The translations under genes were made by a program, and so were the position numbers. This document shows, piece after piece, positions 1 through 64,000 of a stretch of 64,000 bases of DNA. Under the pieces are notes generated by a model that saw only the letters and a program-made list of their open reading frames with translations, was not told the DNA's origin and made no database searches. This DNA comes from Maribacter polysiphoniae (GTDB lineage: Bacteria > Bacteroidota > Bacteroidia > Flavobacteriales > Flavobacteriaceae), in the NCBI RefSeq assembly GCF_003148665.1, contig NZ_QGGQ01000001.1:327762-391761 (forward strand). The letters are read 5' to 3'. The first letter of the stretch is position 1. The number at the start of each line of letters is the position of its first letter.

Positions 1-306
1 GATGTCAGTATCCTTTATTCTTCCCCCGTGATCCTCGGTAACTCACGGCAGGAGGATTATTTTAATATGGGTATAGCCCTACGCAAAACCATTTGGGACA
101 ACAATGCCAGTATTTCCTTGGGTATCGATGATGTTTTTAATGAGGCCAGCCTTTTCAACACCAGAAAATACCTGAACCAGAACAACACCTCGTATTATCG
201 TCCGGAAAGCAGGTTGTTGGTGCTCGGTTTTAGATATCGTTTTGGGAACACCAAAATACGCAGTAATAAAAAATCGAAAAAGGTCGATGAACGAGGTCGT
301 ATTTAA
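1..306 (+). CDS. TonB-dependent receptor family outer-membrane beta-barrel protein, C-terminal fragment
   Basis: The reading frame is open from the first base of the window and stops at 304-306, so only the last ~101 residues are present and the start lies upstream. The visible part has alternating hydrophobic/polar beta-strands (for example SISLGIDDVFN and LLVLGFRYRFGN), then a short basic tail. This pattern is usual at the end of the OMP_b-brl_3 (PF14905) group of Bacteroidetes TonB-dependent receptor-like barrels. The protein would sit in the outer membrane; its ligand cannot be judged from this piece. It converges with, and overlaps by four bases, the stop of the opposite-strand lipoprotein gene. 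Confidence 0.7.
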   Translation, partial: DVSILYSSPVILGNSRQEDYFNMGIALRKTIWDNNASISLGIDDVFNEASLFNTRKYLNQNNTSYYRPESRLLVLGFRYRFGNTKIRSNKKSKKVDERGRI

Positions 307-1409
307 TCTTGCCACTCGGCGATAAACAGATTGGTATCCCTACCACCCCCATTGTTTCGATTGCTCGAAAATGCCAAATACTTACCGTCGTTCGAGAACA
401 CAGGGAATGCATCGAACGTCTGCCCATGGGTTACACGTTCCAGGTTTTTGCCATCAATATCAATGAGGTATAAATTAAAAGGAAACCCTTTCTCAGCCTC
501 AAAATTGCTCGAAAAAAGGATTTTTTTCCCAGAGGGATGAAAAAACGGACTCCAATTGGCATTGCCCAAAAAGGTCAGTTGTTTTAGGTCGCTACCATCG
601 GCATTGCAGATAAACAGTTCCATTTCGGTAGGCTGTACCAGTCCTTGCGCCAAGAGGTCTTTATATTCCTTAATGGCTTCCGGTGTTTTGGGTCGCGAGG
701 CCCTAAAAATCAATTGGGTGCCATCAGGGGAGAAAAAGGCCCCACCATCATAGCCCAACTCATTGGTAATCTGTTTTACATCGCTTCCGTCCAGGTTCAT
801 GGTATAGAGTTCCAGATCCCCACTTCGGGTAGAGGTGAAAACAATCTTGTCTCCTTTGGGCGATACCGTAGCTTCTGCATCATACCCCGGTTCATCGGTT
901 AATTGCCCCGTGATATTTCCTTCCAGATCAGCCACAAAAATATCGAAGGAATCATAGACGGGCCATACGTATTTACCATTTTTACGTAAGGGTACTTCAG
1001 GACATGCAGCATCGGCCAAATGGGTAGAACCGTATACAAAATGTTTGTTGTCGGGAAGAAAATAGGCACAGGTGGTTCGTCCCAAACCCGTACTGACCTT
1101 AGGGGGTTTCCTGTTCTTAAAGTTTTCATTGACATCCATGAGGAACATTTGGTCGCATTGGAGTCCCCAATCGGGATTGTTAGACTGAAAGATCAGCTGA
1201 TGGTCATCAAAACTCCAGTAAGCTTCCGCATTGTCGCCCCCAAACGTAATTTGACGAATCGATTTAAAGTGTTTTTCCCCATCGTAGATCAAGGTATCTG
1301 AACCGGCCATTAACGATGTAGGTTGTTCTTTTTCCACCAGTGCCTTCTTCGACTCGGTCTTACAGTTCGTGAATAGGATTACAAGGGCGAAACACAGTAA
1401 TAATCTCAT
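303..1409 (-). CDS. TolB-like/PD40 beta-propeller lipoprotein
   Basis: A 368-residue secreted lipoprotein is predicted. I chose the ATG at 1409 because it begins a clean SPII signal peptide (MRLLLCFALVILFTNC, lipobox ending in Cys); the frame extends upstream to 1517 but the extra residues are basic and do not look like a signal. The mature protein repeats the WD40-like PD40 pattern (SPKGDKIVFTS, SPDGTQLIFRAS, HPSGKKILFSS, SNDGKYLAFSS), giving a propeller like the C-terminal domain of TolB. A catalytic domain is absent, so it is probably a binding or scaffold protein of the periplasm or outer membrane. It is divergent from the M28 peptidase gene that starts 35 bp away. Exact role unknown. Confidence 0.8.
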   Translation of the reverse strand: MRLLLCFALVILFTNCKTESKKALVEKEQPTSLMAGSDTLIYDGEKHFKSIRQITFGGDNAEAYWSFDDHQLIFQSNNPDWGLQCDQMFLMDVNENFKNRKPPKVSTGLGRTTCAYFLPDNKHFVYGSTHLADAACPEVPLRKNGKYVWPVYDSFDIFVADLEGNITGQLTDEPGYDAEATVSPKGDKIVFTSTRSGDLELYTMNLDGSDVKQITNELGYDGGAFFSPDGTQLIFRASRPKTPEAIKEYKDLLAQGLVQPTEMELFICNADGSDLKQLTFLGNANWSPFFHPSGKKILFSSNFEAEKGFPFNLYLIDIDGKNLERVTHGQTFDAFPVFSNDGKYLAFSSNRNNGGGRDTNLFIAEWQD

Positions 1410-1444
1410 AGGATGTTTATTTTTGGTAAAAACTTGGTACAAAA

Positions 1445-2671
1445 ATGATAAAAAAGATAGTAATACCGCTGATTTTAGTTTTGATCGTTTCCTGTAAGCA
1501 AGAAAAGTCGATTGCATATCGGCTCCAAGACGATGTTTATTTCTTGGCGAGTGATAGCCTAAAAGGAAGGGCTACGGGAACCGACCAGGAGCTACAGGCT
1601 GCATCGTACATTAAAGAAAGAATGCAAGGGCTGCACTTGAAACCTGCGGGGGATTCGGCCACTTTTTATCAGGCCTTTTCCTTTACACCCAAGAAAGACC
1701 CCCACCAAGAGGCTACCTATGTCCATGGTGACGACGCTGTAACCGGTACCAATGTGATAGGTTTTCTCGACAATAAGGCAGAACATACGGTAATCATCGG
1801 TGCCCATTACGACCATTTGGGCATGGGAGGGGAAGGTTCACTTTATCGGGAGGGTACGGCCATACACAATGGGGCGGACGATAATGCCAGTGGGGTGGCG
1901 GTAATGCTTCAACTTGCCGATAGCCTACAACAAAAAGACTTTAAGAACAACAATTATCTCTTTATGGCCTTTTCCGGGGAGGAAATTGGCCTCTTGGGAA
2001 GTAATTATTTTGCCAAGAACCCTACCATCAATTTGGACGATGTCACCTATATGGTCAATATGGATATGGTCGGAAGGCTACGGGAAGACAAGACCCTTTC
2101 CGTTAGTGGAACGGGAACTTCCCCCATTTGGAAGCAAGTTCTTAACGCGACCAACCCAGGTTTTAAATTGGTCCTTAAGGAATCCGGGGTCGGACCCTCG
2201 GACCATACGTCCTTTTACTTACAGGATATCCCTGTATTGCATTTCTTTACGGGGCAGCATGAAGACTACCACAAACCGACTGATGATGCCGACAAGCTCA
2301 ATTACGAGGGCATGCAAATGATTACCGGCTATATTACGGAAGTCATCCGGGAACTGGATGATCATCCTAAATTGGTATTTAAAAAGACCAAGAACGAGAG
2401 TGAGGAGGTTCCCCGATTTAAAGTAACCTTGGGTGTAGTTCCCGACTATCTTTTTGATGGTAAGGGGATGCGTATCGATGGCATCAGCGAGGACCGTCCG
2501 GCCCAGAAGGCAGGATTGCAGAAGGGCGATGTGGTGGTTCAAATGGGTGATAGTACCGTGGTGGATATGATGAGCTATATGCGGGCCTTATCCGCTTTTG
2601 AGAAAGGGAATACCACAAAGGTGATCATCAATCGAAATGGAGAAAAAATTGCCGTAGACATCACTTTTTGA
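1445..2671 (+). CDS. M28 family zinc aminopeptidase with C-terminal PDZ domain, lipoprotein
   Basis: A 408-residue predicted lipoprotein (SPII signal MIKKIVIPLILVLIVSC). The M28 peptidase core shows the expected two-zinc ligands in order: HYDH, GADDNASG, the catalytic SGEEIGLLGS, NMDMVGR and the late His in GQHEDYHKPTDD. After about residue 310 comes a PDZ-like domain (LGVVPDYLFDGKGMRIDGI, then RPAQKAGLQKGDVVVQMGD). Family knowledge says such enzymes trim N-terminal residues from peptides outside the cytoplasm. It is divergently transcribed from the PD40 lipoprotein. All metal ligands appear intact. The precise peptide substrate is unknown. Confidence 0.9.
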   Translation: MIKKIVIPLILVLIVSCKQEKSIAYRLQDDVYFLASDSLKGRATGTDQELQAASYIKERMQGLHLKPAGDSATFYQAFSFTPKKDPHQEATYVHGDDAVTGTNVIGFLDNKAEHTVIIGAHYDHLGMGGEGSLYREGTAIHNGADDNASGVAVMLQLADSLQQKDFKNNNYLFMAFSGEEIGLLGSNYFAKNPTINLDDVTYMVNMDMVGRLREDKTLSVSGTGTSPIWKQVLNATNPGFKLVLKESGVGPSDHTSFYLQDIPVLHFFTGQHEDYHKPTDDADKLNYEGMQMITGYITEVIRELDDHPKLVFKKTKNESEEVPRFKVTLGVVPDYLFDGKGMRIDGISEDRPAQKAGLQKGDVVVQMGDSTVVDMMSYMRALSAFEKGNTTKVIINRNGEKIAVDITF

Positions 2672-2911
2672 TTCGTTTGGTCTTGTAAACGATAATACGG
2701 GCAATAGCGATGCCGAAATCCCTTGGCGTTTAAAACTTTTGGGAAATAATCGTGTATTCGACTTTCGCGGGTACATTCAGGATTGTTTTAACCCTATGGA
2801 ATCCTGCAAAGCATACATTAGTGAACGGGGTATTTCCGCAAAGGAACGGCCGACATGTTTAATTTTTTGGCTTCGGGGCGCTTTTCGCGTAGTTTTGCAT
2901 TCCAAAATAAT

Positions 2912-3913
2912 ATGATGCCAAAAATCGGAGACATTCAATTACCCGACTTTCCACTATTGCTTGCCCCCATGGAGGATGTGAGCGACCCACCCTTTCGTGC
3001 CTTGTGCAAGGAACAGGGGGCTGATGTGGTTTACACAGAGTTCATCTCTTCTGAAGGATTGATTCGGGATGCCGCAAAAAGCGTCATGAAACTCGATATC
3101 TACGAAAAGGAACGCCCTGTGGGCATCCAGATTTTCGGTGCCAATCTCGATTCCATGTTACAATCGGTGGAGATTGTTGAAAAGTCGAAACCCGATATCA
3201 TCGACATCAATTTTGGGTGTCCGGTCAAAAAAGTTGTCAGTAAAGGTGCCGGTGCAGGAATTTTAAAGGATATCGACCTTATGGTATCTTTGACCAAGGC
3301 CATGGTCGAGCGCACCCATTTGCCTATAACCGTAAAAACCCGTTTGGGGTGGGACCAAGACTCCATAAAGATCGTTGAGGTCGCTGAACGGCTTCAAGAC
3401 GTAGGGTGTAAGGCCATTTCCATCCATGGGCGAACCCGGGTTCAAATGTACAAGGGGGTTGCCGATTGGACACCGATTGCCGAAGTAAAGAACAACCAGC
3501 GCATGCACATTCCTGTCTTTGGCAATGGGGATGTAGACACTCCTGAGGCGGCCATGAAAATGCGTGATGATTTTGGACTTGATGGTGCCATGATCGGAAG
3601 GGCGAGTATTGGCTACCCTTGGTTCTTCAAGGAAGTGAAACATTTTTTTAAGACCGGGGAACATTTGGCACCTCCCACCATGCAAGAACGCGTGGAGGCA
3701 GCTCGTAGGCATTTACAGATGTCCATTGATTGGAAAGGGGAAAAACTAGGTGTTTTTGAAACCCGTCGCCATTACACCAACTATTTTAAGGGCATTCCCA
3801 ATTTTAAGGAATATCGCATGAAAATGGTGACCAGCGATGATGCTGTTGATGTATTTTCGACCTTGGATGAGGTTTTGGAAAAGTTCGGGGATTATGACTT
3901 TAAGGGTTCCTAG
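2912..3913 (+). CDS. dus: tRNA-dihydrouridine synthase (DusB-like)
   Basis: A 333-residue FMN enzyme that reduces uridines in the D-loop of tRNA to dihydrouridine. The TIM-barrel start APMEDVSDPPFR, the NFGCP motif with the active-site Cys103, the KTRLGW strand, SIHGRTR and FGNGDV are all present. I chose ATG 2912 because the preceding ~19 residues of the open frame do not fit the family, in which the protein begins just ahead of LAPM. Its stop overlaps by four bases the stop of the opposite-strand permease gene, so the two converge. The length is normal for Dus. The subtype (DusB versus other) is inferred from overall similarity only. Confidence 0.92.
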   Translation: MMPKIGDIQLPDFPLLLAPMEDVSDPPFRALCKEQGADVVYTEFISSEGLIRDAAKSVMKLDIYEKERPVGIQIFGANLDSMLQSVEIVEKSKPDIIDINFGCPVKKVVSKGAGAGILKDIDLMVSLTKAMVERTHLPITVKTRLGWDQDSIKIVEVAERLQDVGCKAISIHGRTRVQMYKGVADWTPIAEVKNNQRMHIPVFGNGDVDTPEAAMKMRDDFGLDGAMIGRASIGYPWFFKEVKHFFKTGEHLAPPTMQERVEAARRHLQMSIDWKGEKLGVFETRRHYTNYFKGIPNFKEYRMKMVTSDDAVDVFSTLDEVLEKFGDYDFKGS

Positions 3914-5106
3914 ATCGAAATCAATTTTTTGGTGATTCTACTACTCGCGATTTTTGAAGCGATAATGCCCAGGACAATAATGGTGGCCAATACGATCAAG
4001 ATGTTCACCAAGCGATATTCAACAGGGTAGGATAGGGATGGGGTGATCTTTAGCCAACCAAATGCCAATTGTGACCAAATCAAAATTGAAGCCAACAAAA
4101 CCCCTATGACTCCGCCAGCCGTAGTGACGATGACCCCTTGCACAAAATAGATCCTTCGAAGATCTTTGATCGTAGAGCCCAGGCTAAAAAGGGTTTTTGA
4201 GTTCTGCTGCTTATCCAAGATCATCATGATGATGGCCCCGACCACATTAAAAAGGGCAATGATCAACACCAAGGTAAAGATCAGATAGGTCGCCAGGTTT
4301 TCGGTATTCAACATACGGTAGAGCGAGCTGTTCAGTTCTTCCCGGTTCTTTAAGGTGATGGTATTCTTGAAAATGGCGGCAATTTTGTTTCTTAGTTCGG
4401 GCGTATCGGCATCGGGGAGCAATTTGAAATTGATACCGGAAACCATGGTAGTGTCTTTTTCCAAAAGCGCCTGTACAAGGGCCAGGTCGGTAAATACATA
4501 TTTATGGTCCAAGTCCTCTTCCACCGAATAAACGCCACTGATGACGAGTGGTAATTCGTTATAGGGTTTGGTTTGCGAAAGGGAACCTTTGCCCGGTTTG
4601 GGGGCAATGACCACGAGTGGGTTTCGTGTTTGGTTTATGGTCAGTCCCAATTTATTGGTCAAACCGATGCCTGCCACTCCCTGTTGGGGTGCATAAAACC
4701 AGTTCCCGAAAATAAGGGCACTATCAATTTCGGTTGTCGTGGTATACCCTTGATCAACACCCTTGATGTAGGCAAAATGGTTTTTGCCCTTATGGGTAAA
4801 GGAAACCTGTTCTTCCAATTCCTTGGAAAAGGAAGCAATATCGGTAATCTGGGCCAGCGCCTGTTCCTGTTCGGGGTTGACGCTAAAGAATTTTCCCGTG
4901 GTCGGGGTTGCCTTGAGGTCAGGGTCGAAGATATTGGTATAGGACAGGCTAAAGGTCTTTAGGCCCGCAAAACCGGATAGGACGATAAACAAGGAGGCCG
5001 ATCCAATAACAATGACGATAAAAGTGACAAAATTAATGATGTTCACAGCGTTTTGGCTGCTTTTGGAACGTAGATATCGTTGCGCTATGTAGAACGGAAA
5101 ATTCAA
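3910..5106 (-). CDS. LolC/LolE-type ABC transporter permease (FtsX/MacB family)
   Basis: A 398-residue inner-membrane protein. One membrane helix follows the N-terminal basic stretch (residues ~20-45), then a large periplasmic domain of about 220 residues, then three helices in the last 140 residues: the FtsX-like arrangement of lipoprotein-releasing (Lol) permeases. It begins with the family-typical FYIAQRYLRSKSSQNAVNIINF. The gene follows rbfA by nine bases on the same strand and is probably co-transcribed with it. No ATPase gene is adjacent, so the partner LolD must lie elsewhere. In Bacteroidetes a single gene often serves for both LolC and LolE; which substrate it moves is inferred. Confidence 0.85.
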   Translation of the reverse strand: MNFPFYIAQRYLRSKSSQNAVNIINFVTFIVIVIGSASLFIVLSGFAGLKTFSLSYTNIFDPDLKATPTTGKFFSVNPEQEQALAQITDIASFSKELEEQVSFTHKGKNHFAYIKGVDQGYTTTTEIDSALIFGNWFYAPQQGVAGIGLTNKLGLTINQTRNPLVVIAPKPGKGSLSQTKPYNELPLVISGVYSVEEDLDHKYVFTDLALVQALLEKDTTMVSGINFKLLPDADTPELRNKIAAIFKNTITLKNREELNSSLYRMLNTENLATYLIFTLVLIIALFNVVGAIIMMILDKQQNSKTLFSLGSTIKDLRRIYFVQGVIVTTAGGVIGVLLASILIWSQLAFGWLKITPSLSYPVEYRLVNILIVLATIIVLGIIASKIASSRITKKLISI

Positions 5107-5115
5107 GATAGAGGC

Positions 5116-5508
5116 CTACTTTTTTTTACGTTTTTCAAGAAGCTCCCTGTTTTCAATGGGGTTTTCTTCCCTTTTCAATGACTTTTCAATGTTCTCGATA
5201 TAATCCAGGGAATCGTCTAAATAGAACAAAAGCTCGGGCACCCGTCGTAGTTGGTGTTTGGTACGCTGGGCCAGTTCATGCTTGATCAGGGGTTGGTTCG
5301 ATTGTATGCCCTTGATCAATTCCTTGGCATCTTTATTGGGGAAAATACTGAGGTATACCTTGGCAATGGAGAGGTCAGTGGTTACGTTGACCTTGCTCAC
5401 CGAGATCAAGATACCGGTCAACCCCCCATCAATGGCGGCGCGTTGTAAAATATCAACGATATCCTTTTGGATGACCCCGCTTATCTTTTTCTGTCGTTGT
5501 GTTTCCAT
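5116..5508 (-). CDS. rbfA: Ribosome-binding factor A
   Basis: A 130-residue protein of the RbfA family, which helps the 30S subunit mature and is needed for 16S rRNA 5'-end processing and cold adaptation. The N-terminus METQRQKKISGVIQKDIVDI and the central strand VTTDLSIAKVYLSIFP match the KH-like RbfA fold, and the end is strongly basic. I used ATG 5508 rather than the upstream ATG at 5574, whose extra residues are not family-like. It is followed closely by the Lol permease gene, a usual pairing in Flavobacteriaceae, and lies head-to-head with the tRNA-Met locus. Confidence 0.93.
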   Translation of the reverse strand: METQRQKKISGVIQKDIVDILQRAAIDGGLTGILISVSKVNVTTDLSIAKVYLSIFPNKDAKELIKGIQSNQPLIKHELAQRTKHQLRRVPELLFYLDDSLDYIENIEKSLKREENPIENRELLEKRKKK

Positions 5509-5592
5509 GGGGCAAAAATACGCAGAAATACGTGTAAATTTGTTTTCAGCGTATATTTCGACGAAAATGGGCATTTTTGAGGTTATTTATGC

Positions 5593-5623
5593 TTGCAGCG
5601 TTTAAAAATAAACACTAATATTG
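5593..5623 (+). promoter_or_regulatory. Probable promoter of the tRNA-Met transcript
   Basis: TTG at 5593-5595 and TAATATTG at 5616-5623, 20 nt apart, approximate the Bacteroidetes -33 TTG and -7 TAnnTTTG boxes. Transcription would begin just ahead of the tRNA-like fragment and run on into the intact tRNA. Confidence 0.55.
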
Positions 5624-5639
5624 CATCCGCAAATTGCGA

Positions 5640-5716
5640 GTCCCATAGCTCAGCTGGTCCTGACGCGTAGCCACGGTCAGGATGCTGATAAGCAGAGCTT
5701 CGTCAGCATTAGAGCA
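5640..5716 (+). pseudogene. Truncated tRNA-Met 5' copy split by a 51-nt double-hairpin insert
   Basis: Bases 5640-5658 repeat the first part of the downstream tRNA (GTCCCATAGCTCAGCTGGT), and 5710-5716 continue it (TAGAGCA). Between them sit 51 bases, 5659-5709, made of two abutting hairpins: CCTGAC/GTCAGG at 5659-5681, with inner CGT/ACG, and ATGCTGA/TCAGCAT at 5682-5709, with inner AAGC/GCTT. The copy ends after the D-arm; the bases that follow (5717-5754) do not form an anticodon arm. It lies between the likely promoter and the real tRNA. It could be a decayed duplicate hit by a small palindromic element, or a structured leader. Confidence 0.7.
5659..5709 (+). repeat. 51-nt double-hairpin palindromic element
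   Basis: Two adjacent, near-perfect stem-loops fill the whole interval exactly: stems of 6+3 bp (5659-5681) and 7+4 bp (5682-5709). They interrupt the D-loop of the tRNA-like copy cleanly between TGGT and TAGAGCA, with no target duplication that can be told apart from the tRNA sequence. No second copy was seen in this window. Confidence 0.6.
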
Positions 5717-5754
5717 GGGACAGAAGGAATAATAGTAAGGTAAAATAATATTTT

Positions 5755-5828
5755 GGTCCCATAGCTCAGCTGGTTAGAGCATCTGACTCATAATCAGAGG
5801 GTCCTTGGTTCGAGCCCAAGTGGGACCA
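5755..5828 (+). tRNA. tRNA-Met (anticodon CAT)
   Basis: A full cloverleaf can be drawn. The acceptor GGTCCCA pairs with TGGGACC, D-arm GCTC/GAGC, anticodon stem TCTGA/TCAGA around the loop CTCATAA (anticodon CAT at 5789-5791), variable loop, and T-arm CTTGG/CCAAG with TTCGAGC. The discriminator base is A and a full CCA is not encoded. CAT anticodons serve elongator Met, initiator Met or, after lysidine modification, Ile2. The T-stem and acceptor resemble elongator Met most, but I cannot exclude Ile2. A strong terminator follows. Confidence 0.92.
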
Positions 5829-5838
5829 CTTTTTAAGG

Positions 5839-5871
5839 AATCCAATCTATTCATTTAGGTTGGATTTTTTT
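5839..5871 (+). terminator. Rho-independent terminator of tRNA-Met
   Basis: Stem AATCCAATCT (5839-5848) with AGGTTGGATT (5857-5866), one wobble pair, followed by a run of T (5865-5871). Confidence 0.85.
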
Positions 5872-5934
5872 GTTTAAGCCCTATAAAGACTGCACTAGTT
5901 GCATTTAGTGCATTTATAACAAAAAGTCAACTTG

Positions 5935-6843
5935 TCACTCTCCTAACGTGTAATTAACCACCACAAAACCAATTTGTTGGCTGGGTGCATTGGAATCCAA
6001 ATTCCATTTGTGTTTAAAAGCAGTTTTCTTTGCAGGTTCCAACAAACAAGGATTATTATTTGTTGTGCCTTTTACACCAGGGGTCGCACTGATCACTTTA
6101 CCTGTTCGATCTACCACGATTTTCACGACGACCCTTCCCTCTTGATTACATTCTTGCTGCACTTTACCTTTACTTACCAAGGATCGTCCACTTAACCCAT
6201 ACCCACCGGTTCCATTACCAGATCCGGGGCTACCATAATAACTTGTTGCATACGAATCCCCATTTGACTGACCTTGTTCATTGTTAAGTCCTCCCATCAG
6301 GGCATCTAATTTTGTCTTCTTGGGCTTCTGCTCCTTTTTAACGGCAACTTCATTGACACTATCAAGATTATTGAAAAATTTAGCGATTAGATCCTTAGTC
6401 GAGATGGCTTTATTTGAAGCTGACCGATTCACTTCTTGAAAATCGTATTTTTTAAGTGTATATCTAACAGTATTTATATTGCTGTTTTTCATTTTATTCA
6501 CTTGTTCATTTGTCAAAGAGTACACTGCTTTGGCAGTGTCATCTACATAGTAGGATTCTCCCCTGTCCATGCAAGAGATAACAGTTCCATCATCAAGATA
6601 AATTATTAGTTTTCCACTAATTAATGTTCCTTGCAGTGAAGATTTTGTAGTTACGGCAATAATGGCCGTTGCTCCATCCTTGGCAAATAGTACATTCAAG
6701 TCTTCACCGTCATCTAAATTAGATTGTAGTGCAAAAGATTCAGTACAGGGGTAACTATTTTCGTCAATGAAGAATAAATTCTGTCCGGCAGCTGTTAGTG
6801 TAATAAACAACATGGAAATTAAAATAATCGGAATCTTTCTCAT
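5935..6843 (-). CDS. TonB-like C-terminal domain protein, secreted
   Basis: About 302 residues. An N-terminal hydrophobic signal (MRKIPIILISMLFITLTAAGQ) is followed by a domain of ~150 residues I do not recognise. A linker then carries KKEQKPKKTKLDALMGGL and a Gly/Ser-rich stretch, and the last ~100 residues resemble the TonB C-terminal fold (EGRVVVKIVVDRTGKVISATPG ... LEPAKKTAFKHKW). TonB proteins normally have an uncleaved inner-membrane anchor; here the signal ends in a likely cleavage site, so this may not be a true energy transducer. An alternative in-frame ATG lies at 6858; I preferred 6843 because AAGGAA stands just before it. Confidence 0.75.
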   Translation of the reverse strand: MRKIPIILISMLFITLTAAGQNLFFIDENSYPCTESFALQSNLDDGEDLNVLFAKDGATAIIAVTTKSSLQGTLISGKLIIYLDDGTVISCMDRGESYYVDDTAKAVYSLTNEQVNKMKNSNINTVRYTLKKYDFQEVNRSASNKAISTKDLIAKFFNNLDSVNEVAVKKEQKPKKTKLDALMGGLNNEQGQSNGDSYATSYYGSPGSGNGTGGYGLSGRSLVSKGKVQQECNQEGRVVVKIVVDRTGKVISATPGVKGTTNNNPCLLEPAKKTAFKHKWNLDSNAPSQQIGFVVVNYTLGE

Positions 6844-7088
6844 ATTTCCTTTCATCAAATTATTGCTAATGCGTTTTATTCGAGAATAAATATAGCATTT
6901 ATACCCATAGTACCTAAAAAGATAAGACCTATGCAGAAGTAAAGATTACGCAGGAGTGCTATGGAATGGTTGTTTAGAAAAGAGTGGGTGAGGAGATGGA
7001 GAAAATAGCTCAAATAATCTCGTTTTTGAATTTAAGGGCCTGGAATATAAATGTCTCAGATTAAGGTAGAATTTGTTTGCTTTTTACC

Positions 7089-8756
7089 TCAGTTCTTCTT
7101 AAGATTTAAAAGTGATTTATCCCTAATCGCTTTAAATTCAGATTTTTCATTCCAAGTAGGGTAGCTATCTTCATTGGCCAGTTTATAACCAATTTTAAAA
7201 AACAACTTGGCATCTTCAATGCAACCTTCTAAATCTGATGTTTCTGGATTGTACTCATCGGCTGGTTTATGGTATGCTGTTGCCCAATAGTTTTTAACTT
7301 GTTGCTTGGCCCAATCCTTACCATGTTCCCTACTGTCTTGCCAACCTTTTATAAATAACGAAGGAATACCGACTTTGGCAAAACTGAAATGATCGGATCG
7401 GTAATACATTCCATTTTCAGGAAACGCTTCTTCAACGATATACCTATCTTGTTCTTTAGCGGATTCAGCAACATAATCATCCAATTCAGATTGCCCCAAA
7501 CCGGTAATGGTAACATCCTTCATCTTACCCATGGGCAAAAGCAATTCGTAATTTAAATTGGCAATAGTTTTTTCCGGGGGGAAAAGACCATTCTCAGCGT
7601 AATAGGCAGATCCTGTCATACCGGTTTCTTCGGCTGTAACAGATAGAAAAACAACCGATCTTTTAGGTTTCTCTTTTAAGTTGGCAAAAGCCTTGGCCGT
7701 TTCAAGCATTGCGGCCAACGCCGTTCCATTGTCCATAGCTCCATTGTAAATGGAGTCTCCGTTATGTTTTGGACCAATTCCAAAATGATCCCAATGTGCA
7801 CTGTAAACAATACATTCGTCGGCTTTTTCGGTACCTTCTATAATTCCAACAACATTTTTACTGTTTTGAAATTTCAATTCCGTTTTTATGGTGAGGTTTA
7901 AATCACAATTTAAACTAACTGCTTTAAACTTATTTGAAATGGCCTGTTCTGCCAATTCATCAAAGTTCAAGCCGGCTTTTTCGAATAAATTTTTACAGGC
8001 TTTATCCGTAATCCAACCTTCCAATGCACATTTGGAATGGTTATGGTCTTTTGCCTGGAGTGAAATTCCAGAGTTGGAAGTATTCGTTAAAACTTGCCAA
8101 CCGTAACCTGCAGGTTTTGTAGCGTGGATCACCATAATCCCTTTTGCACCCTGCCTTGCCGCTTCTTCATATTTGTATGCCCAACGACCGTAATAGGTCA
8201 TTGAATTCCCTTTAAACAATTCTGGGTTTTGAGTAGCAAAACCAGGATCGTTTACAAGTACCAAGACAATTTTATCCTTTACATCAATACCTTCATAATC
8301 ATTCCAATTATATTCGGGCGCAACAATTCCGTACCCTGCAAAGATGATTTCAGCATTTTTGATGGCTACAGTATCATCAAGGTAAGGTGTTTTAGCAATA
8401 TAATCCGTAGTTTTTTCTAAAACCACTTCCCCGTCTTTTGTGGTTATGGAGATTTTATCATCTGGGGTGAAATTCAGTTCTACCAAAGGAACATTCTGGA
8501 AATAACTATCTCCATAGGCCCCTTTAATCCCCATTTTTTTGAATTCATTGGCAATATAATTCACTGATTTTTCTTCCCCTATCGTAAAAGGCTTCCGGCC
8601 TTGGAATTCATCGGAAGAAAGGGTTATTAAATGTTTTTCGAAATCGGTTGAATTAATGGTGTTCTCAGCTTCTAAAGCATTATTTTCATTTTTACAACTA
8701 GAGAAAAGAATTAAAAATGCAATGAAAATCGGGAATCTACTGGAAGTAAATAGCAT
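7089..8756 (-). CDS. M28 family peptidase with PA-domain insert, lipoprotein
   Basis: A 555-residue predicted lipoprotein (signal MLFTSSRFPIFIAFLILFSSC). A protease-associated (PA) domain fills roughly residues 110-290 (IVLVLVNDPGF ... GAKGIMVIHATKPAG). The M28 core follows: AHWDHFG, GAMDNGTALAAM, TAEETGMTGSAYY, NLNYELLL and RSDHFSFAKVGIPSLFI with late HKPADEY. The expected ligand motif N-x-(D) here reads NLNYE, Glu in place of the usual Asp. It would act as an aminopeptidase in the periplasm or on the cell surface. It stands alone, about 230 bp from the TonB-like gene. Confidence 0.88.
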   Translation of the reverse strand: MLFTSSRFPIFIAFLILFSSCKNENNALEAENTINSTDFEKHLITLSSDEFQGRKPFTIGEEKSVNYIANEFKKMGIKGAYGDSYFQNVPLVELNFTPDDKISITTKDGEVVLEKTTDYIAKTPYLDDTVAIKNAEIIFAGYGIVAPEYNWNDYEGIDVKDKIVLVLVNDPGFATQNPELFKGNSMTYYGRWAYKYEEAARQGAKGIMVIHATKPAGYGWQVLTNTSNSGISLQAKDHNHSKCALEGWITDKACKNLFEKAGLNFDELAEQAISNKFKAVSLNCDLNLTIKTELKFQNSKNVVGIIEGTEKADECIVYSAHWDHFGIGPKHNGDSIYNGAMDNGTALAAMLETAKAFANLKEKPKRSVVFLSVTAEETGMTGSAYYAENGLFPPEKTIANLNYELLLPMGKMKDVTITGLGQSELDDYVAESAKEQDRYIVEEAFPENGMYYRSDHFSFAKVGIPSLFIKGWQDSREHGKDWAKQQVKNYWATAYHKPADEYNPETSDLEGCIEDAKLFFKIGYKLANEDSYPTWNEKSEFKAIRDKSLLNLKKN

Positions 8757-8985
8757 TATTTTTATTTTGAATGAATCTTATAAAAGTACATTTTTAATAC
8801 TGAAATATAATGCTTTACGGTAGGGAATTGAAGGACGGTAACTTTACGGTGGCTTTATCAATTATTGAAAATAGGAAGCCCGAAGAAAACAGGGTGTTAT
8901 GGATATATCGTGAACAGTCTTTTCCTTTTTTAGGGTATGTAATAGGCTTTGTTTTCCCAAAAGGGCAACATCTGCTTTATGGCAT

Positions 8986-9031
8986 TATAAAAGAACAGGG
9001 GTGGTTCACATATTTGTAAACCACCCCTGTT
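8986..9031 (-). terminator. Rho-independent terminator of the beta-barrel gene
   Basis: A perfect 13-bp inverted repeat, AACAGGGGTGGTT (8994-9006) with AACCACCCCTGTT (9019-9031). Reading on the minus strand it is followed by CTTTTAT. It lies 17 bp past the stop of the small outer-membrane protein gene. Confidence 0.85.
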
Positions 9032-9047
9032 GTTATGAAAAGCGTGC

Positions 9048-9557
9048 TTATAACTTATAAGTGATTCCAATTCTGCCTCCACTTACTACATTTCCTCCGC
9101 CAATTTGAAGATTTACCCCAAATTTATCATTAAAGAAATATCGACCACCTACTTGTAATCCTATTCCGAAATTATCAGCACCACCATAATCAAAAGTCTC
9201 TCCATCAAGCTTGGTACTCCAACTAAAATAATTCAAATTGGCACCCGCATAAAAATCCCATTCACTGGGAATATTAAAAACCTCATTGAAATGATAATTG
9301 CCATTGGCTTGAATTCCTATAATAGAACTCTTGTAATCACTGCCAAAACCGCTATTGTGATTATAGGATTGATAGGATAATTCCCCTCCAACAGATATAT
9401 TTGGAGCTACCCCGAATTCCAATCCTGCGTAAATAGGTGTCCCCCATCCTGAAAAACCGAAGCCTGCATTTACTTGTAAATTCCCCTCTTCCAATGGAGC
9501 TTGGGCAAAAGTAAATCCAAAAGCACACAGGGCTAAAAATAAAGTGATTTTTTTCAT
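9048..9557 (-). CDS. Small outer-membrane beta-barrel protein (OmpA/OmpX-like porin family)
   Basis: A 169-residue protein with a classical signal peptide (MKKITLFLALCAFGFTFAQA). The mature part consists of alternating amphipathic strands (GNLQVNAGFGFSG, ISVGGELSYQSYN, WDFYAGANLNYFSW, FGIGLQVGGRYFFNDKFGVNLQIGGG) and ends in GRIGITYKL, as outer-membrane barrels do. Family members (OMP_b-brl) are eight-stranded barrels of unknown specific function. The gene is monocistronic, with a strong terminator directly downstream and a long AT-rich upstream region. Confidence 0.85.
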   Translation of the reverse strand: MKKITLFLALCAFGFTFAQAPLEEGNLQVNAGFGFSGWGTPIYAGLEFGVAPNISVGGELSYQSYNHNSGFGSDYKSSIIGIQANGNYHFNEVFNIPSEWDFYAGANLNYFSWSTKLDGETFDYGGADNFGIGLQVGGRYFFNDKFGVNLQIGGGNVVSGGRIGITYKL

Positions 9558-9853
9558 GTTTAAAGTTTTGATTAATAATTAGTTGATTAAAATTGATTTT
9601 ATAATTCTGAATGAATAAAAAACGCGCAAGATAATTAAATATCCTTTGCTTTGAACTTTGCTTTCCCAAAATACATCATTATTTGACGAACCGTTATATC
9701 TAGAAAAATATTGATTTTCTTACATTTTATACAATCAGGACAGCACTTCACACAATTGTATACCCCAAACCCATGATCAGTTACTAGTTTAACATCAAAA
9801 TAAAAATCACGCCCTATTATTAGAACTGCCTTTTAATTAAAAAACAGAAAATT
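9558..9853. other. AT-rich intergenic region upstream of the beta-barrel gene
   Basis: Low-GC sequence without a convincing reading frame. It probably contains the promoter of the opposite-strand outer-membrane protein; I could not fix the boxes. Confidence 0.4.
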
Positions 9854-9958
9854 ATGAATCCACTTATATCCTTCATCGCGACTTCATCCATAATTTTTGC
9901 CCTTAGTGTTATTGTTTTTATCCTTACTGGGCTTATCAAAAATAGACCTAATCAATAA
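9854..9958 (+). CDS. Possible 34-residue single-span membrane peptide
   Basis: ATG at 9854 opens a 34-codon frame coding a hydrophobic helix (SSIIFALSVIVFILTGLI) with a short basic tail KNRPNQ, a type I-like small membrane protein layout. AAAACAGAAAA lies upstream, but no clear ribosome-binding site is visible, as is common in Bacteroidetes. A second tiny frame begins eight bases after its stop. I do not recognise either. Small membrane peptides can be transporter or stress-response partners, but nothing nearby supports a role, and chance cannot be excluded at this size. Confidence 0.35.
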   Translation: MNPLISFIATSSIIFALSVIVFILTGLIKNRPNQ

Positions 9959-9965
9959 TGAGCCG

Positions 9966-10058
9966 ATGGACTTTCTTGAAGTCATCCTATATTTGGGCAT
10001 TAACATGGTCTTGCTTATCGAATGGATTAATTCAATTACACTAATTTTATTGGATTAA
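9966..10058 (+). CDS. Possible 30-residue hydrophobic peptide
   Basis: ATG 9966 opens MDFLEVILYLGINMVLLIEW followed by ten more largely apolar residues. It begins eight bases after the stop of the preceding small frame, so the two could be translated together. An overlapping frame from ATG 9958 also exists and is less membrane-like. Unrecognised and doubtful. Confidence 0.25.
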   Translation: MDFLEVILYLGINMVLLIEWINSITLILLD

Positions 10059-10234
10059 AAGCCCCCATGATTAATCCTTAAACATAGGTCTAAAAGGTTC
10101 GCCCTTTGGATTGGGAAAGGACCAAAGGGTGTCCATTATCATTTTGATGTATTGAACAGGCCTCAACTGGTAATTTCACAAAAAAACAAACCAAATTATT
10201 TTATTTAATAAAAAAATAATGTAATATTGAATAT

Positions 10235-10250
10235 CCTAAACCGATTTAGG
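10235..10250 (+). promoter_or_regulatory. LacI-family operator 1
   Basis: CCTAAACCGATTTAGG, a near-perfect palindrome of the kind bound by LacI/GalR repressors, 111 bp ahead of the regulator start. The same core recurs at 10335 and 11417. Confidence 0.75.
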
Positions 10251-10334
10251 TTTCGTTAAGGAGATACTATGTTAGGTTTCATTTAATGGAATTGTTACCA
10301 TTTAAACAAAAATGGTTGGTAGTATCGAAATTAG

Positions 10335-10348
10335 CTAAACCGCTTTAG
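10335..10348 (+). promoter_or_regulatory. LacI-family operator 2, at the regulator start
   Basis: CTAAACCGCTTTAG ends 12 bp before the ATG of the LacI-type gene, so bound repressor would block its own transcription or initiation: a sign of autoregulation. It lies 100 bp, about nine to ten helical turns, from operator 1, which would suit looping. Confidence 0.75.
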
Positions 10349-10360
10349 TTTTTATTGATC

Positions 10361-11383
10361 ATGAAGAAAGTTTTCTTAAAGGATATTGCAGAAAAACTGA
10401 ACGTTTCAAAAACGGCCGTGTCGTTGGTTTTGAACAATAAGGGTGATGAAAACAAAATCAGTCAGGAAACCCAACAACGGATCATTGAATACGCCAAAAA
10501 ACATAATTATGTACCCAATCAACTTGCCCGGGGATTAAGTAGGGGCAAAAGTGAAACCATAGGATTGATCATTCCCAATATATCGGATACCTTTTATTCC
10601 AAGATTGCGGGTTATGTGGAACTCAAGGCAAAAAATCTGGGGTATACGGTGCTTTTTAGTAGCTCCAATGAGGACCCCAAAAAGGAGGGGGAACTCATCC
10701 GGTCAATGCTCAACCGTCAAGTGGAAGGGTTGATCATAGCATCCACGCAGCAAAACCTAAAAGAGATCCAGTCGTTAAAACATGATAAGTTTCCTTTTGT
10801 GTTGATCGATAGGCATTATCCTGAAAGCGACACCAATTATGTGGTTGTGGATAATTTTAACGGATTAAAAACGGCTACAGAGCATTTATTGCAATTGGGA
10901 AGGCGTAAAATCGGGTTTATTACCTTAAAACCTGGATTGGAAGCCATAAAACAAAGGTTATTGGGGTACCAAAGTGCCCTAAGGGATTTTAATATTGAAT
11001 ACAAGGAGGAACTTGTAAAAGAGCTAAGCCCTGGCAATTATGAAAACGAGATCGAATCGGCTATTCGGGAATTATTGAAATTCCCTAACTCCGTTGACTC
11101 CATCGTGTTTTCAACACACTACCTAACCTCTGTGGGTTTAAGGGAATTGAAAAGGAAAAATGTTAAAGTACCTCAGGAAGTAGCCATCGTAAGTTTTGAT
11201 GAATTGACTGCTTTTGATCTGGTGGATCCACCCATTACCGCTGTTATTCAGCCTGTAAAGGACATAGCCAACACCGCCGTGGATATATTGATCAATGAAA
11301 TTGAGGGTAAAGACAGCACAATGGACAATAAAAGAATACTGGATTCCAAACTTGAAATCAGAAAATCATGTGGAACGTTTTAA
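10361..11383 (+). CDS. LacI-family transcriptional regulator of the mannoside locus
   Basis: A 340-residue LacI/GalR regulator. Residues 1-60 form the helix-turn-helix and hinge (KDIAEKLNVSKTAVSLVLNN ... YVPNQLARGLSRGKS). The rest is a periplasmic-binding-protein-like sensor (ETIGLIIPNISDTFYSKIAG, NRQVEGLIIAST, AIVSFDELTAFDLVDPPITAV). I took ATG 10361; the TTG six bases earlier is also in frame but less likely. Three matching palindromes, two upstream and one at 11417-11430 ahead of the GH38 gene, are its probable operators. By analogy the inducer is a sugar or sugar acid from the pathway encoded downstream. Whether it represses or activates is not shown by the sequence. Confidence 0.93.
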   Translation: MKKVFLKDIAEKLNVSKTAVSLVLNNKGDENKISQETQQRIIEYAKKHNYVPNQLARGLSRGKSETIGLIIPNISDTFYSKIAGYVELKAKNLGYTVLFSSSNEDPKKEGELIRSMLNRQVEGLIIASTQQNLKEIQSLKHDKFPFVLIDRHYPESDTNYVVVDNFNGLKTATEHLLQLGRRKIGFITLKPGLEAIKQRLLGYQSALRDFNIEYKEELVKELSPGNYENEIESAIRELLKFPNSVDSIVFSTHYLTSVGLRELKRKNVKVPQEVAIVSFDELTAFDLVDPPITAVIQPVKDIANTAVDILINEIEGKDSTMDNKRILDSKLEIRKSCGTF

Positions 11384-11416
11384 CCCATGGCTCGGAAATA
11401 ACATTACAACAATCAA

Positions 11417-11430
11417 CTAAACCGATTTAG
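11417..11430 (+). promoter_or_regulatory. LacI-family operator 3, upstream of the GH38 operon
   Basis: CTAAACCGATTTAG flanked by AA and TT (11415-11432), same core as operator 1, in the 124-bp gap between the regulator and the first mannosidase gene. It is well placed to control the long downstream operon. Confidence 0.75.
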
Positions 11431-11507
11431 TTTTATAACTAAATGAAGTTGGGGATGTTGTCTTTGGTTGGCAATCATAAAGGATAATAAAAAGAATAAA
11501 AAATAGA

Positions 11508-14500
11508 ATGATGAAACATCAAATTAAACTAGCGGCTAGAATACTATTTGGTAGTTGTTTTTTCCTTGTTTTGAATATTGTGGATGCGCATTCATTTTTG
11601 GAGGAAAGGACCACTACAATACCTATGCCTTTCCATCAAGGCAATGGTAGTGGAAATGGCCATATTCAAGAGTTGAATACGAATTATCGTTTATACGATC
11701 TTGCCAAGAATGATATTGAAGGCTATACGCAAATGCTTTCCGGTTCGGAGTTCTTTCTGTATCCCTCGTTACGTGAAGATGTCAATGTTTCGATGATCGC
11801 AAGGGCGACGACAGGTGAAATGGGATTTGAATTCCTCACGGGAGTGGTGCCTGCAAACTATAGTTCCGATACGGTTACCTTTTTCATGTTGAGTGATATC
11901 GATTTAAATTTAAGGGAGTCTTTCGATATTCATGTAAACGACAAACACCTATTGACTTTCAATTCCAATGAGGATGGTACGCTTACGGTGACGGATAATC
12001 CCGGTAAGGGAAATGCACAATATGTCTTGGTCCGAAGGGATGGCAATGGGGATGGCATTGGTGCTTTTCGTTTAACCGTTCCTACCTCATTATTGGAAAA
12101 AGGCAAGAGCGCAAAAATTAAATTCAACGGTCATAAAAAGAATTCAAACTGTTGGCTTATGGTGTTTAAGGCAGACGATGCGGTTGAACGTATTAAAATG
12201 TCCGTATCCGATGAAGCCGCTTTTATGGTGAAACAAAGAAATGAAATGCTCTATGTTGATGCACCAACCCATTTTAATGGCAAACAGGTGTATTTGATCA
12301 GTGACGGAAAGAAAAGTATGGTTAAGAAGTTCAAGGCACAAGGGGAAATGTCCAAAGTGTCTTTCAATATCGCTCCACCAAAAAATACGTTCTCCATTGT
12401 TTATGATGGCAAAGAGATAGCACTCGATTTTGTCAAAGGTGATGGTGTTCTTTCTAAAACCGATATAGAAGGAAAATACCTCTATCACCATAGTACCAAT
12501 TATAATAATGGTTGGTTCGCTTCTTTGACCAAGTTGTACAAGCCCGAATTCAATGAAACCTTTGATGACTTTTTTGAGAAGAAATATGAAAATGGATTGG
12601 TGTCCATTATGAATTCAAGCCATCAGGATATTGCATGGGTCGATCGCCCGGAGGTGTGCATAATTTTAAGGGATACCCTTTTATTGGCCCCTGTTTTAAA
12701 AGATGCATTTATAAGGGATGATTACGGATTTGATATAGAGGATGGACTAATGTTACGGGAATATCTGGAAAGGCATCCCGAATCAAGGGAACAGTTGACG
12801 ACCTTGTTGAAAAGAAATTTGATATCGGTAGGTGCCACATATAACTGTCCTTACGAAGATATGTACGATGCCGAAGACCAGGTACGCCAATTGTATCTGG
12901 GTAAGAAGTGGGTGAAAAAGAATTTTGGCGGTTACGATTCCAAGGTATATTGGAATGTGGATGTGCCGGGCAAATCGTTACAAACGCCCCAAATACTCAA
13001 AAAAGCTGGAGTGGATTATATGGTAATCAGTCGGCATGCCAAAGGCATGTTCCATTGGGCGAGTCCGGATGGAAGTTCTGTATTTACGTATTCCCCGGGG
13101 CATTACGGTAACGATCTGCTCTATCTCTTAAGGGATATGAACAATAAACTGAAATATGGTGCGGACCAGACATTGTATTGGGAAGAAACTTTTAAGGGCG
13201 GAGAGATCCAGACCCCTTTATTGTCTAGCCAAGATATGCTTCCCGCTATAGATTATTCAGAATATATCGATACTTGGAACGCTTTTGATTCCCTTAAGGA
13301 TGAAGATGGGACCACCAAAAAATTGTACCTGCCCAAAATGGAATTGCAGACCGTAGATGAGTTTATGCCTTTGGCGGAGAAAAATGCGATAAATGTTGAT
13401 ACGATTATGGGAGAGCGTCCTAATGTCTGGGTGTATATCCATGGCCCCGGTCATCACGATGCCCTGACTGCCAGTAGGGAAGCATCGAAATTGTTGCCGG
13501 CTGCCGAGAAATTCCTGTCCATCGCCAATAGTATCGATCCTAAAAAAATGCAATATCCCTTTAAGGAGTTTGATGAGGCGTGGCGGGCAAAAATTTATCC
13601 CGACCACGGTTGGGGTGGCCACGATGGGGACATCACCGATAATCTGTTCAAGGAAAATTTGGTGAAGTCACGTACCATGGGACAAAATTTACTAAACCAA
13701 GGGGTCGATTTTATAGCTCGGAGAATCAAGAAGAACGAGAAACTCGGAATTCCTATCGTGTTGTTCAATAGTCTTTCATGGAAACGAACAGATCCCGTTA
13801 GCACAAAAATCGAATTTGAGAAAGGTACGTTCAAGGATGTTACTGTAATGACGGCCAATAAGAAAAGGGTTGATGTACAGACAAGTAATGAAGCCTATTA
13901 TGATGACGGAAGCCTAAAAAGTGCCGATATAACGTTCATTGCAGAAGACATTCCCTCGATCGGTTACGCCACATTTTATGTTTATGACAACAAATCCGGG
14001 AATGTTATGAAAGCCGCAAAACCTGGAAATACCTCAACATATGAAAACCCTTTCTACAAGGTAAGCTTTGAAGATGGTGGCATTGCCCAGGTATATGATA
14101 AGGCATTTAAAAGAGACCTTTTCTCGAATGACCATTTTAAGATAGGCGATGTTTTCACCATGCAATCCGTTGGGAACGGTGCCGGTGAATTTGGTGATGT
14201 GCAACAACCTAGTATGGTCGATTTTGACAAGGTAAGCCTTCATAATCCCCAATGGGAAATTTTAGAGAATGGCCCGGTGTACACCAAATATAGATTGGAA
14301 CAGCAAATACTACACGCCATTGTAAGGCAGGATGTTACCTTATACCATAATTTAAAGAGAATTTATTTTGATACCAGCCTTCGCAACTGGTCTGGGGAAC
14401 TGTACAGGGAATTCAGGACTGCATTCCCGGTGAATATGGAGAACCCTGAGATTGCCCATGAAGTACCTTTCGGAAGTGTCCGTGTCGGAAAGGATGAGAT

Positions 14501-15128
14501 TAAAACTGCGGGCGAGCGGTATACCCCGCTTTGTAAGGATGTGCATCCAAGAGCGATCATTGATTGGATCTCGGCCACGGATGATGAGGTTGCCATTACG
14601 TTGAGTTCATCAGTATCCGCCGCGGATTGGATCGATCCAACTTCGCATGATAATGGCAAGGCTGTTTTACAGAATTTATTGTTGGCCAGCAGAACATCCT
14701 GTCATTGGGAAGGCAACGAATACTCCCAGGCGGGCAACCACGATTTCAACAATGTGCTTACCTCGAATGAAGCCGGAAGCATAATGGGCCAAAAAATCGC
14801 GAAACAAAAAAACGAACCCATACATGTTGTGGTCTATCCCGACACATCAAAGGATGCATTCTTGCCTGCGACAACCAGTTTTTACACTATCGACTCGGAT
14901 AATGTGATCATATCGACCATTAAGAAGGCAGAAGATACCGACGAGGTCATTGCACGCATGTATAACGTAAAAGGCCATAATGAAACGGTTAATGTTTCAT
15001 CCTATTTTGATATTGTTTCGTACAAGCATACCAATATAATCGAGGAGAATCCAATACCTGTTGCTCCAGTATTGAAGGTTGGTAAATATGCGATTGAAAC
15101 ATTTAGCTTGGACGCGAACAAAAAATAA
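11508..15128 (+). CDS. Secreted GH38-type alpha-mannosidase-like protein (copy 1)
   Basis: A 1206-residue protein with an N-terminal signal segment. About 350 residues of an accessory beta-rich region precede the GH38 catalytic domain. There, SSHQDIAW holds the zinc ligands His372 and Asp374, and YWNVDVPG holds Asp485, at the place of the catalytic nucleophile/zinc ligand. The C-terminal ~450 residues match the GH38 beta-sandwich part (IVLFNSLSWKRTDPV; GYATFYVYD). GH38 enzymes remove alpha-linked mannose from N-glycans or mannans. It is the first gene of a tight operon under operator 3. Its N-terminal module resembles that of the second GH38 protein at 24526, so the two are paralogues. Exact linkage specificity is unknown. 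Confidence 0.85.
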   Translation: MMKHQIKLAARILFGSCFFLVLNIVDAHSFLEERTTTIPMPFHQGNGSGNGHIQELNTNYRLYDLAKNDIEGYTQMLSGSEFFLYPSLREDVNVSMIARATTGEMGFEFLTGVVPANYSSDTVTFFMLSDIDLNLRESFDIHVNDKHLLTFNSNEDGTLTVTDNPGKGNAQYVLVRRDGNGDGIGAFRLTVPTSLLEKGKSAKIKFNGHKKNSNCWLMVFKADDAVERIKMSVSDEAAFMVKQRNEMLYVDAPTHFNGKQVYLISDGKKSMVKKFKAQGEMSKVSFNIAPPKNTFSIVYDGKEIALDFVKGDGVLSKTDIEGKYLYHHSTNYNNGWFASLTKLYKPEFNETFDDFFEKKYENGLVSIMNSSHQDIAWVDRPEVCIILRDTLLLAPVLKDAFIRDDYGFDIEDGLMLREYLERHPESREQLTTLLKRNLISVGATYNCPYEDMYDAEDQVRQLYLGKKWVKKNFGGYDSKVYWNVDVPGKSLQTPQILKKAGVDYMVISRHAKGMFHWASPDGSSVFTYSPGHYGNDLLYLLRDMNNKLKYGADQTLYWEETFKGGEIQTPLLSSQDMLPAIDYSEYIDTWNAFDSLKDEDGTTKKLYLPKMELQTVDEFMPLAEKNAINVDTIMGERPNVWVYIHGPGHHDALTASREASKLLPAAEKFLSIANSIDPKKMQYPFKEFDEAWRAKIYPDHGWGGHDGDITDNLFKENLVKSRTMGQNLLNQGVDFIARRIKKNEKLGIPIVLFNSLSWKRTDPVSTKIEFEKGTFKDVTVMTANKKRVDVQTSNEAYYDDGSLKSADITFIAEDIPSIGYATFYVYDNKSGNVMKAAKPGNTSTYENPFYKVSFEDGGIAQVYDKAFKRDLFSNDHFKIGDVFTMQSVGNGAGEFGDVQQPSMVDFDKVSLHNPQWEILENGPVYTKYRLEQQILHAIVRQDVTLYHNLKRIYFDTSLRNWSGELYREFRTAFPVNMENPEIAHEVPFGSVRVGKDEIKTAGERYTPLCKDVHPRAIIDWISATDDEVAITLSSSVSAADWIDPTSHDNGKAVLQNLLLASRTSCHWEGNEYSQAGNHDFNNVLTSNEAGSIMGQKIAKQKNEPIHVVVYPDTSKDAFLPATTSFYTIDSDNVIISTIKKAEDTDEVIARMYNVKGHNETVNVSSYFDIVSYKHTNIIEENPIPVAPVLKVGKYAIETFSLDANKK

Positions 15129-15149
15129 AACGATAATAAAACTTACTCA

Positions 15150-15845
15150 ATGACGACACTTTGGAAAAGTGATAAGGAGCTATATGAAATAGCAAAAAAG
15201 GAATTATTTGTAGCCCTGGTCGGTGATATTTTGGATAAAATGGGATATTTACATCAATTTCTTCCCCCGAATATTAAACCCCTGAACAATGATTTTGTGG
15301 TCATAGGTAGGGCAATGCCCGTATTGGAGGCCGATGTTTTTGAAGAAGTTGCGGAAAACACCAATAATCCCTTAATGCAAAAGCCATTTGGCATCATGTT
15401 CGAAGCCTTGGACAGTTTAAAAGAAGGAGAAGTATATATCTGTGCAGGATCTTCCCCCAATTATGCCCTTTGGGGTGGATTAATGAGTACAAGGGCAATG
15501 AAATTAGGTGCCGCTGGGGCTGTGGTCAACGGATATTCAAGGGATACCAAAGAGATTCTAAGTCTTGATTATCCTACATTTTCATTTGGCGGCTATGCGC
15601 AAGACCAAGGTCCACGGGGAAAGGTTATCGATTATAGGGTTCCCATAGAAATTGCAGGTATTCGGATAAACCCTGGCGATATTGTGTATGGTGATATAGA
15701 TGGCGTTTTGATTGTGCCAAAAGAAGCTGTGAACGAAGCCTTTACGGGAGCAATTGAAAAAGCTAGGGGAGAACAATTGGTAAAGGAGGCACTCCAAGCC
15801 GGAATGAGTACAGTTGAGGCTTTTGAGAAATTCGGAATCATGTAA
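15150..15845 (+). CDS. RraA-family protein (HMG/CHA aldolase-like)
   Basis: A 231-residue cytoplasmic protein. It carries the RraA/4-hydroxy-4-methyl-2-oxoglutarate aldolase pattern: LVGDILDKMGY near the N-terminus, ALWGGLMSTRAMKLGAAGAVVNGYSRD with the substrate-binding Arg-Asp pair, then GDIVYGDIDGVLIVPKEA, the metal-site region. Members either cleave 2-keto acids, decarboxylate oxaloacetate, or inhibit RNase E. Because it sits among sugar-acid enzymes, 22 bp after the GH38 gene, a lyase acting on a 2-keto sugar acid is the more plausible role here; that is inference. It has no signal peptide. Confidence 0.85.
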   Translation: MTTLWKSDKELYEIAKKELFVALVGDILDKMGYLHQFLPPNIKPLNNDFVVIGRAMPVLEADVFEEVAENTNNPLMQKPFGIMFEALDSLKEGEVYICAGSSPNYALWGGLMSTRAMKLGAAGAVVNGYSRDTKEILSLDYPTFSFGGYAQDQGPRGKVIDYRVPIEIAGIRINPGDIVYGDIDGVLIVPKEAVNEAFTGAIEKARGEQLVKEALQAGMSTVEAFEKFGIM

Positions 15846-15866
15846 ACATACAAGTCAAAAACGACA

Positions 15867-17336
15867 ATGATAATGAAAAACCGGTCTTCTTTTTACCTTC
15901 TGGCAATAAGTTTCGTCTCTACTATTGGCGGATTTCTATTTGGTTATGATACTGCTATTATTTCTGGATGTAATTCATTTTTGGAAAGTCAATACAATCT
16001 TACGGCCAGCATGCTCGGTTGGGTAGTTTCCTCTGCATTGTTAGGAACCATTTTGGGATGTATTATTTCGGGAAAGGTAACGGACAAATATGGTCGTAAA
16101 AAAGCCTTGATATTAGCGGCAAGTTGTTTGACTGTCTCTGCTTTTGGCTCTATGCTGCCCCCACAGTTTTTGGGAAATCCGGACGCTTCTTTTTGGTTGA
16201 CTTCTAGTTTGGACTCCTCATTCTTAACCCTAATCGTAGTCCGCATCATTGGTGGTATAGGTGTGGGTATTACCTCGGTTGTAGCACCTATTTATATTTC
16301 AGAATTGACCATGCCCGAGAAAAGGGGGAAAATGGTATCCCTATATCAACTGTCCATAACATTGGGTATTTTACTGGCTTTTCTTGTTGATTGGATCGTT
16401 CTTAATCAAGCAGGTGATAAAGCCGGGATTATCAGTGGTGCTGATGTTGGTTTTTGGGATTGGCTTTTCGTAGAGGAGCTTTGGAGAGGCATGTTTGGTA
16501 CTGAAATACCCATTGCCATTCTGTTTTTGGTTTTACTCATGTTCGTACCTGAAAGTCCAAGATGGCAGGTGGTCAATGGCAAAGAAAAGGAAGCTCTCGC
16601 TACTATGTCAAGGTTGGGTAATTTGGAAATGGCCAAAACCCAATTGGCAGAGATGAAAGAAGCCACGGTTCAAGAAACCCAAGGATTGAAAGAACTGTTC
16701 AAACCCTATTTAAGAAGGCCATTTTTAATCGGCATTTTACTACCGATGTTCTCCCATTTAAGTGGGATTGCCGCGATCATGTATTTTGCGCCCAATATTT
16801 TGAATGAATCGTTCAAAAGTGTTGAGAGTTCTTTCTTAGGTGCAGTCTTGGTCGGTTTGGTCAATTCAATCTTCACTTTTGTTGCCATATTGAATATTGA
16901 AAGGTATGGTAGGAGAAAACTATTATTAATTGGGGTTATAGGTGCTGCTATATCATTAATGGGTGTCGGTGTATTGTTCGCTATGGGTTCCAATCTGGTA
17001 ATAATTCCATTATTGATTTATGTGGCGTGTTTCGCTTTCTCATACGGCCCCATAGTATGGGTGATTATCAGCGAGATATTTCCAACAAAAATCAGGGGTC
17101 TGGCCGTAAGTATCGGCAGTCTGTCTTTAATGGTAACCGGTTTTTTCATCACACTGACAAATCCACTTTTTATTGAAACGATAAACCCTTCAGGGACATT
17201 CTTCCTTTATGGGGCCCTGACGATTCCTGCCATTTGGTTTATCTGGAAATTTGTTCCGGAAACAAAAGGTAAAACCTTGGAAGAGATTGAAATGTCATGG
17301 AAAACCGCAAATAAAAAGCAAAAAACTATTAAATGA
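15867..17336 (+). CDS. MFS sugar porter (XylE/GLUT type)
   Basis: A 489-residue membrane protein with twelve predicted helices. Sugar-porter signatures are clear: GFLFGYDTAIISG in helix 1, DKYGRKKALI in loop 2-3, the PESPRW motif after helix 6, YGRRKLL in loop 8-9 and the C-terminal PETKGKTLEEIE. These proteins import hexoses or pentoses, usually with a proton. In this operon it would bring in the monosaccharide freed by the secreted mannosidases, which fits the absence of a SusC/SusD pair. The stop overlaps the next start by four bases (ATGA), indicating translational coupling with the cupin gene. Confidence 0.93.
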   Translation: MIMKNRSSFYLLAISFVSTIGGFLFGYDTAIISGCNSFLESQYNLTASMLGWVVSSALLGTILGCIISGKVTDKYGRKKALILAASCLTVSAFGSMLPPQFLGNPDASFWLTSSLDSSFLTLIVVRIIGGIGVGITSVVAPIYISELTMPEKRGKMVSLYQLSITLGILLAFLVDWIVLNQAGDKAGIISGADVGFWDWLFVEELWRGMFGTEIPIAILFLVLLMFVPESPRWQVVNGKEKEALATMSRLGNLEMAKTQLAEMKEATVQETQGLKELFKPYLRRPFLIGILLPMFSHLSGIAAIMYFAPNILNESFKSVESSFLGAVLVGLVNSIFTFVAILNIERYGRRKLLLIGVIGAAISLMGVGVLFAMGSNLVIIPLLIYVACFAFSYGPIVWVIISEIFPTKIRGLAVSIGSLSLMVTGFFITLTNPLFIETINPSGTFFLYGALTIPAIWFIWKFVPETKGKTLEEIEMSWKTANKKQKTIK

Positions 17337-17755
17337 AATTGATAGAGCAATATCATATTGGTGATAAGGGTTATCATCCTTTTCTAATTCGGGATGGTTG
17401 GCAGGTCGCCCAACTGAATTACATGCCCGAACAGGAAATTGGAAACATTAAGAAGTTGGACATACATCACCTGACTGATGAGGTTTTTATCCTTTTAAAA
17501 GGAAAAGCGGTATTGATCACAGCAAAAATCGAGGGGGATGAAATTGAATATGACGTTGAGCTTATGCAACCTAATATAACATATAACATTCCGGTTGAAA
17601 CCTGGCATAATATTGCTATGGATGTGGATTGTGAAGTGATCATCGTCGAGAAATCGAATACCCATGAAGGTGATTTCGATTTTTTCGATTTATCGATTGA
17701 AAAAAGGATGGAGATGAAGGAGTTGGTCGAAAATGCTTTTAACCCAGGAAATTAA
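17333..17755 (+). CDS. Small cupin-fold protein
   Basis: A 140-residue cytoplasmic protein whose central part follows the cupin order: HHLTDEVFILLKGKAVLIT (first motif with His-His and Glu), then NITYNIPVETWHNI with the later His. It overlaps the MFS gene by four bases and precedes the SDR gene by 32 bp. Cupins of this size may be sugar isomerases, epimerases or binding proteins. In this context an activity on a sugar or sugar acid seems likely, but no specific family is recognised. Confidence 0.65.
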   Translation: MKLIEQYHIGDKGYHPFLIRDGWQVAQLNYMPEQEIGNIKKLDIHHLTDEVFILLKGKAVLITAKIEGDEIEYDVELMQPNITYNIPVETWHNIAMDVDCEVIIVEKSNTHEGDFDFFDLSIEKRMEMKELVENAFNPGN

Positions 17756-17787
17756 TTTTCAATTTAACAAATAATAAAAGTAGCGTT

Positions 17788-18588
17788 ATGCTTCAAATAG
17801 ATTTAAAAGAGAAAAAAGCTTTGGTTACCGGGGGAAGTATGGGAATCGGAGCGGAAATATGTAAACAACTGGCCAATTGCGGTGCGGATGTTTTTATCAA
17901 CTATTACAGCAACAAGGAGAAAGCGGAAACCTTGGTCAAGGAACTGGATGAAGCATATGGCGTAAAAGCAGTCTGTGCAGGGGCCAATGTTGCCGATTCG
18001 AAGCAGGTAAAGGAAATGTTCCTTAAAATGGATAATGAATTAGGCGGTATTGATATTCTTGTGAACAATGCAGGAACCGAATCCATCCACCATGTATTGG
18101 ATATGGAAGAAAAGGAATGGGATAGGGTCATGAATACCAACCTAAAAGGTCCTTTCCTTTGTTCCCAACAAGCCGCCCAAAGAATGGAGCTCAGTGGAGG
18201 TGGGGTCATCATCAATATATCCTCCATTCATGATGTGGTACCGAGAAAAGGGTTAATACACTATTGTTCGGCAAAGGCCGGTCTTAAGATGTTTTCCAAA
18301 TGTTTGTCCCTGGAACTTGCGGATAAAGGTATTCGAGTGCTTTCCATCGCCCCAGGAGCTATCGAAACCAATATGAATCGGGAAGAGATTGGAAAATTCG
18401 GGAAAGACAAGTTTGAAAAATGGATTCCACAGGGTCGAATTGGGGAAGTATCCGATGTGGCTAATACCGTAGCTTTTATGGCAAGTGATTTGGCTAGTTA
18501 TGTAAATGGTACGGACATATATATTGATGGTGCATATATGAACCATACAATCCAATATGACCCACGTCCACCAAGAAGAAAAGATTAG
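17788..18588 (+). CDS. SDR-family NAD(P)-dependent sugar/alcohol dehydrogenase
   Basis: A 266-residue classical short-chain dehydrogenase/reductase. The nucleotide-binding TGGSMGIG is at residues 14-21, NNAG follows the fourth strand, the catalytic Ser lies in NISSIHD, Tyr159 and Lys163 in YCSAK, and PGAIETNM closes the core. The closest broad group is that of glucose 1-dehydrogenase-like and gluconate/keto-deoxy-sugar oxidoreductases. Next to a lactonase and mannonate dehydratase it could oxidise mannose to mannonolactone, or interconvert fructuronate and mannonate; I cannot decide between these from sequence alone. It is soluble and part of the operon. Confidence 0.88.
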   Translation: MLQIDLKEKKALVTGGSMGIGAEICKQLANCGADVFINYYSNKEKAETLVKELDEAYGVKAVCAGANVADSKQVKEMFLKMDNELGGIDILVNNAGTESIHHVLDMEEKEWDRVMNTNLKGPFLCSQQAAQRMELSGGGVIINISSIHDVVPRKGLIHYCSAKAGLKMFSKCLSLELADKGIRVLSIAPGAIETNMNREEIGKFGKDKFEKWIPQGRIGEVSDVANTVAFMASDLASYVNGTDIYIDGAYMNHTIQYDPRPPRRKD

Positions 18589-18665
18589 ATTATTAAAGGA
18601 ATTCTGAGCGAATTTTGTGGATTTAACAGGTAATGGATATTGAACTATAATACATATAAATTAGA

Positions 18666-19715
18666 ATGGCCTTTTCAACTTTTTTTATTGGCAGCTATAC
18701 CCAATTTTTATCTCCTGAAATTGTAGGCTCAGGCGATGGGATCACTACAATGCAACTGAATGAAGAATCCGGAGAATTAAAAGTCTTACATACAAAAAAG
18801 ACATTGAGTCCCAGTTATTTGGCAATAAGTCTCGATAAGAAATATTTGTACTGTAATACCGAGGTGATTGAAGAAGATAATCCCGTAGTTCAGGCATATC
18901 GCATTAAGCGCGATTTTTCGCTGGAGTTGATTAATGAGCAACCTATTCAGGGTGGTTGTCCTTGTCACATTGAGGTTTTAGGCAATAGGGTATTAGTCGC
19001 CTGTTATGTTTCAGGAAACATGCTGGAGTATCCTTTGGGTAATTCTGGGGAATTAAAGGAATGTGTCAATAATTTTAAGCATTCAGGAACAAGTATTAAT
19101 TCGGAAAGACAAGAAGCCCCACATGCACATCATGTGGCTGTTCATCCAAATAAAAAGGAGGTGTTTGTATGTGATTTGGGAATAGATAAGATTAAAGCCT
19201 ACGAATTCAAGAATGGTTTTATAAATCCAAATAACCAAAAAGATATTGATGTAACTGAAGGAGGAGGTCCGCGACATTTGGTATTCAAAAGCGAAGGTAA
19301 TTTGGCATATGTAATCAATGAGCTGACCAGTGCTGTATCAGTATTGAAAAGCTATGATGGTAAATTCAAACAAATAGGGTCTTATCAGTCATTACCGGAT
19401 TCTTATCTAGGTCTTCCAAGTGCTTCAGCAATTAGAATCCACCCTAATAACAAGTTCTTGTATGTTGGAAACAGACAATTTGATGGAATCACGATTTTCA
19501 AGATTGCAGGTGAGGAACTAGAATTGATCGAATATCAAAAAACAAAAGGCGAAGAACTAAGAGAGTTCAATATTTCACCCAACGGTAGATGGCTGATAGC
19601 GTCTCATCAAAATTCAAATGATACTGTTGTATTTAAAATTGGTAAGGATGGCGATTTAGATGAGGTTTATAGGACACAAGAGATAAAAACACCGGTATGC
19701 GTGGCGTTTTTTTAA
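18666..19715 (+). CDS. Lactonase, seven-bladed beta-propeller (6-phosphogluconolactonase/PF10282 type)
   Basis: A 349-residue protein without a signal peptide. The N-terminal FFIGSYT and repeated blade patterns (GGCPCHIEVLGNRVLVACYVSGN, APHAHHVAVHPNKKEVFVCDLG, GGPRHLVFKSEGNLAYVINEL, SASAIRIHPNNKFLYVGNR) match the YbhE/Pgl-type lactonase family. These enzymes open sugar 1,5-lactones to aldonic acids. Lying between an SDR dehydrogenase and mannonate dehydratase, it would hydrolyse the lactone made by the former to give the substrate of the latter. That ordered triad is the best evidence for an oxidative pathway here. Confidence 0.88.
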   Translation: MAFSTFFIGSYTQFLSPEIVGSGDGITTMQLNEESGELKVLHTKKTLSPSYLAISLDKKYLYCNTEVIEEDNPVVQAYRIKRDFSLELINEQPIQGGCPCHIEVLGNRVLVACYVSGNMLEYPLGNSGELKECVNNFKHSGTSINSERQEAPHAHHVAVHPNKKEVFVCDLGIDKIKAYEFKNGFINPNNQKDIDVTEGGGPRHLVFKSEGNLAYVINELTSAVSVLKSYDGKFKQIGSYQSLPDSYLGLPSASAIRIHPNNKFLYVGNRQFDGITIFKIAGEELELIEYQKTKGEELREFNISPNGRWLIASHQNSNDTVVFKIGKDGDLDEVYRTQEIKTPVCVAFF

Positions 19716-19742
19716 TGAATTTTACCCTTTAGAATAGAAAAA

Positions 19743-20816
19743 ATGAAACTAGGATTCGGATTATATAGACATATGTTGAATGAGGACCATTATAAATTCG
19801 CCAAACAATGTGGAGCCACACATCTCGTAATTCATTTGGTGGACTATTTTGGCCACAACAAGGATAATGCAGACCAGCCTATTGGAGGTAAGGACGGTTG
19901 GGGAAAGGCAGGTAGCCCAAGTGATATCTGGTCATTGGAGGATCTTTTGGCCATTAAAAAAGAGATCAATGATCACGGTTTGGAGTTAGAGGCCATTGAG
20001 AATTTTGACCCCGCCCATTGGCACGATATCTTATTGGATGGCCCTAAAAAAGAGCTTCAAATGGAAAACTTGAAGCAACTTATCCGCAATGTGGGTAAGG
20101 CAGGTATACCCATTTTTGGTTATAATTTTTCATTGGCAGGGGTTGCAGCAAGAAACCAAGGGCCTTATGCTCGGGGGGAGGCCGTTTCTGTAGGTATGGA
20201 CGGTGGGGATGATACACCCATTCCCAACGGTATGGTTTGGAATATGGTTTATGACGAAAATGCCCCAGAAGGTACTTTGCCAAAAATCGACCATGATGAA
20301 CTGTGGAATCGCCTACAGTATTTTTTGGATGAGATCCTGCCGGTTGCCGAGGAAGCAGGTGTGAAAATGGCAGCCCACCCGGATGACCCACCAATGCCCT
20401 ATGTTCGCAACACACCAAGATTGGTTTATCAACCCAATATGTACCAGAAATTGATAGACATGAAACCTAGTCCATCAAATAATTTGGAGTTCTGTTTAGG
20501 TTCCATAGCAGAAATGACCGAGGGCGATGTTTATGAGGCTACGGATACGTACAGTAAACAGGGTAAGATCGGTTATATCCATTTTAGAAATATCGTAGGG
20601 AAGGTACCCAATTACAAAGAGGTATTTGTGGATGATGGTGATATTGACATGTTCAAAATCTTAAAAATCCTTAAGAAAAACAATTTTGATGGTGTGTTGA
20701 TCCCCGACCACACCCCACAAATGACCTGTGATGCCCCATGGTATGCGGGAATGGCGTATGCTATGGGATACATGAAAGCGGCTATGTCGCTTTTAGATTC
20801 AGAAGACCTTATCTAG
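19743..20816 (+). CDS. uxuA: Mannonate dehydratase
   Basis: A 357-residue protein of the UxuA family, TIM-barrel enzymes that dehydrate D-mannonate to 2-keto-3-deoxy-D-gluconate (EC 4.2.1.8) with a divalent metal. Seen in the sequence: IPIFGYNFSLAGV, the metal/substrate region VKMAAHPDDPPMPYVRNTPR, LEFCLGSIAEM and the C-terminal LIPDHTPQMTCDAPWYAGMAYAMGYMKA. Its length is close to the family's usual size. It lies 27 bp after the lactonase. No uxaC, uxaB or kdgK gene is beside it, so the mannonate supplied is probably not from the glucuronate pathway, which supports the mannose route suggested by the neighbours. Confidence 0.92.
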   Translation: MKLGFGLYRHMLNEDHYKFAKQCGATHLVIHLVDYFGHNKDNADQPIGGKDGWGKAGSPSDIWSLEDLLAIKKEINDHGLELEAIENFDPAHWHDILLDGPKKELQMENLKQLIRNVGKAGIPIFGYNFSLAGVAARNQGPYARGEAVSVGMDGGDDTPIPNGMVWNMVYDENAPEGTLPKIDHDELWNRLQYFLDEILPVAEEAGVKMAAHPDDPPMPYVRNTPRLVYQPNMYQKLIDMKPSPSNNLEFCLGSIAEMTEGDVYEATDTYSKQGKIGYIHFRNIVGKVPNYKEVFVDDGDIDMFKILKILKKNNFDGVLIPDHTPQMTCDAPWYAGMAYAMGYMKAAMSLLDSEDLI

Positions 20817-20862
20817 ATCATTATGCCATATTATTTATTGACAATTGGAAAATAGACAAACA

Positions 20863-22254
20863 ATGAAAAGAAGAAAATTTATCAAGGCGACAGGTGCTTC
20901 CGCAATTGCGGTTACGGGAGTATCCCCTTTATTGACATGGGCTTGTAGTGAATCTAAATCAAGTGATACTTTATTGAAAGAACAGGCCTTGTTAGCTTTT
21001 AAAAGATTTGAAGAGGTATGGGATTTTCAAGATTTCTGGAAGAGAGGTAATACGTTTGATGCTTGCTTGGTATTTGTAGATGCTTTACAAAAGCGTTGGT
21101 CAGAGGATAAAGAGGTTGTAGCCATTCAAGAAAAAGTGGGCAAAATGCTGGAGGAAAACCTAACTTTTTTCAACAGTTACGACCCAGGAACTCTTTGGGC
21201 AGACGACTTTGGCTGGTGGGGCCTTATGGCACTCAATGCAAGAAAACATCTATTACGAACAGGGAATAAGGAACTTGCCGATAAGTATTTAAAACTATCG
21301 ACCGACCTCTGTTGGGAATACAAAAAGAAAACGGCTTATGATCATTCCGAAACGGGTAATCCTGTTTTGCACGGTTGTAGAAATGGAGACGCCAATGGCG
21401 ATAGTCTAGGCGTTAAAAATACGGTTACCAATGTGCTGCTCTTTTTGCTCTCATCACGAATTTACCGCCTATCATTGGCTGAAAGTTGGCCTGATAATGA
21501 AAAATATCTCAATATGGCCTATCGTCAATGGCTCTGGTTTAATGAGTGGTTCGAATTGGATAGCTATCAGTATTTAAAGGAATTGTCCACTTCCGGCGCT
21601 TTGGTACAGGAGCGTCCCATGGCATTTGTCGAGGGATCTACCTATCAGGATAAAATACATCCACCTTGGGCCGAAGGTTGGGTTTGGACAGGTGACCAAG
21701 GGATGTTGGTTGCCGCTTTGACCGATATGTTGGCGATAAAAAATGAGTTGTCCATATACCTCACCACAAAAAATAGTGATGCCGAATTTGATGTAAAGGC
21801 CTATGAGTCAAGATTAAGGGACTTGATAAAATTGATAGGCCAAGGTGTAAAAAACGCCTTGATCGCCGATGTTGATGGTATTATACGTGAAGCGCCATGT
21901 TTATCAAGTTTTGGTCCCGAACATGGTAGGGACTACCTCGCCGGTCGCGGAATTATGATGCGTTATTTGGGAAGTGAAGAAGAAAGGACGCTTATCGATG
22001 TTGATGTATCGGAAAACATAAGGAAAACGGTAAAAGCTATTTGGGAAACCCGTGATAAAACCAACAATCAATTTCGAGCGGAGTTTACCAGCCGTGAGAA
22101 CGATGCGCTTTATGTTGGGCAGTTCCGGGAACTATGGGGCTTGGCAGATGATGTACATGAATGGGATATTAAATCAATGAAAGAAAAAAATAAATTTGGT
22201 GTTTGCCAATCTATCGGTTTGGATGCATTGGGGGCGGCACTTCTTTTAAGTTAA
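20863..22254 (+). CDS. GH76-like (alpha/alpha)6 protein with Tat-type signal
   Basis: A 463-residue exported protein. I used ATG 20863, which gives [19 protein letters not shown], a twin-arginine signal (RRKFIK); TWAC after it could be a lipobox. The mature part is helical with a [13 protein letters not shown] motif, where Asp114-Asp115 match the adjacent acidic pair of GH76 alpha-1,6-mannanases, and [16 protein letters not shown] later. GH76 enzymes cut the alpha-1,6 backbone of fungal mannan. The similarity is moderate, so an unclassified relative is possible. Its position between uxuA and two further glycosidases suits breakdown of alpha-mannan. Confidence 0.7.
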
Positions 22255-22268
22255 TTTAAGGCAGAAAT

Positions 22269-24482
22269 ATGAATTTCGAAAAGAACGATATGATACCAAA
22301 ACCAAATACCAAACGAATTTCTTTACTACTATTTTTAGCCTGCTGTATTCAAGTATCGACGATACAGGCACAGAAAGTCAACACCCCCGCAGATCCTGAA
22401 TATTATGCCATGGACAGGGAGGATATCGCTTTTGATGACGAACAGGTAATATTAGCAAATTATAGGGGATTTGTATCACCCAGACAGTACAGCGTAACAC
22501 AATTTACCAATGTATGGTTTTTGCCAATCGGCGCACCGCGCTACGAATTCAATCTAAACTTTTTTGATAAGGGAACAGGTCGTTTAATAGAGGATGACGT
22601 TCCAACAAAATGGAAATCATGGATCGATGATGGGGGTAGCTATGACCCTTTGGGCTCAAATTTTCGCCCCAATTCCCCATCGATAATGGTTACCCAGGAT
22701 GAAAAATGGCAACCCAACCAATATGAGCGTACGGCGACATTCCATAAAGAATATAACAAGAAATGGGTTAGTTTTTCAGCTAAGAGTTGGACGAATGTCT
22801 CTTTTGATGATGATGAGGTTTTTATAAAATTAAAGCTTACCAATCGTAATTCGAAAGATTTGGAAATGACCTTGATTCCAAACCAAGTGGCTGAAATATT
22901 GGAATGTCATTTTAAAAAAGGGTCGACAAAAGTAGATTCACTTGATGCTTTTACCATTGGAAGCGAAGTGGCCCATGCACGTGTTTCATCTTCGATCCAA
23001 AAAACAAGTGGTAATGGGTTTGAAATAAGTATAGCTCCCGGAAATACGGAGACCTATTATTTTGCCATTAAATTCTATGAACCCCAAAACGGAGCGCCGG
23101 AAATTTCCCAGTCAGATATTAAGGAGCGTATGGAACGTGCAGATAAAAAGACACGGGAAATGTTGTCTTGGGCCTATGATAAACTCCCGAAATTTACAAG
23201 CTCAAACAAGCAACTGGAGGAGTATTATTACCGTTGTATGTTGTCCGTTTTAATGAGTCGTTATGAAAATCCAAATTTCATTTCCGATGTGTTTTGGGCG
23301 GTTGGTACGTGGCCCTATACAATTAGTTGGGATACTTCCTATACTTCGGATGTCATCGCAATGTTAGATCCGGAAAGTTTGAAAAGTGCGATCCTTACTG
23401 ATTTTGAACAAGTACAATTGAAAAGAACCTATGTCGGTTGGAACGGAGCACATTGGGATATTCTATACATTCAAGAACCATTTGCACTTCAACTCATGAT
23501 TGAAGCCTACATACGCCATACTGGGGATTATTCCATTTTTAATGAAAAAGCGGCAGGTGTAACCGTATGGGAATGGATGCAACGCTGGGTAGATGAACTT
23601 CAAACCAACTATACCAATGAATTAGGACTTATTGATGTCGGATATAACACTGAAAAAATAATTGAGATCCGTACCGATGGTTATAATCATGCCGTACCGA
23701 TCACCAATACCTTGACCATTGACTTGTTATATACGATGTCTGATTGGGCAAAAAAGAGAAACGAGAAGAAATTAGGGCAAACATATTTCAAGGATGCCGA
23801 AAAACTGAAAGGCCTTGTAAACAAGTACATGTGGAATGAAGAATTGGGCTGGTTCGACAATTACTATCCAGATGGCACCAAAGGCACCATATGGACCTAT
23901 CATTTATTCGATCTCTTGGGAACGGATTTCCTGCCAGACCATCAAGCGTATCGTTTGGTAAGTCATTTACAGGAAGGGGAATTTCTTGGTAAATACGGCG
24001 TGTATTCCATTGCTCGGAGAGATAGTGTGCATTGGGATCTAATCGACTCGGATTGGGGAGGCGGTGGCCAGTATGCAGGAATGCCGGGTCGTATTTCCCG
24101 TAACCTATACCAAAAAGGATTTGCAGGTAAAGGTTGGGATGTCTTAAAGCGCAATATCAGGTACATAGACCATTTTCCGTATTTACCTCAAAATCCTCGT
24201 ATTGATACCGCCGAACAAGACCGTTCTTCAATGCCTTTACAAATTTCTGCAGGGGCAGGAATGGAAGCCATTGTCTTTGGCACATTTGGAGTAAATATGG
24301 GAGAAAAAGAATTGACCATAAAACCTTTTAATCACGAAGATATCGGTGAAGCAACACTAACTGATATCAGATGGAAAGGCAGAAAATTCGGGATTCAATT
24401 GACCCGTAAAACATTTTCGGTTTATGAAGGTGGTAAATTGATTGCTACTAAATTTTATGGGGAAGAAGTGGTTGTTCAATAA
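22269..24482 (+). CDS. Secreted six-hairpin glycosidase (GH63/GH78-like fold)
   Basis: A 737-residue protein with a signal peptide (ISLLLFLACCIQVSTIQAQ). Residues ~40-280 form a beta-rich N-terminal domain. The rest is an (alpha/alpha)6 barrel like those of clan GH-G/GH-L enzymes: ISDVFWAVGTWPYTISWDTSYTSD, then DVGYNTEKIIEIRTDG, WNEELGWFDNYYPDG and SDWGGGGQYAGMPGRISRNLYQKG. The DTSYTSD and late Asp/Glu positions are candidate catalytic sites. The family cannot be set with confidence from sight; GH63 and unclassified six-hairpin groups are the main candidates. It starts 15 bp after the GH76-like gene. By context it acts on mannose-containing oligosaccharides. Confidence 0.7.
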   Translation: MNFEKNDMIPKPNTKRISLLLFLACCIQVSTIQAQKVNTPADPEYYAMDREDIAFDDEQVILANYRGFVSPRQYSVTQFTNVWFLPIGAPRYEFNLNFFDKGTGRLIEDDVPTKWKSWIDDGGSYDPLGSNFRPNSPSIMVTQDEKWQPNQYERTATFHKEYNKKWVSFSAKSWTNVSFDDDEVFIKLKLTNRNSKDLEMTLIPNQVAEILECHFKKGSTKVDSLDAFTIGSEVAHARVSSSIQKTSGNGFEISIAPGNTETYYFAIKFYEPQNGAPEISQSDIKERMERADKKTREMLSWAYDKLPKFTSSNKQLEEYYYRCMLSVLMSRYENPNFISDVFWAVGTWPYTISWDTSYTSDVIAMLDPESLKSAILTDFEQVQLKRTYVGWNGAHWDILYIQEPFALQLMIEAYIRHTGDYSIFNEKAAGVTVWEWMQRWVDELQTNYTNELGLIDVGYNTEKIIEIRTDGYNHAVPITNTLTIDLLYTMSDWAKKRNEKKLGQTYFKDAEKLKGLVNKYMWNEELGWFDNYYPDGTKGTIWTYHLFDLLGTDFLPDHQAYRLVSHLQEGEFLGKYGVYSIARRDSVHWDLIDSDWGGGGQYAGMPGRISRNLYQKGFAGKGWDVLKRNIRYIDHFPYLPQNPRIDTAEQDRSSMPLQISAGAGMEAIVFGTFGVNMGEKELTIKPFNHEDIGEATLTDIRWKGRKFGIQLTRKTFSVYEGGKLIATKFYGEEVVVQ

Positions 24483-24525
24483 ACAATCCGGGTACAGGAA
24501 TTATAAATAATCAAAGATTGATACG

Positions 24526-27500
24526 ATGAAAACCAAACATTTACCAATACTGTTATTACTATTTATTTTGGCGCCTATGGTACAGGCCCAAGAAAATTAT
24601 TTAGCGGGTTATGAACAAAAAGTCAGTGGAACCGATTTTACGTATCACTCCCCTTTTTCCTATAGGGAAAAATGTCTTTTGACCAGAGCGCGGGCCGATG
24701 TGCCTCCTATTGCTTGGAAGACAGAAGTTGTACCCAATGATTATTCAAAAAAAACCGTATCCTTCATATGGTTGTATGGGATTGGCGCAAAGACCCCTTC
24801 CAATAAATTCGATCTTTATGTAAATAAGGAAAAAGTAATGACGTTTTCGTCTCCCACCAAGAATGAGGAAGTACGTACCTTGTCGGGTAAAGACGGGATT
24901 CAATTGGTATTTAACCGCTCAATGGTAGATACGAACCGTGATGAAATGGGTACTGCGGTATTAACGATTCCCAGTAACTATTTCACACTGGGAAATGCCG
25001 TTGAATTAATGGTTGATGGCGTGGACAATCACAGCAATGATTGGTTTATGACCTTTGACAAGGTGCTGAGTGAAGACATCAAATCAAAACAGCTAAAAAC
25101 AGTGACCAAAAAAGAGGGTTCGCTGTACCATACGGTCCGGTTTGAAATCGTGCATTTGAAAGCACCTACCAAGGCAAGAATTACCACTTCGGATCTAACA
25201 CAGAAATTTGATATCAAAACGGGATTTAATGAAATTGATTTACTTATTCCTGCAGTAACAACTCCAACAAAGGTTGACGCGGAGCTGCGTATGGGCAAAG
25301 TGAGGAAGCAAGTTGGTTTTAGGGTTGAACCTGTTAAGGAATGGACCATTCATTTAGTGCAGCATAGCCACACCGATATTGGCTATACAAGATCACAGAC
25401 CGAGATTTTGACCGAGCATTTACGTTTTATTGATTATGCCCTTGATTATTGCGATCAAACTGATGATTACCCAGATGAAGCCAAATTTCGATGGACATGT
25501 GAAGCCGCTTGGACCGTTCGTGAATATTTGAAAAACAGACCCAAAGAACAAATAGATCGATTGCTTCAAAGAATAAAAGAAGGGCGGATAGAAGTGACCG
25601 GTATGTTCTTCAATTTTTCGGAGATCATTGATGAAACCGCTTTGGCCATGCAAACACAGGCACTGAACCATTTTAAGGAAAGGGGTATCGATGTAAACAC
25701 GGCCATGCAAAATGATGTGAATGGCATAGGTTGGGCCATGATCGATCTGTACAAGAATACAGGCATTAAATACCTGACCATGGGTCAGCACGGGCATAGG
25801 GCACAGGTTCCTTTTGATAAACCGACCTCTTTTTGGTGGGAGTCTAACTCGGGTAACCGTCTCTTGGCTTATAGAAGCGAGCACTACATGCATGGCAATG
25901 CGTTAAGCTTAACCTCAGGGGAGTTAGATCAATTTAGGGCCAATTTATCCCAATATCTTGATGGACTGGAAGCAAAAGGGTACCCACATGACAGGACGGC
26001 TTTTCAATTTTCAGGATACCTGACCGATAATTCACCCCCTTCCACCAAGGCATGTGATATTGTTAAGGAATGGAATCAAAAATACGAGTGGCCCAAATTG
26101 AAACTATCGCTGGCAAGTGAGTTCATGGTTTATTTAGATAAAAATAAAGGTGATGACTTGCCTGTTAAAAAAGAAGCGTGGCCCGATTGGTGGACCGACG
26201 GTTTCGGTTCTGCTTTTACAGAAACAAAAACGGCAAGAACGGTACATTCGAATATGATCGCAAATATGGGACTCTTGTCAATGGCGAAGTTCATGGGAAC
26301 CGCGCTTCCAGAAAACATTACTGGAGACATTGAAAAAGCCTATGACGAATTGCTATTTTATGATGAGCACACCTTCGGTGCTGCTGAGAGTATTACGGAT
26401 CCTTTAATTGAAAATTCGGTCATACAGTGGGGACAAAAATCGGCATATGCATGGACGGCCTTTAAGGAATCCAGTTTAATCCAAGAAAAGGCTTTGGGGT
26501 TAATGCAACAACACATCCCTAAAGCCAAAGAGCCTACCATAGCGGTTTTCAACACGTTGAATTGGGAGCGCTCAGGATTGGTCAAGGCCTATATAGACCA
26601 TCAGTTGTTACCATTGGGCAAACCCTATAAAATATTGGATACCAAAGGGAATGAAATTGCTGTGCAAAGGATATCCAGTAGGGCAGATGGCAGCAATTAT
26701 CTGTTGTGGGCACCCAATGTTCCCCCAATGGGTTATGCAACTTTCAAAATTGTTTTGGAAGAAGGGAAAAAGCAACCAAAACAAAATAAGGAAGTAGAAG
26801 GGCCAATTCTTGAAAATGAATATTATCGTATTCAGATCGATTCAAAAAGAGGAGTGGTAACTAGTTTGTTCGATAAGGAATTGAATAAAGAATTGGTCGA
26901 TTTAAACAGTGGGTATAAGTTAGGTGAATTTGTATACGAACAACCGGATAACCGGGAATCGATGGAGCGTCTTACCAATGCGAATAGGGATACGGTTTAT
27001 GTTCCGATAAAAAAGAAAATGTCCGGTTTATCCGAGATAAAGGTTTCGGGTATAAAGGAAACCCCGTTATGGAGCAGTATACATATTAATGGGAAAAATG
27101 AGGAATGCGCCGATTCAAGGGGGGTTAATTTTGAAATAAAATTATATAAAAACTCAAAACGGATAGAATTCTCCTATGACATGGTCAAACGTGGGCATAC
27201 TGCTCCTGAAGGTGTTTTTATTGCCCTTCCTTTTCGTATGAAGGATAATGATCAATTGGCTTTTGATGTACAAGGAGGGATTGTAAATCCAGGTATGAAC
27301 CAATTGGAGGGTACTTCAGCCGATTGGAACGTAATACAGAACTTTGCGGCGGTTCAAAACGATGAAGCCCAGATTTTATTCAGCTCCAATGATGTTCCGC
27401 TGGTCCAATTCGGGGATATCAATACCGGTAGATTTTATTATAAGCACAAACCTGAAAATCCACATATTTATTCTTGGGTACTCAATAATTATTGGACGAC

Positions 27501-27927
27501 CAATTTTAGGGCCAGTCAAGAAGGTGAAATGAAATGGAAGTATTATTTGACATCATCCAAAGATCGTTCTAAATCTTTTGCCACCCGATTCGGATGGGAA
27601 AGTAGGGTGCCAATGCTTTCCCGGGTCATTCCACCAAGTAAATCAAACAAGGCCAATAGTACGGTTTCCAAATCTTTATTGGATTTTGATCTGCCCAATT
27701 TAATTCTTGTCAGTGCTAGGCCTTTACTTGGTGATAAAGGGGTGCTCCTTCATCTGCGGGAAACAGAAGGGGATCATGCCATTCTTGATGTTCCAAGATT
27801 GCTTGGGCAAACCGGGGCGGTTAGAGCCGTAGAGACCAATGTACTGGGGGAAGAAATCAAGGAGTTGACCAAACCATTACTTATAGAGCATTACGAAACT
27901 CGATTTGTATTGTTGAAAATGTTATAG
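24526..27927 (+). CDS. Secreted GH38 alpha-mannosidase (copy 2)
   Basis: A 1133-residue protein with signal peptide MKTKHLPILLLLFILAPMVQA. An N-terminal module of ~270 residues resembles that of the other GH38 protein of this operon. The catalytic domain opens with VQHSHTDIGYT, giving zinc ligands His282 and Asp284; Asp397 in MQNDVNGIG occupies the nucleophile place. The later part includes IAVFNTLNWERSG and GYATFKIV, typical of the GH38 C-terminal domain. It should release terminal alpha-mannose outside the cytoplasm. It is the last intact gene of the operon, 93 bp before a decayed GH92 sequence. Confidence 0.9.
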   Translation: MKTKHLPILLLLFILAPMVQAQENYLAGYEQKVSGTDFTYHSPFSYREKCLLTRARADVPPIAWKTEVVPNDYSKKTVSFIWLYGIGAKTPSNKFDLYVNKEKVMTFSSPTKNEEVRTLSGKDGIQLVFNRSMVDTNRDEMGTAVLTIPSNYFTLGNAVELMVDGVDNHSNDWFMTFDKVLSEDIKSKQLKTVTKKEGSLYHTVRFEIVHLKAPTKARITTSDLTQKFDIKTGFNEIDLLIPAVTTPTKVDAELRMGKVRKQVGFRVEPVKEWTIHLVQHSHTDIGYTRSQTEILTEHLRFIDYALDYCDQTDDYPDEAKFRWTCEAAWTVREYLKNRPKEQIDRLLQRIKEGRIEVTGMFFNFSEIIDETALAMQTQALNHFKERGIDVNTAMQNDVNGIGWAMIDLYKNTGIKYLTMGQHGHRAQVPFDKPTSFWWESNSGNRLLAYRSEHYMHGNALSLTSGELDQFRANLSQYLDGLEAKGYPHDRTAFQFSGYLTDNSPPSTKACDIVKEWNQKYEWPKLKLSLASEFMVYLDKNKGDDLPVKKEAWPDWWTDGFGSAFTETKTARTVHSNMIANMGLLSMAKFMGTALPENITGDIEKAYDELLFYDEHTFGAAESITDPLIENSVIQWGQKSAYAWTAFKESSLIQEKALGLMQQHIPKAKEPTIAVFNTLNWERSGLVKAYIDHQLLPLGKPYKILDTKGNEIAVQRISSRADGSNYLLWAPNVPPMGYATFKIVLEEGKKQPKQNKEVEGPILENEYYRIQIDSKRGVVTSLFDKELNKELVDLNSGYKLGEFVYEQPDNRESMERLTNANRDTVYVPIKKKMSGLSEIKVSGIKETPLWSSIHINGKNEECADSRGVNFEIKLYKNSKRIEFSYDMVKRGHTAPEGVFIALPFRMKDNDQLAFDVQGGIVNPGMNQLEGTSADWNVIQNFAAVQNDEAQILFSSNDVPLVQFGDINTGRFYYKHKPENPHIYSWVLNNYWTTNFRASQEGEMKWKYYLTSSKDRSKSFATRFGWESRVPMLSRVIPPSKSNKANSTVSKSLLDFDLPNLILVSARPLLGDKGVLLHLRETEGDHAILDVPRLLGQTGAVRAVETNVLGEEIKELTKPLLIEHYETRFVLLKML

Positions 27928-28020
27928 ATCATAATAAGTACGATGAAATTTAGAATGATAAAGGATTTGGTTTGTATTGGAGTTAGTTGAGATGAAAACC
28001 AAGGGAATAAGGATTTGTAA

Positions 28021-28292
28021 GATAGTGGGTATTTGGAATATGTAGATACAAGAGTAGGTACGGCAGCCAGTATAGCCGATATTACGGTTACCGTGGATGA
28101 AGAGCCAATGGGGTACTTTTCCCCTATTGTAAGGGATCTATCAGCGCTTACCCAGTGGACGCCCCAAACCGCTAAATGGCCAAACCTCATTATTACTCCG
28201 TACAATTGGATGATTACAACATAAAGGCGGAGTTTACAGCGGCAGCAAAAACGGGATTCTTCCGCGCCGTATCGATTGAATTTTTTCCGTGA
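28021..28292 (+). pseudogene. Decayed N-terminal part of a GH92 alpha-mannosidase
   Basis: Two short frames carry GH92 landmarks. Frame one reads GYLEYVDTRVGTAAS and then ALTQWTPQT, like the start of GH92 proteins. A shift into another frame from about 28176 gives KPHYYSVQLDDYNIKAEFTA and TGFFRA, the first beta-sandwich of that family, and stops at 28290. Large pieces between these motifs are missing and there is no signal peptide, so it is a remnant made by internal deletion plus frameshift. GH92 enzymes are exo-alpha-mannosidases, matching the locus. The assignment rests on remembered family motifs, not on an alignment. Confidence 0.65.
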
Positions 28293-28335
28293 AAAACAGC
28301 CACTATTCATCGGATATCTAGATAATACGCAACAA

Positions 28336-28370
28336 ATGGACAAGGGATTTTTCTCCCATTGTCCTTTTTT
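28336..28370 (+). terminator. Terminator at the end of the mannoside operon
   Basis: GGACAAGGGA (28338-28347) pairs with TCCCATTGTCC (28354-28364), ten pairs with one bulged A, followed by six T. It lies after the GH92 remnant, so the remnant is probably still transcribed. Confidence 0.75.
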
Positions 28371-28387
28371 CGATTTAAAACCGCTAA

Positions 28388-28419
28388 ATGTTACATATGC
28401 AAAAGCTTATGTTACATAT
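28388..28419 (+). repeat. Two 11-bp direct repeats spaced by 21 bp
   Basis: ATGTTACATAT occurs at 28388-28398 and again at 28409-28419, start to start 21 bp, about two helical turns. Each nearly forms a small palindrome (TATGT-T-ACATA). They lie ~130 bp before the collagen-like lipoprotein gene and could be a regulator site, for example for the AraC-type hybrid kinase encoded downstream. Confidence 0.5.
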
Positions 28420-28549
28420 CAAAAAAGGGTACAATCCACTCCGAACTACTTTTACAATGTTCTATAAGTTCGCTGTTATCAAATAGAGGAACGAACAACA
28501 CAAAACTCCCCCATTAACGTATCATTTAATAACTATTAAAACAGTGATT

Positions 28550-29206
28550 ATGAAAAAATTAAAGGGAATTTCAAGACTTTTACTCCTTATTTTGATTCTT
28601 GGTTTGGGAGGATGCTCTGCTGAAGATGGGGCTGATGGACTACAGGGGCCTCAAGGTATTCAAGGGCAGGATGGTGCCCAAGGTATTCAAGGTGAACAAG
28701 GACCGCAAGGGGAACAAGGGCCGCAAGGTGAACAGGGAGAACAAGGTTTGAATGGAGCCGACGGGGAAGATGGCAATGCCAATGTCATTTATTCAGATTG
28801 GTTCTATCCAAATTGGAATGAATTTGACGCTCCAAGAGCCAAGCGAATGATCGTAACTGACCCTCTATTTGGAGAAAATTATGATGAAGGTGTAATCCTT
28901 TTTTATTGGATTACCAATAACGGATCTACATTTCTTGTTCCTTGGAATTCATATAGCACAATTACAGGGGAATTAAAAATTTCTAGATCAATGAATGTTA
29001 GGGGTACATCCGGCGATGTATGGATAACCATTAGAAGATATGATCGGGATTTTGAAATTAGGGATACGTATGGTCGGTATGATAATATAACCTATAATAG
29101 ACTTAGGTATGTTATAATCCCCGGCAATATAACGGCAGGCGGGAAGTCATCCTTGGATTATAACGATTACGAAGCGGTAAAGGCATTTTACAATCTTCCG
29201 GATTAA
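28550..29206 (+). CDS. Collagen-like repeat lipoprotein
   Basis: A 218-residue lipoprotein (lipobox LGGC, Cys22) that passes straight into 16 uninterrupted Gly-X-Y triplets from residue 27 to about 74, rich in GEQ, GPQ and GIQ. A C-terminal domain of ~140 residues follows (YSDWFYPNWNEF, ILFYWITNNGSTFLVPWNS, GDVWITIRRYDRD), beta-rich and unrecognised beyond its occurrence in similar Bacteroidetes lipoproteins. Bacterial collagen-like segments form triple helices used as surface stalks. I took ATG 28550; GTG 28544 is in frame but less likely. It heads a three-gene group of exported proteins. Confidence 0.85.
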   Translation: MKKLKGISRLLLLILILGLGGCSAEDGADGLQGPQGIQGQDGAQGIQGEQGPQGEQGPQGEQGEQGLNGADGEDGNANVIYSDWFYPNWNEFDAPRAKRMIVTDPLFGENYDEGVILFYWITNNGSTFLVPWNSYSTITGELKISRSMNVRGTSGDVWITIRRYDRDFEIRDTYGRYDNITYNRLRYVIIPGNITAGGKSSLDYNDYEAVKAFYNLPD

Positions 29207-29231
29207 TACCCACTACCAAAAAACACATCAG

Positions 29232-30818
29232 ATGAAAAATCTTATTTTATTATTTATATCCATTGTATTTGGATTTCAGGGTATTGGTCAAACAAAAAAG
29301 ATGACTCCGTTTAAACCAGACCAACATGGGTTCAAGTTCGATAACACTTTTAAGAATATTTTTATTGACGCTCTGGATTGGAGAACAGGAGGGTTATGTG
29401 GCGGTATGGTGTACACTGCCCTGGATTATTACAAAACCCGGGGTAGATCAATTCCCAAAACTATTTATAGGCCAACTGAAGGCAGTCCCTTGCAGCGTTA
29501 TTTATATGATCGACAAGTTACATCACTTACTTCCAATCTTGATAAATGGGGCGAAATCGGTTTTAATCCGGACGGTGCTCGAAACAGTGAATTTTTTAAT
29601 TGGGGCATTGAGAATAAAAGAGGCAGTAGGATTAATGAGTTGCGCTCTTATATAGATCGTGGCATTCCTGTGCCTTTGGGAATGCAAAGTGTGGGTGAGG
29701 AGGAAACAGACCCAGGCAATCATCAAATATTGGCCATCGGTTACGATTTTGGCTCAGCACAAGATCTTGCCAGCGGAAGTTACAAGCGTAAAATGAAAAT
29801 TTATGTTTATGATCCAAATTTTAATGGGGCGATAAAAACCCTGGTACCAAACTTTGAACAGGAAACATTCTTTTATCTGGAAAACCCAAAAAAGAGATGG
29901 CGCACCTATTTTGTAGATAAGAACTATCGCGCAAAAACTCCAATAAAAATCTCCCTTACAGATTATCCGAACGACGGAAAGATACATGAACTTGTATTTG
30001 AATTTGGTGTGGGTGGAGACGATTTGAGGGGAGGGAATGACAATCTTAACCTTACTTTAAACTATCATGGTTCAGCCCCACAAAAGGTTTATAACGTTAA
30101 CAAGGGAAATAAATGGATAGACAATTATTCGCAGTTTATCACAGTTCCCCTTAAGACCCCTATTGCCTTAAACAAGATAAAGTCAGTAGAGTTGCATACC
30201 ATCTCCGGGAACGATAATTTCAATTTAAATAAATTGAAAATCAATGCTAGGGGATATAAGGTGAACAGACGCATTTATGAAAAACTGGGTGCTCCGCTAA
30301 AGCGTTTTACAGGGAAAGACAAAATTTTTAGGGTACTTGTCAATCCTAACCCTCCTACAATTGCCCTTTCTAGAGTCAACCTTGGAACAGGTAAGACAGG
30401 GGTTAAACCAACCCCTACAGGTAAGAAGAAAATCGATAAGTTAAGATTATGGATAAGAACGGGTGATGATGATCTAAGGGGAGGTAATGACAACCTGAAT
30501 ATTGTGATTCATTATGGAAATGGAAGAAAGCAAGCGGTGAACAATGTGAATAAAGGAACGCGCTGGAAGGATAAGAGTCTGAATTCGGTGGATATTTCAT
30601 TAAACAATAACATCTATGCCATTTCAGAGATTTCCCAAGTAGTGCTCCAAACTACATTTAGAGGAGGTTTGGGAGGAGATAATTGGAACCTCAATGCCAT
30701 CAGAATTGAAGCGCGCAGTGGCAATACTGCGGTCGGAAACTATTATGAAAGAGGGGTAGACGACAAGATATTACACAGGTTTACAGCCAATAAAAGAACC
30801 TTTACCGCTAGGCGATAA
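29232..30818 (+). CDS. Secreted papain-like cysteine-peptidase-like protein with duplicated C-terminal modules
   Basis: A 528-residue protein with signal peptide MKNLILLFISIVFGFQGIGQ. The first ~220 residues hold the order expected of a papain-fold/C39-like enzyme: Cys56 in GGLCGGMVYTALDYY, His164 in PGNHQILAIGYD and Asp194 in YVYDPNF. Two copies of an unusual beta module follow, at about 240-335 and 395-515, each with GxDDLRGGNDNLN, a VNKGxxW motif and a late DN(F/W)NLN. I do not recognise a named family for the repeats; they could bind ligand or anchor the enzyme. It starts 25 bp after the collagen-like lipoprotein, suggesting joint function at the cell surface. Peptidase activity is inferred, not certain. 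Confidence 0.65.
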   Translation: MKNLILLFISIVFGFQGIGQTKKMTPFKPDQHGFKFDNTFKNIFIDALDWRTGGLCGGMVYTALDYYKTRGRSIPKTIYRPTEGSPLQRYLYDRQVTSLTSNLDKWGEIGFNPDGARNSEFFNWGIENKRGSRINELRSYIDRGIPVPLGMQSVGEEETDPGNHQILAIGYDFGSAQDLASGSYKRKMKIYVYDPNFNGAIKTLVPNFEQETFFYLENPKKRWRTYFVDKNYRAKTPIKISLTDYPNDGKIHELVFEFGVGGDDLRGGNDNLNLTLNYHGSAPQKVYNVNKGNKWIDNYSQFITVPLKTPIALNKIKSVELHTISGNDNFNLNKLKINARGYKVNRRIYEKLGAPLKRFTGKDKIFRVLVNPNPPTIALSRVNLGTGKTGVKPTPTGKKKIDKLRLWIRTGDDDLRGGNDNLNIVIHYGNGRKQAVNNVNKGTRWKDKSLNSVDISLNNNIYAISEISQVVLQTTFRGGLGGDNWNLNAIRIEARSGNTAVGNYYERGVDDKILHRFTANKRTFTARR

Positions 30819-30857
30819 AGGCGATAAATCAAAAAATATAACCACAAAAAATATAAT

Positions 30858-31271
30858 ATGGGAACAATTAAAACAATCGGTGTTCTAGGTCTTTTAATGC
30901 TGTCTTTTGCTTGTAGCAATAGCGATGACGATAACGATTCACCCGAAACACCTTCAACAGCGAATTTACTGATTTCAGGAAAATGGTATTTAGAATCCAA
31001 AACACCAAACGATTTTTCAGCTTGTGAAAAAAACGGCTCACTTCAATTTCATGATGATGGCTCGGTTGAACAGGAAAACTATGAGGAAAATTCTGGGACC
31101 TGCGAGGCTACAGATCTTAATAGCGCTACATACACATTAAGTGGTTCGTCTTTAGTGATCACATTTGGTTCTGATACTATTACAACAACTATTAATAGCA
31201 TTACCGATAGTGAGCTTTCAATAACGGATTCAAATGGTGATACCATTATACTTGATAAAACACAGGGATGA
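30858..31271 (+). CDS. Lipocalin-like lipoprotein
   Basis: A 137-residue lipoprotein (signal MGTIKTIGVLGLLMLSFAC) with an acidic linker SNSDDDNDSPE. The domain begins LISGKWYLESK, continues with LQFHDDGSVEQ and ends with repeating strands (ATYTLSGSSLVITFGSD, ELSITDSNGDTIIL). That is the layout of lipocalin-like proteins (PF13648 type) common in Flavobacteriaceae. Their ligands are unknown. It follows the cysteine-peptidase-like gene by 39 bp and is probably the third gene of that group. Confidence 0.8.
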   Translation: MGTIKTIGVLGLLMLSFACSNSDDDNDSPETPSTANLLISGKWYLESKTPNDFSACEKNGSLQFHDDGSVEQENYEENSGTCEATDLNSATYTLSGSSLVITFGSDTITTTINSITDSELSITDSNGDTIILDKTQG

Positions 31272-31468
31272 AAAACTAAGTGCTTATTCTAGTCAGATTG
31301 CTCTTGTATTGAGAATATACTACCGCACGGGCAACCATAATGTAGTTGACATTGAGAATAAGCACGGATTGTCAGGTTTTTATAAGGAGAAAGAATTTTT
31401 GGAAACCTGTGAATTACCCATTAAGAAATCAAATTTTGTATCTTTTAAGGGAAAGATTTTTAAATAGT

Positions 31469-34423
31469 ATGAAAACGCACCTTTGTTGTTTATTGACTTT
31501 TTGGGGGTTTATATTGAGTTGGGGTCAGGAAACAATACAAATAGATTCATTGAAAAGACTGCTTCATGAGAATAAGGATCCGACAGAAACTGTGAGACTT
31601 TCCAATGAACTTTTTGAATCATATTTATATACTTCGTTGGATTCTGCTGATCGGTATCGCAAACAAATAGGACAGATTTCAAAACAGAATTCCTATACTC
31701 AAGGCAACTATTTCTACAATTCCCAAAGCGGTAGATTCTATTTTGCAAAATCCAATCTAGATAGTGCATTTTTTTATATCAAAGCGGCCGCAACCATCGC
31801 AGAAGAGTTGGACAACAAGTCCTATATGGCGGATAATTATAAAAAAATATCGATTATCTATGATGTTTGGAGGAATGACTCTTTGTCCTTAATATTTATT
31901 AATAAAGCTTTGGTAAACGCTAAGGAAACAGACGACTGGCGTTTGCTATCCTCTATATATGTGGCACTCGGAAATCGTAGTTTTCAATCCACGCAATATC
32001 CGGAAGCATTATCCTATTACCTAAAATTGGACTCAATCTACACAAATCAAAATAGCCTAGACAAATCATTGGCTGCAGCATACTCCAATATTGGCCTGAT
32101 ATACTCAGAACTTAAAGACGCACAAGCAGTCAAGTATTTGAAAAAGAGTATTGATGTGTACCAAAAACTAGGACATCAGGAAGGAATGTATTATGGTGAA
32201 GCGGCTTTGGGTATCCATTATGAACTTCAAGGTAACTGTAAAGCTTCCATTCAACATTTATTAAAGGCAGAAGACTTTTACGAGGAATATAAGGATGCCA
32301 ATATGCTTGCCGAAATATACATGAGACTGGGCAATTGTTATTTAAAAGAGGATATTGGAAAAGCTGAAAAATACCTTTTAAAAAGCAATGTGGTTTCTGA
32401 AGAGGCACAACGGATTACATTTTTGGCCACCAATAATCTAGTACTAGGCAATCTATATATAACCAGGAAAGAATATCGGAAAGCCATATCGTATTTTAAC
32501 AAAACCATTGAACTAGTAAGTGGTTTAGAGAATAACAAATCAGAGAGACTTAATGTTTTGGCAGCATATAAAGGATTGATAAAAACGTATACTAAAATAA
32601 AGGATTTCGAGGCCGCCGTAGCAACCTATGAGAAAAGCACTGTTTTGGAAGATAGTGTTAAAAGGTACCAAAACCATTTGGCAGTTGAAGAACTGGAGAG
32701 GAAGTACCAAACAGAAAAAAAAGAACAGGAAATAAAATTGCTTACCTCACAAGCGGAATTGGAAAAACAAAAAGCGAAAAATGAGAAAAGCCTTTTTATT
32801 GCCGGTATTTTGATTTTGGGTCTTGCGGTTATAGGGCTTTACTTTCTTTTTCGCAACAAGCAAAGAACCAATGATAAACTCAGGCAGTTAGAGGCTGCCA
32901 AATCCAGGTTTTTTGCAAATATTTCCCATGAATTCCGCACTCCACTAACCCTTATTTCTGGACCTGTGGCACATCAATTGTCAAAGGAGCAATTATCATC
33001 GGAAGATAAAACGGACTTGGGTTTGATCCAACGAAACGCAAATAGATTGTTGGATTTGGTGGATCAACTTTTAGATCTCTCCAAGATTGAGGCCGGTCGT
33101 AGAAAGTTGAAAATATCAAAAGGGAATCTGGAGTTGTTTCTTAAACATCTGGTGGAGCCTTTCAGCTATCAATCTGTTAGAAAGGGTTTAACCTTTAATA
33201 GTAATATAAAGCCTACGGAAGAGGCTTGGTTCGATAAGGACTTAGTTGAAAAAATAATAGGAAATCTTTTGTCAAACGCACTTAAATACTGTGATGAAAA
33301 TGGTAAGATCGATTTTAAGGCAGAAATTGTAAAAGATAAGGTTTGCATCCATGTTACCAACGATGATAGAAATTTGACTGAAAGGGATCTTCCCAAATTG
33401 TTTGATCGTTTCCACCAGAACAATTCGGTAAATCAAGGTTTTGGCATAGGGCTGTCTTTGGTAAAAGAATTGGCCCACCTATCCCATGGGGAAGTTAAGG
33501 CAGATAAACCCAATGCAGGAACGGTTCGATTTAGTGTTACTTTGCCAATTTCCAAAAAAGCATTTGCAAAGGATGAATTGGCCATGGAAAATAGTCTTTT
33601 GGAAAGTGCTAAACCTAACCCCATTGCAAAGATGATCTCTATGCCAGAAGAGGAAGAGCAAATTAATGATGAAACTTTACCATTACTGCTGATTGTGGAT
33701 GACAATGAAGAGATCAGACTCTTTATAAAATCATTATTGAAAAACGATTATCGTGTACTACAGGCAAAAAATGGAAAAGAAGGGGTAGAGGTGGCATTTG
33801 AAACAATACCTGATTTAATAGTTTCTGATGTTATGATGCCTGTTGAAGATGGGATATACTTGGGAAACCGTCTTAAATCGGATGAGCGTACCTCCCATAT
33901 TCCTATTGTACTGCTAACGGCAAAATCTGCTGAAGAAGACGAACTGGCGGGACTTAAGACAGGTGCTGATGCTTATATGACAAAACCTTTTAAAGAAGAA
34001 AAATTAAGAGTGGTCATTGAAAAATTGATTGCTTCTAGAACGGCAATTCAGGAAAAATTCAGCAAACAGATATTTCTTAAACCCAACGAAATTGAACTAA
34101 CTTCCTTAGATGCCCAATTGCTCCAAAGAATCCAAGTTATACTTGATGACCTACTGACGGATCCAAATTTTGGGGTAACAATGTTTTCGGACCAGATTGG
34201 TTTAAGTAGAATGCACTTACACCGGAAATTGAAAGCGCTGACCGGATATTCTACCACGGAATTTATAAGGGCCCAACGACTTAAGCTTGCTGCCCAACTT
34301 ATTAAAAAAAAGGGAGTGAATATCTCGGAAATCGGATATGCCGTAGGGTTTAACCAACCGGCATATTTCTCTACATGTTTTAAGGAATATTTTGGTTGTT
34401 CCCCTTCTGAATATACCTCTTGA
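31469..34423 (+). CDS. Hybrid two-component regulator: TPR sensor, histidine kinase, receiver, AraC domain
   Basis: A 984-residue one-protein signalling system. A signal peptide (MKTHLCCLLTFWGFILSWG) is followed by TPR-type helical repeats to about residue 400, a coiled coil, one membrane helix (~441-461), a HisKA domain with phospho-His487 in NISHEFRTPLT, an HATPase (NLLSNALKYC, GIGLSLVKELAH), a receiver with phospho-Asp787 in VSDVMMP, and a C-terminal AraC helix-turn-helix (ISEIGYAVGFNQPAYFSTCFKEYFG). Start 31469 is chosen for the signal peptide; upstream in-frame ATGs are not. Such hybrids sense extracytoplasmic signals and often control nearby glycan genes. TPRs replace the usual Reg_prop propeller. 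Confidence 0.92.
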   Translation: MKTHLCCLLTFWGFILSWGQETIQIDSLKRLLHENKDPTETVRLSNELFESYLYTSLDSADRYRKQIGQISKQNSYTQGNYFYNSQSGRFYFAKSNLDSAFFYIKAAATIAEELDNKSYMADNYKKISIIYDVWRNDSLSLIFINKALVNAKETDDWRLLSSIYVALGNRSFQSTQYPEALSYYLKLDSIYTNQNSLDKSLAAAYSNIGLIYSELKDAQAVKYLKKSIDVYQKLGHQEGMYYGEAALGIHYELQGNCKASIQHLLKAEDFYEEYKDANMLAEIYMRLGNCYLKEDIGKAEKYLLKSNVVSEEAQRITFLATNNLVLGNLYITRKEYRKAISYFNKTIELVSGLENNKSERLNVLAAYKGLIKTYTKIKDFEAAVATYEKSTVLEDSVKRYQNHLAVEELERKYQTEKKEQEIKLLTSQAELEKQKAKNEKSLFIAGILILGLAVIGLYFLFRNKQRTNDKLRQLEAAKSRFFANISHEFRTPLTLISGPVAHQLSKEQLSSEDKTDLGLIQRNANRLLDLVDQLLDLSKIEAGRRKLKISKGNLELFLKHLVEPFSYQSVRKGLTFNSNIKPTEEAWFDKDLVEKIIGNLLSNALKYCDENGKIDFKAEIVKDKVCIHVTNDDRNLTERDLPKLFDRFHQNNSVNQGFGIGLSLVKELAHLSHGEVKADKPNAGTVRFSVTLPISKKAFAKDELAMENSLLESAKPNPIAKMISMPEEEEQINDETLPLLLIVDDNEEIRLFIKSLLKNDYRVLQAKNGKEGVEVAFETIPDLIVSDVMMPVEDGIYLGNRLKSDERTSHIPIVLLTAKSAEEDELAGLKTGADAYMTKPFKEEKLRVVIEKLIASRTAIQEKFSKQIFLKPNEIELTSLDAQLLQRIQVILDDLLTDPNFGVTMFSDQIGLSRMHLHRKLKALTGYSTTEFIRAQRLKLAAQLIKKKGVNISEIGYAVGFNQPAYFSTCFKEYFGCSPSEYTS

Positions 34424-34683
34424 CAAATTATAACCCACAACAAAATAAATCTTCTTGACAAAGCAAATGAAGAACCTTGGCCATGGGTGAACAACCTTTA
34501 TTTTCGCTTTACGGAAATTGGTTATCTATATATTAGGGGTGTTTGGAGCACAAGAGGTACAATGAGTCCTGAGAAGTAACATTTCCATGATTTTTCCCGT
34601 ATCAACACCTAAAATATGGAGGAATACGATTTCGCATTTTTTGCTAACTTTTCCCTTAGCATTGCGAACGCCTTGGTAATCTG

Positions 34684-34953
34684 ATTTTCAACGGCTTTAC
34701 GGAATATTACAACAACGATAAGTTGGAAGGTGAATCTGCCGGAAAGGAACACTATTCCAAACTGAATTACAAATGGTTGAAAGCCCCTATCGAGGGAATT
34801 AAGGATGATTTCTTTTCTGCAAGATACACAGGCACCTTGAATGGCAAACCCTATAACCTGGGTTACATACACCATGATGCCATCATGGAAGGTAGTGAAT
34901 TGATTTTTGAGATGGGACCAGAACCAAATACGGAATGGGGAATTTCGAAGTAA
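34684..34953 (+). pseudogene. Chimeric remnant: PA14-like segment joined to a GH92 C-terminus
   Basis: An open stretch without a proper start. NGFTEYYNNDKLEGE and IKDDFFSARYTGTL follow the pattern of a PA14 carbohydrate-binding domain (EYYNN..L.GE ... DNFSVRWTGTL). Directly after this, NGKPYNLGYIHHDAIMEGSE and then EMGPEPNTEWG match the last residues of GH92 alpha-mannosidases (LNGKPY...I.H..I..G..L.F.MGP.PN..WG), with a stop at the normal place. The joint falls in TGTLNG, shared by both patterns, which suggests an illegitimate recombination scar. The upstream bulk of either gene is missing. Confidence 0.6.
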
Positions 34954-35000
34954 GGCGTTAAGCGGAAAAATTCCGATAACAAAAAAAATATAAAGGATTA

Positions 35001-36101
35001 ATGCCTTATCTTTTGTATATTTTTCAGATGGGGTATCAAGCATTTTTTGGGGTTGTATTAGTTGTTATGGTTTCCTCCTGTTCACATAGGATTAAGACAG
35101 GCGGAAAAGAAGTTTATGCCGGAAATCCGGTGTTGAAAGGCTGGTATGCCGATCCAGAGGGAATAATTTTTGACGATGAATATTGGATATATCCCACCTA
35201 TTCCGATGATTACGGACAACCAGATAAGTCAACCGTATTTTCAGTATCCCAATTGGAGGCCCAGAAAAACACCATCAATCCCCAATACCTCAAGCAAACC
35301 TTTTTCAATGCTTTTTCATCCAAAGACCTGATTAGTTGGACAAAACATCCCCATGTTTTGGACATCAAGAATGTACCATGGGCATCATATTCGGTGTGGG
35401 CACCATCGATTATCCGTGTCAATGCGAAATACTACCTGTTTTTCTCTGCCAATGATATACAGCGTGAGGCGGAACTGGGAGGGATAGGTGTGGCCATTGC
35501 CGATAATCCTGCCGGCCCTTTTGTGGATGCCTTGGGAAAACCCCTTATCAATGGGATTAAAAATGGTGCCCAGCCAATCGATCAGTTCGTTTTTAAGGAT
35601 GATGATGGGGAGGTTTATATGTATTACGGGGGTTGGAGGCATTGTAATGTGGTAAAATTGAATGAGGATTTTTTGAGCATCAAACCTTTTGACGATGGGG
35701 AAATATATAAGGAAATCACTCCCGAGAACTATGTTGAAGGCTCTTTTGTGTTCAAGCGAAATGGGAAATACTACTTTATGTGGTCGGAAGGGGGCTGGAT
35801 GGGACCGGATTACAGCGTTGCCTATGCCATTGGCGATTCACCGATAGGGCCTTTTAAGCGAATCGGGAAAATTTTACAACAGGATTCAACCATTGCAACC
35901 GGGGCCGGACATCATTCTGTCTTTAAGGTTCCCCATACCGATGATTACTATATCGTATACCACCGACGCCCCATAGATACCGATCAGGCCCATCATCGCG
36001 AAACGTGTATTGATAGAATGACCTTTGACGAGGAGGGTTTTATCAATCCGGTTAAAATGACTTTTAAGGGGGTAAGGAAAAGGATATTGAAAAAGGAATA
36101 G
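35001..36101 (+). CDS. GH43-type five-bladed beta-propeller glycosidase, lipoprotein
   Basis: A 366-residue exported enzyme. The signal ends in VVMVSSC, so it is probably a lipoprotein. The three acidic residues of clan GH-F are in place: Asp51 (WYADPEG, base), Asp194 (QPIDQFVF, pKa modulator) and Glu246 (NYVEGSFVF, acid). SYSVWAPSII and the C-terminal AGHHSVFKVP also fit. GH43 enzymes act on arabinose- or xylose-containing glycans, some on galactan. AAAGGA precedes ATG 35001; ATG 35028 would also give a good signal peptide. It is 48 bp after the PA14/GH92 remnant. Confidence 0.88.
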   Translation: MPYLLYIFQMGYQAFFGVVLVVMVSSCSHRIKTGGKEVYAGNPVLKGWYADPEGIIFDDEYWIYPTYSDDYGQPDKSTVFSVSQLEAQKNTINPQYLKQTFFNAFSSKDLISWTKHPHVLDIKNVPWASYSVWAPSIIRVNAKYYLFFSANDIQREAELGGIGVAIADNPAGPFVDALGKPLINGIKNGAQPIDQFVFKDDDGEVYMYYGGWRHCNVVKLNEDFLSIKPFDDGEIYKEITPENYVEGSFVFKRNGKYYFMWSEGGWMGPDYSVAYAIGDSPIGPFKRIGKILQQDSTIATGAGHHSVFKVPHTDDYYIVYHRRPIDTDQAHHRETCIDRMTFDEEGFINPVKMTFKGVRKRILKKE

Positions 36102-36286
36102 TTTCGTTAGGTGAATTCCCATATCGATCATCTTATTCCTTAGGTTTTCAGACTACGGGTTTTTATACTGATGGAATGTGATGAAAGAAATGGTTGTCTC
36201 AGGGTTGTGATAGCGGTAACGGGAAACAGGGTGTCCTAAATTCTTAGTTGAAAATAGTATCTTCGACACAGTCAATAAAATATAAA

Positions 36287-36577
36287 ATGCCGAAAAGCAA
36301 TAGGTCCAGCTCTTGGATAACCGTTTTGAGTGAATTGGTAGCCGTCTTTTTTAAAAGTATGCGTCTAAGCAAACGAGGAAGAACCTGGCACCAACACGTG
36401 GTACCGCATGAAAACGGCTGGGCGGTACGTCGCGAGGGCAACAAACGTATCACCTCTACCCACCGACGCCAAGATACGGCCATTAATAAAGCAAAACGAT
36501 TGGCTCGGAAACACAAGGCCGATGTGATCATCCATAGAGCGGATGGAACCATACGGGACCGTATTGGTTATGACTGA
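36287..36577 (+). CDS. DUF2188 family protein
   Basis: A 96-residue basic protein. The last ~60 residues follow the DUF2188 pattern: TWHQHVVPHENGWAVRREGN, then HRRQDTAINKAKRLARKHKA and ADVIIHRADGTIRDRIGYD. The start MPKSNR at 36287 is chosen because the upstream extension does not match the family. Members occur widely in bacteria; their function is unknown, though the basic surface suggests nucleic-acid contact. It stands alone. Confidence 0.8.
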   Translation: MPKSNRSSSWITVLSELVAVFFKSMRLSKRGRTWHQHVVPHENGWAVRREGNKRITSTHRRQDTAINKAKRLARKHKADVIIHRADGTIRDRIGYD

Positions 36578-36930
36578 TTCCTATTTCTGATAAATGGATG
36601 GCTTCCCAATTTGTGTCCCGTGATCGCAATGACACTCCAACTGCTTTTTAAAAAGGGACTTTCCTCTTTTTTGTTTTTAAGGGTTTGCGTAAATTGGATT
36701 TATAGATCGTAAACAGATTACAAGAATCGAATGACCCAAAATTTTAAAAGTCTGTGGGATAGGTTAATCCATACTCCTGAAAAAGAAAGAGTTCATCTCG
36801 GTTATGTTCAAGGATTAAATGTTTGGAGGTACTCTTTGAATATACCCTACCACCTTTTTTCTTGCATATTTACGATGTTAACAAATGAACGGGAATACAT
36901 TGACCAATCGACTACTAAACCTTATTTATC
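36578..36930. other. Intergenic region, no clear content
   Basis: No supported gene. A 67-codon frame (36731-36934) has no recognisable features. Confidence 0.4.
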
Positions 36931-37344
36931 ATGAAAGAAAAACTAAAAGTCCTTAAAATTTTACACATCACCCTTTGTGTGGGGATGGTGCTTGCCTATT
37001 TGTATATCGGCAATCTTACTTCGCTCGACTTTTTAAAATTTCCCGAATTGGATACGGAGGTGATGGTGTATTTATGCATCCCCTTTGCGGCTATTTTTTT
37101 GGGCAATTTTCTTTTTCGGTCTCAATTGGATAAGATAGACCACAAAAAGAGTTTGGAGGAAAAAATACCGTTTTACCAAGGTGCATCCTTGGTACGTTGG
37201 GCCATTTTGGAGGGTGCGGCGCTAATTATCCTTTTCTTGAAGCCGGCATTGGTGGTTCTTGGCATTTTCATTATCGTGTATATGATCTTCCTGCATCCAT
37301 CCGAAGCACGTATAAAACATGACCTTAGACATACAGGGCGGTAA
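36931..37344 (+). CDS. Four-helix integral membrane protein, function unknown
   Basis: A 137-residue protein with four predicted membrane helices, in two pairs (ILHITLCVGMVLAYLYIG and VYLCIPFAAIFLGNFLF; LVRWAILEGAALIILFL and ALVVLGIFIIVYMIFL), and a short basic C-terminus. The motif RWAILEGAAL with a charged pair in the third helix is seen in conserved hypothetical membrane proteins of Flavobacteriaceae. No enzymatic motif is visible. It converges with the esterase gene downstream. Confidence 0.75.
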   Translation: MKEKLKVLKILHITLCVGMVLAYLYIGNLTSLDFLKFPELDTEVMVYLCIPFAAIFLGNFLFRSQLDKIDHKKSLEEKIPFYQGASLVRWAILEGAALIILFLKPALVVLGIFIIVYMIFLHPSEARIKHDLRHTGR

Positions 37345-37401
37345 AAACCCCATAGAAGTGGTGATTGGGTACCATATACTTTGAACAGGTCATTGATTTG
37401 G

Positions 37402-38235
37402 CTATTCAATACCTTCCAAAGACAACATTTTTTCGGCATATCGGGTGCCTAATTGGCGAACGCCCTCCGAATTGAAATGTACATGGTCTTCCCTTACAGG
37501 GCAACCTGTTGATGAAATCACATGGGCCGTAGGTATTGTTTCGGGCAAGGTATTGATGATAGGGTTCATACTGGCGCAGACCCCGTTTTGGTCTACACCA
37601 ACAACCTCTCCGGCCAATAAGGGAACCTCTTCGGCGGTAAGTCCTAAATCTGTCAACATATTGTTATAAACCTTCTGTACATACTTGGGCCATTGGCGAT
37701 CATCTTGATTCGTTTCACCCTGATGCAGGAGTATACCCTTGATTACACCATCTTTTTGGGCTTTTTTGGCCATTGCTATAAGACGTGCATAGGGGTTTCC
37801 ACCATAGGCGGCGATCTTATCGGTAAACCAGGCTTCCCTATAGGTCTCCGTATAATCCTCGTAAATATCCTTATCGAATAAGCGAATATCACAACCGCCA
37901 ATAGCAACATTGATTACCCCTACCGAAATACTGTCCGGTAGTTTTTCAATCATGGTGCGTCCAAAATAATCGGCAGGGGAGAGTCCAGACCAGCATTGGC
38001 TCAATGGGGGCACTGCAGTGTACCAAAACCCTTTTTGCTTTCCGACATCCGGACAGTCCGTGGTGGGCATTACCTTAAAGCGACTGCTTACGATGAGGTC
38101 TTGGGGCTCTATCGTAGCAGAACCTTCCATATTCGATTGACCAAAACAGAGGTAAATATGAAGATTGGGATCTTGGGAAAAGATATTCATGGTGGTCATA
38201 ATCAATATTAAAAAAGGGAGTACAGGTGTTTTCAT
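37402..38235 (-). CDS. Sialate O-acetylesterase-type SGNH esterase, secreted
   Basis: A 277-residue protein with signal peptide MKTPVLPFLILIMTTMNIFS; I used ATG 38235 because the upstream frame extension precedes the signal. The SGNH pattern is present: CFGQSNMEG with the catalytic Ser, NVAIGGCDIRLF with Gly, LLHQGETNQDD with the Glu/Gln block, and EDHVHFNSEGVRQLG with the catalytic Asp-x-x-His. This is the PF03629 type, whose members remove O-acetyl groups from sialic acids or from xylan and other polysaccharides. In this carbohydrate region deacetylation of a plant or algal glycan is likely. Confidence 0.87.
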   Translation of the reverse strand: MKTPVLPFLILIMTTMNIFSQDPNLHIYLCFGQSNMEGSATIEPQDLIVSSRFKVMPTTDCPDVGKQKGFWYTAVPPLSQCWSGLSPADYFGRTMIEKLPDSISVGVINVAIGGCDIRLFDKDIYEDYTETYREAWFTDKIAAYGGNPYARLIAMAKKAQKDGVIKGILLHQGETNQDDRQWPKYVQKVYNNMLTDLGLTAEEVPLLAGEVVGVDQNGVCASMNPIINTLPETIPTAHVISSTGCPVREDHVHFNSEGVRQLGTRYAEKMLSLEGIE

Positions 38236-38879
38236 TCCTTTATTTCTTTGTACAGAAGGGATTATTAAAGCTGCTTTCCACATATAACAAAATACGGGGC
38301 AAAGCAGCTGATAATCAAAAGTAATAAAAGTAACCGATAGTTTTTTTGCCAAACCACACCAACCAAGGTTTCACTTTTTTCTTTCCAAAATTTGGTCGAT
38401 CAGGTATTCCCGGTTCCTTTATCGATTTGGGAATTGGAGAGGAAAGACTCTTGGCATTCACATTAAGTGCTACCATAGCGTTGACCCTCTTTGCCTTCCG
38501 CGTTCTTAACCTACCTACACTTATGCAGACAGGATGAGGTTTGGATCATATCGTTCAGGGAAGCCAATCACGTCACAAGGAAGATTTAAGACAGGGGAAA
38601 GACTTGATAATCAACAGAAAACCAGTGTGATCGACTAACCGGCCAGCATCAATAAAAAGGGTAGGCTATGGTTTACCAAAAATCGAATGAAGGCTTTTAT
38701 CCAGAAGCACTAGGGTTGTCCTAAGGTGAAAATAGAGGGTTTAATATGGATTGGAGTAACTTTTATTTCCTATCTTTTTCGTCGTTTATTGGTGCTAATT
38801 AATTTCCAAGGACTTTTGAGAATTGCTATTTCATCTATAGTTATCCCCGAGTATTGGAGAGATAAATAATACAAATGAT
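38236..38879. other. Long intergenic region between divergent esterase and NagX-like genes
   Basis: About 640 bp without a supported gene. A 63-codon frame at 38346-38537 has a hydrophobic centre but no family signature; it may be chance or a decayed coding piece. Promoters for both divergent genes must lie here but I cannot fix them. Confidence 0.4.
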
Positions 38880-39983
38880 ATGGCCAAAGTACAGGAATCA
38901 TCCAACAACCGACTTCTTTCCCTTGATTTTTATCGGGGCGTAACGATGTTCTTGCTCATAGCGGAGTTCTCCCACCTGTTCACATATATGGTGGCTCCCG
39001 AATTTGAAGGAACCATTGTACATGCTATAGGGGAACAGTTTCATCATATGGAATGGGAAGGGATGCATTTTTGGGACCTGATCCAACCATTTTTTATGTT
39101 CATAGTAGGGGTGGCCATGCCATTGTCATTCCATAAAAGAATTGCCAGGGGCGATACGTACAATCAAGTTTTTAAACACGCACTAAAAAGGGCTTTTCTA
39201 ATGTTGGTCTTGGGTTGGGCCTTATACTGCATAGACCCAGGGAAAATCGTCTTTAGGTTCCAAAACGTACTTGCCCAGCTTTCGGTGACCTATATTTTGG
39301 CCTTTATCATTTTAAAAAGGCCCGTGGCTGTTCAAATCGCTTTTTCTGTTTTTCTGATTCTTATTTCAGAGGCACTTTACAGGTTTTTCCCGTTAGAAGG
39401 CTTTAATCATGCATTCCTCCCCGGCGAAAACTTTGGTGCTTGGTTCAATATCCTTATTTCAGGGAAGGAAGATGGCGGCCATTGGGCAATGTTCAATGCC
39501 ATACCTACTGCGGCCCATACGATTTGGGGTGTTTTGGCAGGCCAATTGATGATGGGCAATAAGACAGATAAAAGAAAGTTACAGATTCTTTTGGTAACGG
39601 GTGTTTTAGGACTGATAATAGGATTCGGCCTAAGCCCGTTTACCCCAATCATCAAACGTATCTCTACAAGTACATTTGTCTTTGCCAGTGGTGGATGGTC
39701 AATCTTAGCGCTTGCCTTATGTTATTGGTTGATTGATATGAGAAAGTATCAAAAAGGGGTCCTGTTTTTCGCGATTGTCGGAATGAACCCATTATTTATC
39801 TATCTCTTTGCCCATGTGGGCGGGGCCGATTTAATCAGGAAAATCGTACTCCCCTTTTCAAATGCCATTTTCGCAGGGATGGGCGAAGTATACGCCATGC
39901 TCATCTTAAGCATTATTGTACTTTTCTTCCTCTGGTATCTTTGTTATTGGTTATATAAAAAGAGGATTTATATCAAGATATAA
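38880..39983 (+). CDS. NagX/HGSNAT-like membrane acyltransferase (DUF5009 type), copy 1
   Basis: A 367-residue protein with about ten membrane helices. The N-terminal signature RLLSLDFYRGVTMFLLI and then WDLIQPFFMFIVGVAMPLSF, with a conserved His/Asp environment, place it with the DUF5009 and heparan-alpha-glucosaminide N-acetyltransferase-like family. In some Bacteroidetes the homologue NagX is encoded with N-acetylglucosamine genes; its role (transport or transmembrane acetylation) is not settled. A second, longer-diverged copy is encoded at 49232. A sugar-kinase cluster follows after the TauE gene. Confidence 0.85.
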   Translation: MAKVQESSNNRLLSLDFYRGVTMFLLIAEFSHLFTYMVAPEFEGTIVHAIGEQFHHMEWEGMHFWDLIQPFFMFIVGVAMPLSFHKRIARGDTYNQVFKHALKRAFLMLVLGWALYCIDPGKIVFRFQNVLAQLSVTYILAFIILKRPVAVQIAFSVFLILISEALYRFFPLEGFNHAFLPGENFGAWFNILISGKEDGGHWAMFNAIPTAAHTIWGVLAGQLMMGNKTDKRKLQILLVTGVLGLIIGFGLSPFTPIIKRISTSTFVFASGGWSILALALCYWLIDMRKYQKGVLFFAIVGMNPLFIYLFAHVGGADLIRKIVLPFSNAIFAGMGEVYAMLILSIIVLFFLWYLCYWLYKKRIYIKI

Positions 39984-40435
39984 ATAACAGAACTGCTAGA
40001 ATCAGCAGTATCGAAACCGATTGGGACCAATGGATGTTTCCCCAAATGGCCGCTGCCATAAAGTTGCACCTTGAATATGGCAATGGTTTTTTATGGCAGT
40101 CCTCTAAGCATACTAAATCATTCCACTGGATTGTTTGGGGTATAAACCCTTATATTTCGTTGAAACTACAACACCCTTTTATTTTATCGGATAAAATTTG
40201 GTTTTAGTCCAAAACCCGTACACAAATGATATTTCACCTGTAATATTGCGAGTTGAAAATAAAATTTACAGCTGATGCGAACGAGGATAGATTATGTGGA
40301 AATAGGACGGTTTCTAATTTGTTTGGGGCTTTCATGGATCGCTTGGATGGGGATGTACCATACCGGTTCCATTTTTTAGTCCATACAAGACAACAAAGAC
40401 CTAAAACCAATGTGAGGCATATTTTTCAAAAGGTC
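39984..40435. other. Intergenic region with possible decayed coding sequence
   Basis: A hairpin ACTGCT/AGCAGT lies at 39992-40009 just after the NagX-like stop, without a T run. From about 40001 to 40130 one frame is open and reads like protein (SSIETDWDQWMFPQMAAAIK ...), but it has no start and I do not recognise it. It may be the tail of a lost gene. Confidence 0.35.
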
Positions 40436-41191
40436 TTATTTTATTAAGATCATAATTGCACCCAGGGCAGTTAGTACGAGAATCATTTTGCGGTAAAAAT
40501 CCTCTTTTATGATCTTTACCAAACGTACTCCGACAAAAAGTCCAAGAAAGATCGCAGGGGCCAATTTAAGGTTGATCAATAAAGTTTCTGGGGTGATGGT
40601 ACCCCAAGCCCAAATATGAAAAGGGAGTTTGAATAGGTTGATAATCAGGAATAACCAGGCTGCGGTACCGATAAACTCGTTCTTGGGCAGCCGCATGGCT
40701 AAAAAGAAAATATTACTGAAAGCCCCAGCCAAATTGCCGATCATGGTGGTAATACCTGCTAGGACACCTATGAATCCGGCAAAGGACCAATGTGAGGGAA
40801 CGTTCTTGGTTTTTTTTCGGTCCCACCAATACATCATCACCACACTACCTAAAATAATGATGGCCATTCCGATCTTAAAGGTTTGCTCATCGAGGTCCAT
40901 CCCAATAAAGACCCCGATTAAGATCCCCACGATAATCCAAGGTAAAAACCGTAGAATATATGACCATTGGCAATGTCTGTTGTAATAGACGACGGCAAAG
41001 ATATCGGCTAGGATCAGTAAGGGAACTACGAGTCCAGTCGATTCCTTGGCGCCAAAGGCCAATGCCATTAGGGTTACATTGATGATGGCCACCCCCTTGA
41101 TTCCTGCCTTGGAAATGCCGACCACAAAGGTCGCAGTCAATGCCATGATCCATGCCATTGTTGGTATATCTGATTGTATTGATAGGAGCAC
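40436..41191 (-). CDS. TauE/SafE-family membrane permease
   Basis: A 251-residue protein with about eight helices. The N-terminal MALTATFVVGISKAGIKGVA and the repeat half VLAGITTMIGNLAGAFSNIFFLAMRLPKNEF match the TauE/SafE family of anion exporters and importers (sulfite, sulfoacetate and other organic anions). The frame begins with GTG at 41191; ATG 41158, 11 codons in, is an alternative. Its substrate cannot be told from sequence. It is oriented against its neighbours and so probably transcribed alone. Confidence 0.87.
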   Translation of the reverse strand: MLLSIQSDIPTMAWIMALTATFVVGISKAGIKGVAIINVTLMALAFGAKESTGLVVPLLILADIFAVVYYNRHCQWSYILRFLPWIIVGILIGVFIGMDLDEQTFKIGMAIIILGSVVMMYWWDRKKTKNVPSHWSFAGFIGVLAGITTMIGNLAGAFSNIFFLAMRLPKNEFIGTAAWLFLIINLFKLPFHIWAWGTITPETLLINLKLAPAIFLGLFVGVRLVKIIKEDFYRKMILVLTALGAIMILIK

Positions 41192-41507
41192 AGACGTTGT
41201 TTAGCGATCAATGCACAAATGTATCCTAAAATATTTATCTTTATCCTTTAATCAACAAACTACCCGATGGTAGCAACCGCCTTTTCCATTGATATTCCGA
41301 ATTTCATCACAGAACCTGTTCAATTAGATTTGTCTTCAGGTAATAATAGATGGTGGAGTTCTTCAAAAATTATTAATAACTGGAGCGTTGAAAGTTTTTG
41401 TTCACATCATATACTTATTAAATGCTAAAAGGGCACGAGTTATTTTTTGAAAATTTTGTCGGGCAGACAATGTTGAAACGATAAATGGAAACAAAATTTA
41501 AAAAAAT
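41192..41507. other. Intergenic region between the divergent TauE and ROK genes
   Basis: Non-coding as far as I can see; it should contain the promoters of both flanking genes. TTTATCTTTATCC at about 41236 resembles a Bacteroidetes -7 box but its partner is unclear. Confidence 0.35.
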
Positions 41508-42353
41508 ATGAAAACAGATGTAATAGTAGGTGTTGATATTGGAGGCACTTCAATAGGAGCTGGTTGTATTGTGGACAAGAAAATAATTAGGACCTACTCC
41601 CTTCCTACAGGGGCCGAAAGGACTGCTGAGGAAATACTTGAAACGCTTTATGAGGTTATTGATAAGGTGATGCTCCCCGAAACGAAAGCAATTGGTGTTG
41701 GTGTCCCTGGATTGATTAATGCGGGAAAGGGAGAAATTGTTAAAATTTCAAATATTCCCGCATGGAACGGTTTGGGTCTCGTTAAAAAAATCAGTGCACG
41801 CTTCAATATACCCGTATATATCGAAAATGATGCGAATTGTTTTGCCTTGGGAGAAAAACATTTTGGCAAGGGACAAAAATTCAATAACATGGTTGCAGTA
41901 GCCTTGGGAACTGGTGTTGGTGGTGGTATCATCATCAACAATAAACTGCATTCGGGCTTATTCGGCGGTGCGGGAGAGGTAGGTCACATGCCATATAAAG
42001 ACAGTATTTTTGAAGCTTATTGTGGTAGTGGTTTCTTTAACAAAATAAATACTATTACCGGAAAGGAGTTATATGATAAAGCGATGAAAGGGGATAAGGA
42101 TGCTTTGGCTCTCTTCAACGAATTTGGACATCATATCGGTAAACTCGTCACTACCATTTTATATATACTCGCACCTGATGCCATTATTTTCGGAGGCTCT
42201 ATCAGTAAGTCGTTCCCGCTTTTTAAAGATGGTATCCAAGAGGAATTGGCTGAATTTCCTTTTGATGTAATGAAAGATATTATAGCTATTGAGCAATCAG
42301 AGCTTGACGACATCGCGATATTGGGTGCCGCCGGTTTATATTATAATGCCTAA
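41508..42353 (+). CDS. ROK-family sugar kinase lacking the zinc-binding motif
   Basis: A 281-residue protein. The phosphate-binding GVDIGGTSIGAG, the catalytic ENDANCFALGE with Asp, ALGTGVGGGIIINNKL and GEVGHMPY are as in ROK glucokinases and N-acetylmannosamine/N-acetylglucosamine kinases. The usual CxCGxxGCxE zinc site after the GEVGH motif is replaced by EAYCGSGFF, with one cysteine left. There is no N-terminal helix-turn-helix, so it is an enzyme and not a NagC-type repressor. It starts a set with a FucP-like transporter (29 bp on) and a NahK-like kinase, probably one sugar-uptake operon. Confidence 0.88.
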   Translation: MKTDVIVGVDIGGTSIGAGCIVDKKIIRTYSLPTGAERTAEEILETLYEVIDKVMLPETKAIGVGVPGLINAGKGEIVKISNIPAWNGLGLVKKISARFNIPVYIENDANCFALGEKHFGKGQKFNNMVAVALGTGVGGGIIINNKLHSGLFGGAGEVGHMPYKDSIFEAYCGSGFFNKINTITGKELYDKAMKGDKDALALFNEFGHHIGKLVTTILYILAPDAIIFGGSISKSFPLFKDGIQEELAEFPFDVMKDIIAIEQSELDDIAILGAAGLYYNA

Positions 42354-42381
42354 CGATTTCTAATCAACTTAAATTCTTATT

Positions 42382-43620
42382 ATGACCAATTCTAAAAAAT
42401 CGAATTACATCATTCCACTGGCAATTGTTAGTGTCCTATTTTTTGTCATAGGTTTTGGTGTTGGGATCAGTGGTTTCCTGACCCCATTTCTTCAAGACGC
42501 ATTTGACCTATCCACATCCCAATCGTATCTAGTCACTGCCGCAATTTTTTCGGCTTTTGTGGTGTTTGGGGCTCCTGCAGGATGGATTATTAAAAAAGTT
42601 GGCTATAAATACGGAATGGTCATCGCCTTTTTTGTAATGGCCATAGGAATGGTGCTTTTTGTTCCATCCTCCAACATGCTTAGTTTTCCTTTATTCCTGA
42701 TCGCTCTATTTGTAGGTGGGATTGGCAACACTATCTTGCAAGCTTCGGTTAACCCATATGTTACCATTATTGGACCAAAAGAGAGCGCAGCCATGCGCAT
42801 GAGTCTTATGGGTATTTTTAATAAATCGGCCTGGTGGCTGTCATCGTTGTTTCTTGGCCTGTTCATGGATTTGAACAATGTTAAACTCGATGATGTTATT
42901 GTTCCGTTCTATATTGTAACCGGCATTCTAGTGGCATTGGGCATATTCATGATTTTTGCCCCACTACCGGAAGTGAAGGCCGAAGGTGAAGATGAAACGG
43001 ACGAAGCGGCCATATCTGGTTATGCTGCGAATAAAACAAGTGTTTTTCAATTTCCACACTTACTGTTGGGTGTGCTTGCCCTGTTTATCTACGTTGGGGT
43101 AGAAACTTTGCCAATGGCATCGATAATTGGTTTTGCAAAAGCGGTATTTGGGGATTCGGTACAGAACCTTGATAGTTTTGCCATGTATGTTCCATTGGGG
43201 CTGGTACTGGGATATGTCTTTGGGGTTATTATGATTCCTAAGTTTATGTCACAAACCGTGGCACTCAAATTGTTTTCTTGGATAGGAATAGTATCCGCCT
43301 TATTATTGATTTTCTTACCTGGTGAATATGGTATTTATTGCATGGCACTTATTGGTTTTTCCAACTCTCTTATGTGGCCGGCCATCTGGCCCCTTGCGAT
43401 TGCAGATTTGGGTAAATTCACAAAAACCGGTGCGTCTATGTTGGTCATGGGTATTGTAGGGGGAGCTGTGATTCCTTTAATTTTCGGTTTTTTGATTGAT
43501 GCGGTCAAAACTACCGAGGTTGCTACGGTTGCAAATTATCAGACCGCTTACTGGTTATTTATCCCAGCTTACCTGTATATTCTCTATTTTGCCGTTAAAG
43601 GAAGTAAAATCAGAAAGTAG
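42382..43620 (+). CDS. FucP-like MFS sugar transporter
   Basis: A 412-residue membrane protein with twelve helices. The opening LFFVIGFGVGISGFLTPFLQ, the loop GWIIKKVGYKYG and GGIGNTILQASVNPYVTIIG are typical of the FucP/GluP branch of the major facilitator family (fucose, glucose, galactose or N-acetylglucosamine with protons). It is flanked by two sugar-kinase genes, which suggests that it imports the sugar that these phosphorylate. The sugar itself cannot be read from the sequence; N-acetylhexosamine is favoured by context. Confidence 0.88.
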   Translation: MTNSKKSNYIIPLAIVSVLFFVIGFGVGISGFLTPFLQDAFDLSTSQSYLVTAAIFSAFVVFGAPAGWIIKKVGYKYGMVIAFFVMAIGMVLFVPSSNMLSFPLFLIALFVGGIGNTILQASVNPYVTIIGPKESAAMRMSLMGIFNKSAWWLSSLFLGLFMDLNNVKLDDVIVPFYIVTGILVALGIFMIFAPLPEVKAEGEDETDEAAISGYAANKTSVFQFPHLLLGVLALFIYVGVETLPMASIIGFAKAVFGDSVQNLDSFAMYVPLGLVLGYVFGVIMIPKFMSQTVALKLFSWIGIVSALLLIFLPGEYGIYCMALIGFSNSLMWPAIWPLAIADLGKFTKTGASMLVMGIVGGAVIPLIFGFLIDAVKTTEVATVANYQTAYWLFIPAYLYILYFAVKGSKIRK

Positions 43621-43640
43621 TTATTCTAAAATCTAAAGAT

Positions 43641-44729
43641 ATGTTATCGGAATTAAACAATATCGCTAAACAATTTCAAGTTGAAGGCGAAATAGAATCC
43701 ATCAAACCCCTTGGTGAAGGTTTTATCAATGACACCTATATTTTAAAAACCATCGGTGAAGATTCGCCTAACTATTTGTTTCAGCGAAAAAACAAGACAA
43801 TTTTCAAGGATGTACCTTCCATGATGGATAACATCCATAACATAACAACACATCTAAAAGCGAAAATTGTTGCGAATGGCGGCGATCCTTTACGCGAGAC
43901 AATGACCCTGACCAAAACCCACGATGGTAGGCTTTATCAACTTGATGAAGAGGGCGAATTCTGGACGATGTGCCTTTTCATTGACGACAGTGTGTCCTAC
44001 GAATCGGCAGATACCCCAGAACTAGCCTATTCGGGTGGTAAGGGCATAGGAAAATTCCAGCGCATGACTTCTGATTACAAAGGACAACTTGTAGATATCC
44101 TACCCGGTTTTCACAACATCCGCTTTCGCTTTGAACAATGGGATGAGGTATTGGCAAAAGATCCTGTTGGACGTAAAAGCATGGTAATGGAAGAAATCTC
44201 ATGGATAGAAGACCGTCGTGAAGAAATGTTGCAATTTTGGACTTTGGTTGAAGAAGGCACCATTCCTACACGTGTAACACATAACGATACCAAGATAAAC
44301 AATATTTTGTTCGATAAGAAGGGGGACGTTTTATGCATGATCGACCTCGATACGGTGCTGAGCAGCACTGCTTTGAATGACTTTGGCGATGCTATGCGGT
44401 CATACACCAATACCGGACTTGAAGATGATACGGAATTGGATAACGTGTCTATGGATTTGGAAATTTTCACGGCATACACCAAAGGATACCTCGAAGAGGC
44501 AAAATCGTTTTTAGTAGAGTCTGAAATGGATTATCTGGCGTTTTCGGCCAAATACATAACCTATGAACAGGTGCTTCGTTTTTTAATGGATTATATTGCT
44601 GGTGACACCTATTATAAAATTAAAAGCCCTGAGCACAATTTGGTTCGTACACATGCACAGTACAAATTATTACAAAGTATGGAGGCCCAATTTAAGACCA
44701 TGCAGGATGTTGTTAAGTCTTACTTGTAA
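43641..44729 (+). CDS. NahK-like N-acetylhexosamine 1-kinase (aminoglycoside phosphotransferase fold)
   Basis: A 362-residue cytoplasmic kinase. It opens like NahK (PLGEGFINDTYIL), the catalytic loop reads VTHNDTKINNILFD, and the metal site CMIDLDTV follows. NahK enzymes phosphorylate N-acetylgalactosamine or N-acetylglucosamine at C1 when using host or dietary glycans. It is 20 bp after the MFS gene. The remnant of a CBM9-like gene starts only five bases after its stop, so that gene was once part of the same operon. Confidence 0.85.
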   Translation: MLSELNNIAKQFQVEGEIESIKPLGEGFINDTYILKTIGEDSPNYLFQRKNKTIFKDVPSMMDNIHNITTHLKAKIVANGGDPLRETMTLTKTHDGRLYQLDEEGEFWTMCLFIDDSVSYESADTPELAYSGGKGIGKFQRMTSDYKGQLVDILPGFHNIRFRFEQWDEVLAKDPVGRKSMVMEEISWIEDRREEMLQFWTLVEEGTIPTRVTHNDTKINNILFDKKGDVLCMIDLDTVLSSTALNDFGDAMRSYTNTGLEDDTELDNVSMDLEIFTAYTKGYLEEAKSFLVESEMDYLAFSAKYITYEQVLRFLMDYIAGDTYYKIKSPEHNLVRTHAQYKLLQSMEAQFKTMQDVVKSYL

Positions 44730-44734
44730 GAGTT

Positions 44735-45139
44735 ATGGAAGCTGTTAAATCATTGGTGATTCCGTTTATCTATGATCTTGATGGGATTCCCTTGGAGCAA
44801 CTTAATAAGACACTTGCCTCCTCTGGGTTCTCGAGTAAAATAGATTAAATTGACTGGGAAGCATATCGTTATAAGCCTTCGGTGGATTTTTACCTAGCGC
44901 ACAACAATCAGCATCTTTTCATATTTTACAAAGTAATTGAAGAAAATCACGAGCGAAGCATATAAACGAAAATAATGCCGTTTGGGGGTAGTTGTGTGGA
45001 GACGTTTATCTTGAAAGGTAAAAACGAGCGGAAATTCAATTTTGAAGCTAATTGTATTGAAACAGCCCTTGTTCGTTTTGGCAAAGGACGGCACAGTAGG
45101 TTTCATCCGGGGCCAGCCAATTTCCCCACTGGGGACTAA
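44735..45139 (+). pseudogene. Decayed CBM9-like domain gene
   Basis: ATG 44735 starts MEAVKSLVIPFIYDLDGIPL, 37 codons to an in-frame TAA. The same frame goes on as IDWEAYRYKPSVDFYLAHNN and ends with VIEENHE; a shift gives AKHINENNAVWG; a second shift returns to SCVETFILKG and FNFEANCIETALVRFGKGRH. In order these are the conserved blocks of CBM9-like carbohydrate-binding proteins of Bacteroidetes (YKP.V.F.IAH, NAVWEDSCVE.FI, FEFNCIG). One nonsense codon, two frameshifts and a short end make it a clear pseudogene. Its position suggests it served the upstream sugar operon. Confidence 0.75.
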
Positions 45140-45363
45140 TTATCATCAACCTGTTTTTTAGAGGGTTAGTATTGGAATAATGCCGATTAAAACAAAAGGG
45201 GGCTTTGTTGTCTGTATGGTAAAATTGATATTTTTTTCAGCCATTTGGTTTAGGATATCGATATGGAATATGATAAAATAACGATTGCAGAACATACCAA
45301 AGCATATGGGAAATCCGTTATCACTATCCGTGTGATTATACCAAACCAACCCTTATTCGGATT

Positions 45364-48300
45364 ATGAGATTATTGTCTTTACTTGCCCTTGTCCTTTTGA
45401 CAACCACATCAAGTTTATTTTCCCAGAACACCACTTATGAAAAACATTGGGAACACTTGTTCAGGAATGAACGAAAAGAAGCTTTGTCGACCTTGCGCAA
45501 ATCAAAGGATGACGATATTGCCTATTTTTTATCGCAGGAGATCATAAAGGCGGAAAACGGAAATTTCACCAACCCTGATGATTTTATCCAACAATTGATG
45601 GCGTATAAGGATTTTGAGTATTACCTCTATGCGCTATGGACACAGAATTTCTTTTTCGACGGCTATATTGAAAGCGGTTTCAATAATAAGAACAGTAAGA
45701 ATATCAAGGATATCGATCTGGGTCTCATAAAGAATCCTACGGTTTTGGAAGCCATGAAATACCTGAAATCCATAGTTGCAAGACATAATAACGACTGGGA
45801 GGGCTACTACCGGAAGAATTCGGAAATGGCATCCATTAAGAAATGGCAGTATTGTGGCACCTTTGAGAACCTGAATGGCAGTGGTTTGGATATTGCCTAT
45901 GAGCCTGAGGAAAAAGCCTATTCCGAAGAGGATTTCAATGCCAATAGCAATGGTTTTGTCAATTGGTACAACAATGGTGCCTTAGCAAGGGAAGCCTATC
46001 AATTTTACTCCAATCATTCCGAATATGGGGCGGGTGTCAATTATGCGCAGACCTTTATTGCCAACCCTATTGGGCAAAGGGTGGTTTTGCGCTTGGGCAG
46101 TTCGGCCTTGGCAAAGGTTTGGGTCAATGATGTCGTGGTTTTGGAAAACACCAATGATGGCATCACCGACCTCGATGCCTATAATGTTGCATTTACATTG
46201 CCTAAAGGAGTAAACCGAATATTGGTCAAGAATGCCGACCAGAGTGGGATCGGGTATTTTATCGCCCGATTGACCGATGTTGACGGAAATGCACTCAACA
46301 ACCTGGAAGTAGACCCAACATACCGTGCCTATAACAAAAGCAGCCTGGCCAGCTTGCAACCCGTAGGTGTTGATAATTCGGTGGAAGCCTATTTTAAGGT
46401 GAAAGTTGCCCAAAACCCAAATAACTTCTTTTATACCTATTGTTTGGTAAGTACGTATTTGAGGAATTCAAAATACACCGAGGCCAAAAAAATCATTCTG
46501 CCATTGATCAAAGCCCATAACAACAGCTCCTTTTTAAGGCGTTTGTTGATTTTGAGCTATAATTTGGAAAAGGATTATACCTCCTCCCAAGAACTTCAAA
46601 AGAACATTGAAAAAGACGATGGGAAATATTACCTGTCGTATGTATATCGCTTTCAGGAGTCTGGAGAACTTTTTAAGTTGCCCATCAAGGAATTCGAAAA
46701 GTTTACCGATGAGTTCAAGGCGGCAACCGATATGCCGATATTACAGCATTCGGCGGACTTGATGTTGAGTATCCGGAAAGAGGATAAGGGTGCTATCAAG
46801 GAAAAATTGAAATATATAACCACCAATTTCAAGGATCAGACAAAACTGATCAAGTTGTACATCTCATTGTATTCCGATTATTTGAACGAGGATGAAAATG
46901 CGATTGAGGTATTGGAATCGATCAATGACCTTTATTTCGACTATCCGGCCCTTAAAAAATTGGCTGGCTTCTATGACAAACAAAACAAAAAAGAACAGGT
47001 AATACAACTTTTCAAAGAACAGTACAACGATGTTAATAGTAGTAATTCCTACCTGAAGGACTATATTGAATACCTGCATGAATATAAGAAATATGAAGAA
47101 TCGCTGCCCTTTATCAAAAAGGTATTGGACAATTATCCCTATTCCTTTATTGGGATGGAGTATATGGGAAATGCACTGGAGCAGTTGGGCAGGAAGAAAG
47201 AGGCCTTGGTGTATTACAAAAGGTCGTTGAAGCACAATGGTGGCAATAGTGCGCTCAGAAAGAAAATTGAAGACCTTTCCGGAACCAAGGATTATTTCGA
47301 GGACTTGGCAACTGGGGAGATTTATGATTTTATCGCCAAGAACCGGAATAAGGAAACCAAGAATAATTATGGGTACAATTATTTGCTCGATGAAACCTTG
47401 GTGCAATTATATGCTGAGGGTGGCTACAGAAACAAAAACAGTTATGTGGTCGAGATTACTTCGGAAAGTGGTATAGAATCAATGAAAGAACTTGATTTAG
47501 GACTTCGGGGGAATTATCGAATTACCAAGTCGGAAATTGTCAAACCCACCAAAACTGTGGTGCCTGCATCAAAAAATGGATCCAATCTGGTATTCGGTAA
47601 ATTGGAGGTCGGGGATGTTATTTATATCGATTATGAAAGTAGCTCGAGTTCAAGTGGGAGGTTTTATAAGGATTATGTAGATTATTTTCAAATGGATTCG
47701 TATCACCCAATTCTAAAGAATTCACTTAAAATCTTAGTGCCAAAGGAAAAACCGTTCAAATTTCGCATGATGAATGGGGGAGTGCCCCACCAGGAAAGGA
47801 AAATGGACGATTACATTTGCCATATTTGGCAAATAGACAATCTGAAACCCCTGGAACAACAAGAAGATTACATGCCCAGTATGGCTGATATTGCAAGATA
47901 TCTACACATAAGCACCATTGATTCATGGGATGATATTGCCACGTGGTATGCCGATCTTGTCCGCCCCCAAATGCAGATTAATTCCGATGTGGAGGAGGCC
48001 TTTAAAGAAATATTTCCCGAATCGGTCGATATGTATTTTGACAATGAAAAAGCGGAGCGGATCTATTACTACTTAATGGAGAACCTAAGTTATAGTTATG
48101 TAAGTTTTAGGCAAAGTGGTTATGTGCCACAGCGACCTGCAAAAACCATTAAATCCAAGTTGGGCGATTGTAAGGATTTTTCAACCCTATACGTGACCTT
48201 GGCGCAAATGGCGGGATTAAAGTCCCATTTGGTTTTGGTATTGACCTCGGATTATGGTAAGCAAGCAATGCTATTGCCAAGTCAGGATTTCAATCACTGT

Positions 48301-49137
48301 ATCGTAAAGGTTTTTATTGATGGTAAGCCACAGTATTTGGAACTTACCGATAATAACCTGCCCTTTAAGTCCATACCCACAAGTTTGGAGAATGCCACGG
48401 CCTTGGACATCCCCAATAAAGTGGTTAAGGATGTTCATCAGGGGGTTTATTTACTTAATGACATTGCCCATACCCCAACTGTCATTGAGAGTAATATGGT
48501 ATATCGGTTAAAGGACAAAGAACACCAACTGAAAATTGAATCGGTTTTAAAGGGTAGTATCAATTCGAATTACGCAAGTATCCTGAAAGAAGATAATTAT
48601 GAGGTCATCAAAACAAAGATCACAGATGATTTTAAAGGAAGGTTATTAGAGGATTTTAGTTTGGATTCCATTTACGATATCCAGTATGATATAAAATCAC
48701 CCGTAATCGCCTACACCTCGGATTTGACCATTAACGAAACCATTGATGAAATAGGAAGTATGAAGGTCTTTCGAATTCCGGCGGTGAACAATGCGTACAA
48801 CAGTGGAATTATTTCGGATGAAAAAAGGAACTTCCCTATCGAATACATTTTCTATGAAAATGCCGATGTCTATAAATCATCCTATAAAATTTTACTGGGC
48901 GAAAATGAAAAATTTGTTGAGGTGCCTGAAAGTGTCGATTTTAAATACAGGAAGCACAGCTACAAAATCACTTATGAGTTGATAAAACCTAATGAATTGC
49001 AAATCGATATACTGGCAAATACCTCAAAGGAAAGGATTGAACCCAGCGAGTATGAAGCGTTCAAGTCTTATGTGAAATCGGTATTGGATACAAAAGAACA
49101 ATTGATTGGCTATAAAAAGATAAAGCCACAGCCCTGA
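45364..49137 (+). CDS. Large secreted TPR protein with transglutaminase-like domain (DUF3857 type)
   Basis: A 1257-residue protein with signal peptide MRLLSLLALVLLTTTSSLFS. Residues ~30-330 are mixed; TPR-like helices fill ~330-640. A DUF3857-like beta domain follows, then a transglutaminase-like domain with the triad Cys936 (KLGDCKDFSTL), His978 (DFNHCIVKV) and Asp996 (LELTDNNLPF). A last beta-rich region closes the protein. Such proteins are frequent in Bacteroidetes; they may act as peptidases or cross-linkers in the periplasm, but the substrate is unknown. The triad looks intact. Confidence 0.82.
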   Translation: MRLLSLLALVLLTTTSSLFSQNTTYEKHWEHLFRNERKEALSTLRKSKDDDIAYFLSQEIIKAENGNFTNPDDFIQQLMAYKDFEYYLYALWTQNFFFDGYIESGFNNKNSKNIKDIDLGLIKNPTVLEAMKYLKSIVARHNNDWEGYYRKNSEMASIKKWQYCGTFENLNGSGLDIAYEPEEKAYSEEDFNANSNGFVNWYNNGALAREAYQFYSNHSEYGAGVNYAQTFIANPIGQRVVLRLGSSALAKVWVNDVVVLENTNDGITDLDAYNVAFTLPKGVNRILVKNADQSGIGYFIARLTDVDGNALNNLEVDPTYRAYNKSSLASLQPVGVDNSVEAYFKVKVAQNPNNFFYTYCLVSTYLRNSKYTEAKKIILPLIKAHNNSSFLRRLLILSYNLEKDYTSSQELQKNIEKDDGKYYLSYVYRFQESGELFKLPIKEFEKFTDEFKAATDMPILQHSADLMLSIRKEDKGAIKEKLKYITTNFKDQTKLIKLYISLYSDYLNEDENAIEVLESINDLYFDYPALKKLAGFYDKQNKKEQVIQLFKEQYNDVNSSNSYLKDYIEYLHEYKKYEESLPFIKKVLDNYPYSFIGMEYMGNALEQLGRKKEALVYYKRSLKHNGGNSALRKKIEDLSGTKDYFEDLATGEIYDFIAKNRNKETKNNYGYNYLLDETLVQLYAEGGYRNKNSYVVEITSESGIESMKELDLGLRGNYRITKSEIVKPTKTVVPASKNGSNLVFGKLEVGDVIYIDYESSSSSSGRFYKDYVDYFQMDSYHPILKNSLKILVPKEKPFKFRMMNGGVPHQERKMDDYICHIWQIDNLKPLEQQEDYMPSMADIARYLHISTIDSWDDIATWYADLVRPQMQINSDVEEAFKEIFPESVDMYFDNEKAERIYYYLMENLSYSYVSFRQSGYVPQRPAKTIKSKLGDCKDFSTLYVTLAQMAGLKSHLVLVLTSDYGKQAMLLPSQDFNHCIVKVFIDGKPQYLELTDNNLPFKSIPTSLENATALDIPNKVVKDVHQGVYLLNDIAHTPTVIESNMVYRLKDKEHQLKIESVLKGSINSNYASILKEDNYEVIKTKITDDFKGRLLEDFSLDSIYDIQYDIKSPVIAYTSDLTINETIDEIGSMKVFRIPAVNNAYNSGIISDEKRNFPIEYIFYENADVYKSSYKILLGENEKFVEVPESVDFKYRKHSYKITYELIKPNELQIDILANTSKERIEPSEYEAFKSYVKSVLDTKEQLIGYKKIKPQP

Positions 49138-49231
49138 TTTTGGCGAGAGGGTACCCAATACCCAAAAGTCTCCTTCTGCAATAGGGTAAATAACCTAAAT
49201 AAGTTAACTTTATTTCGTTAAAGCATGCATT

Positions 49232-50317
49232 ATGAAAAATAGGGTTATATCAGTCGATATTTTTAGGGGACTGACCATTGTGTTGATGATTTTAGTGAAT
49301 ACCCCGGGAACCTGGTCGCACGTGTATGCACCGTTATTGCATGCTCATTGGCACGGGTATACCCCGACCGATCTTGTATTCCCTTTTTTCCTTTTTATAG
49401 TAGGTACTTCCATTGCGTTTGCCTATCAGCATAAGACAGCGTCTGGGGCCACGTATAGGAAAATCATAGTACGTAGTTTAAAATTGGTCGGACTTGGATT
49501 GTTCCTAGGGGCGTTTACCATTACTTTCCCATTTATAAAGGACTTTGCCGACATCAGGTTTCCAGGGGTGTTGCAGCGTATCGGCGTGGTCTTCTTCTTT
49601 GCTGCCCTATTGTTCATGAATTTCAATTGGAAAAGCCTGATAGGTATCTGTGTGGCATTTTTGGTCGGCTATTGGTTGTTGATGGCCTATGTACCTGTTG
49701 AGGGGGTGGCATCTACTTTTGATCGGGCCCCCAATAATTTGGCGAATTATTTGGATGTCAAGATATTTGGTACCCACAACTATAAACCCGATTATGATCC
49801 CGAGGGACTGTTGAGTACCCTGCCCTCCATTGCAACCTCTTTATTGGGAATTTTTACAGGCCTGATCTTGACTTCTAAGAGGGAGCGTAAAGAAATGGTG
49901 CTAATGGGAATGGGAGCGGCTATGTTGGTCCTGGGGTATCTCTGGGATATGGTGTTCCCAATCAATAAAGCCCTATGGAGCAGTAGTTTTGTGTTAGTGA
50001 CCGCTGGGTGGGCCAATATGTTCCTAGCCCTAATCTATTATCTCTCCGATGTTCGGGGAATTGCATTCGGGGGTATTTTCAAAAAAGTGGGGGCCAATGC
50101 CATCACCATTTATTTTCTATCGAGCTTTACCGGTAAGGTCATGGGTAGGATACCTGTAGGCGACACGTCCTTGCACGGGTGGCTTTTTCAGAAAGTCTAT
50201 GTACACGATTTTATGTCTATGGAACTTTCCTCCCTTTTATACGGACTAACCGTGGTAAGTTTTTATGTACTACTTGCACATGTCCTCTATAAAAAGAAAA
50301 TATTCATAAAGGTGTAA
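49232..50317 (+). CDS. NagX/HGSNAT-like membrane acyltransferase, copy 2
   Basis: A 361-residue polytopic membrane protein. The start RVISVDIFRGLTIVLMILVN and the block HWHGYTPTDLVFPFFLFIVGTSIAFAY, with the His-rich loop, are close to eukaryotic-type heparan-alpha-glucosaminide N-acetyltransferase and NagX. Eleven or so helices are predicted. It is the homologue of the copy at 38880 and ends with the same type of basic YKKKIFIKV tail. In GlcNAc-using bacteria this protein is linked to chitin or glycosaminoglycan use. Its gene is unlinked to the ROK set here but close. Confidence 0.87.
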   Translation: MKNRVISVDIFRGLTIVLMILVNTPGTWSHVYAPLLHAHWHGYTPTDLVFPFFLFIVGTSIAFAYQHKTASGATYRKIIVRSLKLVGLGLFLGAFTITFPFIKDFADIRFPGVLQRIGVVFFFAALLFMNFNWKSLIGICVAFLVGYWLLMAYVPVEGVASTFDRAPNNLANYLDVKIFGTHNYKPDYDPEGLLSTLPSIATSLLGIFTGLILTSKRERKEMVLMGMGAAMLVLGYLWDMVFPINKALWSSSFVLVTAGWANMFLALIYYLSDVRGIAFGGIFKKVGANAITIYFLSSFTGKVMGRIPVGDTSLHGWLFQKVYVHDFMSMELSSLLYGLTVVSFYVLLAHVLYKKKIFIKV

Positions 50318-50323
50318 ACCTTT

Positions 50324-50917
50324 TTATTGGGAAAGGGGTTGCATCATTCGAGCAACGTATTTTCCGATTACATCAAATTCCAAATTCACGGTACTGCCTA
50401 CTTTATAGGTGTTGAACCTTGTGTTTTCGTAGGTATAGGGTATGATGGCCACACTAAAGGTGTTGGCTCCAGAATCAACTACGGTAAGGCTGACGCCATC
50501 AATGGTGATCGATCCCTTTTCGATGGTTACATTATTATAGGTAGTATCATATTCGAAGGTAAAGAACCAACTACCATCTTTTTGGGATACGGCAATGCAT
50601 TTTCCTGTCTGGTCTACATGGCCCTGTACAATATGCCCATCCAATCGGGAACCAAGGACCATGGCCCTTTCCAAATTCACCTTGTCCCCCACTGTTAATT
50701 CCCCAAGATTGGATTTTTGTAAGGTCTCCTCAATGGCGGTAACAGTATAAACTGGACCCTCAATGGCCACCACGGTTAAACAAACACCATTATGGGCAAC
50801 ACTTTGGTCAATTTTCAATTCGTCGGTTATGCCCGACTTGATGCTGATATGAAGATTGCCCCCTTCTTTTTCCAGTTGTTGAACTTCTCCCAAAGATTCG
50901 ATTATTCCCGTAAACAT
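50324..50917 (-). CDS. ribE: Riboflavin synthase, alpha subunit
   Basis: A 197-residue protein made of two similar lumazine-binding beta-barrel halves. The first begins MFTGIIESLGEV and has SVAHNGVCLTV; the second has LDGHIVQGHVDQTGKC and GSITIDGVSLTVV. The enzyme converts two 6,7-dimethyl-8-ribityllumazine molecules into riboflavin and a pyrimidine. It is divergent from pdxA with an 82-bp gap. Length and motifs are as in the family. The symbol ribE (ribC in some species) follows common use. Confidence 0.95.
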   Translation of the reverse strand: MFTGIIESLGEVQQLEKEGGNLHISIKSGITDELKIDQSVAHNGVCLTVVAIEGPVYTVTAIEETLQKSNLGELTVGDKVNLERAMVLGSRLDGHIVQGHVDQTGKCIAVSQKDGSWFFTFEYDTTYNNVTIEKGSITIDGVSLTVVDSGANTFSVAIIPYTYENTRFNTYKVGSTVNLEFDVIGKYVARMMQPLSQ

Positions 50918-50999
50918 GTGTCGTTTAAATTAAGTAGTTTTGTGTAATTGAATTAGTGTTATTTTTTAGTAATAACCACTACACAAAGGTAATTATATA

Positions 51000-52046
51000 A
51001 TGCAGGAAAGCCGAATAATAAGGGTAGGAATATCAATAGGGGATTTAAATGGAATTGGGTGTGAAGTGATACTCAAGACTTTTGAGGATACACGTATGTT
51101 GGAATTTTGCACGCCAGTGATTTTTGCTTCCAACAAGACCATAACCCACCAAAAAAACGCCTTGGGGATTACCATTAACTATAATGGGGTGCATGATGCG
51201 TCCAAAGCGATTGATGGTAAGACCAATGTAGTCAATGTTTGGAAGGAAACCCCTAAAATCGAATTTGGTAAAGAGACCAAGGAAGGTGGGGCTTATGCCA
51301 TTAAATCGCTACGGGCTGCCGTAGAGGCACTAAAAGAAGATAAAATAGATGTATTGGTCACAGCACCTATCAATAAAAAAAATATACAGTCCGAGGACTT
51401 TAAATTCCCCGGGCATACGGATTATCTGGCCAAGGAGCTTGAAGGCGAAAGTCTTATGTTCATGATTACCGACGACTTAAAGGTAGGGTTGCTCACCGAT
51501 CATATTCCGGTCAAGGATGTGCCGGCCTCCATCAATCCCATAGTAATACGGACCAAAACACGTATCATCGAGAAATCGTTACAAATGGATTTTGGTATAC
51601 GAAGGCCTAAAATCGCACTTTTGGGCATAAATCCGCATTCTGGGGACCATGGGGTAATCGGTAAGGAAGATGAAGAGATAATGAAACCGGTCATTAAGGA
51701 GATGTCCGAAGCTGGCCACTTGGTATATGGACCTTATTCGGCAGATAGTTTTTTTGGGTCCGATGGGTATAAAAAATTCGACGCCATTCTTGCTGCCTAC
51801 CACGATCAAGGACTCATACCTTTTAAAACACTGTCGTTTGGTAATGGGGTAAATTATACGGCCGGACTTTCGAAGGTGCGGACATCACCCGATCATGGTA
51901 CTGCATACGAAATAGCCGGTCAAGGTAAGGCCGACCATAATTCGTTCAAGGAGGCGCTTTTTAAAGCGATACAAATATTCAAGAATAGGGAGGAATACCG
52001 TCAGTTGACGGAAAATGCCCTGCAAAAACAGAAGATTAGACGCTGA
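51000..52046 (+). CDS. pdxA: 4-hydroxythreonine-4-phosphate dehydrogenase
   Basis: A 348-residue enzyme of vitamin B6 synthesis that oxidises 4-phosphohydroxy-L-threonine using NAD. Family blocks are clear: GISIGDLNGIGCEVILK at the N-terminus, VTAPINKKNIQ, FPGHTDYLAKEL with a metal His, LGINPHSGDHGVIGKED, YHDQGLIPFKTLSFGNGVNYTAGL and RTSPDHGTAYEIAGQG. The metal-binding His residues all seem present. It precedes the DUF177-rpmF group and is read in the same direction. Confidence 0.96.
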   Translation: MQESRIIRVGISIGDLNGIGCEVILKTFEDTRMLEFCTPVIFASNKTITHQKNALGITINYNGVHDASKAIDGKTNVVNVWKETPKIEFGKETKEGGAYAIKSLRAAVEALKEDKIDVLVTAPINKKNIQSEDFKFPGHTDYLAKELEGESLMFMITDDLKVGLLTDHIPVKDVPASINPIVIRTKTRIIEKSLQMDFGIRRPKIALLGINPHSGDHGVIGKEDEEIMKPVIKEMSEAGHLVYGPYSADSFFGSDGYKKFDAILAAYHDQGLIPFKTLSFGNGVNYTAGLSKVRTSPDHGTAYEIAGQGKADHNSFKEALFKAIQIFKNREEYRQLTENALQKQKIRR

Positions 52047-52143
52047 TTTGGGGCACAATCAACCAAAATATGATTTTTTTGATGCCTTTTACGGGATAAT
52101 TTCTTTCCAGTCAAAAGCAAATCAAAGATTTAGGTGTCAATAA

Positions 52144-52173
52144 TTGGCGTTTTAGAAAAAAAAAGTATCTTTG
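52144..52173 (+). promoter_or_regulatory. Bacteroidetes-type promoter of DUF177-rpmF
   Basis: TTGGCG at 52144-52149 and TATCTTTG at 52166-52173, with 19 nt between TTG and TA, match the -33/-7 consensus of Bacteroidetes sigma factor promoters very well. It lies ~48 bp before the DUF177 start. Confidence 0.85.
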
Positions 52174-52220
52174 CACCCGCCTTAATGTGGGCGAAAGTAT
52201 TAAAAACAAGTGTTGAAGTG

Positions 52221-52751
52221 ATGAAGCAAAAGGAGTTCAGTATTCCTTTCTCTGGTTTGAAGCAAGGAAAACACGAGTTTGATTATAATATAGACAATAC
52301 GTTCTTTGAATCTTTTGGATATAATGAGTTTAATGATGCATCATTGGAATTGCATGTGGTTCTCAATAAAATGAGTACAATGTTGGAATTGGAGATGCAG
52401 ACAGAAGGCACGGTGAATGTAGATTGTGATACAACCAGCGAACCCTATGACCAGGAAATTTCCGGTAGTATGGAGTTGGTGGTCAAATTCGGTGACGAGT
52501 TCAATGACGAGAATGATGAGATTATAATTATTCCCCATAGGGAACATCAAGTGAATATTGCACAATACGTTTATGAAATGTTGGTATTGGCCGTACCGCA
52601 AAAAAGGATTCATCCAGGTGTTTTGGATGGGACCTTACAATCGGAAGTACTCGATAGGTTGGCCGAACTTAGTCCAAAAGAAGAAAAAGACAATCGTGAA
52701 GATAGTGATCCCCGTTGGGATGAATTAAAGAAGTTACAAACGGATAAATAA
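52221..52751 (+). CDS. DUF177 (YceD-type) protein, 23S rRNA accumulation factor homologue
   Basis: A 176-residue acidic protein. ATG 52221 is chosen because the promoter lies in the upstream part of the open frame. The family pattern FSGLKQGKHEFDYNID, VNVDCDTTSEPY (here with one of the usual cysteines) and the final DPRWDELKKLQ are visible. YceD/DUF177 proteins are encoded almost everywhere before rpmF; the plant and E. coli versions affect 23S rRNA levels. It is seven bases from rpmF, so the two are co-transcribed. Confidence 0.9.
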   Translation: MKQKEFSIPFSGLKQGKHEFDYNIDNTFFESFGYNEFNDASLELHVVLNKMSTMLELEMQTEGTVNVDCDTTSEPYDQEISGSMELVVKFGDEFNDENDEIIIIPHREHQVNIAQYVYEMLVLAVPQKRIHPGVLDGTLQSEVLDRLAELSPKEEKDNREDSDPRWDELKKLQTDK

Positions 52752-52757
52752 TTAATA

Positions 52758-52955
52758 ATGGCACATCCTAAAAGAAAAATTTCCAAAACCAGGAGAGATA
52801 AGCGAAGAACGCATTACAAAGCAGTAGCCCCTACAATTGCCAAAGACCCAACAACTGGTGAAATGCACTTGTATCACAGAGCGCACTGGCATGAAGGTAA
52901 ATTATACTATAAAGGACAAATTCTTATAGATAAGACCGAGGAAGCCGAGGCTTAG
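52758..52955 (+). CDS. rpmF: 50S ribosomal protein L32
   Basis: A 65-residue basic protein beginning [20 protein letters not shown], the L32 signature. The zinc-binding cysteine pairs known from other L32 proteins are missing (no cysteine at all), as is common in flavobacterial L32. It is part of the large ribosomal subunit near the peptide exit side. Position after DUF177 and before fabH is the usual order; a terminator stands directly downstream. Confidence 0.97.
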
Positions 52956-52979
52956 ACTCGATTCTTAAGATAATAACGA

Positions 52980-53009
52980 CCCCCTGCTTGGATAAAGCGG
53001 GGTTTTTTT
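52980..53009 (+). terminator. Rho-independent terminator after rpmF
   Basis: CCCC-T-GCTT (52981-52989) pairs with AAGCGGGG (52995-53002), one bulge, followed by seven T. Confidence 0.85.
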
Positions 53010-53201
53010 ATGTCTTAATGTCAATCAATTAGCACAAGAACTATTGGGGCATTTCAATATTGGGAGAATAATCTGACAAAGGTGAATATGCTCAAATTAG
53101 TCACAAACAATGACTTTTTGGACAGATAGTCGCAAAAAATCATTATTTTTCCCCACTTTTGATGCTTTTTTGAAAGTTTTTGATTTATAACATAAGCTAA
53201 T

Positions 53202-54200
53202 ATGGGTAAACTAAGTGCAGCGATCACAGCTGTCGGGGGATATGTCCCTAAATTCATCTTGACCAACCAAATGCTCGAGGGCATGGTTGATACCAATGAT
53301 GAATGGATCACTACACGAACGGGCATCAAAGAGCGAAGGGTGCTTAAGGAAGAAGAGGGGCAAGGCTCTTCGTACCTGGCAATACAAGCCGTACATGATT
53401 TAATGAAAAAAGGGGATGTTGATCCCACCGAGATAGACTTGGTCATAGTAGCTACCGCAACCCCAGATAGCCTTGTAGCCTCAACAGCGGCTTTCGTAGC
53501 ATCTGAAATAGGGGCGACCAATGCTTTTGCCTATGATCTTTTGGCCGCTTGTTCCAGTTTTTTGTTTGGTATGTCTACAGCGGCCAGTTATATTGAATCG
53601 GGTAAATACAAAAAGGTTTTATTGATAGGGGCCGATAAAATGTCCTCTATAATTGATTATACCGACAGAACAACATGTATTATCTTTGGGGATGGCGCCG
53701 GAGCCGTTCTTTTTGAACCCAATACCGAAGGTTTGGGCATGCAGGATGAGTATTTAAGATCGGATGGTGGTGGAAGGCCTTATTTAGGCATGGACGCAGG
53801 TGGGTCTTTAATGCCGGCAACGGAAGAAACCGTAAAGAACAGAAAGCATTTTATTTACCAGGAAGGTAGAACCGTATTTAAGTTTGCGGTTTCCAACATG
53901 GCTGAAGTCGCTGCCAAAATCATGGAGCGCAACGACCTTGATGATCAGGATGTGTCATGGTTGGTGCCCCATCAGGCAAATAAGCGTATTATAGATGCCA
54001 CTGCCAATAGAATGGGATTGGACCAATCAAAAGTAATGATGAATATCAATAAATATGGTAATACAACATCCGCTACCTTACCTTTGTTACTTTATGATTA
54101 TGAAAATCAGTTAAAGAAAGGGGACAATCTTGTATTCGCTGCTTTCGGGGGTGGATTTACTTGGGGTTCCATTTATCTAAAATGGGCATATAACAAATAA
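53202..54200 (+). CDS. fabH: 3-oxoacyl-ACP synthase III
   Basis: A 332-residue thiolase-fold enzyme that condenses acetyl-CoA with malonyl-ACP and so starts fatty acid synthesis. The catalytic triad is Cys117 (LLAACSSFLFG), His257 (LVPHQANKRI) and the Asn in INKYGNTTSATLP. TNDEWITTRTGIKERR near the N-terminus and GFTWGSIYLKW at the end are also typical. It is followed at 26 bp by accB and then accC, the standard fatty-acid initiation cluster. Confidence 0.97.
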   Translation: MGKLSAAITAVGGYVPKFILTNQMLEGMVDTNDEWITTRTGIKERRVLKEEEGQGSSYLAIQAVHDLMKKGDVDPTEIDLVIVATATPDSLVASTAAFVASEIGATNAFAYDLLAACSSFLFGMSTAASYIESGKYKKVLLIGADKMSSIIDYTDRTTCIIFGDGAGAVLFEPNTEGLGMQDEYLRSDGGGRPYLGMDAGGSLMPATEETVKNRKHFIYQEGRTVFKFAVSNMAEVAAKIMERNDLDDQDVSWLVPHQANKRIIDATANRMGLDQSKVMMNINKYGNTTSATLPLLLYDYENQLKKGDNLVFAAFGGGFTWGSIYLKWAYNK

Positions 54201-54226
54201 GCAATCAATTATATAAATTATTTTCC

Positions 54227-54703
54227 ATGGATATTAAAGAAATTCAAAGCCTAATTAAGTTTGTCGCCAAATCGGGTGCGAGTGAGGTGAAGTTAGAAAC
54301 TGATGATATTAAGATCACCATTAGAACAGGTTCAGCAACCAGTGGTCATGAGACTACTTATGTGCATCAAGTGCCAGTTGCCCAGGCAACCATGGCACCA
54401 GTTGCTGCTGAGGCACCTGCACCTACAGCCGCAGATCAAAGTAAGGCTGAGGAGGATTCTAAATTCATAACCATCAAGTCACCGATCATTGGTACATTCT
54501 ACAGAAAACCTTCGCCAGATAAACCTTCATTTGTAGAAGTGGGGTCGACTATAGCCAAAGGGGATGTTCTTTGTGTTATTGAAGCGATGAAATTGTTCAA
54601 TGATATTGAATCTGAAGTTTCTGGTAAGATTGTTAAGATATTGGTCGATGATGCATCTCCGGTAGAGTTTGATCAACCTTTGTTCTTGGTTGATCCATCT
54701 TAG
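54227..54703 (+). CDS. accB: Biotin carboxyl carrier protein of acetyl-CoA carboxylase
   Basis: A 158-residue protein. Residues 1-45 form the N-terminal helical part (DIKEIQSLIKFVAKSGASEV), followed by an Ala/Pro-rich linker (~50-75). The biotinyl domain holds Lys122 in VIEAMKLFNDIES, the biotin attachment site. It carries the carboxyl group between AccC and the carboxyltransferase in the first step of fatty acid synthesis. It is directly followed by accC (70 bp). Confidence 0.97.
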   Translation: MDIKEIQSLIKFVAKSGASEVKLETDDIKITIRTGSATSGHETTYVHQVPVAQATMAPVAAEAPAPTAADQSKAEEDSKFITIKSPIIGTFYRKPSPDKPSFVEVGSTIAKGDVLCVIEAMKLFNDIESEVSGKIVKILVDDASPVEFDQPLFLVDPS

Positions 54704-54773
54704 TGCATTTTAAGTTGAAAATAAGTGCACTGCACTATTCAAAACGGAATGCTTAAACTTAAAACGACAGAAG

Positions 54774-56126
54774 ATGTTCAAAAAAATACTTATTGCAAAT
54801 AGGGGTGAGATTGCACTGCGAATTATTCGGACCTGTAAGGAAATGGGAATAAAGACCGTAGCTGTATATTCTAAAGCCGATGAGGAAAGTTTACATGTAC
54901 GGTTTGCAGATGAGGCTGTTTGTATTGGTCCCGCACCGAGTAGCGAATCCTATCTTAAAATCCCAAATATCATTGCGGCGGCGGAAATAACCAATGCCGA
55001 TGCCATTCATCCAGGGTATGGCTTCCTATCTGAAAACTCAAAATTCTCTAAGATATGCGCCGAGCACGATATTAAGTTCATTGGGGCTTCGGGAGAGCAT
55101 ATCGATCGTATGGGCGATAAGGCTTCGGCCAAGGAAACCATGAAAAAAGCCGGTGTACCCACCGTTCCGGGTTCTGAGGGTCTATTGAAAGACGTAGCTG
55201 ATGCCAAGAAGATAGCCAAAAAAATGGGTTATCCCGTCATGATCAAGGCAACTGCCGGTGGTGGTGGTAAGGGAATGCGTGCCGTTTGGAAAGAGGAAGA
55301 TATGGAAGACCTCTTCGACAGTGCGGTCCAGGAAGCTACTGCTGCTTTTGGCAATGGTGGAATGTACATGGAAAAATTGATCGAGGAACCACGCCATATT
55401 GAAATACAGATTATCGGTGATCAATACGGTAAGGCATGCCATTTGTCTGAACGGGATTGTTCCATACAACGAAGGCATCAAAAACTTACAGAGGAAACCC
55501 CTTCACCCTATATGACCGATAAACTTCGGGAAGATATGGGTAATGCCGCCGTAAAAGCAGCGGAATTTATTAAATACGAAGGAGCGGGCACTATAGAATT
55601 TCTAGTCGATAAGCACCGGAATTTCTTTTTTATGGAAATGAATACCCGTATCCAAGTAGAGCACCCGATTACAGAACAGGTGGTTGATTACGATTTGATT
55701 CGGGAGCAGATTTTGGTAGCTGGTGGGGTTCCCATCTCCGGAAAAAATTATTATCCAAAATTGCACGCTATAGAATGTAGGATCAATGCCGAGGATCCAT
55801 ATAATAACTTTAGGCCTTCACCAGGTAGAATTACGACACTACATACCCCAGGGGGCCATGGTGTGCGTATGGATACCCATGTGTATAGTGGTTATACGAT
55901 TCCACCCAATTACGATTCTATGATCGCGAAGTTGATTACCACGGCCCAAACCCGGGAAGAGGCAATCAATAAAATGAAACGGGCACTGGACGAATTTGTT
56001 ATTGAAGGGGTGAAAACCACTATACCTTTTCACAGGCAACTCATGGTGCATCCCGATTATCTGGCGGGTAACTACACCACCAAGTTCATGGAGGATTTTG
56101 TAATGGATCCCCCACCGGAAGAATAA
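54774..56126 (+). CDS. accC: Biotin carboxylase subunit of acetyl-CoA carboxylase
   Basis: A 450-residue ATP-grasp enzyme that carboxylates biotin on AccB with bicarbonate. It begins [20 protein letters not shown]; the glycine-rich ATP lid is [42 protein letters not shown] and the catalytic RINAEDP region follow. The length is that of stand-alone AccC. A strong terminator 5 bp after the stop closes the fabH-accB-accC operon. Confidence 0.97.
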
Positions 56127-56131
56127 AATGC

Positions 56132-56164
56132 AAAGCCCTGACGAAACCGTCAGGGCTTTTTTTT
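56132..56164 (+). terminator. Rho-independent terminator after accC
   Basis: AAAGCCCTGACG (56132-56143) pairs perfectly with CGTCAGGGCTTT (56148-56159), four-base loop, then a long T run. Confidence 0.93.
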
Positions 56165-56174
56165 ATCTTTCCGT

Positions 56175-57290
56175 ATGAACCTGAGTTATTGGGAATATAA
56201 AACCTGGTTGTCCAATATCGATTTTACCATTGTGGGTAGTGGCATTGTCGGATTGAATTGCGCCTTGGTCTTACGTCAAAAATATCCTGAGGCCAAAATA
56301 ATGGTGCTCGAAAAGGGTATTTTACCAGAGGGGGCAAGTACCAAGAATGCCGGTTTCGCTTGTTTCGGTAGTATTTCCGAGATAATCGCTGATTTAAACC
56401 GTCATTCTGGGGAGGAAGTGGTACAATTGGTAAGCCAACGATGGAAGGGAATCCAATTACTGCGAAAGAACTTAGGGGACTCCGCTATTGGTTATCAACG
56501 GTACGGGGGCCATGAGCTCTTTATGGAATCCAAGGAGGAGCTGTATGCCACATGCCGGGAAAGCCTTGAAAGGGTAAATACGCTTTTGAAACCGGTCTTT
56601 AAAACGGAGGCATTTCAATTGCAAGAGAACCGATTCCATTTTAAAAATATTAAGGAGCAGTACATTACAAACATCCTTGAGGCCCAGATTGATACCGGTA
56701 AAATGATGAGGGCCCTCCTACATTTGGTTGCTAAAAACGATATTCGGGTATGGAATGCCATACAAGTCGAGGAATTTCAAGAAACCGGTAATGGGGTGGA
56801 GGTAAGGACCAATGCTTTTGCCTATAAAACCAAGAAATTATTGATTGCCACGAATGGGTTTGCTTCCCAGCTTATAAAAGAAAAGGTGCAACCTGCACGC
56901 GCCCAGGTCCTGGTTACAAAACCTATTCCCAATCTTCATGTCAAGGGAACGTTCCATTTGGATGAGGGGTATTACTATTTTAGGAACATCGATAATCGTA
57001 TACTTTTTGGGGGTGGTCGTAATTTGGATTTTAAGGGGGAGGAAACCTATGAACAAAGCGAGACACCATTGATTCAAAACCGTCTTGAAGAAATGTTGGC
57101 CGAAATCATTTTGCCCAATACACCTTTTGAGGTGGAAAGGAGATGGAGCGGAACGATGGGGGTTGGAGCCGTAAAAAAGCCAATATTGAAACAACTTTCA
57201 AACAATGTGTATTGCGGTGTGCGATTGGGGGGAATGGGAGTGGCCATTGGTAGCCAAATAGGGCGTGATTTGGCAGAACTTTCGTTTTAG
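56175..57290 (+). CDS. FAD-dependent oxidoreductase (DAO/D-amino acid oxidase-like)
   Basis: A 371-residue flavoprotein. The FAD-binding Rossmann motif is FTIVGSGIVGLNCALVLRQ, with the acidic end of the second strand in MVLEKG. ASTKNAGFACFGS resembles the substrate/FAD region of glycine oxidase-like DAO enzymes, and the C-terminal GVRLGGMGVAIGSQIG closes the FAD site. The substrate, probably an amino or imino acid, cannot be assigned. It starts ten bases after the accC terminator and so needs its own promoter, which may overlap that terminator. Confidence 0.87.
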   Translation: MNLSYWEYKTWLSNIDFTIVGSGIVGLNCALVLRQKYPEAKIMVLEKGILPEGASTKNAGFACFGSISEIIADLNRHSGEEVVQLVSQRWKGIQLLRKNLGDSAIGYQRYGGHELFMESKEELYATCRESLERVNTLLKPVFKTEAFQLQENRFHFKNIKEQYITNILEAQIDTGKMMRALLHLVAKNDIRVWNAIQVEEFQETGNGVEVRTNAFAYKTKKLLIATNGFASQLIKEKVQPARAQVLVTKPIPNLHVKGTFHLDEGYYYFRNIDNRILFGGGRNLDFKGEETYEQSETPLIQNRLEEMLAEIILPNTPFEVERRWSGTMGVGAVKKPILKQLSNNVYCGVRLGGMGVAIGSQIGRDLAELSF

Positions 57291-57457
57291 AAAATTACCC
57301 ATTGTACATTTTTATTTTTATATTGTAGGTCTGTTTGATCAATGACCTGCCCTAGGTCTTATTCTGCCTCAAAATCATTTATAAGTGCTATGAATAATTG
57401 TTATCGATGGTATCCGTGTACTATCGATACGTTTTTTTATATTTAAAATGATTTTTT

Positions 57458-58105
57458 ATGACCAAGAGTACTTTGGGGAGATTTATTAAAACGGCTATCG
57501 CTGTTCTGTTTTTAATGGTTTTCGGTAGTTGCATTTCGTCCAAGTCAAATTATCAGCGGGAATATACGCGTCTGTGGAAAGAGATTATCAAGTCGGAAGC
57601 CTGGAAAAATTCGTTGGTTGCCGATAATTCCAAGGAAAGGCCCACATATGATCAACTTTATGCCACTACATCGGAAGACGTTATTCTAGAAGATGATTAC
57701 ACTACACATTTGGATAGGGAAGCCCTTTTTGAAGTGCGCTTCGAGTCCTTGGTCTCAAGGGCTTATTTTAAGATCATTGCGGAGGCAGAGCATGCTGATA
57801 GCCGGTTAAGGGCGGAATATGATCGTTGGAATTCGATGCAACAGGATTCAAGTATCGCCAAGGACAGGACATTCAGAAAAGATCTTGGAAAAATCATCAA
57901 AAAGTACAATGCCCACAAGCGCATGTTAGAAGGACTTAAATCATGGAATATTTTTAGCGAGTTTCGTTCCAATGATCTCGATTTCTTTAAGGCAGAGAAC
58001 AAGAATGAAGTTTATAGGATGTATACTACTGGTAGTACGGAGGATCATATGATCGGTTATTTGATGTATCGATTGGCCGATTTGTACCACAATGATAATC
58101 ATTGA
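57458..58105 (+). CDS. Lipoprotein of unknown function
   Basis: A 215-residue predicted lipoprotein (signal TAIAVLFLMVFGSC). The mature protein is helical and charged, with motifs EYTRLWKEIIKSEAW and YFKIIAEAEHADSRLRAEYDRW; the C-terminus holds HMIGYLMYRLADLYHNDNH. I do not recognise a family. It may be a flavobacterial lineage protein. It is read in the same direction as the GreA/B-like gene downstream, 54 bp apart. Confidence 0.7.
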   Translation: MTKSTLGRFIKTAIAVLFLMVFGSCISSKSNYQREYTRLWKEIIKSEAWKNSLVADNSKERPTYDQLYATTSEDVILEDDYTTHLDREALFEVRFESLVSRAYFKIIAEAEHADSRLRAEYDRWNSMQQDSSIAKDRTFRKDLGKIIKKYNAHKRMLEGLKSWNIFSEFRSNDLDFFKAENKNEVYRMYTTGSTEDHMIGYLMYRLADLYHNDNH

Positions 58106-58159
58106 GGTTGCATATCCAATTCCCGTAGTTTAATGAGCATTGAATTTAATTTTTGATTA

Positions 58160-58618
58160 ATGAGCAGTTTAGACCTAAAAAAGAACTTATATTGGTTCTG
58201 TATGGATTTTGTACAGGAACGGATTTCCCGAATCCAATCCCAAATGGAAGAGGTTCAAGAAGCTTTGACTTCAGAAACGAAAAGTAGTGCTGGGGACAAG
58301 CATGAGACAGGTAGGGCCATGCTCCAATTGGAAAGGGAAAAATTAGGCAGGCAATTGGCAGAGGCTGAGAATATGTTGCAAGTATTGAATAAGGTTGATA
58401 TATCCTCGAAAAAGGAAATAGCTTCCTTGGGTAGTTTGGTAAAGACAGCTGGGGCACATTACTTTTTGGCTATCTCTGCAGGGGAATATAAAATAGGGAC
58501 TGAAAAGTATTATTGTATTTCCATGAATACCCCAATAGGCATTATGCTGTTTGGCAAAGGTGTGGGCGATACCCTTAATTTTAATGGGAATGAACTACGG
58601 ATTTTGGAAATCGTTTAA
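58160..58618 (+). CDS. GreA/GreB-like small protein
   Basis: A 152-residue protein with a coiled-coil N-terminal half (VQERISRIQSQMEEVQEAL ... LQLEREKLGRQLAEAENML) and a C-terminal beta domain (EIASLGSLVKTAGAHYFLAIS ... CISMNTPIGIMLFGKGVGDTL). That is the layout of transcript cleavage factors GreA/GreB, and this flavobacterial group is often mislabelled as oxoacyl-ACP synthase. The acidic tip residues of true Gre factors are not certain here, so it may bind RNA polymerase without cleavage activity. It converges with arfB. Confidence 0.75.
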   Translation: MSSLDLKKNLYWFCMDFVQERISRIQSQMEEVQEALTSETKSSAGDKHETGRAMLQLEREKLGRQLAEAENMLQVLNKVDISSKKEIASLGSLVKTAGAHYFLAISAGEYKIGTEKYYCISMNTPIGIMLFGKGVGDTLNFNGNELRILEIV

Positions 58619-58623
58619 TTATA

Positions 58624-59028
58624 TCAATCCAATTTTGGCCGACCACGGTTTGCCTTTTTTAAGGCATCCTTTTTCTTTTTGCGCAGTCTTTTTTCTACCG
58701 ATGATCTCGAGGGTTTTGTCTTTCTACGCTTTTTTTGGATCTTAATGGCATTCTCCAATAGCTCCAAAAAACGTTTGATAACCAGTTCCTTGTTTTTAAA
58801 TTGACTCCGGGTGGCATCGGCTTGGAGCATCAGGATATTGTCCTTGGTGAGTCTTTTGGCAAGTTTGTGGAGTACACGTTCTTTTTCGATGGAAGAAAGC
58901 GCGTTGGAGTTGGCGACATCAAAGGCAAGTTCCACTTTCGTTGAAACTTTATTCACATGTTGCCCGCCCGCCCCACTGCTTCTAACCGCTTTTAAATTTA
59001 GTTCTTGGAGTAGGCCGGCTTTATTCAT
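58624..59028 (-). CDS. arfB: Ribosome-rescue hydrolase ArfB (RF-1 domain)
   Basis: A 134-residue protein with the catalytic GGQ motif at residues 21-23 (RSSGAGGQHVNKVSTKVEL), a short RF-1-like domain and a strongly basic C-terminal tail (KKRRKTKPSRSSVEKRLRKKKK) that enters the empty mRNA channel. It frees peptides from stalled ribosomes. The basic tail separates it from the true release factors. It is five bases downstream of the ABC ATPase gene on the same strand. Confidence 0.93.
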   Translation of the reverse strand: MNKAGLLQELNLKAVRSSGAGGQHVNKVSTKVELAFDVANSNALSSIEKERVLHKLAKRLTKDNILMLQADATRSQFKNKELVIKRFLELLENAIKIQKKRRKTKPSRSSVEKRLRKKKKDALKKANRGRPKLD

Positions 59029-59033
59029 AATGG

Positions 59034-60008
59034 CTATATATTCAATCGTTGGTTTATGGTATCGATCGAGACATTCAAAAATACTTTTTTATCGGCTTCC
59101 AAGGCTGTCCCATGGTTGAAAAAGATGCTTTGTCCTTCGTAGACACCTTCAATCATATAATACCCGCCCTTATAGTATGAACGTTTTACTTCGACCTCCA
59201 ATCCCGATTTTTGGGACACCCTGAATTCATGGGCGTAAACAATGATACGACGTTGGGTGTCGGCATAGGATTTAATAATATTAATGGGTATTTGATTTGC
59301 TTCACCGAATAAACCTGCGATATATAGGTCTTTAGGATGTTCAAACAAATTCTTCGGGGTATCCTTGGCAATGATCTTCCCGTTTTTAAGTACCACCACG
59401 GTATCGGCAAAAGGCAGCATATCATTGTGGTCGTGAGTGGCCGTGATTACCGTCACCCCTTTTTCCTTTAGATAGCCGAAAAGGTTTCGACGGAGGCTAT
59501 TTTTTCGAAAATTATCGATATGGCTAAAAGGTTCGTCGAGTAGCAATACCTCGGGACGTTGGGCTAGGACCCGTGCCAAGGCCACGCGCTGTTGTTGGCC
59601 ACCACTTAAATATTTGACCTTTACCTTGGCAAATTCCGTCAACTCGATCATCTCGAGTAATTCTTGGGTGCGTTCCTTGAGCTGCTCGGGTTCAAAGACC
59701 GATAAAAACTGACTCACATTTTCCTCGACCATGGTAAAAGGCATGAGATCAAAATCCTGGGACAGGTATTTCATGTAGGGTTCGCCCGGCACCAAATTGA
59801 AATTGGGACCCAAAATACGGTTGTCATTCCAAAATAATGCTCCGTCCTCAACATGTAAAAGTCCGTAAATGATCTTTAATAAGGTGCTCTTTCCACATCC
59901 GCTTTCGCCAATAATAGAGACATGTTGACCCTGCTGCACTTTTAGATCGATGTCCTCAAGAACAGGGGAAGTATTGTAACGAAAGGAAACATGGTCCAAT
60001 CTCAGCAT
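59034..60008 (-). CDS. ABC transporter ATP-binding protein with C-terminal TOBE-like domain
   Basis: A 324-residue ATPase. Walker A GESGCGKST, Q-loop YLSQDFDLMPF, signature YLSGGQQQRVALARV, Walker B VLLLDEPFSHID and switch His in TATHDHND are all intact. The last ~90 residues look like a TOBE domain (IVYAHEFRVSQKSGLEVEV), as in ATPases of CUT1, Fbp or spermidine importers. No permease or binding-protein gene is next to it, so the substrate is open. It is probably co-transcribed with arfB. Confidence 0.87.
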   Translation of the reverse strand: MLRLDHVSFRYNTSPVLEDIDLKVQQGQHVSIIGESGCGKSTLLKIIYGLLHVEDGALFWNDNRILGPNFNLVPGEPYMKYLSQDFDLMPFTMVEENVSQFLSVFEPEQLKERTQELLEMIELTEFAKVKVKYLSGGQQQRVALARVLAQRPEVLLLDEPFSHIDNFRKNSLRRNLFGYLKEKGVTVITATHDHNDMLPFADTVVVLKNGKIIAKDTPKNLFEHPKDLYIAGLFGEANQIPINIIKSYADTQRRIIVYAHEFRVSQKSGLEVEVKRSYYKGGYYMIEGVYEGQSIFFNHGTALEADKKVFLNVSIDTINQRLNI

Positions 60009-60028
60009 AAAATGGTTCTTTTTAATGA

Positions 60029-60062
60029 TATAAAAGTCCGTCTCAAAAGGGAAACGGACTTT
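60029..60062 (-). terminator. Terminator of the prolyl oligopeptidase gene
   Basis: Nine-bp stem AAAGTCCGT (60033-60041) with ACGGACTTT (60054-60062); on the minus strand TTTTATAT follows. Confidence 0.8.
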
Positions 60063-60090
60063 GCGTTATTATATTGATGCAAAATTTGTG

Positions 60091-62247
60091 TTATTCCTTG
60101 AATTCTTTCAATACCGCTTTATTCGGTAGTTCCCCATACCCCATGTTGTACAGGGTAAACCCGAAAATGTCGGCATATTGCTCTATGGTTTTGCTCACGG
60201 GAGTACCCGCACCATGACCGGCATTGGTTTCTATTCGAATCAATGTTGGGTTTGTACCTGCTTGTTTCGCTTGGAGTTCCGCTGCAAACTTAAAACTATG
60301 GGCAGGCACCACCCGATCATCGTGGTCACCAGTGGTTATCAAGGTAGCAGGATATTCAGTTCCTTCTTTCACATTGTGTACGGGGGAATATCCCTTGAGG
60401 TATTCGAACATTTCCTTACTGTCTTCCGAAGTACCATAATCATAGGCCCAACCGGCACCTGCCGTAAAGGTATGGTAGCGTAACATATCCAAGACCCCAA
60501 CGGCTGGTAAGGCGACTTTCATCAAATCCGGGCGTTGGGTCATGGTGGCTCCAACCAGTAGTCCACCATTACTGCCCCCGCGAATGGCCAAGTAGTCTTT
60601 GGAGGTATAATCATTGGCAATTAGGTATTCGGCTGCGGCAATAAAATCGTCAAAAACATTTTGCTTTTTCGTCTTGATACCTGCATCGTGCCATTTTTTA
60701 CCGTATTCCCCACCCCCTCTAAGATTTGGAACGGCATATATGCCTCCTTGTTCCATCCAAACGGCATTGCCAATACTGAAAGATGGGGTTAGGCTGATGT
60801 TGAAACCGCCATAGCCATAAAGAATCGTCGGATTTTTGCCGTTCAACTCCAACCCTTTTTTATACGTGATGATCATGGGTATTTTGGTGCCGTCCTTTGA
60901 ATGATAGAATACTTGGTGTGATTCGTAATCCTCTGGATTGAAATCTATTTCCGGTTTCCAGTATTGTTGGTATTCCCCGGTTTCTACATTGTATTTATAC
61001 GAAGAGCCTGGAGTGTTGTAATTGGTGAACGAAAAATAAAATTCCTTATCCTCTTTCTTTCCACCAAAACCAGAGGCACTACCCAATCCGGGTAATTGTA
61101 CCTCACGAACCAGTTTGCCATCATAATTATACTGGAATACTTTTGAAATGGCATCTACCATATATTCGGCAAAGAAATACCCACCACCAGTAGTTGGGGA
61201 GAGTACATTTTCTGTTTCAGGGATAAAATCCACCCAATGTTCAGGTGTGGGATTTGAGGCATCCACAGTGACGATTTTCTGGTTAGGTGCGTTTAAATTG
61301 GTAACGATATACAGTTTTGAACCTACATTGTCGATGACATGACTATCGGTTTCGGTATCATCCAAAATGGTTTGAAGCTTTGCGTTGGGTTGGGTCAGAT
61401 CTTTTAGAAAAAGCTTATTCCCAGAGGTGGAGATCGATGCGGAGATATACAAGTAACGATTATCCTTACTGACGCTAGCGAAAACATACCGATGCTTTTC
61501 CGCTGGTTTGGCTCCGTAAATAACCTGATCCTCCTTTTGTGGAGTACCTATCTTATGGTAATATACTTTATGCTGGTCCGTTTTGGCAGAAAGTTCACTT
61601 CCTTTAGGTTTGTCATAACTGGAATAATAAAAACCATCATTGCCTTTCCAAGAAACGCCACTGAACTTGATGTCGATCAAGGTGTCTTCAACAACTTCCT
61701 TGGTTTTGGCATTTAAAACGATGGCTTTACGCCAATCACTACCGCCTTCTGAGATAAGGTAGGCAGCCATGGAACCGTCCTCGGTAAAATGAAGTCCGGC
61801 CAAGGAGGTAGTGCCATCTTCGGAGAAGGTATTGGGGTCTAAAAACACCTCTGGTTCCCCATCCCCCTTCTGGCGATAGACCACATATTGGTTCTGTAGT
61901 CCATCATTCTTATAAAAATAGGTATAATCCCCCTCTTTGAATGGGGAGCCCAATTTTTCATAATTCCATAATTTTTCAAGTCGGTTCTTTAGGTCGGCCC
62001 GAAAAGGTATTTTTTCCAAGTAGCCAAAAGTGGTGATATTCTGTTCCTTGACCCAAGCTTCGGTTTCGGGACTACGATCATCCTCTAACCAACGATAGGG
62101 ATCTTTTACTTCGGTTCCAAAATAAGTGTCTACGGAATCGGCTTTATGGGTAGTAGGGTAATTCACTGTTATGGGTTCTTTTTGGGTTGTGGTATTGCAT
62201 GCACCAAGGAGTAGGGCAGCAACCGGAAATAACATGTATTTTTTCAT
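60091..62247 (-). CDS. Prolyl oligopeptidase (S9A), lipoprotein
   Basis: A 718-residue predicted lipoprotein (signal [17 protein letters not shown]). Residues ~70-430 form the seven-bladed propeller that filters substrates. The C-terminal alpha/beta hydrolase domain has nucleophile Ser559 in [11 protein letters not shown], the Asp in [10 protein letters not shown] and His678 in NAGHGAG. It starts with [28 protein letters not shown], a standard S9A opening. It cleaves short peptides after proline in the periplasm or on the surface. Monocistronic. Confidence 0.95.
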
Positions 62248-62281
62248 GGACCATGAGATTAATTGGTCCTAAAATTAATAC

Positions 62282-62319
62282 AAAAAAACCTTTGGAACTA
62301 ATTCGTATCCAAAGGTTTT
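62282..62319 (-). terminator. Terminator of asd
   Basis: AAACCTTTGGA (62286-62296) pairs with TCCAAAGGTTT (62308-62318); on the minus strand a run of seven T follows. Confidence 0.88.
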
Positions 62320-62348
62320 AAGCGTTAAGGTTATCTAGAAACTTGGTT

Positions 62349-63338
62349 CTAGACCAATTTGTTTTCGACCAAATATTCCGCAATTTGTACGGCATTCGTT
62401 GCGGCCCCTTTTCTAAGGTTATCGGCAACAATCCACATGTTCAAGGTGTTTCTTTGGGTTTCATCCCTACGAATACGACCTACGAACACCTCGTCCTTAT
62501 CATGGGCGTATATGGGCATGGGGTAGGTGTTGGTATCAGGATTATCCTGTACGGTTACCCCAGGGGTGTTGTTCAATAATTGACGGACTTCGTTCAAATC
62601 AAAATCGTTTAGAAACTCAACGTTTACCGATTCTGAATGGCCACCGGCCGTAGGAATACGTACCGCGGTTGCCGAAACGGAGAAAGTTCTGTCATTGAAT
62701 ATTTTCTGGGGCTCTTGGGCCAATTTCATTTCTTCCTTGGTATATCCATTTTCCAGGAATACGTCGCAATGCGGCAAAGCGTTGCGACCTATGGGATAGG
62801 GATATGCCATTTCACCCTTAATTCCGGCAATCTCATTCTCCAATTGTTGAACGGCTTTTACGCCGGTTCCTGAAACGGATTGGTAGGTAGAAACCACAAC
62901 ACGTTTCATTTTATACTTATTATGAAGAGGTGCCAAGGCCATCACCATTTGAATGGTAGAGCAATTGGGGTTGGCTATGATCTTATCTTCTGCAGTCAAT
63001 TCGTTGGCATTGATCTCGGGTACGATCAATTTTTTTGTAGGATCCATACGCCAAGCAGAGGAATTGTCCACTACGGTGGTACCTACTGCGGCAAATTTTG
63101 GGGCCCATTCGGTGGAAGTATCCCCGCCTGCCGAGAATATGGCGACATCAGGCTTGGCTGCGACAGCATCGGAAAGACCGATAACCGTATGTTCTACTCC
63201 CTTATATTTTAATTTTTTACCTACAGAACGTTCTGACGCTACCAATAATAATTCGGTAATAGGGAAATTTCGTTCTGCCAATACTTTTAGCATTACTTCG
63301 CCAACCATTCCGGTGGCCCCGACAACTGCAACTTTCAT
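62349..63338 (-). CDS. asd: Aspartate-semialdehyde dehydrogenase
   Basis: A 329-residue enzyme of the aspartate family pathway (lysine, threonine, methionine, diaminopimelate). The N-terminal NADP-binding MKVAVVGATGMVGEVMLKVL, the catalytic Cys126 in IANPNCSTIQM, and the substrate region VSGTGVKAVQQLENE with VRIPTAGGHSESVNVEF are as expected. It is monocistronic, with a terminator on its 3' side. The length is standard for the family. Confidence 0.96.
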   Translation of the reverse strand: MKVAVVGATGMVGEVMLKVLAERNFPITELLLVASERSVGKKLKYKGVEHTVIGLSDAVAAKPDVAIFSAGGDTSTEWAPKFAAVGTTVVDNSSAWRMDPTKKLIVPEINANELTAEDKIIANPNCSTIQMVMALAPLHNKYKMKRVVVSTYQSVSGTGVKAVQQLENEIAGIKGEMAYPYPIGRNALPHCDVFLENGYTKEEMKLAQEPQKIFNDRTFSVSATAVRIPTAGGHSESVNVEFLNDFDLNEVRQLLNNTPGVTVQDNPDTNTYPMPIYAHDKDEVFVGRIRRDETQRNTLNMWIVADNLRKGAATNAVQIAEYLVENKLV

Positions 63339-63492
63339 ATTAATTTAATTTAGAAGGCAAATGTAGTTCATGCGATCAGATCGAACAAGACAAATCAGTT
63401 CTATTAATCAAAATATAACATAATGTTACAAATATAACAATTGTTTGATTCACGTTAATTAGGTTTCCCAATAAGGCGCTAATATCCATGAA

Positions 63493-63525
63493 TAAAAAAA
63501 ACCGGCCCTTGCATAAGGACCGGTT
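63493..63525 (-). terminator. Terminator of mscL
   Basis: AACCGG-C-CCTT (63500-63510) with AAGG-A-CCGGTT (63515-63525), one mismatch; on the minus strand a run of T follows. Confidence 0.85.
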
Positions 63526-63578
63526 GAGTTAGTTTCCAGTGTAGCGGTTGCCAGTAGTACAACTGGCATATATGTAGA

Positions 63579-63983
63579 CTATTGTTTTTTCAACAAGTCC
63601 CTGATTTCAGCCAATAAATCTTCTTGACTTGGACCTGCTGGTGCAGCTGGTGCTGGAGGGGTTTTTGTTTTGTTGTAAGCCTTAACGATGATAAACATTA
63701 CAAAACCTACGATCAATAAGTTAACGATAGTGTTTACCCATTTACCCCAACGAATTGCATTTTCAGCAACAAAACCTTCTGTTCCTTCAACTCCGGTAGC
63801 CTCGGTCAATACTATTTTTAAGTTGGCAAAGTCCATACCTCCTGCGAAGTGACCAACAATCGGCATAATGATATCTGCCACAAATCCGTTCACTACAAGG
63901 CCTACGGCTCCTGCAAGAATAACAGCAACTGCAAAATCAATTACATTGCCTGTCATAATAAAATTCTTGAATTCTTTTAACAT
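63579..63983 (-). CDS. mscL: Large-conductance mechanosensitive channel
   Basis: A 134-residue channel that opens under hypo-osmotic stress to protect the cell. It begins MLKEFKNFIMTGNVIDFAVAVILAGAVG, the gating helix TM1, followed by IIMPIVGHFAGGMDF, a periplasmic loop, TM2 (WVNTIVNLLIVGFVMFIIVKAYN), a Pro/Ala-rich linker (TPPAPAAPAGP) and a C-terminal helix EDLLAEIRDLLKK. All parts are present. It lies at the window end with only 17 bp of upstream sequence. Confidence 0.97.
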   Translation of the reverse strand: MLKEFKNFIMTGNVIDFAVAVILAGAVGLVVNGFVADIIMPIVGHFAGGMDFANLKIVLTEATGVEGTEGFVAENAIRWGKWVNTIVNLLIVGFVMFIIVKAYNKTKTPPAPAAPAGPSQEDLLAEIRDLLKKQ

Positions 63984-64000
63984 TTTAAGTGTTTTTTTAT

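Follow-up and report, generated by a model that had tools for sequence, protein, structure and literature searches.

A mannosidase gene cluster in Maribacter polysiphoniae

The window, the whole 64,000-nucleotide stretch of M. polysiphoniae DNA that we analysed, contains a single plus-strand run of 11 genes at 10355–27927, identified from the ORF list and a profile search. The run opens with a LacI-family regulator (10355–11383; PF00356 and PF13377), which starts at a TTG or at an in-frame ATG at 10361. It continues with a GH38 alpha-mannosidase (11508–15128; PF01074, PF07748 and PF17677), an RraA-family enzyme proposed to be a 2-keto-3-deoxygluconate (KDG) aldolase (15150–15845), an MFS sugar porter that may import mannose (15867–17336; PF00083), a small cupin (17333–17755), an SDR dehydrogenase that may be a mannose 1-dehydrogenase (17788–18588; PF13561), a seven-bladed lactonase proposed to act on mannonolactone (18666–19715; PF10282, 299.1 versus 21.7 bits) and a divergent UxuA-like protein, the candidate mannonate dehydratase (19743–20816). 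A GH76-like glycosidase (20845–22254, probable start 20863), an MGH1-like glycosidase (22269–24482; PF22422, 30.1 bits versus a cut-off of 27) and a second GH38 alpha-mannosidase (24526–27927; PF01074 and PF07748) complete the run. From the first to the second GH38 gene, successive genes are −4 to 77 bp apart; the distance from lacI to the first is 124 bp, and 616 bp lie downstream of the second. The first-pass annotation had described this same-strand run of two GH38 enzymes, GH76-like and six-hairpin glycosidases, a porter and five enzymes, and every gene was where it had been placed. Its order of RraA, cupin, SDR, lactonase and dehydratase is correct as a sequence, but the MFS gene sits between RraA and the cupin. 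Its signal peptides on the four glycosidases, which are predicted to be exported, and on none of the five enzymes agree with the translations, judged by eye rather than with a predictor.

Three exact LacI-type operators flank lacI on the plus strand: the palindrome CTAAACCGATTTAG upstream of the gene (10236–10249), CTAAACCGCTTTAG immediately upstream (10335–10348) and CTAAACCGATTTAG again between lacI and the first GH38 gene (11417–11430). The exact pattern occurs three times in the genome, always at this locus; with one mismatch it was not commoner than its backward control (10 versus 34 strand matches genome-wide). Its core had 29 matches in relatives' loci (the best 80 of 454), compared with 1 for a reversed control. 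Promoter and terminator scans were of little use (66 versus 54.7 and 11 versus 17.0 in shuffles, respectively).

The GH76-like protein is a distant member of PF03663 that scores above the cut-off (35.1 versus 25.9 bits). The 18 PDB chains closest to its predicted structure (mean pLDDT 66.9) are all GH76 enzymes, and D120-D121, which we take to be the catalytic Asp-Asp pair of GH76, is invariant in 18 of 18 sequences. Pfam score, modelled fold and Asp-Asp pair thus all place it, as a prediction, in GH76. A GH88 assignment was rejected, as GH76 enzymes occupied ranks 1–18 (E values of 4.8e-5 to 1.1e-3) and the first GH88 enzyme appeared at rank 20 (1.6e-2). By eye, the protein resembles a twin-arginine lipoprotein. 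The porter passes TIGR00879 (328.5 versus 237.8 bits). A Pfam profile search of the window cluster recovered no glucuronidase-type family, and protein P0006 had no significant match among solved-structure sequences. GH85 and GH18 genes in relatives' loci point to N-glycan as a possible target.

Conservation of the gene set and its dehydratase

We compared 80 loci encoding the UxuA-like protein, the best 80 of 454 relatives. Of these, 21 were under 15 kb and some stop at contig ends, so missing partners partly reflect a lack of sequence. Genes were labelled by BLASTP against chosen reference proteins (identity thresholds of 55% for the SDR, 30% for the lactonase, 40% for RraA and 60% for UxaC and the uronate SDR); partners were counted from the plus strand and recounted on both strands at any identity. 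Among these best 80 of 454, the SDR was present in 43 loci from eight named Bacteroidota families. These 43 SDR loci also encoded RraA (42), the MFS porter (42), GH38 (38), the cupin (36), the lactonase (35), GH92 (15), GH76-like (14) and GH85 (5) proteins; 29 carried RraA, porter, lactonase, GH38 and cupin together, and 24 carried a triple of CoA-transferase, crotonase and binding protein. The set therefore recurs in relatives, as a check suggested by the first-pass annotation had asked, and a neighbourhood limited to this genome can be discarded. Cultured relatives that carry the set include Ulvibacterium marinum, Arenibacter palladensis and Pseudozobellia thermophila. Genes for the SDR, the lactonase and the UxuA-like dehydratase are linked to one another and to those for alpha-mannosidases. 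The UxuA-like protein has other settings too, given that 15 of the best 80 loci, 10 of which carry a Verrucomicrobiota label, lacked any scored partner. Distribution of the set is patchy, and it is rare: phylum-wide draws yielded the UxuA-like protein in 6 of 395 genomes and RraA in 5 of 395, the M. polysiphoniae genome being counted in each.

Linkage between the SDR and the dehydratase was also apparent across genomes. At E 1e-100, with the best eight SDR candidates per genome scored, the SDR was found in at least 12 of 299 family genomes, and all 12 fell among the 15 that encode the UxuA-like protein at 76% identity or more (hypergeometric 5e-19, kinship ignored). PRK07231, a broad model, was the only NCBIfam one that the SDR passed (225.2 versus 215 bits); the SDR of the uronate setting described below scores higher (252.4 bits), so that the model is uninformative on substrate. 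Among solved structures, the cluster SDR is as close to FabG as to glucose dehydrogenase. Lactonase and SDR occurred together in 35 of the 43 SDR loci, the lactonase being missing from the other 8 (best 80 of 454).

The UxuA-like protein scores well above the curated cut-off of PF03786 (190.3 versus 23.7 bits) and below both NCBIfam mannonate-dehydratase cut-offs (TIGR00695 uxuA, 127.9 versus 199.55; PRK03906, 155 versus 191 bits), and we therefore class it as UxuA-like rather than as a uxuA equivalog. Its residues H212, C251, H280, D322 and H323 are conserved in 84 of 84 sequences and align with H199, C237, H266, D310 and H311 of Streptococcus suis ManD (tag-corrected numbering), which we take to be the metal ligands and catalytic histidine. 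The region of S. suis ManD Tyr325, presumably a functional residue, aligns with gaps; the candidate equivalents, among 84 sequences, are Y339 (75 with Y, 9 with F) and Y334 (49 with Y, 35 with H). The five PDB chains closest to the predicted structure are mannonate dehydratases from three species, with UlaE and keto-sugar 3-epimerases next nearest. A canonical UxuA is encoded near the UxuA-like protein in Cellulophaga (L091) and on four mapped alphaproteobacterial plasmids (Ensifer/Sinorhizobium/Rhizobium), which suggests that the two proteins need not share one job.

The same dehydratase was found with uronate-type genes in 10 other loci of the best 80 of 454 (uronate SDR in 9, Nramp in 8, UxaC in 6 and RraA in 6), none of which encoded the lactonase, GH38 or the cluster-type SDR. 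This setting was defined by UxaC, uronate SDR or Nramp, and 6 of the 10 had all three; the exceptions carried the uronate SDR alone (L125 and L126, which count solely through an SDR several kb away), Nramp alone (L103) or uronate SDR plus Nramp (L101). In a tree of UxuA-like proteins, 8 of the 10 uronate-setting proteins share one branch with 7 mannoside-setting proteins, and the starred branches force at least three changes of setting. Mannonate is the compound that both settings can share, a product to which UxaC plus a reductase and mannose oxidation could each lead.

The first-pass annotation had held that glucuronate-route genes were absent. This is true of the cluster and not of the genome, which encodes uxaC, a canonical uxuA and D-mannonate oxidoreductase elsewhere. 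Its proposal that mannonate more likely comes from mannose than from glucuronate fared better. UxaC, at any identity and on both strands of the available stretch, was absent from 42 of the 43 SDR loci (best 80 of 454), and we rejected glucuronate as the source of mannonate at these loci; in the exception, L110, a separate canonical uronate operon lies downstream of the set. Genome G270 lacks both an intact uxaC and a canonical uxuA, and the UxuA-like protein is its sole UxuA-family match. Its cluster comprises LacI, SusCD, the UxuA-like protein, two GH38 enzymes, cupin, RraA, esterase, MFS porter, SDR and lactonase, with KdgK-like and Eda proteins at the end.

RraA and the fate of KDG

The RraA-family enzyme matches PF03737 (112.8 versus 24.5 bits) and falls below the NCBIfam cut-offs for HMG/CHA aldolase (66.0 versus 179 and 57.6 versus 304.5 bits) and RraA (44.2 versus 136 bits), so it is RraA-like without being a named member of the family. 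Its R131-D132 pair aligns with the active-site Arg-Asp pair R123-D124 of 3NOJ, an HMG/CHA aldolase. R123 of that enzyme is described as critical (PMC5065237; here and below, cited papers are represented by excerpts). A role as KDG aldolase is a reasonable inference from sequence.

RraA kin were also found in 21 plasmid records, 11 of which were mapped. In 8 of these 11 (L160, L165, L166, L168, L170, L171, L172 and L173), a sugar-acid-dehydratase-family gene is no more than 10 kb away, and none was recognised nearby in L163, L167 and L169. The RraA of L168 and the UxuA types of L172 look broken. Five genome loci (L176, L177, L178, L184 and L185) encode RraA kin at 56–66%. An enolase-type gene lies near that of L177, as identified by Pfam, and a protein at L185 is similar to it by eye; the scanned ORFs at L176 (an Nramp) and L178 (without a match) are not dehydratases. 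A 366-aa ORF around L184 (L190) has an enolase-type look by eye. Dehydratases near RraA relatives thus include families other than the UxuA-like one. The cupin had no Pfam match and only a sub-cut-off NCBIfam match (TIGR04366, 22.6 versus 42 bits), and its closest solved structure is the uncharacterised 3D0J (6e-20).

KDG could also be phosphorylated. In 7 of the 43 SDR loci (best 80 of 454), the set has a PfkB-type, KDG-kinase-like gene and a KDPG aldolase gene close by; at L093 the Eda protein passes PRK07114 (368.6 versus 275), whereas its KDG-kinase-like partner falls below KDG-kinase cut-offs. Elsewhere in the M. polysiphoniae genome are three genes of the KDPG-aldolase family PF01081 and a PfkB-Eda-Nramp-UxuB-UxuA run. 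PF01081 was present in 18 of 18 genomes tested, which removes a missing KDPG aldolase as a reason for assigning RraA an aldolase role. The core of the route in the first-pass annotation is supported by these comparisons, but its end may be phosphorylated.

A candidate oxidative route for mannose

We consider it probable that the cluster is a LacI-controlled operon for the oxidative use of alpha-mannosides, with KDG then processed by RraA and/or KdgK-Eda. This reading builds on the gene content with its conservation and linkage, on the operator-like sites, and on the predicted fold and conserved metal-site residues; its substrates and reactions are all ones that we infer. The exported GH38, GH76-like and MGH1-like enzymes would free mannose from high-mannose N-glycan or alpha-mannan, and the porter would import it. 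The SDR, with NAD(P), would oxidize mannose at C1 to mannonolactone, the lactonase would open this to mannonate and the UxuA-like enzyme would dehydrate mannonate to KDG. Pyruvate and glyceraldehyde could then arise through RraA, and/or KDG could be phosphorylated by KdgK and passed to KDPG aldolase.

The last step is where the strongest competitor departs. Mannose may reach KDG in the same way and be consumed solely by KdgK and KDPG aldolase, leaving RraA otherwise employed, for example as a dehydratase/decarboxylase or in a side reaction; we regard this as a real contender, if somewhat less than probable. The kinase-Eda pairs in 7 of 43 SDR loci and in G270, together with the PF01081 genes and PfkB run of M. 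polysiphoniae, favour it, and KdgK-Eda in relatives makes RraA look redundant. FlDet of Flavobacterium sp. UMI-01, likened to the cluster enzyme by description only, is likewise a flavobacterial RraA-family enzyme acting on a 2-keto-3-deoxy sugar acid, but the excerpts present it as a KDGR dehydratase/decarboxylase on an alginate-derived hexarate, with no aldol cleavage (PMC8563752). It was the single characterised flavobacterial RraA enzyme that our literature search found (PMC8563752). Against sole use of the kinase, RraA occurs in 42 of the 43 SDR loci and the kinase-Eda pair in 7 (available stretches; best 80 of 454), and RraA kin are found close to sugar-acid dehydratases from other families as well.

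Earlier steps could also differ. We think it unlikely that the UxuA-like protein dehydrates another sugar acid, such as altronate, or is an epimerase or isomerase, and that the sugar is one other than mannose: the missed uxuA cut-offs, the canonical UxuA on four plasmids and in Cellulophaga, and the UlaE and epimerase folds speak for it, whereas the invariant metal ligands and catalytic histidine (84 of 84), the five top structural matches, the lack of a further UxuA-family match in G270 and GH38 in 38 of 43 SDR loci (best 80 of 454), with GH92, GH85 or GH76-like enzymes in others, speak for mannonate. It is quite improbable that the SDR acts on KDG or a later compound while mannonate or another acid is taken up from outside. 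Its resemblance to FabG-type and other SDRs would fit, as would acid import by an MFS protein, but the porter is of the sugar type, above the TIGR00879 cut-off, and 35 of 43 loci pair the lactonase with the SDR, of which the 10 uronate-setting loci have neither (best 80 of 454). We give very little credence to, and disfavour, the ordinary glucuronate route, in which glucuronomannan would yield mannonate through UxaC and UxuB. The backbone of diatom glucuronomannan is an alpha-1,3-mannan (PMC6298971), uxaC and uxuB lie elsewhere in the M. polysiphoniae genome and at L110 the set is followed by a uronate operon; however, UxaC is missing from the available stretches of the other 42 SDR loci and, in intact form, from G270, and the Pfam search found no glucuronidase-type family in the window cluster.

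A broader reading, which we hold to be rather doubtful, would extend the route to dedicated bacterial mannose oxidation across Bacteroidota. It would make the RraA clade a general 2-keto-3-deoxyaldonate aldolase acting after dehydratases of five families (UxuA-like, UxuA, IlvD/EDD, enolase type and altronate/galactarate type), and would add a so far undescribed CoA-thioester branch of sugar-acid breakdown, through the CoA-transferase, crotonase and a cytosolic solute-binding-fold protein, in more than half of these operons in relatives.

In Thermoplasma acidophilum, AldT is an SDR and ManD is of the enolase type. With a KDG aldolase, they make up an oxidative mannose route that likewise runs through mannonolactone, mannonate and KDG to pyruvate and glyceraldehyde without a phosphorylated intermediate; it differs in its archaeal enzymes, in vitro cascade, spontaneous lactone opening and different aldolase, and the excerpts mention no glycosidase or porter operon (PMC6901390). 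According to the same paper, many sugars had known oxidative routes, but none specific to mannose had been discovered (PMC6901390). The predicted route of Natronoglomus mannanivorans likewise has mannonate dehydratases in a mannanase cluster, whose figure legend names an RraA-family gene, and sends KDG into a semi-phosphorylated Entner-Doudoroff pathway; by contrast, it concerns a haloarchaeon and beta-mannan (GH5, GH26 and GH2), is a prediction only, takes its mannose-oxidising enzyme as a guess from elsewhere and, in the excerpts, mentions no lactonase (PMC10963439). The archaeal cases that we found are thus in vitro or predicted. Marine flavobacterial alpha-mannan PULs share GH38, GH76 and GH92 alpha-mannosidases (PMC6298971, PMC9213526), and mannose-type PULs occur in seventeen isolates (PMC6298971); unlike the present cluster, they come with no mention of mannose-oxidising enzymes in the excerpts; 'mannonate' appears 0 times in PMC6298971 and 'dehydrogenase' 0 times in PMC9213526. 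Our search of the open-access literature, outside which most subscription papers lie, turned up no published bacterial locus that links GH38 to mannose oxidation.

Algal and fungal glycans, like N-glycans, have mannose among their main sugars. If the proposed reading is true, a conserved bacterial operon would place an oxidative mannose route in common glycan degraders and would suggest how they use mannose without initial phosphorylation. The SDR together with the UxuA-like protein would then be a gene marker for the route, and testable roles would follow for several uncharacterised families, namely the UxuA-like and RraA clades, the small cupin and the cytosolic binding-fold protein.

Layout and conservation of the proposed mannoside operon

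The operon (10355–27927) lies on the plus strand as the first-pass annotation described it, with all genes in one direction and small gaps between them, except that its order is amended: the MFS porter stands between RraA and the cupin, and a LacI regulator heads the operon. Three exact copies of the palindrome CTAAACCGNTTTAG occur in the whole 5.13-Mb genome, at 10236, 10335 and 11417 of the window, flanking lacI on both sides; about 0.2 would be expected by chance (assuming 40% GC). Allowing one mismatch added three further places in the genome, but at that stringency a backward control pattern gave 34 strand hits against 10 for the operator pattern, so we give weight to exact copies only. 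Twelve related loci hold a lacI of at least 55% identity, and in 9 of them the operator core lies no more than 300 bp from that gene; across the 80 loci the core occurs 29 times, compared with once for the reversed control. In L071, L072, L073, L080, L085, L092 and L094 a copy sits within the operon, shortly before the CoA-transferase or UxuA-like gene. Downstream of the window operon, 28544–34423 encodes a protein with collagen repeats, one of 528 aa that matches no Pfam family, a lipocalin-like protein and a hybrid two-component system.

The UxuA-like protein occurs in 20 of 299 family genomes (E 1e-30), with at least 76% identity in 15 of them, and in 6 of 395 genomes drawn phylum-wide (E 1e-40), two of which belong to the window's genus, the window's own genome included. 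We took the best 80 of 454 relatives from a scan of named genomes and labelled the genes of each locus against labelled relatives as reference, counting an SDR as the same at 55% identity or more. The conserved co-occurrence to which the first-pass annotation had looked extends beyond the window's genome: the window-type SDR was present in 43 of the 80 loci, and GH38 in 38 of these 43. Its other partners there were RraA and MFS (42 each), the cupin (36), the lactonase (35), a solute-binding-fold protein (27), and an enoyl-CoA-hydratase-family protein and a CoA-transferase (25 each); glycosidases besides GH38 were GH92 (15), GH76-like (14), GH85 (5) and MGH1-like (4), and KdgK-like and Eda proteins were encoded in 7. 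These loci span the Flavobacteriaceae, Lewinellaceae, Fulvivirgaceae, Prolixibacteraceae, Marinifilaceae, Marinilabiliaceae, Chitinophagaceae and Sphingobacteriaceae. Searched at any identity on both strands, Nramp was found in none of the 43, and UxaC, canonical UxuA and UxuB in one, L110 of Seonamhaeicola sediminis, where canonical uronate genes (UxuB, UxuA, another SDR, UxaC; 17201–21068 of that locus) form a separate run downstream of the mannose set. At E 1e-100 the SDR was found in 12 of the 299 family genomes, all among the 15 with the closest UxuA-like proteins; the remaining three are G006 and G162 (UxuA-like beside UxaC) and G203 (UxuA-like facing a canonical uronate operon).

Two settings of the UxuA-like protein

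Ten of the 80 loci place a dehydratase 73–80% identical to the window's in a uronate setting, with a uronate SDR in 9, Nramp in 8, UxaC in 6 and RraA in 6; UxaC, SDR and Nramp occur jointly in 6, and L125 and L126 count here solely through a distant SDR. Lactonase, GH38 and the mannoside-type SDR were found in none of these ten (Fisher p 2e-6 for lactonase and 2e-7 for GH38, treating loci as independent despite kinship). In a tree, 8 of the 10 uronate-setting proteins fall in one branch with 7 mannoside-setting proteins, and the starred branches require the setting to have changed three times or more; the tree is rooted at its midpoint, and its long outgroup branches call for caution. UxaC and a reductase yield mannonate, or altronate where the uronate is galacturonate. 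Mannonate is the compound that both settings can share, reached through UxaC and reductase in one and mannose oxidation in the other. This is our main argument that the UxuA-like protein would dehydrate mannonate and that, in the mannose set, mannonate would be made from mannose by the SDR and lactonase, as the first-pass annotation proposed. The other 27 loci contain some scored genes (12) or none (15, 10 of them labelled Verrucomicrobiota); in L142 and L144 an SDR 49–50% identical to the uronate SDR lies immediately upstream.

The UxuA-like protein scores above the Pfam UxuA cut-off and below both NCBIfam mannonate-dehydratase cut-offs. Its closest solved sequences are the mannonate dehydratases of S. 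suis, E. faecalis and E. coli, which also best match its predicted fold (mean pLDDT 90.8; five chains, E 1.7e-24 to 1.2e-19), followed by UlaE epimerase at 2.6e-12. Mannonate-dehydratase positions that we take to be the metal ligands and catalytic His are conserved in 84 of 84 relatives. A Nramp-family metal transporter regularly adjoins uronate-setting UxuA-like genes (L101, L102, L103, L107, L121, L129, L131, L133), and in the window's genome (L055) such a gene neighbours canonical UxuA; this neighbour perhaps supplies the dehydratase metal.

G270, a 99% complete genome, has no UxuA-family match besides the UxuA-like protein, and its UxaC is only a stop-ridden remnant. A single cluster there encodes LacI, SusC, SusD, UxuA-like, two GH38, cupin, RraA, a SASA-family esterase, MFS, SDR, lactonase, KdgK-like and Eda proteins; these would suffice by themselves to convert mannoside to pyruvate and a triose.

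Related arrangements were also seen. On Ensifer, Sinorhizobium and Rhizobium plasmids (L160, L170, L171, L172), UxuA-like, SDR and ABC-transporter genes stand back to back with canonical UxuA and RraA; the L172 copies of both UxuA types appear broken. L049, L050, L058 and L059 contain a second module, possibly a parallel pathway, in which a 34–36% identical UxuA-like paralogue adjoins an MGH1-like gene (70–84% to the window's) and MFS, with an SDR in three of the four and GH18, GH92, GH94-like or a second CoA-transferase in some. For this module the window's genome gave no match at E 1e-30.

RraA and the CoA-transferase genes

Class II aldol cleavage is the chemistry of the RraA family, and the window's RraA, a PF03737 member, has the active-site Arg-Asp pair of HMG/CHA aldolase and scores under every NCBIfam cut-off listed for it. 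R123 of that aldolase is reported to be critical (PMC5065237). RraA is retained in both settings and immediately follows canonical UxuA on the Ensifer plasmids L160, L170 and L171. Its kin adjoin an IlvD/EDD dehydratase in Variovorax (L168), lie one gene from another in Chelatococcus (L173; 37% identity), are found near an altronate/galactarate-type dehydratase in Rhizobium (L166) and have an enolase-type protein as neighbour in Phocaeicola (L165) and G001 (L177). Of 21 plasmid records found, 11 were examined, and 8 of these 11 have a sugar-acid-dehydratase-family gene no more than 10 kb away. The simplest reading is that RraA acts on the common product type of these dehydratases, a 2-keto-3-deoxy acid. 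Against its being an aldolase stand FlDet, a flavobacterial RraA-family enzyme reported to dehydrate and decarboxylate a 2-keto-3-deoxy hexarate (PMC8563752), and the KDPG aldolase that each of the 18 genomes tested possesses; we give aldolase activity about an even chance.

A CoA-transferase family III, an enoyl-CoA-hydratase-family and a solute-binding-fold protein are all encoded in the operon in 24 of the 43 SDR loci, and none of the three in 16. In the window's genome the binding-fold protein, the one member searched, was unmatched at E 1e-10, so the triple is not required. We know of no mannose route in which CoA takes part at this stage. Genes related to the CoA-transferase and the binding-fold protein lie together in Nitratireductor, where uxaC and an enolase-type gene are nearby; in Persicobacter they adjoin a rhamnose symporter and MaoC gene, and in G006 (L189) an RraA (29% identity) and a MaoC-like ORF are close to them. 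The binding-fold protein (PF13416 in L031; motif like GIAWDHPRGY) has no signal peptide visible by eye in L031, L040, L049 and L080. Together with CoA-transferase family III and an enoyl-CoA-hydratase-family or MaoC-type gene, it occurs in sugar and sugar-acid operons of Bacteroidota and Alphaproteobacteria (L031, L032, L034, L039–L041, L043, 27 of the 43 SDR loci, L161, L162 and L189).

Glycan substrate and known routes

The two GH38, one GH76-like and one MGH1-like protein of the window operon point to an alpha-mannoside substrate; the GH76-like model (mean pLDDT 66.9) best matches GH76 enzymes. GH85 members characterised so far are reported to act only on N-glycans (PMC10154615). GH92 (15 of 43 loci), GH85 (5 of 43) and, in L049, a GH18 with an EndoS-like barrel beside a related module together suggest high-mannose N-glycan as the substrate, at least in relatives. 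In the mannose operons of L105, L106, L110 and L122 the GH85-type gene is directly followed by a 210–213-aa ORF, which in L106 is of the CutC family by Pfam.

Oxidative mannose breakdown is reported as an in vitro cascade of T. acidophilum enzymes (PMC6901390) and predicted for a haloarchaeon in which a single cluster combines beta-mannanases with mannonate dehydratases and RraA (PMC10963439). Our searches of open-access literature found no published description of a comparable alpha-mannosidase operon in bacteria. Judged from sequence, with its mechanism inferred throughout, the window operon would represent a bacterial, operon-encoded and mannoside-linked form of oxidative mannose breakdown that uses other enzyme families.
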